Assembly: GCA_034620365.1 (NCBI GenBank)
Contig: JAQGEQ010000023.1
Location: forward strand, 372,001 to 436,000
Direction: 5' to 3'
DNA length: 64,000 nucleotides
From: Pegea sp. RAD2-039
Taxonomy: Eukaryota > Chordata > Thaliacea > Salpida > Salpidae
Shown here: piece after piece, positions 1 through 64,000 of the stretch
Position numbering within the stretch: the stretch's first letter is position 1
How the letters are laid out: each line of letters begins with the position of its first letter
The notes under the pieces: generated by a model
What the model was told of the DNA's origin: nothing
Databases searched by the model: none
Seen by the model: the letters and a program-made list of their open reading frames with translations, nothing else
Program-made: the position numbers and the translations under genes

Positions 1-817
1 TACTTTAAGGTTTAGATTCTCAACCTAATGCCAATTTCTAATACAAAAAAAAATTAAGCTTGTTAAAATAAATTTTGAGTATTTGGGTTTCTGAAATTTA
101 ATTTTTCAATTTAGTACAGAAAGAATAATTGAAGCAATTTATAGACGAGAGATGTTGACTGTAGAAATAACAAGAAAAGAAATAGAGAAGCAGAAGAAGA
201 AGGAACATTTATTTGACAGCTGAATGCTCTGAATCTCCATGTTATTTTGTCAATCATAAGTTGTGTCTAGAGTAACAGTAAAAATTTCATTTCAAAATAT
301 TTTTTTGATGAAACTAACAGAGGTTTTAGTAGACAATTTTAACAAGTTTTAAAATCAAAAGATTCTGATCTTTATCTAAATCTCATAGTGGTTTAAAAAG
401 CTTCTTATGCATAGATTAGATAAATACCAATTCAAACTTTATACTTAATGTGTTGTACCTTTAAATTTGAAATTCAGAACTGAGATTTTTACTGTAAATT
501 TAATAAGAGTTCAGAAACTGCTCATATATTCAGTTGAATCAATTTTGCTTAGTCTTCAGCTTCTATAAAATTTGTTTTTCATTTGCAGCGGTGAAGGGAT
601 TTAATCGAATTTAAAGTAGATCTAAGTTTACCAGCTGCGATTTGATGCTAGTCAATCCTACTTTGAACTGAACTGACGAATTATCTCAGTCACTTGTTGT
701 GAAAAGTTAAACAAATTCAAACTTAGGAAGCTCAATTTCAATCTTTTCAACAAAAGTTTGCTCTTATCTCATTTCAAAAGTTCTTAGGTTTTACAAGAAC
801 GTGTAAAACCTGCTAAT
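1..817 (+). promoter_or_regulatory. upstream region and probable 5' UTR of slit-A
   Basis: No coding pattern is seen. Near the gene there is a TATAAAA at 564-570 and, just after it, a pyrimidine-rich acceptor-like stretch ending in GCAG at 585-588. Either a TATA promoter initiates near 590-600, or a 5' UTR exon starts at 589 after an upstream intron; the sequence alone cannot decide. The bases before the start codon (CTAATATGA) are A-rich, as usual in A+T-rich animals. Confidence 0.35.
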
Positions 818-3800
818 ATGAGCCGGATTTATTTCTGTTTGTTTTTTTTCTTTCGGATATTCGTTTTTGAGTCTGTCGCTTGCCCAGATCGATGCCGATG
901 TACCGATTTTACGGTCGATTGTTCTGGAAGAGGACTGACACATGTGCCTAAGAACATTCCAAGAAGTACTCTCGACTTGTGAGTCTCATTCATAAGATTT
1001 CAACCTTAGGATTTGGTCTCAACACTTTTTATCTTTTTTCTACGAATTATTCTTACATCAATGTTTATTTTTACAGATTTCTTCAGCGAAATAACATCAC
1101 GCAGATTTCGTCACGTGATTTTGTTGAACTTTCCAGATTGAAACAGCTGTACGTATACCTTTTTCCTTTTTATATGTCAATGAGCCAGTAGCTAACCACA
1201 TTAATTAGGAAAAACATTCAAACTAGTAGTTAACTCGATTAAGAATATCAAAGGTTTGTAATGAGAATCGTATAGGGCGTGGCTTAAATGGCAAAAGAAA
1301 CAGACAATTACAGGGTTTCCGACAAATTTTATAAATATTTCGTCAACTTTATTCCATCTGACAACAGACTATAGGACGCCCTTTAAGTAAACAAAATGAA
1401 ATTCACAAATTTCTAATCAAATGCTTTTTTAGGGGTTTAATAGCCCATGTAATTTTTTAGATGTTTTAGTTTTCATAAATAGAGGCATCTTGTAATTTAA
1501 AGAATTGATTTCTGCTTCACTTAAAACCCTTTATTGAATCAGTAAGTAGTTTTCTCTTTTTATGTCGAAGTGAGTTCTTGAAGCCAATTTTTAATGTTTA
1601 ATATCGATAGAAAATAGGAATTGACTTTTGAGTGGGTAAAAGTATCTTAGAGTTTCTTTAATGTTACCGAAATACTTTAAAAATTTAACGAAACTATTTT
1701 AACTATAAAATAAATGATTAACATTTGAAACTGATCATCAATAACTTTTCTATTCCCAGAAATTTGGAGAGCAATCAGATATCAATGATTCACTATAGGA
1801 CATTTAATAACCTTCCATCTTTGAGGAGCTTGTAAGATTTTTTTATAGTATTGTCATACGAGAATATTAACAAAATTTAGTAACTATTATCTTGCATTTA
1901 TATTAGATACATTATTCGGGGTTTTTATGTTTTTTTCTTGACATAAGGTTCTGTCAACTAAAATCCTTTTTTTGTTTAAATTTCAATTCACAATATTTGT
2001 TTTTATAATTGAAGTACGCTAGATTTAAGCTAGATTTAAGCTGAAATCTTTTTAATACACATTTTTTTTTATTGCTAAATATTTCAAATGACTTTTTATT
2101 GATGTCATTTTTTTACATTCAAATTGTATAAAATTCTACAAAAGTTGAATATGTGTTTAAAAATATCTTCTGTTTGCTTTCTTAGTTTTTCTAATTTTAT
2201 TTTTATAGATTTTTGATCAAAAACGATAGATTAAGAGGCTAAAAAACTTTCAAATAAGCCAATCAATTTTGTTTAAATGTCATCAAAATCATCTGATTGA
2301 AATTTTAATGTTACTTACTATATAGAGTCTACTCATTTATTCAATCTTGTCACGGTTGACTGACTGCAATTCTTCTCAAATACGTAGCAGTATACAACCG
2401 TCTTTGTCGCGTTGAGTCCCGGTTTATTTTTCAACTTTTTTTTTTCTCCAACTATTTATGGTTTAAAAAAATGTAATATTTGTTTGATATTTTAGATTAA
2501 AATTTCAGATTTAAAGCTAAACAAACCACGTGACTACTTATTAGTTAATCTAACCGGATGTATTGTATCTAGTGACCCATTAACAAGTTGTTTGAAGTTC
2601 TATGGATTGGATTAGTAGTACTACAAACCTTTTATATCCCTAAGGTGAATTAAGAATGGTAAACACATTACAGAAAACCACGTGACTTCAGTTCCCTATA
2701 ACTTCAGCTATGGTTCTTGAAATATAAATTCTTTTTCAACTAAAACAATTTTCTAAGAAATCCAAATAGATAATCAAAACAGGAAAGAACTTTCTAGTCT
2801 CCTTCAATTAATCACTTGATGAGAAAATACTCTTTAATCTGTGTATAAGCATCGTGTCATCGCTTATAAAGATTCAACTAATACTTCATATAATTAACTT
2901 AGATGACTTTACTAAAAATTCTTCCAGTTTTTTAAAGATTCAAAAGTTAGATGATTCGGCGATTGGTATTTAGTTTTATTAAAACATGAACGAGTTCGTT
3001 AATAGGCAATCCAAAGTTAAAAAAACTACATTTTTTTTGGTTTATTTTGAGAATTAACTGTTGCTGAGTCTGAACTGTAGTTTGTGTTTGCGCAATTTAA
3101 CAGACGTCCAAATTACGTCACGGCGTAAATTATGCGAGAAGATGTGACTAATTTCAAATTATGATTAAATTTGCATTAAATTCTTTGCTATTGCTTCAAG
3201 AGAAGCCGGTGACTTGGTTTGATTCAAACTTTTCGGTTATTTGCGTTTTATGATATTTCAACACATTTGAAATCAGTTATCTCAATCCATTTGATAATTG
3301 CGTCAAGTATCAACACCTTCACTAAAACGACAATCTCAAGTTTGAGATCAATTTGAAACTTCTAGTTATTTTGTGAGTAATTTTGATTTAAGTGTTTTGA
3401 TAAATTTGGTTGAGAAGTGCTACCGTTAGATCACACATCTCTTGAGGACTCTCAACTACCAAGTTCAATAATTTTGTTTTGGTGTTGTTGGCTAAGAGGT
3501 GTTACAAGTCAAAATACTAAACCAACAACTACTACTGTACCCGAGTTTAACAATTTAAATCCAGTGAGGTACAGGAAAAAGACAGATATTTGTGAACGCT
3601 TTTTTTTAGTAAATACGAATCAAGCACAAAGTTGTTTTTGAATCCAAAAAGTTTGCAATTACTAGATTAACGAAACGACTCTAAAGTAATTTAGTGAAAT
3701 TATTTGTTGATGCTTTTGATAAATTTATGAAATGAAAAAATGAAGCAACATTTTGAACTTTGAATATTAAATAGTGATCTTGTTGTCTATGATACAGATG

Positions 3801-6800
3801 AAAATGACTCTTATTTAAATCTCTCCCAGTTAAACTTACAATAAACGCTCAAATGAAGAATCCGAATCTCGAAATCGATTTGCTCAAATATCGGTTTTAT
3901 GGCAAATTGAAACTTTTTAATCTGTTTTTACTTTAAACAGCTTATAAGTAATTTGAAGAAGGTAGTCAATACTATAAATGAGAAATAATTTTCACATTGA
4001 AAGCTATAATTTTCACCAAATAACTCTTTGTAATGAGAATATAAAATAGATTTTTTGAATAATCTTTATTTCAACTTTACGCTGTAATTGTTAGACATCT
4101 TTTTGAATTTCAAAAATTCAACTTTTTAATCTTTGCAGTAAAAAGATCTTGTTTCAATAAAATAAGCAATTTTAGTGTGAGGGTATCTTCGATGACTTTA
4201 ATCTACATCATTTTTATTCAGTTTATTTATTTGCAAAAACTTGAAATTGATTTATATTTTAATAAAAGTTGCATTTTTTAATTTGGTTTTCTCTATATTT
4301 CAAAACGGATTTTAATTTTCTTCAACATCTGCTAGGAAGTATTGAAGGAAAATAAAACAATATTTTGAAAATGTGAAAAATCTTTTGAGTTTTCATGAAC
4401 AGTTTGAAGATTTGTTTTTGTAAGTTTACCCAAAATTCAAAAATTAAACTCTAAAAGTTAATTGTTTAAACCTTACAGGTCAATGTCTCAAAATTCTTTA
4501 AGTGTAATAAATTACAAAGTAAATAGAAAGTTTAATGACATAACATATTTACAAAGTGAGGTTTATTTGTGTAGTAATAACGCATCACAAAGTTTCAGAC
4601 AATCTTAGAGCCTTATTCAGACCTTCATAACTTACATATTTTCTGAGAATGATTTCATTAAAAGTTCTCTGTTTACATAAATAAAAACTCTGTTCTTGAT
4701 GGCAACCCTGATTTTGTATTCCCAAGATAAAGTCAAGTTTTGACGTTTGCTTAAAATAGTCTTTTGGTTAATTTATTGTCTTTACTTATTAATAAAACTT
4801 TGTTGTATTTGTTAACCTAAAAGTTCGTTTTTTTTTTATTAATAAAAACAGAAAGTTGAAACTGATAGTAAATATTATTTTAATTGTTTTTACAACCGTG
4901 TGTCAAGTAATCGTATTCCTATTAGCACTCGTTATATTGTATAAAAGAAAATATTTTCATTTTATGAATGAAACACTGATTTACATATTTTCAATTTTTG
5001 TTTACATTGTACATCAAATAAAGTCAATCAGTTATTTCTGTAAAACAGCTTAAATTGCTTTGAGCAAATATATTTTTAACAAAAGATTTATTTTCTAAAT
5101 CTTTGAAAAATTTTCATCTCATTTTAGCAGATTTAATGGATAAGAAAATAACGAAAATGATAAGTTATCATCAAAGATACAATGACTCTATGGTCGGATT
5201 TAACAATTACTAATGTTGGCTCAAAGAAGTCTTCAGCTATTTAAATTGTTTCACTTTGATTCTACAAAATCAATTTGAATCAAATTTCGAATCATCTAAT
5301 GACTAATCTTTTGATCTTTTAAATAAAAAGTGAAGATCAAAATGATTTTTTGAAACTTTATCACTGATAATGGTATAAAAGTTTGAATATTACAAAAGCC
5401 TACAAGAAAAACACAAAAAATGTCAATAGTTAGAGATTAACAAATTTTCCAAGCTCGTTTTTATAGCACCTTTCAGCCACATAAAGTCTTTTATTAGGCA
5501 TCTACTTGACTTTAAAAAGCTTCTCTTAGATTTTATTTGATTAAAGGAAGTAAGATAACAAACATTTGCTTTAAGAAAATGAAAGCGCATTTAATCCAGA
5601 TAAATTAACTGGCAGTCATGACTTGACCTATATAACTTCTTTTCATAAATGTGCAAGGTGTTCAGTTTTAAATTCTTAAATAAATCTTTTGCCAGCTCGA
5701 TTTTTCTAGCTTCAATGACGTCATGAAACACTTGTGTTTCGATGTTATAGCAGAATGTAAAAAATCAATTTATGTCACGTGACGTATTTGTTTCATCATT
5801 CCCTAAGGAAGTTAAAACTAAAAAGTAGTTTCTACGTAACACAATTAGCGGAATAAATTAGGTTTTCCTACAAAGACTAGTTGCTAAAGCAATTAAAATC
5901 CTTCTACCGATTTTTTTTACTTCAAAACGTTCTTACATCTCGTTTGTATGCTTCAAAGAGGAAACAATAATTATTCTTTTAGGAGTTTATCTTGCCTAGC
6001 TTTGCAGGTTTCTTGAAATGCTCAACCGTCGTCTTATAACCAAACTTATATTATACTTTATAAATAAATATTATTTAAATTATTTGATAATTTTGAATGG
6101 GAGTCGATAAGATTAAAAATCCTTTTTTTTACTTCTTGATTATTTTCCAGAAACTTGGGTCATAACCAATTGTCTTGTATTCAAGATAAGACATTTAAAA
6201 ACCAAAGAATGTTGGAAGTTTTGACATTAAGTAACAACAATTTGAGCACAATTGCCTTACAAACATTCAAAACGCAAATTCCTTACTTAAGAAGACTGTA
6301 AGTAAACTTGAAATCTTTATATAGTAAATTTAAGTTGTTAAAAAATGTAGAAATTTTTGAATGAAAAGAAAACTTCAGTTTCTAGAAACTTCTTTCTCAC
6401 ATAGCAGACTTTCAAATTACTCAAAAATAATCTTCAAATTTATTTTGTATATTTTCTATCTTTTCAAAAATTTGTTATTAATTCTTAAAATTAAATTTTG
6501 TTTTATATTTAATACCACTTTAAAAAAAGTACAAATACTTAAACTAGTTCCTTTTCTACTATCTATTTTACAGGATTATCAATTTATAAATCGTAAAGTA
6601 AAATAAATAACAACATGTATACGTAATTCACAAATTGTTATTTTACTAGTTTTTATCCGTTTTATAGGATTACATTTATGATTTGTGGTTGAAATATGAT
6701 TGGTAACTAATCTTAAGGATGACAGGTTTGATTAAAGTCTTAAATTAAAGTTCTTATGGGTAGAGATTACTTTACTAAATCTTATTTAGCTTGGTTAGAG

Positions 6801-9800
6801 TGAAGACCTTTTAATTATTTGGAAGATTATCTACATTAATGGATAAAACAATTTTCCTTCAAAGTCTAGATCCCATTTAAAACTTGACAAGACATGCTTT
6901 TCTTGTTCAATAGTTCTGCTTTCAGTAATGCTATTACAAGAAATTCATAAAACAATTTTTTCAAGTTAGCAAAAAAACAAACTGAGATATAAAATAAAGA
7001 TCATATCGTAGATAATTGAATTATAGTTTTATGCTTCAACTCTCACATTAAACTGCAGACTAATTTCGTTTCAATTTGTTGTTCCAAAATCCATTTTTTT
7101 CTTCCTTTAAGTAATGATTACAAGACTCAATTGCTGGAGTTGTTGGTGAAATTAATGATGCGATGTAAATAACTTATCCTGATAATCTTTACAAGTTTTC
7201 TTAAGTCAATATCTTCCTTGTTATGAGCCACATTGTTTTGGAGACTATTAAAAACTATTTTTCTTTTTACTGAATACAAAACAACAAACAGATTTTTTTT
7301 TACAAATATAAAATTTTTAATAAAAAAACAAACGATTTCAAATAAATATAAATAACTAATAAATACATCTAAATTGAAATAAAAAGAAAATCTTTTTTAG
7401 CTTAGTTGTACAGATGAAAAAGACTTAAAATTTATGAAGCAATTTAAACTAATTATTTGCAAATTTTTCTAGACGTTTACACTCTAATCGGTTAGTATGT
7501 GATTGTCATTTATCTTGGCTGAAAGCTTGGCTAAGTCGACAAAAGCATAGAGGTTTGGCAACTCTTACAACCTGTCATGAACCAATTGAATTGAGAGGAT
7601 CACGACTAGCTTCTATTGATAAGAGTTTGTTAAGATGTAATGGTGAGTTATTCAAACTTATCAAGTAATTATAAATAATAATAAAATTTAAATTGTTATT
7701 TTTAATTCTCTCATTTATAATTTATCAAAATATCATGTATTTAAATATTTCAAAAATAGATTTATTTTACAGTGAAATGTTTTTAAGTTCAAGTAAAAAA
7801 CTACTAAATTATCGTAAAACGAAATGTTATCTCCACACTTGGCTCGCATCCATCTAATTATATACACATTGAGAAAATACAACAACTAATTCTGTATATT
7901 CAGCCAAAGCTCTTGAATACTTTGGTTAATTTTAACATCAATAATTGAAATTGATGTCGTAGTTAACATTTTCAAATTGAAGTTAATTCAATTTTCTTTC
8001 TTTATTACAACAAAAGCATTCAAATTGATTTATATTAAGCTTTATTGATTAGCTTGCCCAATTTCTTCATGCATCATTTTAAGTTTAGATGTTATTAAAA
8101 TATTATGGTTTGGCATCGATATTGGAATTCACTAAAATTTTTTATCAAATGATGTTTTAGTTAAATGAAAAGTTCAACAGATTTATTAAAAACGCTAATT
8201 TCGAATTTATGGTTTTGATAAAACGTTCTCATTACTACAAATTTACTATAATTTAGCTTTTGATACTTTTACAGCTTAAATAGTTTAGATATTTACAACT
8301 AATGATGTTGCTATGAAAACTACAAACATTTGTATAAGGTAACGCTGCTATTTAGCATTTGTTTGTTTTTCCAACCGATATATTTATAAAATTTAACTTT
8401 ATTTATTAGTGTGGTGTATAAAAATTTTAAAAGTAAAATACAACTTTGAGGTAACTCAACTTTAACTTTACTTAGTGTTACTTAATTTATAATTAATTTA
8501 AGTATTCGATTTTTTTGAAATTAATTTTATTATTAACAACATATTCTCAGAGTCTTTAGTTTGAGTCAAAACGTTTTATTAATTTGATTTAAGATTTGCT
8601 TGAAGAATCCGTTTCTGAAAATACAGTCACATAGTTAAAGGTTCAACAAAAAACAATTATGAATTATAACATTGAATTTCAATAAAATCTAAGTCAGCTG
8701 GGTACTTAGACAGGTCATTTTGAGTTTATTTTGTTATTTACTTTCATAACTTCAGGAAAATGAAATCAGCTGTCGTATCAACTCTTGTGAGGTCTCAAAA
8801 TTACTTCTCTTAAAGCCGGAAGACGATGAAACTCTTCAACGGCGTCAACACAAGCTTCGTGACAGGCCTATTTGTTCTAATGTTCAGAAAAATTGCGTTT
8901 CATTAAAAGTCATTTTAGGATGTATAGAGGCAGCGGTGCGTATAGTCAATCTTTTTAGTTAATGACAGTAAGCCAAGCTAAAAATGTTTGTGAAAATATT
9001 TGCAGAATACTTTAAATATAGCAAGAAAACTTTTAAACAAAGATGGCAAGTTTTTTTTAATAAATAAATGGATCAAACGGTATAAGATAAATGATTTAAT
9101 AACACAGATATTATACGGAATTCTTACTTTTACAGCTCATATAATAACAAATCCAATGTCAATATCAACTTAAAAGTATGTTTTGATGCTCGTGTTTAAT
9201 CATATCTATTTAGTTACTTAAATATTATTTAGGGAATTTCAGTTGAACCCACGCACAAATATCAAAGATTTTTATCCAGCAAACTGATTTTTAAGCAAAG
9301 AAGCATAATGATCAGTGTTTAAAGAGACGTATTGTTTATTGAAAAGCTTAAGTATAATGACTTGCAGCTATATTACAGATTGAATGCTTTCGAGTCTGCA
9401 GAATCTTACAATCTTTAGTCACGTTTGCTTGTAAACATAGAGATAAGAGTTAAGATTTACTTCTTAAAAATCAGTCAAACAGCTAGGTTTAAAATTCCTA
9501 TAGATATATGTTAGGGAGAAAGGACTTATTAGAACAAGTAGTGAACAAATCTTTATACTTCGTTCGAGTTCTCCAGAAGCCTTATAACCTAAATATTATT
9601 GCCATAATGGTTTTATATAGAAAAATATTTAGTTCGTTTTATCAAAAGTATTTTAATTAAAATGAAAATTGATTGTTGTAAAAGACAATCAATGAACTGA
9701 CAACTCTGTGTAAACTGCGTTTTGTGATCTTTACAATTTCTTATAAAATGTCATGCCACAAAATATGCCACAAATACAATGTATAGTTTTAAATAGCTTT

Positions 9801-12800
9801 GAAAAATCATAAGATATTTAATGTCATTTCAAATTATGCAACATATTTTGTAAAATTTTGGTATGCTTTGTTTAAATTTTCTTATTTTGCCCTGTGCTGC
9901 TTGAATAGATTTGCGTTAAGTCTTTAAACGTGATAGATAATAATGTAGCTATAATTAGTTGTAATAAAAATACTTTTCTAACAAATGTTTGCTAGACAAG
10001 AAACATAATATATTGATCATATTATTTTTTAGATAAGGTTCGAGACTTGAACATCAACTTTCAAAACATTTTCATTGAAAACTGAAAATACTGATTTTGA
10101 AATGAACTCAAAATAAATAGATCAAACTTTTTTTAAACAAAACATTATAAAAGTTTGAACACCTCTAACACTTTCAAGTGTGTTCGACAGAAATTTTATT
10201 GAGTGTTTTTTTATCTTATTTTGTTGGCATTGTAACAAAGACACATTTGATTTGATCTTTCTAAAAATAGATGATGCTACCATAACAGACAAAAACACAA
10301 AAGTTTTATATCTATTGTAGAAAGTTTACAGCTCCAAAAACTAAACGAATCGATAGTTGATATTCAATTTTTTTTATTTTTACACTTATGACAGGATAAA
10401 TGAGTTTGGTTCACTTACAGACTTTTTGCGTGCCAAAAGACCTCTGTGTCATTCATATTCCTGCCCTCTTCGTTGTAATTGTGATGTAACTGGGTTTGTG
10501 GACTGTCGTGAAAAAAGTTTGGAAATCTTGCCACAAAATTTACCTGAAAACACCAACCAATTGTAAGTGGAACTATTCAGTTTTTGAAATATATAAAAAT
10601 ATAAAAAGTATTTTGTGAAAATTTGAATATTTTATTTTTAGTTGAAATAATAATATTTAAATCAATTATGTGATAAAAAAATCATTTTAATTTCAGACGT
10701 TTCAGCTACAATCAATTAGATTCTGTTGCAGCATTTGCTTTTGCAGACTTTATCACTTTGAAAATGATGTAAGTAATAAACTGACTTTATCTTCATAAAA
10801 ACCTTTTATAGGATGCTTGGCATCATTTTTCAGATTTTTATTGAAAATTTTAAGCTCATCGTTTGAACAGAGATCACTTTAGATCTTAACTTAAATCATT
10901 TTTGGTAGTTTTCAGTAGAATATAAAATTGTTTTTTATACAAAGCAGGTTTGAGCAGCGGTATAATTAATTGCAAAAAAAAAATAATTTTAAGATTATAC
11001 TTTTAATAATATTTTCTTTAATTAAATATTGAACTTGTTTATTTATTTATTTGATAATTTTTTTTTCAAGAAATTTAAATTACAATGGAATTCAAGAAAT
11101 TGATTGGCAAGCGTTTGCTGGAATGGAAGGATTAAAATCATTGTGAGTTTATTTAGAATTCACCAAAAACATTTTTCAAATACTTTTCAATCATTTCAAC
11201 GTTTTTTCAAATATCGGAAAAAATTAAATACATGATCAATAAATGAGAAAATTACAGAAGATTTCAAAAAAGGTTATGATAACTAGAAGATATTTTGATG
11301 CAGACATTTACAGCATAACAAGATTACAACGATCCATCAGGAAACGTTTCAATCTCTTAGAAGTCTTGAAGTTTTGTAAGTTACTTTGCATTGGTTACAG
11401 ATATTATTTGAAAGACTTTAATGGAACATTTGTAAACAAATAAGGATTTAGAATATGAAGTCTTTTACGCAAAGGAACAATTATTCTTGTTTTATCGCAT
11501 TTGTTAGAAACTTCATAAATATTTATGTATTATTTCCAGATTTCTTCAAAACAATGAAATTACTTGCTTGAAAAGAAGTACTTTTCAAGGACTACATTCT
11601 CTAACGACATTGTAAGAAAGTTTTATATTATCAGAAAACGATTCTTTTTATTTAAAACTTAAAGACACCACCAAGTTTTTATATCATTTTAAATTGGAAT
11701 TTAATTATAATAATACTCCATTAATGAAAATAAAAAAGTAAAACTTTTTGATTTGAAACTTTTAGTTTGAAAATTGCTTAGGTGGTTTTAGTGCAACGAA
11801 TGCTAAAACTAAATTTGAATTTGTTCATTTATAATAAAACGATTTTCAATAAAATAGAAAAATAAAATCATTGTTTTCTGCTGAGATAGCAAATTTCATT
11901 TAAGCAATTTTGTATTCAAAGAAAAAATATATTTTTGAAAATGACAAGTAAATGAAAAAGTATTTTAAGGTTCTTCTCTTTTATTTCCTATTTAAAGCTA
12001 TAGGGTTTTGCGTTTATTTACAATAAAAACTTTTTAATTTGTATATAGACAAATATACATAGAAAAACGCTTTTGAACTTTCATGTATTTCTACTACTTT
12101 TGAACATTTAATAACGCTTAAGACATGTATAACAAAAATTGATCATGAAAAACACCTTTTTATTGACAAGAGTTTGATACACTACAGATCACTGTATGGT
12201 AACAAGCTACAATCTCTACCAGAAGGAATCTTTTACCCACTTCGAACCTTATTTAACTTGTAAGTCTGTGTTATCAAATTGAAATTTCATATTTTGTGTT
12301 GTTAGTTTACACAGAGACTTAAATTGTTTTGTTTGTGTTTTGTATACATGTACAGAGCATTTTCAAATAAGTTTTGAATATTCTAATATTAAATTTTTCA
12401 TTTTTCAACGATAATGTTTTTGCTACAATAAAATTTCTTTTTAAACAAGCTAAAATTTCTGAACTTAAAAGCAATAACAGCAAGTTAACTAGTTTTTCAA
12501 TATAAACTTTTCAAACCATTAGCAAAATCCCCGACGTTTGTTACATCTTTATAGATTTGTGTCTTTTGTAGATATCTTGCAAACAATCCCTTACAATGTG
12601 ATTGTCGACTTCGATGGCTCACAAAATATTTGCGACGAAAAGAAGCCATCGAAAAATCTGATGTCAAATGTTATGGTCCGCAATCAGTGGCAGGACTTTT
12701 TGTCTCAAGAGTAAAGAAACGTAGATACAGAAGTTGCATGCCAGGTAAGGCCACTACGATTGAAGTTGCTTTATTTTATTGACTGTTTCTATATTAAAAA

Positions 12801-15800
12801 CAACATTTTATGGATAGTAGTAAGCTCAGTGATGCGAGACGAGACAGATGTGTGTCTAGCCCAGATAGAGTGCCCGGAAAATTGTGAATGTGAAGGCTCT
12901 AAAGTGACTTGTAGCGGATTAACTCAAATACCAACAGACCTACCAATCACAATATCAGTATTGTAAGTATCTTTAACGTTCGTCAATCGAATCTTATAAT
13001 TAGCTTATTTTAACTACAGAATTTTACGCCTTAACAACATTGAAGTGATTTCGAATAATAGAGCTTTTCAAAAGTACGCCTCTTTGAAAAAGATTGATCT
13101 TTCAAACAATCAAATTTCAAAGATTGAAGACGGGGCATTTCAGGGAGCAGTTAGTCTGACTGAGTTGTAAGTTTAAATCGATTATATAAAGAAACACAAA
13201 TTTGTAAAATTATTTATTTTAAATTTAACTGTCAAATATTTGAAAAGTTATTTGAGCAACTTTTCTATTTTCTTGGATATTTTGATGCAATTCTTGGATT
13301 AAATCCGAATATAAGTTACTAATATTACAACAGAAGCTAATTCTCAGTAAAATTCTTTATCACCACTTTCTGACCAAGAGCTGGTTTGATTAGAGTGTTG
13401 ATGACAGATTTATTTTCAGGCGGCTGAATGATAACAGACTGAATGATATTCGAGGACAGATGTTTACTGGATTAAGCAATCTGCAAAATTTGTGAGTAAT
13501 CATCATTTGTAGTTTGGTATCAATTGTGTCGAGTTGTTTTCAGGACGATACTTTTTTCGATAACAAAATCTGAAGTTGCTGTTTACATTCGGCTTGTATA
13601 ATCAAACTATTTGTTTTTTGCTTACACTTTAATAACTAATCTGAAAAATGTCCCAACAATTTATTTGATCAAATTTGTTAAGTTGTATAAAAGCAAATAA
13701 TACTTTGAATACTCGTCTAAAAGTACGGGAATGTAAACTAGCGACGCTGGTTTTAATCTTACGTAAAGATCAACAAACTTAATAAGAAAGTCTACTAGAT
13801 CCTATCGGCATCTTAACCTTTGAAAACTCGTTAGTTAAAATGTCTACAACAACTTTAATATGAATGCTTTTGACAGCGTTTACTCTAATAGTTTGTAAAA
13901 AGCTGTTTTAATACTTTTAATTTAAATACTTTTATAGACAAATTCGAAACAACCGATTAACTTGTCTCGGTAATCATTCATTTGTTGGGTTGAGAAACAT
14001 TCGTCATCTAGATGTGTTTTCAAATCATATTTCAAGTATTGATCAAGGAGCTTTTTCATCTCTTGTAAAACTGGAAACATTGTAAGACATTTTTTTGAAG
14101 TTTTTCATTTTAACATTTTAGGCGTCAAACTTTTTGAAGGTCTCTGTAACTTCTTTTTGAGTTATCACTTTAAAGTTATCACTTTTAAACAATTAGCAAT
14201 CAAGAAATTACGAAGCTTCGAGAAAAATTACCGCCTTAAAACTTCAATCTAAAAGTATTCTTTAACGAAGCTGACTACTAAAGTGATTTTTGACGGAGTA
14301 ATTAAATCTTTCTGACTACAACAAATTAAGAAAAAAAAAACTTCAGTGAAGAAGCTCTTTGTAGAACAGGATGTTTTAAGCATCGGAATCACTACTTAAT
14401 GTTTGCTAAAAATATTAAAATCTCATTAACTATATTCTTCTTATCATTGTAGTCTTCATGCTAAAAATGAGAATCTTATATTTTTGGCGCCGAAGTTTTA
14501 GAATAAAATTAGAATTTTAATTTGAACGTTTGTACATAATGAACGTTGTAAATTTTCAAGATAGCTAAAAGTAAATATTGAATGAGATTGTATTGAAAAA
14601 AGTATGAATGAAAGTTTATTTACACTTGCAGCTCATTGAATTTCAACTTCTTCTGAAAGTTGAGTAAATCTCGGACTTATAAAGTTCATTTCAACATCTC
14701 ACAAATATTTTTTAGACAACTTGATTTTAATTTACTAATTATCAACAGAAACTTGTTATCCAATCAACTTAACTGTAACTGTCGACTTCGGTGGCTACCT
14801 GTCTGGTTACAGCAGCAATCAGTTGCAGCAGGAAACCCTAGATGCTCTCATCCTTACATACAACGAAATATTCCGTTGACTGATATCAATCCAAATGATT
14901 TTCGATGTCCACCGTCAATGACATCGTCTCCTTCATGTACCCCAAAACGAAAATGTCCTTCTAAATGTTCTTGTGAAGGTAAGGACATCATGCCTTAGAT
15001 CAATGATACATTGTTATGGATTTAGGAAGCATTGTTCGCTGTTCACATTCTAACATTCAAACTATTTCAATTGATGATATACCAGATGACGTGACAGAGA
15101 TCTATCTAGACCGAAATAAAATTAAAGAGATCCCCTTAAAGATAAATAAATTTGAACGTCTTCAAAGGCTGTAAGTGATCTTTAAGCTTTGATTCTAATA
15201 TCAAATATTTCAAGTGAATCTTGTACATGTTTGAAAGATGTTTTATCATCTATCTGTGCAGCCATTAATGAATAATTCAAGGCTGTATTAGCTAGCTCAA
15301 CTGTCAAACGTAAATAGAAGCGATTTGTCACAATTAAAGTGGCTAATAAATAATGTTTATGTAGAAATGTAGTTTGCATTTGCATGACCGAAATGTTCTT
15401 TTTTGCAGTGATCTTAGCGAAAATTTTATAACTCGCTTAAACGCTGGTACTTTCAAAAACCTAACACAACTCACTGGATTAATTCTAGCTTACAATAAAA
15501 TCCAATGTATTGAATTACGCTCTTTTAGTGGACTTCATTCATTAGAGACTTTGTAAGCTATCTTTTAATTGACATTGATTAATGTGAATTGATTAATAAG
15601 CTATTTACTATAATATATCTTTTGGGTTTTTTTTACAAACCGTTTTTAGTAATAAATATGTTTCTACAATTTCAAATTCATCAATGAAGTTGGTTGTTCC
15701 AGGTCTTTACACTCAAATACTCTCTCGAGTATCCCTGAAGGATCTTTCACAGATCTCACATCTCTTAGAAGATTGTTAGTACTCATTTAGCTAATTAGAG

Positions 15801-18800
15801 ATTTCCGCAAACGATCTATTTGTATCATATTTTAAAGAGATCTTGGTGAAAATCCTTGGCATTGTGATTGCAATTTGAGATGGATGCTGGCATGGATGGA
15901 TAGACAATCTGTTGATCCCGGAATAGCTAGATGTTCAGGACCTAATCACATGACAGATAGATTGATCATTTCAAATCCAAGCTTTGAGTTTAGATGTAAT
16001 GGTATGAGCGCTTATTTAGAAACAGTAAACATCACCGCAAAATTTGATACTTTTGTAAACTTTAATTTAAACTTTTGAAGTTTGCTTTAAAACCCAATTA
16101 AATTAAGTGTAAGATATAAAACCACTGACGATTTGAAATTATACAAAACTTTTACAGGACCTTTAGATATAGATGTAGCAGCCAAGTGTAGTCCTTGTTT
16201 ATCATCTCCTTGTCAATATGATTCAAGTTGTTCAACTCACAACACAAATATTTATCAATGTGAATGTTTACCAGGTGATTAAAAAACACTTTTTACTTTA
16301 ATCATTAAGTTTTTCGATTTTGCAACCCTGTCAAGTAAAATAATTGTCGATAAAAGCGAACAAACCACATCAATTGATTTCAAACTTCATACTTTTATCT
16401 AAACTAAAATGATGAAGTAAAATTATTTAATGAGTTTAATTTGTAGGATTTAAAGGAAGAAATTGTGAGATACCAATTGATCCTTGCATCCTCAGACCAT
16501 GCTTGAACGGAGCTAGATGTCATGCTCGCAATGAACATCATTTTGAGTAAGATCTTTGAACTTTTATAAAAGCTCACCGATATAATTAGAATATTTTATC
16601 TACTTCTTCACCATCTAGCAAATCACCTTCACCAAATTCAACTAAGTGCTTATGAAAACGCTTTATACATCATAATGGTTACTGCTGTAGGCCATGAGCA
16701 AATAAATAGAACTTAACAACGCCACTTTTCATCAGTTCACTGAACCACTGTTTTAAGAAGTCAATTTTATGTGGTTTTGAATAACTATCAACTTTAGAAA
16801 ATACTTTTTACACTTCAAGTAATTAAAAACTGATGTTTGTACTTTTTAGATGTGCTTGTGCTCCGGGGTTTGAGGGGAAATTATGTGAGAAAAATATAGA
16901 TGATTGTAGATCTTCCCCTTGTTTAGGAGAACATCAAGTTTGCAAAGATGAAATCCAAAACTTTACTTGTCTATGTGCACCTGGATGGTTAACAGTTTTT
17001 TATATTTTCTAGAAAATTCTTTAATTATCTTTTTTTGTTGTTTTGTTATTAAATGTTCCAAGTTTAGAATACTAAGTTGTATTTTATCAATACAGTAATG
17101 AGTTAAGAACATAGAGTTAATTTTTGTTGTTAAGATCTAAAAATACAAAAAACTTCTTTATCTAAAAAAATAGCAGCTTTACATTGACTTGTTCATTGTC
17201 TTAGATTGAATGTAATTAAATAATTACTCTTCAATTTTAAGATTAAATAATTTGGCCTTAAAAACAGGGGAGGGCAAAATTGTGATGAAAAGCTACTCGA
17301 CAAATGTGCTGTTGACAGCCCTTGCCTTAATAATGGTCAATGTACAAATTTGTTTGATACTGAAGAGCCAGCATACAGGTTGGACCACTCTTTTAGAGTT
17401 TGTGCAATTAGTAATCTTATCTATTTTCAATTATAGATGTAGCTGTACAAGTGAATATAGAGGTGTTAACTGTACTGAACGATTTGAACCCTGTCAAAAT
17501 CATAAATGTGAACATGGAGCTACTTGCCTAGAGGATTTTTCCTCTGTGTTTGGCTACCACTGTATATGTCCAGTAGATTACACGTAAGTACAATCAGAGT
17601 GAAAGTCAAAGTTTCATATTAGTTGATACAATTCTATTACCTAATTGTTGATGTTGAAATACAATACTTTTTGGTTTGTGTAATTTAGCTTTATTGGCAT
17701 TTATGAATAAGTAAATGATGTTATCTGTGTTGTGAATAAACATATCATGAACATTGAAACTTGCTCAAGGAGTTTATCTTTACCTTTGTAAGTCTTCTCG
17801 ACTCCTTTGTTTTGGTTGCATAAATTATAAGTAAATGCTTCAGTACTTTTAAGTTTCTTTCGATAAAAAAGGTTCTAAAAATTTATCGATAGAAGAATTT
17901 GGTAACAATTTAAACTTATTTTAAGATAAATTTTTTGCTTGCTTGGAAAAAAGCTTTTAAATAAAAATACAGCTGACAATTGTTCAAATGATCGACTAAT
18001 TGAAACAGTAACTCAGTTTATTCTGTCGTAAGCTTTCGAAAGTGTTTTATTTGTCAAGTTTCTATTTTCATTAAAACTTATATGAAAGCTCTTACATTTA
18101 ATCTTTGAATTTTTAATGAAAAATAATTCTGATATTTTGATCAGATATTGACTAGATTAGATTTTAATTTATCTTACTACTATTCGTGTTAAAAAATTGT
18201 TTAATATAAAGCTTCTTCACATACTTTCTGTTTTATATCAAGCAATAAGTAATCATCAGCATTCAGAACTGACAGTACTATAACGATAACTTCAAATAGA
18301 TATTGAGATGTAATAACAAGTTTTCATACATCATATTTAAAACGGTGAACAGTTTAATTTCGACATAACATATTTTGACGTATAGTTGTAATCCAAAACA
18401 AGTATTTGAAAGAGCCTCAGGCTTTAGTAAAATTCAAATAAAATACAATGACAAAAAATATATTTTTATACAACTATTAATCACAGTTGTAACATTAAAA
18501 GCTCGTTTATACTGACACAATTTGGTTTTTTTCTTTGATATGATTTGATATTAAGAAAAAGCTTATTCATGTTCTTTTCAAACAATGTGTACTTGTATCT
18601 ATAAGTATCAGATTAGTAAACAAATTTTCTATTTTTAAATATATCTTGTTCATAAATATATTAATATCTTCATTAAAACTGAATCAAAACGTAGAGGTGA
18701 TTGACTTTAATTACGAAGACAAGCGCTAAAATGAAATTATTTAAATAAACAATGGGTTTTAATAAATCTACTCAAAATTCTTTTGTTATGCTAACCACAC

Positions 18801-21800
18801 AATGATAAATCAATAAAACAAAACCTTGTTCTTACAGGGGCCAGTATTGTACTTTCTTCCAAGACACTAAGATCAATGTACTTCAAGATGATCCTTGTTA
18901 TAATAATGATTGTCAAAACGGAGGTTCATGTCAATCAAGTAGAGGAAACATTTCTGGATATCAATGTCGTTGTTTGCCTGGATATTCTGGTCATCATTGT
19001 ACTCAAGTAAGTTTTAGGAAGCTTAAATCTAAAACTACAGAATTAAATCACTTTTATTATCTTTAATCTGATTGCTTTGTCTGAATCTTTTTGTTTTAGT
19101 TGACAAGTTTACAATTTATTCAAAACGGGAGCTTTGTTGTATTGTCGCCGATAGAGCTACAAAACGGAGAAGTTTCATTCACGCTCCGAATGTCTACATT
19201 ACAGGTTAGTAACATAATGAAGATTCTCACGACTCTACATTTGCTTGTTGAACATGCTTCATTGACTCTTAAGATCAAACTAGGATGATTTTACGTAAAC
19301 TATGAAGGTATTTGATGCAAACTTCCAGGTGCTTAATCATGGCTTGGTAATTTGATATTTACCAGGAATGGTTGCAGCTGGTTGAGTAAAATTAAAACTG
19401 AAATTTGTTAATTATTAATTCGAACAGCTGATTAAACACCAACGATGTAATGTGTTTAATGGAATCACATAATCGTTTAAATTAAAATACTTTAGTCATG
19501 AATTAGATAAATTTATAGGATTTGTAACTTATACGATTTAATATCAATTAATTGTTTGATTTTAATCTTTGAAATTACTAAACTTCGTTTATCGACACAT
19601 TTGCTGGTGATAGGAAAAAGGGATTTTTCTTTTTATGAGTCTGGAAACCATCATTGTGGCAGCAGAGTTTTTCTCTGGACATGTGAAAGTGATGTTGGTT
19701 AGATCAGAAGATGAAATGAAAAGCGTTTATAGTCCTGTACCTATAAATGATGACCAGCCACATAAAGTAATTAAATAAAACTTCAAATTCCTAATTACCA
19801 CCAATACTAATTCAGATTCACATTCGAGTTAATGTGACTTCAATTTCTTTTTCATTGGATGATGATCGAATGATTACTGTTCGTCTGCATGGCCCACCAC
19901 CAAATGGAGAGTTATCTTTTTCATCAAAGATTCATTTAGGTGGAATCAGTCAAGATATGCTTGATGACAGCAGCCGTTATTGGTTCTACAGCAACTTTAC
20001 AAGTTTTAAAGGTGAGTTCTATCTTCATCTACAAACTATTTTGAATAAATAAATCATTATCATCGTATGAATCAATTATTAACTTTCTGTTTCAGTCTTA
20101 CTTTAGTATTATGCTAATATATTGACTCAAAACGTCAGTAAATGAACTTCAACCTTTGTAGGGTTCTTCAAAGTTATCAATGATTGAGTTGTGGTAGTGA
20201 AGCTTATAAGTTCACTTCCATATCTCATATTTACTCTGTAAACTTGTACAATAACAAACGACCAATAATGATTAAAAAGGCAAGTGAAAAAATTTAGGTA
20301 TCTAAGCTCTCAATCACACTTAACGGCAAAAGTAGTTCAATTGATAAAAAGTTTTCTAGAAAAGTAGAAAAAAAAACGTTTTTTGAAAACCTTTTTGTGA
20401 AAGAATTTTCATGAGAAAAGCAAACATTTAGTACACGCTTTTAAAATGACATCTTAATAAGTCTTATATTTACTTTGATCACAGACAAGAATAAGGTCCA
20501 AGTAAGTCGCAAGTAAAAGTTGTTTTGATTTAGGTGGTTTAGTAAAGTCATAGTAAGATAAGCATAAAATGGTTTTATATTTCTTATTTATTTCTATTTT
20601 CTTTTCAATTTCAGTTTCTTCTGACTCATGAAGTTTTGAGACTTTTCTAAGACTTTACTGTAAAGGTTTTACTGGATTCTTTTAAATTTTTACTTTTCTT
20701 ACGACTTCAAAATAACAAAAACCTTTTCCAAAATACACAACATTGACCGAAGCATTCAACTTGGTTTAAATACTTAAGCTATTAAAATGTAGTTGAAAAT
20801 AGACTTTTATAGCCTCATAAAATTCATTGCTAATTCAAACTGTTTAAGTAATTTTGCTGAGCTTTAAAACATTTCATTTTATGCCAACGATGCTAAAAGT
20901 GATTCGATAAATGCTTAATAAAACTCGTAGTAGTAACAAGATAATATTTGCTGAGTAATAAGTTTATTGAAGCTTTGAAAATACTTTCTACAAACACCAT
21001 TTGTTTGCCGATAAACAAATCGGCCAATTAATGCCAAAGTGATATAAAAAGTTTGTCTATCTCCAGGTTGCCTCCTTGGACTGCAGATAAATAATGAGAT
21101 TTACGATTTTCAATCAATTTCCAGTCTGCAAGGAAACACAGCAAGCATCTCTACAGGATGTGGAGTAGATGTAGTTGAGAGATCATGTAGCTTAGAGTGT
21201 CGACATGGAGTTTGTAGAAATTTAGCGAATGAAAAGATGGTATGTGAATGCGATGGAGGATTTACAGGTATAAAGACGATGAAGTGATATTTACATGATG
21301 TTGATGGAATACTGCTTCAGGTAAATTATGTGGCATCCGCATCATGTCTTCGATGAAGTTATGTCCGAACTCAAGAGCTTACTATTGCGTCCATGGAAGA
21401 TGTGTGGCTGGAAGCGGTCAGAACACTGCAGAAGCCTTTTGTCAGTGTGACGCAGGTCTCGTCTAATCTTCAATCTCAACTTTGAACCCAACTGTCCACT
21501 ATCTGTAGGTTACATAGGCGAAAGATGTGAAAAACCCGAGCAATGTACCAACATTGACTGCGGTCCAGGCAAATGTGTACAAGGACAAAATGGCTTTAAA
21601 TGTTTATGTCCGAGGCGTTTCATTGGTTTACATTGTCAATCAAGTATGTTCGATTTTTATATTTTATTTTTACAGTCCCTTAATTAAGAATAAAAAAATG
21701 ATGAAATATTTAGAATAAATATAAACCGGAAAGGTGCTGAAATTTGAAAGATTTTGATTAAATAAGTTTCGACAGAATTTCAATTAGTTGTTAATCGTTT

Positions 21801-22283
21801 ACAACTTCAACTGAAAGTTCGAGAAAAGTTTTAATTTAGAAATTCGTTAAAATCAAATTTTTAATTTCCAAAATTAATGTTGAAAGTTTGATATTTTTCA
21901 ACAAATTTTGTAATCGATTATCTTCTTCAAATGCTTCTACAGGAAGATGCCGTGGAAGAAAAATCCGTAAACATCTTCAGATAGATCTTCCACAGTCTGA
22001 AACTCTTCAAAAATCTTCAAACTCAACAGACAGCTGTCATAGTGTAAAACCCTTCACTACAGTTGTATGCAGCGGGCGTTGTGCTGCGAACCGATTCACA
22101 CGTCGTTATGGTAACCAAAGTAGCGCATCACGTACATCTACTTCGCGACGCACACTTTGTTGTCAACCGTTCCGCATATTAAAAAAGAAGATTCGATTCC
22201 AATGTAGCAACGGCGAAATTACAACTCGAGTTATTAAGAAAGTTAGAAAATGTGTTTGCAACGCTAGATGTCAACCGAAGTGA
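818..22283 (+). CDS. slit: Slit guidance ligand, copy A (complete, 34 exons)
   Basis: Secreted extracellular-matrix ligand of Robo receptors; the family acts in axon repulsion and cell migration. Splicing at consensus GT-AG sites with matching phases gives 1534 residues plus TGA, close to the usual length of about 1500. Domain order: signal peptide (1-22), D1 (to ~207), D2 (208-432), D3 (433-~660), D4 (to 852), EGF1-6 (853-1113), laminin G (1114-~1300), EGF7-9 (to 1421), cystine knot (1422-1534). LRRs sit on 72-bp phase-2 exons or multiples of them, the typical Slit arrangement. The ATG was chosen because it opens a hydrophobic leader directly followed by the LRRNT cysteines. Introns range from 47 bp to 4.3 kb. 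The neighbour is a second slit gene facing it. D1 shows only four LRRs. Seen: all exons and domains. Known: Slit/Robo function. Inferred: exact splice sites, without transcript support. Confidence 0.95.
2524..2687. promoter_or_regulatory. two identical CACGTG E-box 12-mers
   Basis: AACCACGTGACT occurs at 2524-2535 and again at 2676-2687, 152 bp apart, within intron 3 of slit-A. The CACGTG core is bound by bHLH factors of the Myc/USF/Clock/HIF group. A 12-base exact repetition in such A+T-rich sequence suggests a functional element, but binding is only inferred. Confidence 0.35.
5715..5783. promoter_or_regulatory. paired palindromes ATGACGTCAT and GTCACGTGAC
   Basis: A perfect 10-bp CRE/ATF-type palindrome at 5715-5724 is followed 49 bp later by a perfect 10-bp E-box palindrome at 5774-5783, about 370 bp upstream of slit-A exon 4. 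Both contain CpG in CpG-poor sequence. A candidate intronic enhancer for bZIP and bHLH factors; function is inferred. Confidence 0.35.
10421..12744 (+). other. slit: slit-A exons 6-12: D2, the Robo-binding LRR domain
   Basis: Exons 10421-10562 (LRRNT, CHSYSCPLRCNC), then five 72-bp LRR exons 10697-10768, 11071-11142, 11304-11375, 11540-11611 and 12188-12259, then the LRRCT 12572-12744 ([16 protein letters not shown]). Five LRRs is the normal number for D2. In the family the concave face of D2 contacts the first Ig domain of Robo. Every junction is phase 2 inside a conserved Leu codon, except the cap junctions, which are phase 1. The 10421 acceptor was preferred over an AG at 10393-10394 because only 10421 keeps the phase. 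Confidence 0.94.
12821..14978 (+). other. slit: slit-A exons 13-17: D3 LRR domain
   Basis: Exons 12821-12962 ([21 protein letters not shown]), 13020-13166 (two LRRs), 13420-13491 (one), 13938-14081 (two) and 14749-14978 ([20 protein letters not shown], plus the first cysteines of the D4 cap, CPSKCSCEG). Five LRRs, as usual for D3. The first exon has three in-phase acceptors (exon starts 12818, 12821, 12830); 12821 gives 142 bp, the same as the slit-B counterpart, and was chosen for that reason. The 14749-14978 exon is almost identical to its slit-B counterpart, unlike all other exons. Confidence 0.92.
14731..14983 (+). repeat. homogenised tract, slit-A copy
   Basis: 253 bp: 18 bp of intron, the 230-bp exon 17 and 5 bp of the next intron. 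It matches the inverted slit-B copy with two differences, at 14914 (G, synonymous Pro) and 14921 (A, Thr versus Ala). Outside these ends the introns do not align and the adjacent exons show normal paralogue divergence. Confidence 0.93.
14749..16001 (+). other. slit: slit-A exons 17-21: D4 LRR domain
   Basis: D4 starts inside exon 17 and continues in 15026-15170 (rest of cap plus one LRR, IYLDRNKIKEIP), 15409-15552 (two LRRs), 15703-15774 (one [19 protein letters not shown]) and 15838-16001 ([21 protein letters not shown]). Four LRRs is normal. In the family D4 contributes to dimerisation and heparan-sulphate binding. The intron 14979-15025 is only 47 bp, the shortest in the gene. All junction phases agree with the LRR pattern. 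Confidence 0.93.
16158..19006 (+). other. slit: slit-A exons 22-27: EGF modules 1-6
   Basis: Exons 16158-16274, 16447-16546, 16850-16987, 17268-17378, 17437-17583 and 18838-19006. EGF3 is of the calcium-binding type: it begins NIDDC and carries the Asp/Asn-hydroxylation pattern C-x-D-x4-F-x-C-x-C (CKDEIQNFTCLC). The block ends at a phase-0 junction before the laminin-G domain. In vertebrate and fly Slit the processing site that separates Slit-N from Slit-C lies around EGF5/EGF6. I see no clear protease consensus here and do not assign one. Confidence 0.92.
19100..21267 (+). other. slit: slit-A exons 28-31: laminin-G domain
   Basis: Exons 19100-19204 (FIQNGSFVVL), 19614-19766 (EKGIFLFM; VAAEFFSGHVKVML; PVPINDDQPHK), 19816-20011 (HIRVNVTSISFSLDD) and 21067-21267 (GCLLGLQINNE, then into EGF7). 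The first two internal junctions are phase 0 and the third is phase 1. The pattern matches the ALPS/LamG module of Slit. The 19614 acceptor is a weak TAG with little pyrimidine in front, but the frame and the slit-B counterpart support it. Confidence 0.9.
21067..21643 (+). other. slit: slit-A exons 31-33: EGF modules 7-9
   Basis: Exons 21067-21267 (EGF7: CSLECRHGVC), 21321-21455 (EGF8: YYCVHGRCVAGSG) and 21509-21643 (EGF9: CTNIDCGPGKC), separated by two 53-bp introns. The donor after 21455 is GTCTCG, a poor match to consensus, but reading on would meet a stop within three codons, and the next exon restores frame and pattern. The slit-B counterpart also has an atypical donor here (GTTACC). Confidence 0.9.
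21943..22283 (+). other. slit: slit-A exon 34: C-terminal cystine knot
   Basis: Final exon, 341 bp, coding for the CTCK domain: CSGRCAANR, then CC, then FQCSNGEITT and a C-x-C-x3-C end (KCVCNARC) before QPK and TGA. Compared with slit-B, the loop between the CSGRC and CC motifs is long and rich in Arg/Ser/Thr, and the linker in front of the first knot cysteine is also longer. The knot is a dimerisation/matrix module in this family. Confidence 0.93.
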
Positions 22284-22535
22284 AAATCGGAATTCAAATA
22301 TTTGTGCCAAATTCTTTACAGTGTCTAAATCTTCCAGCAGAGATTGACTTCCAGATCTGAAGTTTGATGATCTTTTACTGAAATTACAAATTTTATTATG
22401 TGCCTTTTGTTGTAACTTTTTTGTTCGTTTTACTTCGTTTTCAATCACCAATATTACATGGTTCTGAATTTTTATATCTTAATCACTACGTCTGATGAAA
22501 TGGACAGATTTGTGTTTATTAACAAAAACTCAATT

Positions 22536-22678
22536 AATAAAAACCAACTTATCAACTCCCAGTGTTATAGATACAAGATCATTTTCAGATTTAGTTGATG
22601 CAAGTTGGATTTTGAGACACTTTAGACTTGTAAACTATTTCTAATGGATCAAAAATTCATAATCTTTTAATAAATAAA
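22536..22678 (+). terminator. poly(A) signals of slit-A
   Basis: AATAAA hexamers at 22536-22541, 22669-22674 and 22673-22678 lie 250-400 bp after the stop codon. Any of them could end the transcript. With such A+T-rich sequence, single hexamers occur often by chance, so only the position supports them. Confidence 0.4.
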
Positions 22679-22679
22679 A

Positions 22680-25600
22680 TCTTTTGTTAAAAGTCTTGAG
22701 CATCAACTAAATAATTAACAAAAAACTTTTAGGATTTAATCCCTATCAGTTGATAAATCAATCTTCTTTAAAATAAGATCTATCACTTGTATTATATATG
22801 AAAGTAGAAAGCTAATCACTCAAACAAAGAATTTGTTATTAATGAAAGCAATTGAAACTTTTAAACAAAGATTACTTTTAAATTTATACAAGTACATATT
22901 ACTAAAGATAAGATTAATATTTTTTAAAATACTTTGAATACTTTAAATTGTTTCTCTTTATACTAAAGCTAAAAGCTATTAATTACATACAATTAAATTA
23001 TAAGGATTAGTACAGCTTACTTTAAAGCTATCTGCACCTATTAACAAGCAGTTTTAATTGTTTAGCTTACCTATGATTTGTAAACTTTTATTAAGATGAA
23101 AAATTAATCATTATTTATATGAATATTTAACATATTTATATAATTATATCAATTTCAAATTTTCGAAAATTTAAAGCTCGTTTAATTGAACGTATAGATA
23201 AATAAATCTTAGTTTGCTGATAAATAAAGCTTGCAACATAAATAAAAGCTTTCATGCATAATAATTAATGTTGATAAGAAATTTATTAATTTTATAATTT
23301 AGATTAATTTTGATGTAAAATTTAGAAAAATAAATTTCTGTAAAATAAGTAAACTGAAGATACAGAATCAATCAATGCTTTTTATATGAATCAAATAGAA
23401 TTTTCTTACTACTACATCTATGAACCATCTTATGACTTGATGTTATTTTAATAGAGATCTTCTTAACTTTATTGTGAGTTGATAAAGTTATAGATTTTCT
23501 ATAAAAATTTAGTAACAAGTTTATTGTGATCTCAGTTTTCTACAAATTTCTATCTCCTTACAACAGAATTTTTATTCGTCGAAATTGTTGATACTTTTAC
23601 TTTCTAACGTTTGACGTTTGTTTATAAAAACTATTAGCTTGGCATAAAATATATCCAAAACCATCCAAGTTTAAATTAAACGAAACTTATTTGGTGATTA
23701 CTAGTTTGATCAACTAACTAATTATTTAACTTATTAACTAATAAGATTTCTATTTTTATTCAAATAGAATAAATCTGGCTATTTTTAGGATTTTGAAAAG
23801 AATCATAATTAGCTGCAAATAATAATTTTGTTGAAAAATTCAAACTTTTTATATCTTGAAATAAATCTATTCACAGAAAAGAATCTTTTTAACTTTCAAC
23901 CACGACTTGAAAAGATCCAAAGATGAAAGAAATGTTAAATCATGAAATATTTATCATGAATCGTAATTCACTTACAAAGCCTCGCTAGTTATCTTATATT
24001 AATTATTTCACTCAAAAGTTTTTCAATGACGATAAATGAAGTTAGTGTAAACATGAGCTGGTCCCCACCCTTAACGACTGTCTCAGTGACAAACAAATCA
24101 TGGGCGGTCTACACTTTTTGTCATTATGCTTGAACAAAGTCGTAGACAGTAATTTACAAGAAACAATGACTCATATTACTTAAATGCACTCAAGCATGAC
24201 GCACCTGCAATACTGCATGTAACAGTGTCACTAATAATTGATCAGAAACACAGTTTAGAGAGTTTGATTGTACCTGTGTCCATAGCTATAGTCCAACATG
24301 ACTCTTCAAAAGACCACCAATGTAAAAGCAAGTGAGTTTGCTCAGGTGTTTTCAATGTTATACAAGTAAACAGTTTTCAAAGTGTAGATAGAAGATTTTA
24401 ATCACATGATCTGATATACAATCAATATAATTATTAGCCAAGGAGAAAACTTATAAAGATAAATTGTAAATTGCTGATAATTATTTATTAAAAAGATGAA
24501 CTTTTTTGGAAAATATTTTATTTGATTTTAAATAAATGATATTATGATAAAAAAATATTTAAATTATTTGCAATCATTTTATAAAGTAACCAATTTTATA
24601 AATTGAGCAAAAAAAGTATCAAAATAAAGAATATTTTCTCATAAAAATTATAGTAAAAGTAAAAAAAAAGATTTTTACAATTTTCACAAATTTTCTTGAT
24701 AATTCAACCATCTTTTCCTTCTAATGTTCCTAAAAGCTCAAAAATTAAATTAATTTTCATTTTCTTCTAATATTCTTTTTTAGAAAGTAATTGCTAGCAA
24801 ATTTCAAAATTTAATAAAATCTTTGTTTAGAACTAAAACTATTTATGATTAATAGAGTCAGTAATGATTTTGAACAATTACTATAATCTTAGCATACAGT
24901 AGTTTGCTCATATCTAGCAGAAAAGTTTATTTAAAACCCTAGAATTTTAGTTATGATTACTAAAAGATTAAAAAAATCAAATGAAAAATAACATTTACAT
25001 TTAACTGTAGCTAAATTAAACTGTTTTTAACAAGTAAAAACTTTACCATCAAAATAGTTTCTTTGTCAAAGTCCTGTACAAGACATAAAAGTGATCTCAA
25101 TCACAAAACAAAAAGTTACTCTTATTAGTAATCTTTTTTATTCTAGTTTAGTATGTAAATATTGACAGGGTTAGGTGTTATATTGACGTTTTAATGGCTT
25201 GATTTTAAAGTTAAATTATAATTTTTAAATTGCTTATAGGCTGATGTTTTCAAAATTCATTTAAAAACAACCAAATGTAATTTTGAAATGGTTTTTGACC
25301 AGTGTAAAATTATTGCCAAGTTATTTAGAATCTTATAAAATAACTACCAACTATTTGAAACATATTTATTGTATTATGAGGAAAATAGAAGATATTTTGG
25401 TAAGTGTTAATAAATTACTAATTTTCTAACTCACTTGCAACAAATCTACCATTTTTTTGATGGTTGTAGTTAAAGTGGAAATAAGAATACTCGTAAATGA
25501 TAAGACTCACTCACTTTTTTCAAGGATTTTGTTGGATTTTTATTGACTTCAATCTTGTATTAAACGAAATCGACAAATTCAAATTCAAACTCAAATTTTA

Positions 25601-26820
25601 TTTTCAGTTTCTCTTTGAGTGTCTCTTTGAAAACTTCAACAAATATCTAATAAATAGAAGAGTTTATCAAGTCATCTTCAATAGTCTTCTACACTCAGAG
25701 CTTATTTTATTATAAGTTATTATTTTATTATATATTTTATTATACGAATTACTACGATGGTTTTTAATCCCATTATATTTAATATTTACAAACTGGTTTG
25801 CTATTTATTTCAAAATTTATTTTGTTCCCAAAGATTTTGTGTAAATAATATTTGTTGTCAATTTACTGTTCGCAAACATTAGCTTCAACTCTACCTAAAA
25901 GACATCAATAAAATTTGTTGTTGTAAATTTCAGTATCATGTTACAACCACTTAAAATGTGTTTTGAAACTTGTTTAATAGTTTCAATAATTCATATAAAG
26001 TTATAAATGTAATTATTTACTTTGTGTCGTTTTATTTTTAAAACTGATTTATTCTTTCATTTGGCTCTTAAATTAAAATCTCTATTTTTAGGATTTATAA
26101 ATGTTTAAACAACTTGACGAATGAAATATGAAAGTAAATATTTTTGTGATCTGAAAACTAGTTTTTCTGAATCATTTTAAGAGCTGACTCTAACATTATT
26201 CAAATATTTATATAAGTTCTATTAACTTCACCTAGTGACCTATCAGATCATTTGGGTCAATTCAAGTCTTTAATGGTTTTAAAATGACATAAAAAGTTAA
26301 TGATAAATGACTCAGTATTGAAATGGAAGATTTTAATTTAAGAAATTTAATGGATCACCACCTTGCTTCTTAAACTTTAAAAAAATTAATTTTTTTGATC
26401 TATTGATCATTAACAATAGAAAATAGTTTATAAAATTTATTTCTAGGGACCTTTTAAGATCATAAATTTGATGAACCATGAAAGAGTCTTTAACTAGATG
26501 AAGAAGATCGTTTATCAAATATAGTTTTGTCAAATTGAATAAAAATTTTCAATTTTTTCTGTCATTTGTCAACAGGTCGGCAACCAAGTTGTTAAATATA
26601 AGTCAAGAGCTTTCAAAAATACAAGTTGCATTTATCGAACCAAAGACTCAAAAACTTCTCATCTCATAAGCGTTTCAATCTATCTCCACATAATTTTTGC
26701 TAATGGTTAAAAACCACACAAACCAGTATATTAACCATTTTGATAATCTATCGACAAGTTGCATAAGAAAAAAAATATTTTATCTTTCTAAGAAATGTTT
26801 GTTGATCTTATTCTATTTTT
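22680..26820. other. intergenic, with a less A+T-rich patch at 24.05-24.35 kb
   Basis: No gene is recognised. Most is low-complexity A/T sequence with short open frames as expected by chance. The patch from about 24050 to 24350 is clearly richer in G+C and carries TGACTCA (24167-24173, AP-1 type) and two CAGGTG-type E-boxes (24202-24207 as CACCTG, 24343-24348). It could be a 3' enhancer of slit-A or an unrecognised non-coding exon. Confidence 0.35.
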
Positions 26821-26849
26821 CTCGTTCAGTTTTGTTGAGTGCTTAGAGA

Positions 26850-27290
26850 TCAGTATCATTTGCTAGTTGTCATAGCAACATACAAAAGAGACCGTTGAAG
26901 CCATTACGGTAAGTAGATGGTTAGTTGAAGAACGCAAGCAAGTCAATTAGAGTTGAGATTTTGTTGTGAGATACTCGAAGAAGTAGTGACAATTTTCAAT
27001 CTTAGTGCTGGAAGCACAAGGAAATTGGAGCGTTCATCTAACACGATACTCAATGAACCGTGGCCGCTATTATGATATTATACGACGGTTTGTTCTTCAC
27101 ACGATTGATCAGTACGTGACCTTTGTTTGGTCTTCACCCTTGGACCCGTAAAGCAAACGTTAAATCTGCTTTTTATCGATTTGGTCAATATATTGAAAGG
27201 ATTTCAATCTTCTGGAGGTTGTTGTTCCATCAAATAGATTCAAATAGATGGAAGAGAAACACGTGGTGAGTTATTTGATGCTAGTTGAAG
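26850..27290 (+). promoter_or_regulatory. candidate promoter or non-coding first exon
   Basis: A stretch with more G+C and several CpGs than its surroundings, starting at an X-box. On the plus strand, GTAAGT follows GCCATTACG near 26909, and a small open frame starts at ATG 27053 (MNRGRYYDIIRRF..., 32 codons), with GTACGT inside and GTGAGT after AACACGTG near 27265. This looks like the 5' end of a transcript, coding or not, but no downstream exons were found before slit-B. I cannot name it. Confidence 0.25.
26866..26879. promoter_or_regulatory. perfect RFX X-box, GTTGTCATAGCAAC
   Basis: All 14 positions fit the RFX/DAF-19 X-box consensus GTHNYYATRRNAAC. X-boxes usually sit close upstream of ciliary or sensory-neuron genes. 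Here the motif lies at the edge of a 400-bp less A+T-rich patch with consensus splice donors (GTAAGT near 26910, GTGAGT near 27265) and a short open frame at 27053-27151. No ciliary gene is recognised nearby. Confidence 0.45.
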
Positions 27291-27299
27291 TGTAGTTTC

Positions 27300-30200
27300 T
27301 CTTCATCTATTTTATTTTAAAAGAAAATAGTTTCTACATCCTTCTTCACATTGAAAAATGTCTAACAACAATTGATCAGAAGAATTCGAAAAAGTCTTTT
27401 AAAAATGCCGTTTTTTGATAGATACAAATTTTGGTGTTTTTTTTGCTTTGATATTAAATTTAACTTCTGATAAATTTTAATCATAATTTAATGCCGGTGT
27501 CGATTTATTGTTTTGATAATAAGTAAACTATTTTATAAAAACAAATATGAAAAGTTCAACTTCAGTTTTTTGTATTAAGAAATAAATAATATAAAATTGT
27601 AATAAAAAGTTTTAAATAAAAAGTATTTAATTTATTTACCTTTGAAAACCAAAGGTTTCTACATTTTTTAAAACCAATTAAAACTCAAATATTTTTTTAA
27701 AGTTAGAATTTATAGAATATTGAATAAATTGATAAAATCCAGAAAAAAAAGATTTATTTTAATCTAAATGATGAATAACTAGAAAATAAATAGTAATAAA
27801 TTATTCTACAATAAAGTTATTCTTCGTACAGTTACTAAGGTCTTGATGCCGTTAGATTAACATGTACAAACATATTAGACATAGTAATTGTAAACAAAGT
27901 TTAGTTTATATCCATCATTTTCAGTTTGTACAGGTGAACAATTTTTAATTTGCTTTTTAACATTGTTAACTTCAAATAGCTTTGTAATTGGTAAAGAAAA
28001 AGCCGTTTTGTTAGAATTATTGATAGGCTTTACAAGATAGTTGTGAAGAATATAAGTTTAATGAAGCAAGTACTGATACATGAGCATATGTCTTGCATGA
28101 TTTTATTAAATTATTCTTCTTGTTGCTCATAATATTGCAAGCTTATTATGTTGTATAAATGTTATACATTGTAACATGTCAAAATATTATAAACGTTTTG
28201 ATCAGTTCAACACGAAATATTTTTAGTTGCTGCATAATAAACAGAAGGTATTAATCATTTTTATAATTTGAAAATTTTTATGTTAGACGATGACTTCTAG
28301 TAAACAAACATATCATTTGAAAATTGGCGTACTTCCCAAGTAAATATAAACTTTTCTTGTTCGTTTTATTCATTCATAAAAGATTTAAACTGTTACAGAT
28401 AAAGCTTGAATCAATCAATAATAGAGCTGGTAAGCCTACTTTAACACTTTTTAACAATGTTGTTATATGTCTTATTGTTTTTTATCATAATACCAAACGA
28501 TTTTTGTAGAGTATAAGTGACAGGTAATAATACTTTACATAGTAAACCCATGCTAATGATTAAGTGGCAGAAACTTTTCTATAACTGAAAATAATAAATT
28601 ATTTTTTGAAATTGGTAGGAATGTTGTGTTTGATACTTTCAGTATTTTCATTCTGTTTGTGTACATAAGATAAAACAAAAGCATTCAAAATTAAACCAAA
28701 AGAAAACAGGAATTTGTTGGTCGGTAACCAAATAAAGCGTGAGTAAACTTCAATTGATTCTTAACTAATAATACTTCATCTTTATTAGAGTTATTCAAGT
28801 GATGTTGTATGAAATTAAATATAAGCTTCTAAAGAAGATTTAGGAGTTTTTTTTAAGGATTAAAAGATCTTTTTTTATAATCGTAAAAACACTTTAAACA
28901 ATTAAGTTTCAACTGAAGTAATAAAATGAATAATTTCGACAAAATCATAGAGTCATTTGAAGGTATAACATTAGTTTCTAGCTTACCAGAAGCATAAAAT
29001 CTTGTAAAATGTTACAAGCCAAGACTTGTGGCTCGTAACAGACGAGTATTTGAAGCTACTAACACTAGCTTTATTTATAATAAACAGAAGATCTAAATAA
29101 TTACCGAACTAATTCTAAACGCTTTTTCAAATTTTGTACAATTCCAAAAACTTCATCCAAAGCTATTAGAACTTTAGCTACAAAACTAATTGAGAACGTT
29201 TACTAGTGACTAAAATTACAGTGAATATTACTCATTCTCTTTTAAAACATTTTAGGTAATTTATCTAAAACGCAAAAAATTAATTGTGGGTGGCAAAAGC
29301 TGTTTAATAAACAGCATATAATTGTAAAACCTTAAAACAAGTCAAAAAAGAAAGCAGCATGGCTTTTGTTTTGTTATCAAAATATTTCTTTGTGAGTCTA
29401 ATGCTTAAATGATTAATGACTAATTTTGTGATTTCTGCGAAGTACTATTTTTTCAGGGAATGTATTCTAGTTTAACTTCTTGCTGAACCATAAACATAAA
29501 AATAGTAAAGAATAATGAAAATTAGACCAACATCAAAATATGAGCGTTAGATATTATATTTTTAGTATATTAATACCTTGATATAGTCTTTGAAAACAAG
29601 ACTTAAGTACTGCAAACACGAAATTCATAAACTTAAACAGCTTTATTACTTTGTAAGTTCCTTTTTATAATTAAATGTATTGATGGACAAGTAGCAGGCT
29701 GTTTTATTTCACAGCTAGCTTATCTATAAGTGTATCAAAAGAATTTGTAAACCAAATAATAGTATATTTTAAAGTTTTAAATTTCAGTTTGAATTTTTAT
29801 AAGTTGTCATTCTAAATTCAAAAATATCTAAAAATAGAAAAAAGTATCAAACAGATTTAAAGAAGTTTTCGAATTCAAATTTATGAGGATCGGAATAAAT
29901 AAAGAAGATTAAGTCCCACGAAACGATATTTAATTCATTAAGCTTACAACAAAACGTGTTAGGATCAACAGAAGATAAATTTGAAAAGATTTTTAAACAA
30001 CTATATTGTTTAATAGACGAACCGATATCTGGAAGACTACAGTAGAGTACGCTCATGATAAACCGAATACAAATGTTAAAAATAAGTATATTTAAAACTT
30101 TAATAAGTGGATTGTTTGTCAGAGCAGAAAAAAGTGAAAAATATTGATAGGAGTCTAAAGTAAAACTGATTTTTGAATAGAAACTCACGTTTTCTAACTT

Positions 30201-31060
30201 TCATGGAGTTTTTGGTTTCAAAGAAATTCTTTCTGATTAAGAATTACTGATAAGACAAATACATTTCAAAGAGTTTCTAGGTTTTAGTTTGAAAGCAATG
30301 AATAGAAACTCAGTCAATTTGTCAAATACTGATTTATCTAATCACGAATATAATCAAAATGTTTTTCAATTTTTCTTATGATCTGTTTACAATGGGTTAA
30401 GTTTACAATGGCCTTTTTTACGAATAAGTTTTTCAATTTGCAGTATTTTAGCAAATGCTAATTTAATATGTAATTAAATTATTCATTTTTTCACTTCCTA
30501 TGCTTTTGTATTTAATAATCTTTTTTCTATAAATCATTATTTTGAATTTCATCACACAAAAAATCAATTTATTTTAAAAGAATATAAATAAAAGTTTTAC
30601 TTAATGAGTTACTTCATACTTATAATCATTATTATTTAGTTTGAAAATTCTAAGTCTTAAGTCCTATCTTCCTAAATTTCAGATCTAACAATAGATAAAA
30701 TCTTGAATTAATCTTTGACTTGTAAAGACTCTTCGATCAACAATATCGATCCAAAAAACTTTTTTGTTGACAGATTCCTTTCTTTATGATTCTGAGTGTT
30801 TAGAAAACACACAGCTGTAAGCTGCATCAATTTTGATGTCAGGCTCTATGCTCCTTAAATACCTAAAAGTGCTTCTTTTTACGGCATTAAGTTGTTTTAG
30901 AAATATAATACTTTACTTAAAGATAACAACAATATCTTTTTAAATTATCAGGTAATAGTTTTAAACAAATCATTTTACTTAAAATGGTGTGACTCAACCA
31001 ACCTTAAAATTCAATAGATAAAAGAAAATTAAATAAAATGTTTATCATTTGTTACTTTTT
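27300..31060. other. intergenic, nothing recognised
   Basis: Very A+T-rich sequence with no conserved coding pattern, tRNA, rRNA or transposon ends that I could see. The longest open frame (29847-30188, minus) has no recognisable domain and a length that chance explains. Confidence 0.4.
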
Positions 31061-31346
31061 CATAAAATATTGATAATTAAGGAGCAGAGATTACAGATTA
31101 AACAAACTTACTTCTTATCTTAATTACATTTTACAACATTGTTATCACCTCTAAATAAATCAATTTGAACTTTGTAAGTTTGTTTTCTTTAACTGAAGTA
31201 AACATTAAAATATTGATAATTAAGGAGCAGAGATTACAGATTAAACAAACTTACTTCTTATCTTAATTACATTTTACAACATTGTTATCACTTCTAAATA
31301 AATCAATTTGAACTTTGTAAGTTTGTTTTCTTTAACTGAAGTAAAC
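31061..31346. repeat. 143-bp tandem duplication, two copies
   Basis: Two head-to-tail copies, 31061-31203 and 31204-31346, nearly identical: a C/T difference at 31149 versus 31292, plus a small difference at the very start of the unit. Sharing such as TTAAGGAGCAGAGATTACAG in both shows a young duplication. The unit has no open frame of interest and sits midway between the two slit genes. Confidence 0.95.
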
Positions 31347-34300
31347 TTAACTTATTTGCCTTTAAGCAGTTGGATAAATATGATGCCTAGAAAGAAATTC
31401 TTACCATTTAGTTAAGAACAGTTATTTTCAATTTTCTAAATTGAAAAAATGAGCATCATTTAATAAACATAATAGTATATTACAAGCAAATAGAATTCGA
31501 TATTGGTATTCAAGTAACAAATAAAAGTTCATATTATAAAAATAAATGTAATGTTAAGACCAATTAAAATAATTTGAATTATCTATCTATATTATATACA
31601 CAATGCTTGTAAGACCATTAATACTTTTGATTAAAATGCTAATAAAACTGTAAAAACTAATATCACTTTTATGAAATGCTGGCAAATAATTTAAAAAAAA
31701 AAGAAAATTAAAAAGTTGTTCATGACTTTAGAAAAAATTATTGGCAAAAATATAAAATATTTATTTCAATTTTTAATAAGTTAGACTAAAGAAAAGCCTT
31801 ACCTTTATAAGATTATCTGTTTTAATGAATAAATTATGTTTAATTTCTAATTATAAACTTTAATCTTATACATTGTAAATGTACTAGTAGCTTTCAGTGA
31901 AAGTCATTACCAAGTTAAACTTCATATTACCTTTATCATTACTATATTGGTTTCATTTCCTTCTGAAAACGGTTGATTATCAACTAAATGAAAAGAAATT
32001 GCTTGCCTTATAACAATCATACACAAAATTGGATATGTTTTTAATCATAAAGATTGAAAAATTGTCTGAGAAAAATCTACTTTTCAAATTCTTCAATAAT
32101 TTTCAATATTTTGAGTCTATACTTTAAAGTAAATTCAGCAGATGTTGTTTTAATTTTAATCACAATGTTTGAAACAAACTGTTCCAACTTTATTCACAGA
32201 ATTTAGTAATCATCAAAATTGTTTTCAGTTTAAACATCTAAACTTTTGACTTTTCGAGAACTTTTGAAATACTGATGATATTTAAGGTGACTTTTTGCGA
32301 CATAAACACCTTGATTGATAGATCTTATATGATTCAATAGATGTAATGAATATCTCTTCTGCGTCATTAAATCTAATCTCTTATGTATTAGAAGAACAAA
32401 GATCTTAAGAATCAGAAGAAGATAGTGGATTAAACTTTTCAATTGAACATCTTTTTGAGTGTCTTTTATCACTAATGATGCAGTAAAATCTTTCAGAGTA
32501 CTCTACAACTAATCTTCAAATATTGCGGAGTTCAAATAAATAAGGAAAGAATTTTGCTTTTTACATTTATCTTTTTTATGAGCTTCAGAATGATTAAGCG
32601 TTGAAAAAGATTTATGAAGTTATAATAAAAACATTTGAAGAAGAAATCTTAGAAAAAAGATCTCATTCTTGTTTTTATTTCATTGCAAACAAAAGATTAT
32701 GTTCTCTAGCTCTTCTTTTTTACATTTTCATCAATTTTCTTAAATTATTTTTTCAAGAAACTGTAAATATAAGAAGGCTTTGTTTTCTTTTTTCAATCTT
32801 TCTTACAAAAACATTTCTTAAAAAAATTTAATCAAAAGATTATTTACTTTTTGAAAAGTGATTATGTATTATTATTTAAAAGTTTAATAATCATTTAATA
32901 TAACAGTTTGAAACTTAACAATTCTGTCAATCATTAGAACAGAAAGACACAACTTCTAGATTAAAGAACATATTGATCAGTTTAGACTTTAAAAGTATTT
33001 AAGCTTCGAACTTTTGTTGGATTTTCAATCTTTTTTTTATTCAAATATCATCTTTTTATTACTCTAATATGACATCTAGCGATGACTCTAAATACTGTTG
33101 AAATTATAATGTCTTTAACTAAAGAACAAAAAAGTGTTTTAAATTTAAAAAGACATTACTTGTTTTAAAAGATCATGATAGTTAGTTTTAGAAAAAAAAC
33201 TAGATTAGATAAGAAAATCTGAAAATGAATATCAAATAATGTCTAAATAGATAAACTAAAGTTACCACAAATGTTTATAAGCATAAGTGTACAAAACTTT
33301 TTGAACTATAAACGTTTTATATTGTTGTAATGTAGTTAACATTGAAATGTTATCAAATAAAAAAGACACAAGACAATAAAATTCTCTGAATTGTTTTTAC
33401 TAGTGCTACACGATTGTATAAAACCGTCAAAGTTTTCTGTTTGCTTGTATGACAAGTTTTTTGGCTTGGTGTTGTTAGCCAAGGAGATTTTACTAACCAT
33501 CACAGTAAAATGACTCAACAAGCAAAATTTGTTTCGTTTTTGATGATTGTGTTTAAAATATTAGGTGGGAATTTTATGTTCTGTATAAATTTAATTCAAG
33601 TTAGAAAAACTAAACTTCCAAAAGTTAGAAGTTAAAATATTTTCTTGAAGTGATTAACTAGCTTCTGTAAAACTAACCTAAAACATTAAACTGTTTTTAA
33701 ATTTATTCAATAACAACAAAGGTATCAAAGAATCTTATATTACTAAATGAAAATTATTTATTTGTTATATTTTGCCACTAATAGTCAGTCAATTAAAGAG
33801 TTTTAAAGCCTTCCTTAAAAGTAAATATTGCTGTAACAAAAAGTCTCTAACTGAAACTATTTTTAAACTTTTAAATATTTGTTTAAGGTAGGCGCAAGTT
33901 AAGTTACTTTTGTCCAAGAAAGTGATTCAAAAAATAAGAATTTTAATGAAATCAAATAATAGATCTTGTCGAATATATTTCCTAATTTTTTGATAAATCA
34001 AACAAGATAAGTTTTATATATACACAGGTATTACTTGACCTAAATGATATGTAAAGAATATTTGTAATTTAATTTAAAATATTTTATTCAGATTATCTTA
34101 ACAAAAGTTATCGAAAAACATCTTGTTATATAAATACGTTTATTGGTTAAAATAACATCATTAAAAGTCATTTGAACATACAAATGAAATTTTAGTAGAT
34201 TCTAAATAAACCAGAATCACTTTAACGATTTAAAATCTGGGCGATAAAGTCTTTATCTTATTGCTTATCAATATAAGATGTCCTAATGATTGCTGATAAC

Positions 34301-37300
34301 ATTACACAATTTATTAGTCAGTCTAAATACTTTCACTTTAAGTTGCCTGCAACAGTTGTTTCGTTGCTATTTTCTAAAAACTATTTTCTAAGATAATCGA
34401 AAAGTTTTATTCAAAAAAATTCCAAAGTTTTCATAAATTTAAAATCAATTATTTGAAAAACTCTCGTTAAAAATAAACAATTTTAAAATTAAACTTTAAT
34501 ATCAACAAAACTACTCATATGTTCAACAAAACAACTGAATAATTAAATAAGCAAAAAATTTTTGAATAAATTTTTTAACCTTTAGATATTTTAATTGATT
34601 TGAAAAGTTTATTTTTGTAAATTATACTTTCTAACTGTTTGTTTTTATTCTTCAAATTGTAATTTAAAGCTTTGAATTTATTTCTACAGAAATAGTTCAG
34701 GTGTTTAATACTGTAATTACTAAGATTTCAACAAAAGTTTTATTTAAATAATATTTTGATTTAAACTCAAAATATCTTTGAAGAATTTGATTAAAGCTAT
34801 TCAATTGATTGTTCTAACCAATAGCTCACGGATTTATATTTATCAAAATAATTAATATTATTTTTATCTACAAGTTTTATTCCGAGCATATTTTCGTGCC
34901 ATATTGAAATTTCCCCATTTTGTGATGCCAAAATACTCAAAGGCTGTTACTGAGTAACAGTGCAAATAACAGCAACTGTAAGTCACGTGGGATTCTGTTC
35001 AGTCAAGCATGACAATAACCTGAATGTCTATCACAATTAAATTATTTTTTTTGCAATTTACCGGAGTTTGCTTCACTGGTTTTGTTTTACTTTTTGCTTA
35101 ATCATTTTAAGGATTTCATGTGGCCAAGTTTATATCTTGAAGTAGATAATTAATAACTTAATTTTGTTAATTAGCTTGCGGTTTACCTAACCCAAAAAAA
35201 TTTTCAAATTTCGAAAATTTAATTTTAAGTATTCTTTTTTACATTTTCATAACATCGCAAACAACCATCAACTTTATATCAATGGAATTTATGAGTTTGA
35301 AAAAGATTCAACTTTTAGAATATTCTGAAAAGAACAAGAAGATTAAAATATTCTAAATTGTTTTTCCTAAAAATTTTAATGATTTTACAAACTGAATCTG
35401 AGATTATATCAAAACAATCTTTAAAGCTTCTTAATTCTAACTTTACATTTTGCAATCGAAATTACTATTTTCATGTGATTCGGAAGTCAATGTCTTTCAA
35501 TCAGCGTCAACAGAATCTTCAAAATATGCTGTCAAATATTTTAAGTGATTCTTTCAATAAATTTTTCTGACCTTGAAAAGATTCTTCACTTTGTTTTTCA
35601 TCATTAAAAAATGTTGAAAAGTTTTGATTTGCTTTCGAAGAGTAGAAAGTTAATCAAATTAATCTTTAATTTATATAAAATTTAGTTTATTATCATCAAA
35701 TAAAAACCAACTAGGTTCTTTGAAGTTTTGCTTGACATAAAATAGTTTGAAACATACAAAATACTTTTTACAAACTCTTTTTTAGCAATGATGTTTTTAA
35801 TATAAATATGTTGTTTTTGCAGAAAGTGATTTTTAGTTGTAAAAACATTTTACTACAAACTTTAAAATAATCAAACGATGTACTTTTTTATATAATTCAA
35901 AAACATCTCTCTCTGCAAACTTCAGTAAAGATTAAATTGTTGTTTGTTAGAAGTATTTTATTAAGCAGTATTACGAATTTGTGTTGAATACAAAAATATT
36001 TCTTTTATTTTAATTTCAAAATAAATATTTGTTTAGGTAGCTGTCACAAATATTTAAATTTCAAATATTCCATACTTTTCACTTTTGATTTAACAATGTA
36101 ACAACTGAACTAAATCTTTGTAAGCCTATACAGTTTATACTTAAATTACAAATTAAAGATAAACTAAAGTCATAAATAAAAAAAAACGTTTTTTCAATGC
36201 GATAAGCTGTTGATTTTTTGAAATAATTTTTCACTTAAATCTATTTTTTTTCTATTGTGTGTGTCTAAGGATTGAATGTTTGTTGTTTAATACATTTGTG
36301 TCAAAATATGTGTCACAAACCTTTTACTGTGAGTTCAGTGAATAACAAGCATGACAAACAAGTAATATGTGGATAGTACAATGCATAATTTCATGGGATT
36401 ATTTGGAAAAAACCAAATTGCCAAAACTCAAAAACAGTTTATTCAAATCTTCCTTTTGTAGAAAATAAAAATTACTTGATTTGATCAGAATATTTATCAA
36501 ACTTTTTGATAAAAAGAAAAGTATTTGAACAATATTAGCAAACTGTTTAATTACAAAACTTTAGATAATATTTATTTTCTTCAATTGTTTCTTAAATTAC
36601 GATTAAAAATTAGTTTAATTTATATGTTTAAATCTAAATAACATAATTTGATGTTAAGCTTTTACTATCTGAAGACTTAAGAATTCTATTACTTATTTGT
36701 TTAACAAGATCTGTAAATTTTTAGGGACACACATTAGAAATGCATCTTCCAATAATCAATTAAAAGAATTTATTTAAAACAAATATTTAATTAAAAATCG
36801 TAGGAATAAGTACAATTGAAAAATTGAAATTATCTTTTCACAGCTAAAGAATAAATTTTCAATTTAGTAAAATATCGAGGTTACTAAAAATTGATAATAT
36901 CTGAAATATTTTACATTCGAATTTGAAAAGTCAAACTTATTTTATTACGAGATGAAAATACCTTCAAGTTATTCAGCCCACACATATATTGTAATTAATT
37001 ATCTTTTATCGATTTTATTTTTTATAAATAGCAATAAAAATTCAATTGTTTTCAATAACTACTTACTACTCTGTTGCGTTTATATACCTTAAAATAAAAC
37101 TTTTTCAATAAATCTTTTTTGTTTATTGGTTGACTTTAATCTGAATGTTATTAGGTGGATGATATAATTTTGTGAATTAAAATTGCTTATTAGCTGCGTT
37201 AGATAATTTGTTACTCGAATACTTTTAAATTAAATTTACAAAATCACCTTAAATATTTGATAATTAAAAACTTTATCAGATTTTTATAAAAAGAATTCAT

Positions 37301-40300
37301 GGAACCGTCCAGATTTCTTCTTCGCAGCTATATGTGTCTTCAGTATCTTCTTTCATTAGAATACTTTGTAGAATACTTTTGATTGGGTTAGTTTTTGGGT
37401 TTTGATTGAATCTGTTGACAGTTAAGTGGAATCAAGAAGAAGTACAACAGAATTAATTGTTTAAAATCAGAAAATATTTCAAAACTTTTCACTGAGACAT
37501 TTGTAGCTATTTACAAATAACATTAATCAAGTAAAAATACTATTTTAATCAACCAAGAAAGATTTTAAGACAAAATTTTTACAATTTCAGTAAAGATATA
37601 AGAATTGTTTATAAAGTTTGTGAGTAAAAAGGAGTGTTGAAGTTGAATGTCATTTTACTTTTACTCAATTCAACCACTTCAGTGTTTTGGTAAAAAGTTT
37701 TTTAAGAATTGCTCAAAAACGAAAAAAATTTTTAAGAATTTTTTAATATTTTGCATGTAATAAAAACTGAATATTTTTAGGAAATATTTTAAAACTATTT
37801 TTTATAATAAAATTTGCAGAAATCTTTTATTCAGATTTACAGTACAAAAGATAAAAAGTATAAAAATTGCTTTTAACAAATTTCAGAAAAGCATTTTATA
37901 AAGAAGTTGAAATAATACTTTGTTTCAGTCAAGTTTAAATACCATCAGATAAAGGAAAATTACTCTGTTAGTTATTTAGCAATTTTCTACAACACCCCCT
38001 TAGGCTTTTTGCATAAAATGTCAATTTAACTTCTGATCCTAAAATAACATTGATAAATATAATTATTTTATAATTTAAGATTTTATATTATAAAATATTT
38101 TAATAATCTTAAATAGTTGTTCTAAAATAAATTAATATTTTTGGTAAAAAAATCATAATTTTATTGATGATGTTTTATCGAGTTAAATTTTATTTTAATT
38201 TAAATCATATTTATCTTGAGTTAATCATACTTATTAATTCAGTTGTAAGCTAAAACGTGATTTGATTTACTATTTTTATAAATAGTTTGAATCAAAATAG
38301 ATTTTTAACTTTATTTTACTTGATTCAAGGTATTTATGAATTTTTAAAGTTTGTAAAAAATCGATTTAAAATATTTTCTCAAATAACTTTCAACTTCAGA
38401 CTTTTGCCAAAAACACTTTTTTATACAAGTTTACGGTAATTTTCCAAACGGTCAATTTAAAAATAAAGCAAATATAGAAAATGAAAATAATGATTAAAAA
38501 CGATGTTTTAATATTTATAAAATAATATAAACAACAAAGACAAAGCTAACAAATAATATAAATAAATTAATTTATAAAATTATGTCGAATATTACTAATT
38601 ATAGTAAGGAAACTTAAATGAGTCTTAAACAGTGAAATAATATAATGAAAAAATATCATCAAAATAGTAAAATTATTGTTAATATAGAATACAAATTACA
38701 TGAAATCTTAATTTCTAATAACAATTATGCTTTGGTTTCTGTTTAGAAATTTATTAACTCGTATTTAATGTTTAAAACAGGTATGTTTGGTGAGTGAATT
38801 TGAAATAATTTTGTGCTTACCTAATTTCAACGATCTTAAAGTGTCTTTACTTAAATTTATAATAAAATTAAATGATCAATCTAAATAAGCTTCAATGATA
38901 GTGATTGAAAGTACAAACTTTTTCTCCGAAAACTTCTTTATTTTTCAACCTTAACAGTTTCTATATCCTAAAATAAACTATAAAAATCTGAAACTTCATC
39001 TTATCAAATGAAATATGTCAGATCTTCTTAAATTGATAGTTCTCTTATAACAAGTAAGTCTTTGTTTCATTTATTTATAATAAATCACAAACTATTTGAT
39101 AGTTTCTGATTCTTTTGCGATGTATCATCTTTATGTTTTGGCAAGTTGCTCTTAAAGATGTATCTTATATGGGCGTGACCTTGTTTAAAACCCAACTGGA
39201 TATATCTAAGCACAACATTTTGATTTCATTCAGTGATGATTGGTTGATGATAAAGTTTTTGTTTTCATTCATTTTAGAATTTGATCTTTCAAGCTTACTT
39301 CATGGAAACTTACTGAACAAGCAAGATGGTTTATTTTTGTTGGCAAACTTTTTGTTCTTTCGTTAAGTGTTTACAAGATAACATAAGACTTAATTGTAGC
39401 CACAGGAATTCAGACAAATATTTCAAGAGTTAAAACAGTAGATTCTTAATATTCTTATTTATTTTATTGTTGAAATGATTTAAGAATCTTTTATTTTTTA
39501 TACAGAAAAAAACTTTTCATTTTATAATTTGAAATTAAATAATTTAGATGACATATTTGTAAATGGCAAGTTTTTAAAATAGAAAAACTTGTAGAATTTA
39601 TGCTTTTGCAAACTGATTTTTTATATAATAGATAATTTATTTTATAATTATTTACGTTGTTCTAAGTTTTTTCCAATTATTTGATTTCTTAGCATTTTAT
39701 TTATAGTAATAAAAAAAATTTAAATAGAATTCTTGTTAATGTATCAAAAATACTTTTGTAGTTATCTGAAACATTTTGGTGAATATTCACAACTTTTATA
39801 ACAAATGAGCTGAAAGCAATCATTTTAAATAATAAATAACAAAAATAAATTTATCAAACACCATAGAAAAAATAATCTAATTTTAGAAGCAGCCCATAAA
39901 AATTAATTTGACAGAATTTGAAAGAGTTTGAAAAAGTGATTAGGATTGGTAGGTGGGTGGGTGGTCGTCAAATCTTCTATTTTCCTAACTTCTTCATTGT
40001 GCTTCTATATAGTCTAGATATAGTGAGGAACGAATTGTAGCTTGTCGGTTTCTAATCATTCTTACATTTGAAATTATAGCGATTATAATCAAGTTAAAAC
40101 TGAATAAACTCGAAACAGGGTTTCCAACAAAGATTTTTCACATTTGAAAAAGTAGAAATACTTTTATTCGAAATAAATGATATTTTAATATTTTTAATTA
40201 CTTTATTTAGAATTATTGTAGAAAGAAATTTGCCAAGAGAACTTATTTGATATTTTCGTCTTTGAATATTTTAAACACAAAATCTTTTGAATATTTACAA

Positions 40301-40800
40301 ATTAATTCAGAACCTAATTTCTAGATTTTTACCAAATAATAAATCATTTAATTGAAAAATATTTTTCTCGTCAGAATAATCTATATTAGAAAGCCAATGC
40401 TTAAAAGTAAATTGCTTCTTTAAAATATTTACTATGAAGTTGACACGCATGAGTAAACCAGTTTAAAATCACTTTTCATTCATAAAAATAGTCGTTAGCT
40501 GTGAGTATTTTGTATGCATAGTAGTATATATTCTTCATCTTCTGCTACTTCCAACTTATCAACTCTATTTTTTAAACAAGTAAGTAATTTTTCATGAAAT
40601 TATACAATATTTTATAAACAAACAACACTGGAACATATATAAGTAAAATAAAATGAAAAAGAAACAAATGAAACGAAGAAATAGCAAGATAAGGACTCCA
40701 GACAAAAATTGTTGAAGATTACTTTCCATTTGTTTATCAAAATACAATCAAAGTATTGGCAGAAAAGAAAACATGAACCGCTTAATCTAAGCAAAAATCA
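31347..40800. other. intergenic, no gene recognised
   Basis: A+T-rich sequence with scattered short open frames only. Points of note are a 17-bp palindrome at 34944-34960 with a CACGTG at 34984-34989, and a G-rich run (GGTAGGTGGGTGGGTGG) near 39949-39965. No coding exons, RNA genes or mobile-element termini were recognised. Confidence 0.4.
34944..34989. promoter_or_regulatory. palindrome CTGTTACTGAGTAACAG plus CACGTG
   Basis: Perfect 8-bp arms around one central G, followed 23 bp later by a CACGTG E-box inside AGTCACGTGGG. The surrounding ~150 bp are less A+T-rich than the flanks. A candidate cis-element between the genes; the factor is unknown. Confidence 0.3.
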
Positions 40801-40824
40801 GTAAGGAGGCCACTAAGAGAGATC

Positions 40825-40852
40825 TTTATTCAAATTTACTTGATCATTTATT
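40825..40852 (-). terminator. poly(A) signals of slit-B
   Basis: TTTATT at 40825-40830 and 40847-40852 read AATAAA on the minus strand, about 106-135 bp after the slit-B stop codon. This is a suitable distance for a short 3' UTR, shorter than that of slit-A. Confidence 0.5.
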
Positions 40853-40957
40853 CCGAGGCACTTTGTGAGCTTTAAAATCTCTGGCCAGAAAACATTAGAA
40901 AAAATGTCATGCTTGAATTTGAAGGCTTAGTCTGTCACTAAAAATCTCCAGTTAACA

Positions 40958-41250
40958 CTAACAAGTCTTTAAACATCCGCATCTACGGATTTTTGAGATC
41001 TTTTGAGTGATAATTCTTCCATTTGAACATTTCATTTTTGCTTTTCGAACTTTTGATTTGATTGCTCTACAGCAAGTGGCACTTGAATTATTATTCACAC
41101 TACTGATGTGGCAAGGACCATTACATGACATGGTCGTGTAAGATCGAAGTGACCGGCAAGTCACTTGATCTGTTGTCGAATTAGCAGCACCTGTAAGCTT
41201 GGTCACCGAGAAGTATTGACGTGATCTGGTGCCAGGACACTTCTTAACAC
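40958..41250 (-). other. slit: slit-B: C-terminal cystine knot exon
   Basis: Last exon, 293 bp, beginning [12 protein letters not shown] and containing [22 protein letters not shown] and the terminal CGCLKTC followed by TAG. It keeps the knot cysteines of slit-A but has a shorter loop of Asn/Ser type (SVNNNSSAT) before the CC pair and a shorter entry linker. Confidence 0.93.
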
Positions 41251-44200
41251 CTGGAGACGAAACAGTTCTAGTTAAAAGCTATTTTTTTAGTAAAAAGGCC
41301 ATTTTAGGTATTTGGGATCTTACGTATTTGGCAAGTTTTTCCAGTATACGCTTTTGGACATTTACATTGGAAACCGGACGGGGTGGAAACACAAGTACCC
41401 CGGATGCACTCCAAGCCTCCACATCCACCTCGATGCTGACATCGTGATCCTGAGTATCCTGGAAGATACAAAAAGAAGCTTTACTAAAAAATCTAAGATT
41501 CGCTTGAAAGTTGATGATCTAATGGAAGTTATTTTAAAGAGGAATTTGTTTATGTTAAAACTCGTAGTAAGTCATTAAATAAAGTTTTGTTAATAAATGA
41601 ATCTTCAATTAAATCTTTGACAGCTAAGAAGAATCAGTTTTTGAAATACTCGATGACATTTAGATGACAAAAAAGTTTTTTTTTTCATTTCTTAAGATAA
41701 GTTTTTCTAAACAACGAGTAATTACAGAATCCTAAAAGGTTTGTCATCTGTAACTCATTAAATTAGAATAAACAATTTAATGTCTAAAAAACATTTGACT
41801 TTCAAAAAAAAGATCATCTTTTGGTAACCTGCATCGCAAGTACAGAACGATAGAAGAGTATCAGAAGAGATGAAGCATTTTCCATGCTGACAAAAACTAT
41901 TTCCAGACGATGGTTGACATTCAATTGCTTTCTCCTTATTCGGAAGCTCACATAAGATTCCTATGTAGAAAAATGTCAATAAAAGAATAGAATTGAAATC
42001 TCTTACCTGTATAACCATTTTTACAAACACATTTCATTTGATTTTCAGTGCTTATGATACAACTTCCAAATAAACAGTTCAACGAGCAGTTCTTCTCAGT
42101 ATTTCTTACAGTATCCCAACTTCCAGATTTGATTCCTTCAACATTTCCTCGCAAATCTTCTAAGCTTGAAAATTCAATCATCTCACCGTTGATGAAGATA
42201 GCTTGCATTGATCCTAGTTATTAAATAAAAGTGAAAATATTTGTTACTGACAAAATAATCAAACCTTTAAAGCTAGTGGTATCACTGAAAAACCATTTCC
42301 GTTTTCCGACCTCAGAGACTTCAGTATCAACTCCTCCAGCTTGAGCCACGGTCGAGTTGATACTTATCGGAGAACTGAATACTTCAAATGTACGAGACAC
42401 AGTTCGACCATCATCAACTCTTAATGACACAAAACTTCCGTTCAGGTTTACTTCTACCTAAATTTCGGTATTAAAGATAAAAATAAGAATTTTTTCAGCA
42501 AGAAAATTACTTTATGAGTAATTCCATCGTTTATAGGAGCTGGACTGTATAGAGTAACTGAATCTACATCTCCAAAGTATCTTTTAAGTCTCACATGACC
42601 TGAGAATAATTCAATCGATACAAAGTTGTACATAGATCCTACAGCAGGTGAAGTTCCCCAATAAAACAGAATTCCATGATCCTATAAATATCAAAACTGT
42701 TTTTTAACTTTTACTTTTTATTACTACTTTTCAACGAGTTTATAATATGTACACTAATAGTTTGCAAATTGAATAATACGATTACCTAAGAAAAATAAAC
42801 TCAATTAATCGATGTTTTCAGTAAATGCTTTATATACTAAAAAAAAATTTAATTAAGTTTTCAGTTTTGCTATTATACTAATTACCAAATTAAAAATTTT
42901 CATTTAAAGGCCAACGAGATGACTAACTGTTTGCATATCTTTAGTGCAATTGATAGCTTGCCCCTAAAAGCCAATTCTAATCTAATTCAATCTAACTAGT
43001 TTGTAGCTGAATAATCGAGTGTTATTTATTTTGCATTTGGTTGCTGAATTGACTTTATAAAATTGAGTTATAATTATTGAAACTTGGCAGCTTCTTACAG
43101 CACTTGTTTAAAATCATAATTAAATTAAACGTTTCAAAAAAACTAGATTTTCTTGAAATAATTTCTTTTATTAATTTTTTGGATAAAATTTTAAATCAAA
43201 AAAAGTTTATAAATTTGTAAACCAATTTTTTTTACTTGAATAAACGAGATGAACAAAATGATTGAGCTAAGAACTGATACTCCCAAATTACTTCTGGGAT
43301 GAGATTTTAAATCAACAAAACTCCCATTTTGAAAAAAAGATATACTTGTCAACTGCAACAAAATATTTTTGATATCATTTTTAAAGATCGGATTAAAAGT
43401 TAAATTGAAAAAATTCAATTTTCTTTGTTTAGTAAATTGAAGTAGTCAACTTACAGATGCACAATCAATGTCAGTGAAGCCTGGTAAACACTGACATCTA
43501 TAACCTGAAATAGTTTCTGAGCTTGCTTGGCAAGTGGCTCGATTTTTACAAGCATTATTTAAACATGGGTCATCTTGCAGAATATTAACTCTGGAGTCTT
43601 GAAAGATATTGCAAAATTGACCGCTGTAAAAAAAAATACTTGTCTTCAATACAAACTTATTTTTTAAGACTATTTTGAACTAAACACTTTTATTTTGACT
43701 TTTTTAACTATTAGTTCAGTAATAGTAGCTTGAAAATAAAGGCTCTCCAATAAACCTGTAATCTCCGACGCAAATACATCGATAGTGATGAGGAGCATAT
43801 GAGTCCTCGACACATTCACCTCCATTCTGGCATTTATTATTTTGACATGGTCGGTATCGTTCATTACAAGTCTCACCACGATAATCAATTGTACATTCGC
43901 ATCTGTTGTTGTAAGAAATCTTATAATTCATTCTTATTTTTGCTTGATAAGAAACAGTTAGTAATCTTACGCGCTGTTGATTTAATAAAAGGTGAGAATA
44001 TATTTTAGGAATGTTAAAGTTTTTAAGTGGGTTAAGTGTTTTGATAAGAATTTCGGCAAAATAAAATTAAAAAACCAAATACGAATGAAACGGAAAATAC
44101 ATCTTTACAAACTTGTTTTATAGCTCTCGAATTTTATAGCAATATAAAATAAGTCGTAAAAAAAGTATTGAAATAAAATGGAATTCTTTTAACATGAAAA

Positions 44201-47200
44201 TGACAACAAAATATTTAGTGTGAAAACATAAATGAATAAAGATCAAATCTTGCTTGCCTGTAAGGAGGATTTGAACCTTGTGGAAGACTAACACAATGAC
44301 CATCATTTAAACAAGGTTGTTGCTCCTTACAAATGTCTTTAACTTCTTCTGTACAGTCTTCACCAGACCTGGTAGTTTTTAGAATTAACAAAAATATTTA
44401 AATAATTTAAACCATCTTTCACTGACCATCCTTGCAGGCATTCACACGTAAAGTTGTTGATACCGTCCACACACACTTGATTTACTCCCAGACAAGCTGA
44501 TGGAAAACAATCATCTATGTTAGTTTCACATGTGTGTCCACTAAAACCAGGTTGACACGAACATCTAGTGGAAAATTGGCTTAGTTACAATAATTTCTTT
44601 CAATTCTTTCTCTTACTCGAATACTCTTTCATTTCTAGCATGACATCGGCCTCTATTACTACAAGGATTTAGTATGCAAGGATCAATTGGTGTTTCACAG
44701 TTACGACCTTTGAATCCTGAATCAAATATTTAAAGATTTAAGACAACAACTTAGCAACCATCTTTTTCATTTTTCGAATTTCAAACTCTTGTCAATTTTA
44801 AAGTTGTAAGTTGTTTCAGGAGTCACTTTTGACTCGCACTCGTCAATATTGAGATTCTAATCAATTCTCACCTAGCTTACAGACGCACTGGTAGATTTCT
44901 GTTGCATGAATATTGCAGGTTGATCCATACTGACATGGTGATGAAACACAAGGATTACACTTCGCTGCTACTGCTATGTCTAGTGGACCTTTAAAATTTA
45001 ATTGGCGTTTAAATAACACGCAAATAACTTCACAAAATATAATAGCTGTCTAGTAAACACAATAAAAGTAAACTGTAGTCATCCTAACTCAGCAGATCAA
45101 AAATTTAGATTTTCAAATAAAGCAAATCTTAATAATAAGATTCTGAAAAGATATTTTGAATCAATTCTTAGCAACTGTTTGAAAGAGGACTTTGTCGAAC
45201 TATATTCAAGAGTAAGACAGTGCGTAATGATATATCATCGGTGAAAACCAATTTGGTCGTTTACAATAAACAAAAGTTAATATAATAGTTGGTTGTTTTT
45301 GGTAAGAAAGCGAAAATATTTGTTTAAACCACCACGTCACACCGAGTCAGACTGTTTAATCGTTCATTACCTTTTAAGGAATGATGCCGACGTAAGCATT
45401 TGTGATATCGATCTATAGGAAGATCAAAAGATGAAATCAATTTTTCTTTTCAGTTTCTATATTTATCAGATTGGTATTAAAACAAATGATAAACTTATCA
45501 TCAAGCAGAAAGTTCAATAGAGTTTCATTTAGAACTATGATAAATAATCTTTTGTGTAATGAATTTGATTTATAGAACAAGAATTAATAGGATAAGATTT
45601 TGACAAGGACTGGGTATTTGGTGAAAAATTGTGTCTAGTTATTTTAAAATTAAAGAGCGGTTTACAAAGAAGTGTTGAAGCTTTTCTTCAGTACTTTGTT
45701 CAGCTAAAACAAGTAATAACTTACCACTACATTGGAAGTTTCTTGGTTCATTAATACCAACAAGGCGATTAGCCATACTAGATGGTCCGGCACAACGGGC
45801 TATACCTGTATCGATACCGGCCTCTGACAACCAGCCAATTAACCACCTTAGGTTGCAATCACAGTGCCAAGGGTTCGCTCCTAGCCCACTGTTTGTATAA
45901 AAAGTCTTCAATCAATTTAAAATACCGACAAGGTTATAGATTAGGAAAGAACTTACAGACGACGCAGATTAGTTAAGTGTGAGAAGGAACCTTCTGGTAT
46001 ACTTGATAAATAGTTTGAATGAAGAGATCTATAAAATAGATAAGAAGATCAATTTTGGTTCGAATATTTTCACTTGCTGCACACTTACAATGTTTGAAGA
46101 GACGTAAGACCTGTAAATGCCCTTATCTGCACACATTGGATTTGATTGTATGCAAGTAACACAGACCTTAGTGAAGTTAAGTTAGCGAACTGGTTTGAAA
46201 CAATCCGTGTAATATTATTACCGCTAAGATCTCTGTGAAAATAGATCTTGAATTATATTTGTTATCATAAAAAACAAGACATACAGTCTTTGAAGACGTG
46301 AAAGTTTGTTGATACTCAGAGGTATTTCTTTAAAAATATTCCCATTTAAATATAACCCAGTTACATCTGCTGGGATATCATCAATTGGAATTGTGTCAAG
46401 AAGAGCATCTGAACATCTCACGACTCTATCTGAACAGACAAATCAGGTTACAGTATTCAAATAAATCTAAAATATTCTTACCTTCACAAGAACATTTAGA
46501 AGGACATTTTCGTTTTGGGGTACATGAAGGAGACGATGCCATTGATGGTGGACATCGAAAATCATTTGGATTGATATCAGTCAACGGAATATTTCGTTGT
46601 ATGTAAGGATGAGAGCATCTAGGGTTTCCTGCTGCAACTGATTGCTGCTGTAACCAGACAGGTAGCCACCGAAGTCGACAGTTACAGTTAAGTTGATTGG
46701 ATAACAAGTTTCTGTTGATAATTAGTAAAGTAAGTTTTGTTTTTTTCTATTGAAGTTTACCTACAAAGTTTCTAAATTAACAAGAGGATTTAAAGATCCA
46801 TCATCAATTGTTTTAATATCATTGGAAAAAAGATCAAGATGTCGAACAGATTTCAATCCAACAAATGAATGGTTTCCCAAACATGTTAGTCGATTATTTC
46901 TAATTTGTCTGTGAAAAAAAATCAAATGATTTAATCTAAAAAATTCATCTGGAATTATTACTTGGAACTAGTAAACATTTTACTTTTATCAATCATCTAT
47001 TACAATTGAAGTATTACACTTACAAAGATCTCAAGTTGCCTAATCCAAGAAACATTAAGCCTCGGATATCATTAAGATGGTTTTCATTCAGTCTTCTACA
47101 AGTAAACGAACTCTATTATGGTTCTACTTATTTTTCAAATGACGCAGCACTCGTTGTTAAGTATATGAGAAAGACTTACAATTCTTTAAGATTAACTGCT

Positions 47201-50200
47201 CCTCGAAACGCTCCATCCTCAATCTGAGATATTTGATTGTTTGAAAGATCAAGCTTTTTTAAAGAAGAATATTTGAGAAAGATTCCATCATTGAGTATCA
47301 CTTCAAGAGTATTTAGTCTCAAAACCCTGTAGAAATTTTTGGAATGTTTTTTAATTCTTGTCTCAGTGTTTTATTGGCAACTAAATGACTACAAAGTATG
47401 ATTTTAACGACTATTCTAACAAACTTTTATTTTATTACTTTATTGATTGTTGAGTAGTCACAAAAACGTTTGAACATTATAGGTAATCAGATTGAAGTTC
47501 ATACTAAATTAGATTAACAAAATAAACGATCTTATCAATTTTTAAACAACTAAATACTATTCACTAAACGTACTCGGTAATTGCAAAAAAATTCGAATAA
47601 ATAGACCGCAAAAATATTTGGCCAAGTTAATTATTAGCCCGGTAAAAGCACTTACAGTTCTGATACGCTGGTCGGTATATTGTCGGGTATTCTGCTTAGT
47701 CCACTGCAAGTGACTTTTGAGCCTTCACATTGACAGTTGTCAGGACACTCGGCTTGTGCCAAACATGAATTTGCCCTGGCTCGTTCCGCTAAACTCACTG
47801 TAAAAAAGTAATTTAAATGAACTTTACATTTTTGAAATATTTTGAAATAGCCAGAAATTTCATGTTTACTTTGTTATTATATTAATCTCTGCTGCTACGT
47901 TTACAACGTTTGATTCTCTTTCAAAGTTATCAATTAAAACCATCACGGCGTATAATGTGCTGGCAAGTAATTTATCTAATAAATATTTTAGAACACTTGT
48001 AAAAGTTTTATTTTATGTTTGAATATAATCTATCGTTTACTTTTTGAATAAGAAACTCTTAATTTGAATGAGTTATTAATTTATCTTAAGAATTGTTTTT
48101 CTTATGCATTCTTGGTATTTCTTATCCTAAAACAACACTACGATGAGAAAACACTGTTTTTATTCAACAAAAAATAAATGATTGAATAGATAATAAATTT
48201 TATAACCAACAATGTTTTTCTTTTACTCTAAAAAGAGATTTTTTTGACTTTGAGACAACTGATTAGTCAATATCAAAATAAATTACAGATTGTTGTCAGT
48301 TTTGTTTTTCGCGGGCTGATAATCTCAAATTCAATCTTTTCTTTTTATCATTGAAGACAAATTTAAATGAGATGAAGCGTACAAAACGAGTAAACGAAAA
48401 AAATGACACCCGATTTGTCGTTTTCAGCTTAGCTGTCATTACTAAGTCTTACATCAAGTAATAAAGTCATGATCACCAAATACTCAAGACTAAATGGCTC
48501 ATTTGCAAACCTAGGCTTACAGCTATGTATTTCATCTTTCAAATGCAGTCACTGATAAGAGCATGAAATGGCAGCAACACCTAAAACCTTAAAACCTCTG
48601 ATAGGCAAGTTCTGTTCGAGTCACTCATTTATTATTCAACGGTTACTTTCATTTGACTAATCAATCTTTATTTGAAAATATTTTTGTAATTTACAAACTT
48701 ACAATGAATGCTAGGAAACGAATCTATCAAGTACACTCTTAAGGTCAATTACACGCATCTTCATTATTACTTTCTACCAAAAAAGCACCAACAAATAAAT
48801 TTACCTTGAGAGCAGTTTCGGTATCTTCTTTTTTTAATTTTTGCGATGAATTTACCAGTAACCGAGCCTGGTCCGTAGCATTTTACACTAGACTTCTCAA
48901 CTGATTGCTTCTTTTTGAGATATTTAGTTAGCCATCGAAGTCGGCAATCACATTGTAATGGATTACTTGCAAGATGCCTGTATAGGATCAGCAAATAAAT
49001 TAGTAATTACAAAAAACATTAAAAAGTAACTTAGAGTCAAGCTATCATCGTAAGAAGTTGTTTTTAAAATGCAGATAAATTGAAAGTAAAGCGAACTTTC
49101 GATTACTTGAATCAATGAAGTAAAAATGTTTGTTAAACAGAATCTGAACTTAGCCAAATCTGTCAGCCTGTCAATCATTCACGAAATTATGGTTTAAGAA
49201 GTTCAGCTTCTATGACAGTTATTAAAGGCTTATTTTTTGCAATGATATTTATCAAGACTTTTGCAAATAAAAGCTAGATATGCTAAAAGTAGGAACACAA
49301 AACTACTTATTGTCAGAAATAATTAAGCTAGAATAAAGAAACACTGTTGCTAATAACAATCAAATAAAAGAATAGTCAAACAAATTCCAATCACAAAGTA
49401 TCTGAATTAATTAAATAGTAATTAGTTGAGATTAACTTTCGTAAAGTCAACTTGTAGTGATCAACTTTGTGAAAAGCTAACACTTTTCACTGTAAAAGTG
49501 TTAACAAAACCATCTCTAATAAGCTTGCTTGTAGCATATTATTAAAACTTGTATTCATTGTCTATGATAATGCTACTATTAAATTATAACAATATGAAGG
49601 ATTCACTGACTGTTTTAATGGATCTAACCAAATTTCAAATATTATAATTATTTGGAAATAATTTAAAACTTTAAACGACCTTAATGCAACTACAAATATT
49701 GACAATTAAAAACTTCAATCTCTCATTTTCAAAAGTTGAAAACTTTAATTGAAAAACTGTTCTCATGAAACTTGAATCCCAAAAATGTTCAATGCTGAAT
49801 GCATCTCGAAAGAATCGATTATGATATATATATCACCGCAAAATTAAAACTTGGCTAATTAGCAGCTTATTAGATAGCTAAATTCCGAAACTAAAGAACC
49901 ACTAACTCAAGCTTAAGAAACTTTCGTTTATATTTCTGTAATTAATTATTTTGTTATCTCATAACCAGATTTTGTTTGTTTGACTTCTAACCTAAGGAAA
50001 TGAGATTAAAAAGCAGCAGACCAGCTCGGAAGCAAGAATCCCACGCAGCAGTAGAAGCGAACAAATTCATTTCTTCAATGAATCATTTGTTAACGCTTCA
50101 CTCTTTTGTTGTAGGGCAACCGGTGAACTGCTGAGAGCAACCCTTTGACACAAAAGAATGAAAGCTTCAAATTAAATGAAGGAAATCTAGTTAGAAGATG

Positions 50201-53200
50201 AATGACGTCAGAACATTTCAGGCAGACTTACAAGAAGTTTGAAGCTATAACATTAGAAAATAAGTCTGGAATTTCGGTGTAACAAAGAACTTGAATCAAA
50301 AACCCCTTAACAAGTATTCTAACTAATGCTTTGATTGTTCAATTAAATTTGTCACAAGGACTTTCAACTTTGAGACGGATGTTGTATTATTTACACTTAC
50401 AGATTTGTGAGAGATCGTAAAGGATGAAAGATCCCATCTGGAAGAGTTTGTAATTTGTTGTTGTAGAGATTTCTAGTTGATAAAAATATGTAAGATGATT
50501 AAACATGTTTGAAAAAAAATCTCGTAAAAACTTACAGATCTGTCAAGTTCTTTAATCCATCAAACGTACTTCTTTTTAGACAGGTTATATGGTTTCCGTG
50601 TAAAAATCTTGATGTAAAAAACGTTTAAGTGATTTATTTTTAATTATTTGCTTTTATATTTAGGTACACCAATTTACAAGCAAAAATTCTTTTAAAATAT
50701 TTCGGCATGTCGTCACATAGCAAACTTTGAGCTTTAATTGTTAGACATATATAATATCATGTTAAAAGACATATAGAACCAGGTTTAAATAACTGAAAAA
50801 ACCATAAACAAGCAACATCCAATCAGTGAAATGTTTACTTATTTATCAATTTAACTTCCGTAACTGATACTACGTTTAAGTATCAACTTTATTGAAGTGT
50901 ATTGATAAATTTAACAAGGTTTTGAAATTACACTTGAAACAAACACTTACAATACTTCAAGGTTCTTTAAGTGTTGGAAGGTGCCTTGTGGTATTACTAC
51001 AATTTCATTGTGCTGCAGATGTCTACAAACAAACACATGTAAAAAGAAACTTTTTGAAACCTTCACTTTGACTCACAAGAACTTCAATTTATTGAGTCCG
51101 TAAAACGCTAAAGGATCAATTTCTTTTATGCCGTTGAAATTTAGAGTCCTACAAATATTCTTAGATTATATTTTTGTTGATTCTTGTCAGAATTTATCTT
51201 TTTGAAACTATTTTGTATATAAATTAGAGCTTATATAATCCTACAGTTCTTGATGTTAGATTAAAAACTTTTAATAAAAAGTCTCTTGGATTTTATTAAA
51301 AACTCACAGATAAAGTTCGCGGTTTGATCAGAAATTATTTCAAATATGTTTACTTAAACAAACTTTTCTTACAATATCTGTAACTCTTCAAAATCGATGA
51401 ATGCATTAGCAGGCAGCAAACTAACCCTATTATATCCAAAGCGTCTGAAAAAGTAATTAGATGGTGAAGGATACTAAAAGTTGAAAGTATTTTCATTAAT
51501 CAAACGATTCAAATATATCAGGTCAATTTATTAGGATCAAGTTTGGATCAGTTTTTAGAACTCACAGATGAAGAGAACCTCGAGGTAAAGATTGTGGAAT
51601 CTCATCAAGGTTTTGTTCTGAACAATCAACATAACCATTTGTGTTACAATGACAGTTGGTAGGACACGAATAAAATTCACATTTTGGTCTTTTTTCTGCA
51701 TTTGCTCCTAAAAATATATCCAAATTGATTATGATCAAAGAGTAGATGTTAAACCACCAACAAGTTTAAGTTGACGAATCAGTAGAGTCATGAGTTTTAT
51801 AAAAGATTACAGAAACATGTTAACTTGGAAAAATTCTACTTTCAGACAAATAACATTTCTTTTATATTTAAATTTTTTTGGTTAATTTGAATAAATTTAT
51901 ATTACCTGAGTTAATTATTTATTTGAATTAAGATGATTAAATTGAAATAAAATTTGTGGATGATACATACCAGTAGGAATTTATAGATTAAAAAAAAAAC
52001 ATTTTTGAATACAAAGCAGCTAAACGGATATCAATTACATGATAAAAAAATTGATAAAAGAAAGAAATTCTAAAAAAATGTTTCAAGTTTTCATCGCAAT
52101 ATCTACATTTTTATATTTGAAGTACTTTTGTAATTTTTTATCAGTTAGAATTTGATTTTATCGAAACTTTTTTGTAATAGAAGCTTCAAAATGTTATTGC
52201 AGAAAGCTCTCTTTGCGGTAAGCGGTAAAAATTGAAAGGTGGTTAGCATTTGTAAATTTTTGTACACTATAAAACTAAATTAATCTTTTTGATTGGATTA
52301 CTAAACCTTAAAGATTTAGAAATCTATAAAAGTTTGGAAGAGATTAAAATAAATTTCATCAAAAGTTAGTCAGCAGGTTTTGATCATAAAAAAAACTTGC
52401 GAATAATCCTTTGACATAAAATAGTTTTAAAAAAGTTGAAAGAAATTTATCCATCGCAAATATTTAAATTATTTGTGAAAAAATCAAATAATATTTATTA
52501 AATATATAAAAATATATATAATATATAATTAATCATAAGTTTAAGAAAAATTGATTTTAATGATCAAAATGTAACATTTTCCAAGAAGAAATAACTTTAA
52601 TAATAAATATCTTGAAAGATATATAATTTCAAAATTATTTAGCTGCATCATACTAAAATATGATTATAGAAGTTTTAAAAAGTTTGAACTTTAAACTCAC
52701 TAATTAATAGAATCTATTTTATAGAAGATATGCTGTCGAAAACGTAACCAACTAAGCCTAAATTATATATAAGGAATAACTGAAAATCGATAAAAACTTT
52801 TCAAACTTTTCTGAAGTTCACAGCTGTCATATTTTAGGTAACGTAAAAAATATGTAAAGATTTTTACTACACTTTAATCAGTTTATCAAATAATATTAGA
52901 GAAACCGTTGTTTGAAAACAACCGTTTGTTTTTCTCATTTAAATTAAACTACAAATCATCATTGCGTTGGTTTTTAATCTTTCTTGTCAATAATTAATAC
53001 TTTAACTCATCGTTTAAATGAATCTAGCTTTTTGTTTGCAAATCATAAATTGCAAAGCATCTCACTTGAGTATTTTAATTGTTTGAACTTAACGTTTAAT
53101 CTTTTCAAAATTAAAATTAAACTAGAAGCATAAAATTGCTACTTAAGTCAAGGATTAAACAAAAACTAAAGTAGTTAATGGTGAAAATTGTTTTAATTTA

Positions 53201-56200
53201 ATTTAAAACGTATTTTAAAAGCTTTATTTTTAATTGCTTCTTTTTTCAGTTCATTTAATCTGAAATGCTATTAAAACTATGAAACAAAATATTTCTAATT
53301 TTTTCTGAGTTGTATTCGATGACTCGACTATCAGGTGTTATCCAGAATTATTGAAGTGCATCGAAACGCTTTTCTAAGTTCAGTTGACACTATTTGAGAT
53401 CTTATATCATAATAACATGCCAAGAAAGATAGCAGAAGATGACATAATGATGGATAAGTGTGTGACAAGCGATAACAAAAGTATCTGGCAAGGTCACACA
53501 GTTGTAATAAGCTCAATTTCATATAAAGCTTGTTTACAGTTTGCTGCTATTTGCTTTACGTGATACTACAAAATTTTATATCTAATTAGAAAAGTTTTGC
53601 TGTCAGTTTGCATCAAAGAGTTTGTAAAAGCTTCGATATAGTCATTCTACTTTAGAAGGAAGTTTGATTAATAACATATCATCCTCGGATCAATTGTATC
53701 AATGCGATCTTTACAAAAACTTTTTGTTCTTAGAGAAAAGAATTTAACGAGCTATAAAAGCAAATTCTTTCAAGACGTTTATGTGCTCATGCACAAGCAA
53801 AAAGACTACGGATTCTTAAATCAGGATTAAAGTAAACTTGATGAGAATCTGAAAGCACAAATGGATGGAGGATTAACATACCAAAAAGTAAACAAATTGA
53901 GGTGTTTGTAATACATCCAAATCCGATGGATTTATTCGACTGACAGAGATCTTAAGGAAACTTAGAGTTGTAGCAATATCGTTTTTAATGATTCCCTTAA
54001 AACAACAAATAAACTCGTTCGAGAAAATGTTGAAGGTAGTGAAGTAATCTCTGCTTTGATTGAAAGGAATTTTGATATTACTTAAAAATAATCAAAATTA
54101 TTTATTTTCTTTAATTGAAGCAAAATACCAAAAGCTAAATTACTATATCTATATCAGTTAGATAGGTTTACACTGGGTTTAGTAATAAAAGGTTATTTAA
54201 TGATTTAACAACAACACATGAGAATTCTCATTTGAATAAGCTTTTGTATAAGCTGATCACGTAGATGCTTCTATCAATCTTGGCTTCGTTGGTGGTTATA
54301 TTTCTACAATTTTTCATTTATTCATTTACTTATCCTTTTTCTGACTTTTGATCACGTGTTTTTGATTTGCTTTTTGTCGTATCTGTTAAATGAGTCAAGC
54401 TTATCAACTATAATACTTTGTGGCATCAAAGCTTCAACTGATGCATACGATTCTTGGTATTTTGATTCGGTTTTACCATCAATGTAGTACTTTAAAATTA
54501 TTAGTACCATAAAGTTTTACTACAGTTTATAAAAAAACACTTGAAATTTATACAATTAACTATAAGCTTTATGAAATGACCCAGAGACAGTTAAAGCATT
54601 TAATTATTCAAAACTTAATTTTTTCAAGTAAAAATGATGTTAGATAAGTGATGCTGGTAAGTTGCATTGAATTGAAGAAAGTAATTTCATTTTTACCAAA
54701 TGTACTTAAAGAATTGCAGCTGAAACTTTTTATCCAGTTCATATAAGTGTAAACCTCTTGACTGTTATGAAATTTGAATCCTATTTTTATTCTTTTCTGA
54801 CACTTATCATAAATTGTTTTGTGTGTGTAATAAAATAAGCTTTGTGATATTATAAATTTTCTCCAGTCTAAAATGATACTTAGAAAAGTAAGTAACTTAA
54901 AGCTGATCTATTAATAAATAGGACAAAACTCTTGAACTTTTCCTTGAAAATTTTCCCAAAATTTCTTCGTCCTAATGATGTCATTTTAAAAGAGAATGCA
55001 GAGTGAACCAATAGTAATAAATTTTCTTTAAAAGCTTTCAATCAAACTTTTATCAAATTTACGTAATATGAAAACTTTCTGATTAAAATTCACCTTAAAA
55101 CATTACCAAAGTGGAAAACGCTAAAGACATTGTTTTAGTTTAATGAAATGGATTTGATTTCTGTTTTCAAACTATCTATAATATTTTGCAAAACGATTAA
55201 ATAGTTTATCATTTATTTCTAAGATCATTTTATTAGTTAAAAATCAAGTAGATAATTTCTTTTCTTATTGAATATTGAAAAAGTTATAAAGAAGAAATAT
55301 TTTTGAACTGCTTTTGTTATTTCTGTCACTACAAATTTAATTTGTGTTAGTTAAATCCAATTAATGGACTTAAAAACAATTTTATAAATAATTTATCAAC
55401 ATCTTTTTAAGATGATATAATTTTGCAACTTTTTGGAATTTGTTTTTACAAATTGTTGCAAAGAATTTTGTGTTGAAAGAGTTTTTGTCTGAATAGTTTT
55501 ATTTAATCAGTCACCATGTATAGGCACCATCAAGTTTTAGATTAAATTGTCCAATTGATGAATAGAAAATCATTCATAGATATTTATTAGTGCATGTTAC
55601 CTTGTAAATAAACTTATGATAAAAAACAAACTCTCAGTTCTTAAGTCAAACTTATTTAAATCTATTAATAGCAATAAAGCAAATAATAGATAAACAAATT
55701 TAAAGTTTGATTTGAATTTAGTCTATCTTTTAAGAAATTTGAAAATTTAACAACATATTGAAGTTTTGAACACATACCATTACATTCAAAACTTGTATCC
55801 GCCTGAATGCTCAGCCCTCGTAGGTGGTATGGTCCATGACACACAGAGAGTACTGCCAGACCTCTGTTTGTCGATTTTAACCACTTTTGTAACCAGCTTA
55901 AATGACAATCACAATGAAGACGGTTAGAGTGTAACCGGCTGCAAAAAATTAAATATTTGATTATCAAACACTTTATTCGACTTTACTGCCCTATTTCTTG
56001 AAAAGTAGGTTATAGAAAGGGGCTTTAACTTCCTTTTTAAGTAACAATTATTAATAAATATTGTAGTCGATAGAGTTATCGATCACTACAAGTAAGCTTC
56101 AAACAGTTGACTTTATTTAAACGTCAACAAAACAGGGATCAAAATGAAACTTTCCAATGATTTGTCACAGCAAGCTCCCTGGAATTTTGAGTAAATTTAC

Positions 56201-57572
56201 TTAAGGTTTTGCTGAAGAAAAATCGATCAATTTAGTGAAGAAAATCACTTTACCAAACTGAAAAGAACAACTGTTGTCATCAATAGGTCCGAAGGTAGAC
56301 ACATAAGGGTATAGACAAAATAAAGTGCTGAGTTGTAAAACAAGTTCTTATTTATTTGCTTTTATATTATCTTTAAGTTAATCCATTGTAATTGGCGTGG
56401 TTTTAACACTAGAAGACGTTAACTAGGCTCAAAAGCAGCTGCTTTCAACAAGTTTCAACAGATTATTTCTCTCCGTTATACGTTTAGTTGAACCATAAAC
56501 AAATTGCTGTTTGTTTAGAAAGCTCATATGGGCTTTTCAGAGAATACTAAATCTATAGAAGTATTTAAACGGTGAATGAATTCTATATTAAATCTTGTGA
56601 AAAAAAAATCGTCTAAAAGATACGACAATTAACTACTCAAGAAAAAGGAAATTAAATTTTGAAGAGGTTTTCTAGAAATTTGTAAAATCGTACAAAGCCG
56701 AAGACAGCTCAGACCATTTAGAATAAACAAAATTACAAATCCCAATATGTTCAATGATTGGTTGGTTCGTTTTGCATGAAGAAGTTAATCCGATGAAATT
56801 CTAAAGGGAATTTTAGCAGATAAGAATACGAGCTTAACTAACGTTCAATGAATACTTGGAAGATGAATGTAGAAAAGTGCAAAGTAAGATCAACATTGAT
56901 TCCTCTACAGACAGTTTTGTCAAGATAAGTTTATAGTGTAGAAATAACTTTCTATTTTAGATTCAGCTCAGAGAAAATAGAGCAAGTGATAAGTAGCTAG
57001 GTTCTAATTCAACTTATTGTTGCTTTTAAAAACACTAAATGCACTAAAATAGCCGAGTAAAAGCTATCCAAAAGTCAAAGGTACTGACACAGTAGCAAAA
57101 AACTATGATTATACTAAACCGTATAAGTCTTTGAGTAATGATTACATATAAACATTTACAAATAGTGTAAAACATCAAGCTTGAAAAGTTGAAAATAAAT
57201 ATATCAATTTTTTAGATTATTAAGATTATTTGAGCCGCACGAAGCAATAAAATTACATTTTTGGCAATTTTTTGCTACTTTGCACTTGAAGATATTTCAA
57301 GATAAATCTACATAGAATCAAAACTAAAAAAAAATTGTTAAACTATTGCCTCGTAAATATTTACAATTTTTAGAATTAATTGAGACAGCGAGATTAAATT
57401 GATAAATTCTTGAATTTGAACTTACAGTCGGTGTAATGGTGGCATTATGTTGTTGAAAATTTCAATTGCAAAGGTGCTAAGGTTGTTATAACTTAAAGTT
57501 AAAGATTCGAGTTTCTGTTGATGTTGAAAAGTAAGATCCTGGATACAAGACAGCTTGTTGTTTCCAAGGTTT
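40958..57572 (-). CDS. slit: Slit guidance ligand, copy B (5' end outside window)
   Basis: Second Slit paralogue, facing copy A. The 31 visible exons splice to an open frame of 1423 complete residues plus TAG, entering in phase 2. Order: last two LRRs and LRRCT of D1, D2 (five LRRs), D3 (five), D4 (four), EGF1-6, laminin G, EGF7-9, cystine knot. Every exon corresponds to one of slit-A exons 4-34 with the same phase; most lengths are identical, and differences occur only in the D1 cap (161 v 170 bp), laminin G, EGF7-8 and the last exon. Start, signal peptide, D1 LRRNT and the first LRRs were not found up to base 64000 and probably lie beyond it. One intron is GC-AG, and one exon has been homogenised with slit-A. 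A secreted Robo ligand by family; the division of labour with copy A is unknown. Confidence 0.95.
41324..41960 (-). other. slit: slit-B: EGF modules 8 and 9
   Basis: Exons 41829-41960 (EGF8: [19 protein letters not shown]) and 41324-41458 (EGF9: [25 protein letters not shown]). The donor after EGF8 is GTTACC, atypical but phase-correct. Lengths are 132 and 135 bp, against 135 and 135 in slit-A. Confidence 0.91.
42007..43352 (-). other. slit: slit-B: laminin-G domain and EGF7
   Basis: In transcript order: 43236-43352 ([10 protein letters not shown]), 42511-42681 ([28 protein letters not shown]), 42265-42457 ([18 protein letters not shown]) and 42007-42213 (end of LamG, then EGF7, [10 protein letters not shown]). 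The first exon ends [10 protein letters not shown], four residues longer and unlike slit-A. The donor GTAAAA there is weak, so this exon end is less certain than the others. Confidence 0.87.
43455..44988 (-). other. slit: slit-B: EGF modules 1-6
   Basis: In transcript order: 44872-44988, 44617-44716, 44427-44564, 44258-44368, 43756-43902 and 43455-43623, all with the same lengths as in slit-A (117, 100, 138, 111, 147, 169). EGF3 keeps the calcium-binding start NIDDC and the hydroxylation pattern [12 protein letters not shown]. The exon 44258-44368 ends at a GC donor. Confidence 0.93.
43903..44257 (-). other. GC-AG intron of slit-B
   Basis: The EGF4 exon ends ...TACAG and is followed by GCAAGC rather than GT. 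The downstream acceptor is ACAACAG before ATGCGAATG, and the joined codon AG|A gives Arg, as in slit-A. CAG|GCAAG is the typical context of natural GC-AG introns, and no GT nearby keeps frame and exon length (111 bp as in slit-A, whose donor is GTTGGA). Confidence 0.85.
45725..46711 (-). other. slit: slit-B: D4 LRR domain
   Basis: After the shared exon 46482-46711 come 46285-46429 (rest of cap and one LRR), 46089-46232 (two LRRs), 45957-46028 ([16 protein letters not shown]) and 45725-45888 ([21 protein letters not shown]). Lengths equal those of slit-A. The D4 LRRCT sequence has diverged strongly from slit-A after the CDCNLRW motif. Confidence 0.93.
46477..46729 (-). repeat. homogenised tract, slit-B copy
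   Basis: Inverted partner of the slit-A tract, with the differing bases at 46546 and 46539 (plus-strand coordinates). The two copies form an inverted repeat spaced about 31.5 kb apart, which could also support inversion or hairpin recombination between the genes. Confidence 0.93.
46482..47797 (-). other. slit: slit-B: D3 LRR domain
   Basis: In transcript order: 47656-47797 ([21 protein letters not shown]), 47180-47326 (two LRRs), 47024-47095 (one), 46765-46908 (two) and 46482-46711 (LRRCT plus start of the D4 cap). All lengths equal those of slit-A. The last exon is nearly identical to slit-A in DNA, while the neighbouring exons differ at many synonymous sites. Confidence 0.94.
48805..51707 (-). 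other. slit: slit-B: D2, the Robo-binding LRR domain
   Basis: In transcript order: 51566-51707 ([17 protein letters not shown]), 51373-51444, 51077-51148, 50951-51022, 50536-50607 and 50401-50472 (five 72-bp LRRs, e.g. [16 protein letters not shown]), then 48805-48977 ([21 protein letters not shown]). Same exon lengths as slit-A D2. The 1.4-kb intron before the LRRCT contains a 10-bp stem-loop. Confidence 0.94.
49478..49503. repeat. short perfect stem-loop in slit-B intron
   Basis: TAACACTTTT, a CACTGT loop, then AAAAGTGTTA: perfect 10-bp arms with a 6-base loop, in the intron between D2 LRR5 and LRRCT. Too short for a normal miRNA precursor; function unknown. Confidence 0.6.
51708..55777 (-). 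other. slit-B intron between D1 and D2 (4.1 kb)
   Basis: The largest fully contained slit-B intron. It corresponds in position to the 2.8-kb slit-A intron 7643-10420. A+T-rich, with an (AT)-rich run near 52500-52535. No exon, RNA gene or mobile element was recognised. Confidence 0.5.
55778..57572 (-). other. slit: slit-B: end of D1 (two LRRs and LRRCT)
   Basis: Exon 57426-57572 carries two LRRs ([25 protein letters not shown]) and matches slit-A exon 4. Exon 55778-55938 is the LRRCT ([16 protein letters not shown]), 9 bp shorter than in slit-A. These are the most upstream slit-B exons that I can identify. The acceptor in front of 57572 is a good TTTTCAG, so at least one more exon exists upstream. 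Confidence 0.93.
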
Positions 57573-60500
57573 CTGAAAACAGGACTTTGGTTAGTGAAGG
57601 AAGGACCTCATTTACATCAGTTTAGTCCATCAGATAACTTTTATAGTAAATTTGAACTTTGAACAAAATTTTGTTAAACTTCTTTATTTAAATTTTTGTA
57701 GAACTGAAATCTAGTCTGTCATACCCTGGTTTGAATCATAAGTAAAACATAAAATTGATTTTTTCAAATAGTTGCTTTAGCAACCTTACATCTTCAGTCC
57801 AGTTACCAACAACCTGTTTTATACTAAAATATAGTTTAGGGCGACAGTATTAAGAAAACAAGTAGACGCACGCAATAAGTCATCTACTTCAATCTTACAG
57901 TGAATGCTTAATAAAGATTAAAGTAAATTATTGAGTAAAATCTATGTTTAAATATCTTACTGAAAGTAAGTAGCAACTTGTTACAGTATGAAGTATCTTA
58001 CAAATTCATAAAGAGTCGTGTTTTTAACAGAAATATTTCAACTATATTGACATCAACAGAAAAAATATCTTCAGCGAAATCAGTAGAATATCTTTTACCA
58101 TTCAAAATTGTTGAAGGTAGTTTGTTTAAAGATAAATCAAAGAACAGATGCTGTAAGAAGTACTGGAAGCTTTTTTAATTGTATTTTGGGTTCAAATTCT
58201 GACTTTTTTGCCTTTATACAGTTGCTTTCTCACAAACTTGTCAACTAATCCTCTACGTTGAGCTAAATTGAAAGTTGTTTTTACAAAACATTTCATTCTG
58301 TTCTTTTTTTTTTCATTTATCGTATAAATGCTTCAGATAAAACATTTTTTAGTGATTAAGCTTCAATCGAAGTCAACAGTTTTTTACTAAATATAAATAC
58401 AGTGTGAAATCTGTTAATATCAAATACTTCATTTGCATTTCAAATCACTTATCGTAAATTTCTTTAGTGTTAAATGTTTTAATAGCTTTTGTGACATTTT
58501 GTAGGATCAAAAACGAGAATAATTTAATTGGAAATAGTCAACAAATTTCAAAAGTTTACTCATTGTAATTGGTTACATTAGTAAGAAGAAAAGGTCAGTG
58601 CATATAAGCAATTAGTTCATCTACTTCAGTAAACTTTTAATAAACTTTAAATTCATATATAGAATAAAAGAAAGGTCTGGACGTACGAAAATTTCAACAT
58701 TTTCATCTATTTAAAAATCAATTTTCACCATTTCCAAACTACCGTATATTTAGGCTCTATGAATAAACTTTACGATTACTTTGATGGCATAAACTTTTGT
58801 TGACTTTTTATTTTATGAATAAGTTTGTATTTACTTACAGCTTAAATCGTTATCTGAAAAATGAATCATTTTAACTTCTGTATATTTTATTGTGCTCGTA
58901 TATTTACTTGTGGAATAATTATAATTTTTAATTGCTTAACGATTGATCATTTAGAATTGACTAACACTTTATAAATAAAGTTGTAAAAAGAGCATAAAAT
59001 TGTCTTTTTCTTTCAATGTTTTGTTTAATTGTCAAAGTAAACCTTTTCTGAAATTAGACTTAAGTTTTTCAAACATAAGTATCTATAAACATGTAACTTC
59101 AGTTGCTTTAATTTAAGCTTGTAGTCACATGTTCATCAAATCAACAAGCCTCGTGTGAGCTAAGATTAATGATTTAAACTTTATTATTCTTATAATGATT
59201 ACAACTGCTTATGTTAACCTTTTTTTCTAACAAACATCTAAAATAAAGCAAATTTTCATCGAACATGTTATCTTAACTAGTTAACAAACATCTCCAACTT
59301 AAATCTAGTCATAAAATCAACATTTATTTGTTGCTAGACAAAACGAAATAATAATTAGAGCACCAAACTAAAGCTAGTGACACAAGTTTTACTATTGAAA
59401 CTTTTTATAACAAGTCCGGCCACCTACTATGCAGTCTTTTTGTGTAGTTTGTAGTGTAAATTTTGTGGTAACCTCTCGTAGTTAACTTCAACGGCAGGTA
59501 TTGGGTGTGAATAACGCTTATCGATAGTAAAAATTACACTGTGTTTTATCAAAGGCATCTCAGGTCTGTTTAGTGTTGTAATAAAAAATGCATCACTACA
59601 TGAAACAGTGCGTTGTTGTATAGGTTTGTAACTATAGATACTATAAGCAGGTGGGTGCTGTACCTTATCTTCAGAATTGTCGAATTTGAAAATCGGAAGT
59701 TATTTGTGGCTGAGATAAGAATGTTCATGACTCATTACGTCATCACTTTGATTTAGAGAAGACTTCGTGAAAGATACAATTTAAAACATTTAATCTCGAT
59801 TTAAAATGTTCGGTTTATAATAGCTGATTTTGAAAAATTGAAGAACAAACAGTTTCTTTATGTTTAGTTTTAAGAAAATTATTTTGTTAAAATAACAAAA
59901 ATAAAAAGATGAAAAACAAAGATTTAGTTGAAATAAGGTTTCTGTGTTTATTTTCAAACTATTTTCTCTGCTGTTATGAAGTTTGTGAACTAATTTCTTT
60001 AATCTATCTATTATCTATCATTAACAATTATTTCATTTTGCTTGAAACCAACTAACGCGAAGAACATGGTTACAAGGCTGTAAAAATAAACCCTCAGCCT
60101 TCTAACCCAAAAGAAAAAACTAAATATTCGGTAAAAATGAAATACTATTATGGTGGGTTATGAGTAAAGGTCAAATGTCAGAGGTTATGGTTTGCTAGGA
60201 GTATGGTGCGAGTGAAAAACATATTAGTTTCTAATTTGTGTATCTGTGAAGACATCACGTTTATTCAAAATGATTTCAAGGCAGAAACAAAGTAGTATCA
60301 GTTTATTTAGATTTTTTAAAGAACTCGAGCACCAAAAATCTTCTTCTTGTGTTTTCGATACGAAATAAGATTCTTAAAATATCTAAATTTTGCATCTGAC
60401 TAAAAAAGATATAAACTGTATAAGAATAAATAAAATTATTGAAAATTCTCAATTATTACATGATGAATGAAACTTTGCTAACAGAGACAATAAAGTAAAA

Positions 60501-63500
60501 TTTATGAGAATCTTAGAATCATTATTTTATCTGCCTATGTTGAAAACGAATCTTTTATTCCAGTATTTCGTTAACGGCAGTTTTTCAAGTACTAGCTTTT
60601 GTTTCATACAATTAAATCTCTGCTTTTTACAGATCTACTAAACGATTTACAACTTTAGTGTCTTGATTCCACATAAAAGACTTTTTTATTTAGTTGAATA
60701 TTTTAATCGAAATCTGAAGGGTTTTTATATTTGTAACCCTTTTTTTGAAAGTCAATTATTGAGTAATTTTTAGATAAAATGATTCTAAAGTTTCTCTTTA
60801 AATGTTAAATAAATTAATAAAAATCAAATATTTACGTTAACCTATTTAAAGGATTTTTAAAGAGACAAAATTAAAAGTTATTAATATTGTACACATAATA
60901 TCAAATTTGAAGATTGAAATCATTTAAAAAAATATCTTAAACCAGTTACTTGTTGCGATGAAGGAAGTATTTTTTTGAAACTAAGACTTTTAAGATCAAT
61001 GTGGTATTTATCAGTCTTCTATCTTTAAGAACTTTGTTTACTATCTAACCATCTTACATTAAAAGTTAATTTCTCGGCAGTAAATAATCCTTTTTAGATA
61101 CTAAACATAAAACTGAGTGCATGAGTGAAATAAAATCTTTATATCGATGCTAAATATACTAGAAATTTTTAATGACTAACATTTATGACAAACCATGTTA
61201 TACAAAATAAAAATTTTACAAAGTAAAAAAAGTTTAATCAAACCTCAAATATTGTCTAAATATAGAAGTACGCCCAGTCTTAATTACTCAACACCACGAT
61301 GAAGCTATAAACCTTTTCCTATTTCTTCACAAGTTTGACTAAAAATAAATATCAAACACTTCTTATGCTTGAATCAAAGCCGCGTTAATTAGCTTTCTAG
61401 AAAAATCTTTGAACCACGAATTTCTATCTATCAGATTTATTCTTGATAACATTTTCGGGTCGATTTTTTCTCAACAAACTTCAATCTTACAGACAAAACC
61501 AGTTTGTTTAATCTTGGCTAAAACATAGCTTTGAGGTTTTGGGCGTACTTAACACATTTGAAGGAAGTCTCTACCGTGATGTGAAAGCAAGATAGTTTTA
61601 CTTGAAGTCCAAATTCAACTGTAGACTAATTTTCTCAGCCATTCAGTACCCCCCAATCAGGTTATTTTCTAAACTCAAAAGTTTGCTATTACCCTTCTAC
61701 CTTGTTAAAGATTATTTTCGGTCTAAATCAAGCGTAGTAAATGATTCAAAAAACTGTTCTTCTATATCGAGATGTTGATCATGAGTCATTAGGGAGGTTC
61801 TAGCTTGGGACGTAAGCGTTGTATTTAATGAATTATGGTATATCTTAGTAGGGGGTCTTATGAGTGTAATTGAGTGATTTTATCCTGAAAATAAACCTAA
61901 GCTTTTCTTTAAGTATATTTTCTCCTATTTTACAATTTTTTGATTTGTTTCAATGATAAAAACAAATAAACATAAAAGTAAAACTCTGTAGTCTTAAAGA
62001 TTAACAAAGCTTCAACAGTAGCAGCCACCAATTACAAATTACTGCAGATGGTTCTTGTAGGTAATTGAGTTGTAAAACTGCTTCAATAGTATGTTTAGCG
62101 ACGGTATTTTGTTGTAGTAAGTTGCTTAAAACTTTCAGCAAGTATGTCACGGTATAATAAACATTTTTCATCAATAACTCTTCAACGCAACGTCTTGTTG
62201 TCTCACATCAATCTTAACCTTATTGTCCTGGCTTCTTGCGTTGTTCAAGTTGTCATGGTGACTTGAAAAGATTCCATCGTAGTGATTTACGGATCGAGTG
62301 TTGGAATGCTCAGTTTGAGAAATTTAATGTAATCAGAATGGAACAATCAAAACCGGTTTTGCTCATTTATCAAATTGAGTCCTTTCAAATCTTTTTTTTT
62401 CACTTTTAAACATTTGAAAAAGCAAATCACCTTTTAAATAACTGGTAATAAAAGTATAAATCATGTGAAAACATAAATAAAATCCATAGTTTAGTGAAAA
62501 AGTAAAAATACTTTAGCAATTTAGTGATTGTTATCAAACAACGCCATGTTTTATATCAGTTTATCTGTCAACATTCTGCTATATAAGCGGAAACAAAAAA
62601 GAGTTTTTCAAGACTATGTTTTTAATCTAAAAGTTTTTCATAAAAACTAAGAGTTTTTTGTGAAAAATTAATAAAAATAGAAACAATGTAAACTCCCGGA
62701 CCTAATAGTTGCAAGCTATACATTACTCACTCTTATAATGTAAAATTTTATCTATAAACTAAAATACAAGCTTTATTTGTCGTTCAAATTTATTGTCTTA
62801 TCTCATGACCAAAACATATTTTCTGTAAAAGTAATGATCATTAGTTTTTCAAAAGTTTCATTATTAATAGTTTTTTGTGTTATAAAAGTAGCTATTAAAC
62901 AACTAGATTAAACTTATAAATTATCTAACAAAAGTTTTCTGTGTTCACAATGAAATGTTATCCAGGGTATTTTCTCATTATGGTCTACTTGTCTTTTGTT
63001 TAGTGAAAATAATCTTTCTTATTTAAAACAGATTGTTTGATTTTTGTGAAATGTCCTTTTTTCTGAGAGGAGAAACACGTTTCAGTTTGAGTACATATTT
63101 TTTTCTTCATCTTTTTTACGAAAGAAAAAATTAGAAGCAGACAATGTTTGGACCAACACCAGTTTGTTGCCAATTTCAATCTTCATAATTTTTGTGAAGA
63201 TACATTAAGAAAATTTGCTTCGGTTTTTGTTGCTGATTGGATAAAATGAAATCAGAATTTCGGAGGTAATACAAGGAATTAAGTAGCTTTTCTTTTCCTC
63301 AATCGCTAATGAGTGATTGCTTAAATTAATTTCTCAGTTATTTAATTTCGATTTGTAATTTTTAAAATTTTTTCTGATGTAAAAGTAAAATTATTTGTAA
63401 GTAAAAGTTATATAAAACGACTTTAAAATTAACTAATCTAAACAGTCATCTCATATAAACAATAAGATAAAAAAACCAACATACACTTATCTCTTATCAA

Positions 63501-64000
63501 AAAAAAATAAAATGGTAAACTTCAGTTTAGATAATAGAATGATAAATTACTTGTACTCACAACTCTAGTTGTCAGAAAGTACTGAAACTAGCCAAGTCTT
63601 CATAAAACCACTTAAAAAATTTTTTTACAAATCTATCAATCATCAACTAGACTAAGTATTGACGAGATTCTTTACAAAATAGAAACATTACACTTCCTAT
63701 CTACTGAAGATGAACCCAAACGTAATTCACGTCATTTATGATCAATCAAGCATAGTAATTGTACCCAAATATTCAACGTAAACGTCCAGTGGTTAGTACT
63801 GCTTGACCAGCTGGTAAATTGAAGTATTTAAAGCTTCTTATAAAAACATAGAAAGAGTTCAAGTAAGGTGAACTGTTTTAAGCTTCTTTGACATCATCTT
63901 ACCAATTGTCACCTAAAATTTAGAGTTCTTGATGGTTGAAGCAATATTTTATAGCTTAATTCTGTTCTTGTAAATTTAGTTTACTTCTAAGTTTAATAAG
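57573..64000 (-). other. probable 5' intron of slit-B, no exon found
   Basis: Upstream of the first visible slit-B exon there must be an LRRNT, a start and more LRRs. I searched the minus strand for 72-bp phase-2 exons and for a CPxxCxC cap and found none that is convincing, so the 5' exons probably lie beyond the window. The part from about 59380 to 59720 is less A+T-rich and contains TATCGATA (59519-59526). Confidence 0.5.
59380..59720. promoter_or_regulatory. less A+T-rich patch with TATCGATA
   Basis: About 340 bp with more G+C than the surroundings, several CpGs (TCCGGCC, AACGGC, AACGCT, GTGCGTTG) and the palindrome TATCGATA, which is the DRE core in insects. It may be an intronic enhancer or alternative promoter of slit-B. 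No coding pattern was seen on either strand. Confidence 0.3.

Follow-up and report, generated by a model that had tools for sequence, protein, structure and literature searches.

The near-identity of one exon shared by two slit genes, slit-A and slit-B, is best explained, in our opinion with high probability, by an interlocus (non-allelic) gene conversion which occurred at the DNA level. Among the exons measured, silent divergence is very low in this one only, and the edge of an adjacent intron is included in the shared segment, which supports the reading as a conversion already put forward in a preliminary description of the same DNA. The segment corresponds to an ordinary interlocus conversion tract and the type of event is well known. 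Both genes occur in a window (the whole stretch of DNA that was analysed) of 64,000 nucleotides, in which they are convergent, slit-A being read from left to right and slit-B from right to left. Their main features, in window coordinates, are as follows.

881..22271, + strand: coding blocks of slit-A, the first being the D1 N-cap and the last the C-terminal cystine knot, with gaps in the gene model
40961..64000, - strand: coding blocks of slit-B, with three 5' blocks in the flank L020, outside the window by as much as ~2.2 kb
14731..14983, + strand: shared tract in slit-A, 253 bp, with 2 differences from slit-B
46477..46729, - strand: shared tract in slit-B, counterpart of the slit-A tract
14749..14978, + strand: slit-A exon in the tract, 230 bp, covering the D3 C-cap, the D3-D4 linker and the start of the D4 N-cap
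46482..46711, - strand: slit-B counterpart of this exon, 230 bp
14731..14748, + strand: 3' end of the intron inside the tract, 18 bp, with a TACTAAT stretch and the acceptor AG
14979..14983, + strand: donor GTAAG, identical in both copies, of little evidential value

The comparison of stop-to-stop peptides from the two halves of the window yielded 30 collinear blocks (LRR, EGF-like, LamG-like and the C-terminal cystine-knot-like exon), to which a relaxed search added one further LamG-like block. A search of both 10-kb flanking stretches contributed two LRR blocks and the D1 N-cap; the slit-B copies of these three blocks are located in L020. With these slit-B blocks beyond the window included, 34 paired exon-like blocks were found, a figure which replaces the 31 exon pairs of the preliminary description. 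Paired blocks for four LRR domains, the EGF repeats, LamG and the C-terminal cystine knot occur in both copies, the EGF and LamG labels being assigned from features of the sequence. Judging from these blocks, both genes look near complete. Pfam recognized LRR families in the D3-D4 part of slit-A and a Cys_knot at its end (E 1.6e-5); the slit-B counterpart of this end returned no Pfam family. In searches of the PDB, the D4 domain of slit-A matched 2wfh best, and for the D4 domain of slit-B 2wfh was tied with the LRRC15 chain 9oib (160.9 bits each). For D3 taken without its cap, other LRR proteins outscored 2v70, which came 24th for slit-A and 3rd for slit-B, an outcome that queries rich in repeats may well produce.

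The two copies of the tract align over 253 bp with two mismatches separated by 7 bp, and the alignment confirms the earlier statement that opposite-strand segments of slit-A and slit-B differ by one synonymous change and one Thr/Ala replacement. At position 14914, slit-A has G where slit-B has A, in a Pro codon and without any change of the amino acid, and at position 14921, slit-A has A (Thr) where slit-B has G (Ala). The close spacing of the two mismatches (P about 0.055 if random) hints weakly that the tract may be patchy. The similarity ends abruptly at both edges, where the flanks give no alignment; the BLAST alignment, 257 bp with 3 mismatches (14727-14983), extends the 253 bp by only 4 bases. 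The distance between the two tracts is ~31.5 kb.

The contrast with the rest of the two genes was measured on 30 exon pairs with defined cores, comprising 1304 aligned codons with borders set by eye, and dS was estimated by a simple counting method that becomes infinite when the sites are saturated. The tract exon shows a pS of 0.02, a pN of 0.006, a single difference among 34 four-fold sites, and the same codon at 71 of the 72 shared degenerate amino acids. For the 29 other exon pairs taken together, pS amounts to 0.77 (range 0.58-1.15), 131 of 214 four-fold sites differ, and the same codon is used in 320 of 660 cases, the difference in codon identity from the tract exon being highly significant (Fisher P 1.3e-19). 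Silent sites are near saturation in every other slit-A/slit-B exon pair measured, in accordance with the earlier claim that these pairs differ at many synonymous sites, and the per-exon check proposed at that time distinguishes the tract exon from its neighbours. Four more pairs, aligned only in part (three of them at the 5' end, one LamG-like), resemble the rest (same codon 34/61). In the surrounding exons 9-13 and 15-18, identity between slit-A and slit-B amounts to only 54.7-73.0% (a difference of 27-45%). Within the coding alignment, the longest identical run reaches 164 bases in the tract exon; no other exon has one longer than 22, and none above 30 arose when the columns were shuffled 2000 times.

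The introns allow the limits of the tract to be traced further. The 18 intron bases that precede the tract exon all match between the two copies (18/18), whereas the 25 other pairs compared match at 5 to 12 of these 18 positions; 4 of 30 pairs were excluded for unclear acceptors, and three of the 25 (exons 4, 10 and 18) have an acceptor that is ambiguous or misplaced by one base. This intron edge contains the TACTAAT stretch, which is branch-point-like. The introns to which it belongs differ in length, 667 bp in slit-A vs 53 bp in slit-B. Of the spill into both introns proposed in the preliminary description, the 18 bp on the upstream side hold; the 5 bp on the downstream side consist of the common donor GTAAG and do not qualify as a spill. 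Since this donor is common here (by eye, it is present in both copies of ten other exon pairs), the five shared bases carry little weight, and the downstream boundary of the tract can be placed no better than at the end of the exon. The intron bases make a DNA-level copy far likelier than a copy derived from mRNA, and the latter was rejected on that ground.

The tract exon is in phase 2 at its entry and phase 1 at its exit in both copies (read by eye), with intact splice sites and reading frames. When it was submitted to a PDB search together with the next exon, the three best matches were all Slit chains, namely 2v70 (Slit homolog 2 N-product, query residues 2-55), 1w8a (Slit protein, residues 2-56) and 2wfh (Slit homolog 2 C-product, residues 69-123), the tract exon occupying residues 1-78 of this two-exon query. 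Chains 2v70 and 2wfh represent D3 and D4 of human Slit2, and 1w8a represents D3 of fly Slit; with these domain numbers the matches bear out the earlier placement of the tract at the D3 C-cap and the start of the D4 cap. Judging from the alignments, the product of the tract exon comprises the D3 C-cap, ~13 linker residues and about ten first residues of the D4 N-cap. A Pfam search with this exon alone returned no family. In the exon queries used for the Pfam, PDB and genome protein searches, the first residue is an R built from the intron AG and the first exon base, the true split codon being that of Leu. Dimerisation of Slit2 via D4 is reported in excerpts of two papers (PMC5807052, PMC12308364). 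Any effect of the tract on dimerisation is speculation, because the exon reaches only the edge of D4, with about ten first residues of its N-cap.

The identity of the exon, its limits, the intron edge and the saturation elsewhere are direct observations, from which we infer the repair mechanism and its recency. Slit-A and slit-B would represent an old, convergent (inverted) pair of duplicates, between which one exon and its 3' splice signals would have been copied late in the time since the duplication. The repair of a break in the recipient exon would have used the inverted paralogue as its template, whether in cis, on the sister or on the homologue, with synthesis proceeding slightly past the exon into the intron and stopping where the copies cease to align. 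Since a copied exon brings along a matching phase and matching splice sites, both genes would remain readable. The restriction of the tract to one exon probably results from the fact that the introns beyond no longer align, so that heteroduplex formation and re-annealing would halt there. Excerpts of PMC3924818 give 50 to several hundred bp for interlocus conversion tracts, a range in which the 253 bp found here are typical; they also cite for yeast a minimal efficient processing segment of ~200 bp, as well as conversion at far shorter homology. The LRR part contains no longer aligned core than that of the tract exon (76 codons), the other exons among 1-18 reaching at most 57 codons, and the 230 bp of the tract exon lie near the minimum of ~200 bp, which would explain the choice of this exon as a tendency rather than as a rule.

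Some observations weigh on the reading as a single late conversion. If the exon had once been as diverged as its neighbours, strand invasion would presumably have been inefficient, a difficulty that earlier conversions keeping the exon similar would ease. Accordingly, one may consider that the exon was homogenised again and again and never diverged much, a form of concerted evolution that overlaps with the preferred explanation and appears possible, if rather doubtful, as an account of its own. An exon that never diverged would be a good substrate and a 30%-diverged one a poor substrate; the length of the aligned core of the tract exon within the LRR part points in the same direction, and so do the independent events that excerpts of a study on mammalian TLR1/TLR6 describe (PMC2077338). 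A single recent event and repeated conversion fit the data equally well. Recurrence, however, cannot be shown from one genome, and the adjacent exons show no sign of an older tract now partly eroded, the same codon being used in 19 of 34 cases (exon 13) and 14 of 29 cases (exon 15). A crossover within the inverted exon pair, which would have flipped ~31.5 kb and joined the 5' half of slit-A to the 3' half of slit-B and the reverse, the identity being its scar or its substrate, is very improbable as the sole explanation. The inverted copies are in the same phase, so that an inversion through the exon would keep both frames, but a reciprocal exchange alone leaves a diverged exon non-identical and conversion would still be needed. 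An inversion by crossover is thus possible in addition to conversion, not instead of it.

An assembly artefact, by which a collapse or a mis-polishing put the exon of one locus in the other, is likewise improbable. Short inverted segments of near-identity are well known to cause trouble in assembly; however, similarity is lost immediately beyond either edge, copy-specific bases occur at two sites, frames and splice sites are intact, and a mapping-based polishing would hardly copy an exon between loci that are ~30% different. Least credible of all is a selection acting on the nucleotide sequence (RNA structure, splicing code or antisense gene) or on the protein, even though the exon belongs to a conserved cap region of Slit. 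Exon 9, another cap exon, shows 68% amino acid identity and yet uses the same codon in only 18 of 38 cases, and the D3-D4 linker, which falls outside the alignments to the solved Slit domains, is the same in slit-A and slit-B except for the Thr/Ala site and near-identical in DNA too. Selection at the protein level was rejected on account of codon identity (71/72 vs 320/660), as the preliminary description had anticipated. A structured RNA was rejected with a fold z-score of -0.53, 55 of 200 shuffles folding as well, and Rfam, searched at gathering thresholds, gave no match in the window; an antisense gene was rejected because none of the three antisense frames of the tract is free of stops. 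Among the listed matches of the 253-bp tract to the genome (105.7 Mb, 387 contigs), whose counts are lower bounds, only slit-A and slit-B appear at the DNA level, so that no third donor is visible and a third slit gene in this role was rejected. The corresponding protein search with the exon gave at least 13 matches, 11 of which, beyond the two copies themselves, are cap exons from elsewhere in slit-A and slit-B together with weak hits, the best of the rest having an E of 0.0026. A megablast search of the segment 14000-16000 against phages gave no match, as expected.

Compared to interlocus conversion in general, as outlined in the excerpts of PMC3924818, the slit pair similarly displays an abrupt, short and near-identical tract in diverged duplicates, and the coincidence of its limits with one exon is expected where the introns no longer align. 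The one feature found outside the known range is that the surrounding exons are more diverged than usual, the human disease conversion pairs mentioned in the same excerpts exceeding 90% identity. The nearest parallel found in the literature is a close precedent, the conversion between TLR1 and TLR6 described by Kruithof et al. 2007 as independent events in nine mammalian species (PMC2077338). There, the same codon is used in 96.3% of the cases inside the converted region, and outside it in 56.2% for the N-terminal part and 64.7% for the C-terminal end. Like the slit pair, TLR1 and TLR6 are clustered LRR paralogues that are homogenised in one region, the LRR C-terminal cap included, and diverged in the rest; unlike it, they are tandem genes with a converted region of about 0.9-1.0 kb documented in nine species, whereas the slit tract covers 253 bp and one exon of convergent copies in one genome.

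The slit pair thus provides a clean single-exon case in which ectopic repair would edit one module of a multidomain guidance protein and leave the rest untouched, and gene trees built from the tract exon alone would misdate the slit duplication. An unlikely but conceivable extension, of the kind argued for TLR1/TLR6 (PMC2077338), is that recurrent, possibly selected conversion keeps the exon joining D3 to D4 interchangeable in two Slit ligands that have diverged elsewhere, and thereby maintains a common D3-D4 hinge; the inverted pair could also flip the locus and swap the 3' halves. With respect to domain organization, both genes share the D1-D4 LRR domains, the EGF-like and LamG-like regions and the cystine-knot-like end of the vertebrate SLIT1/2/3 and of the single-copy invertebrate slit. 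According to excerpts of a 2023 paper on the leech (PMC10071614), slit is single copy in all the invertebrates examined, whereas two convergent neighbours occur here in one genome of 105.7 Mb. No report on a duplicated invertebrate slit was found among the titles and abstract beginnings listed by open-access literature searches for slit duplicates (15 of 132 and 7 of 7). A 5S gene found in the genome was not taxonomically informative, and no match to COX1 or Chitin_bind_4 was obtained; for Chitin_bind_4 the controls gave no signal either, so that its absence is not demonstrated. If the host is an invertebrate, as the size of its genome suggests, the old convergent pair would be an exception to the one-slit statement, and the presence of two near-complete slit genes is perhaps more unusual than the conversion itself.

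A comparison of both genes to solved Slit2 chains bears on which copy acted as the donor. Taken without the exon, D3 scores 133.0 bits for slit-A and 136.9 bits for slit-B against 2v70, and D4 scores 177.6 bits for slit-A and 160.9 for slit-B against 2wfh, so that the two differences, obtained without an outgroup, are opposite in sign. Finally, the contig was compared to itself (blastn, word 20, dust on) over 284 kb (C101:1-200000 and 362001-446000, of 525,573, the window being C101:372001-436000), a sample equal to 0.27% of the genome and thus uninformative on other paralogue pairs. Six pairs reached both 150 bp and 95% identity; five of them come from two local tandem arrays, the sixth being the slit pair. 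An unrelated inverted pair (C101:2034-2180 and 9661-9807), 7.5 kb apart and just below this limit of length, is 97.3% identical over 147 bp, and near-identical inverted segments are therefore not unique to slit on this contig.

The shared exon, which lies within a stretch of 253 bp that is nearly identical in slit-A (14731-14983) and slit-B (46477-46729), is preceded by introns of very unequal length, namely 667 bp with the donor GTAAGA in slit-A and 53 bp with the donor GTAGGT in slit-B (46712-46764, - strand), and one third of this short slit-B intron is included in the near-identical tract. Elsewhere in slit-B, an EGF-like exon apparently ends, as judged by eye, at a GC donor (44252-44257, - strand; TACAG/GCAAGC at the boundary), the slit-A counterpart of which, also read by eye, is GT. 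The slit-B intron following this exon is possibly of the GC-AG type.

Throughout the window and the adjoining stretch that holds three 5' blocks of slit-B, slit is represented by two genes in one small genome, which form an old, convergent pair of near-complete members. According to a 2023 paper (PMC10071614), slit occurs as a single copy in all of the invertebrates examined. The region between slit-A and slit-B contains a tandem duplication (31063-31350) built up from a 143-bp unit, with copies that are 98.6% alike.

A further inverted near-identical pair occurs on the same contig, C101, at 2034-2180 and 9661-9807 (147 bp, 97.3%, spacing 7.5 kb). This pair adjoins a tandem array. At the start of the contig is a tandem repeat array of approximately 2 kb (1-2014), which may be the mark of a satellite at the contig end. 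A second tandem array occupies positions 11068-12516 of C101.
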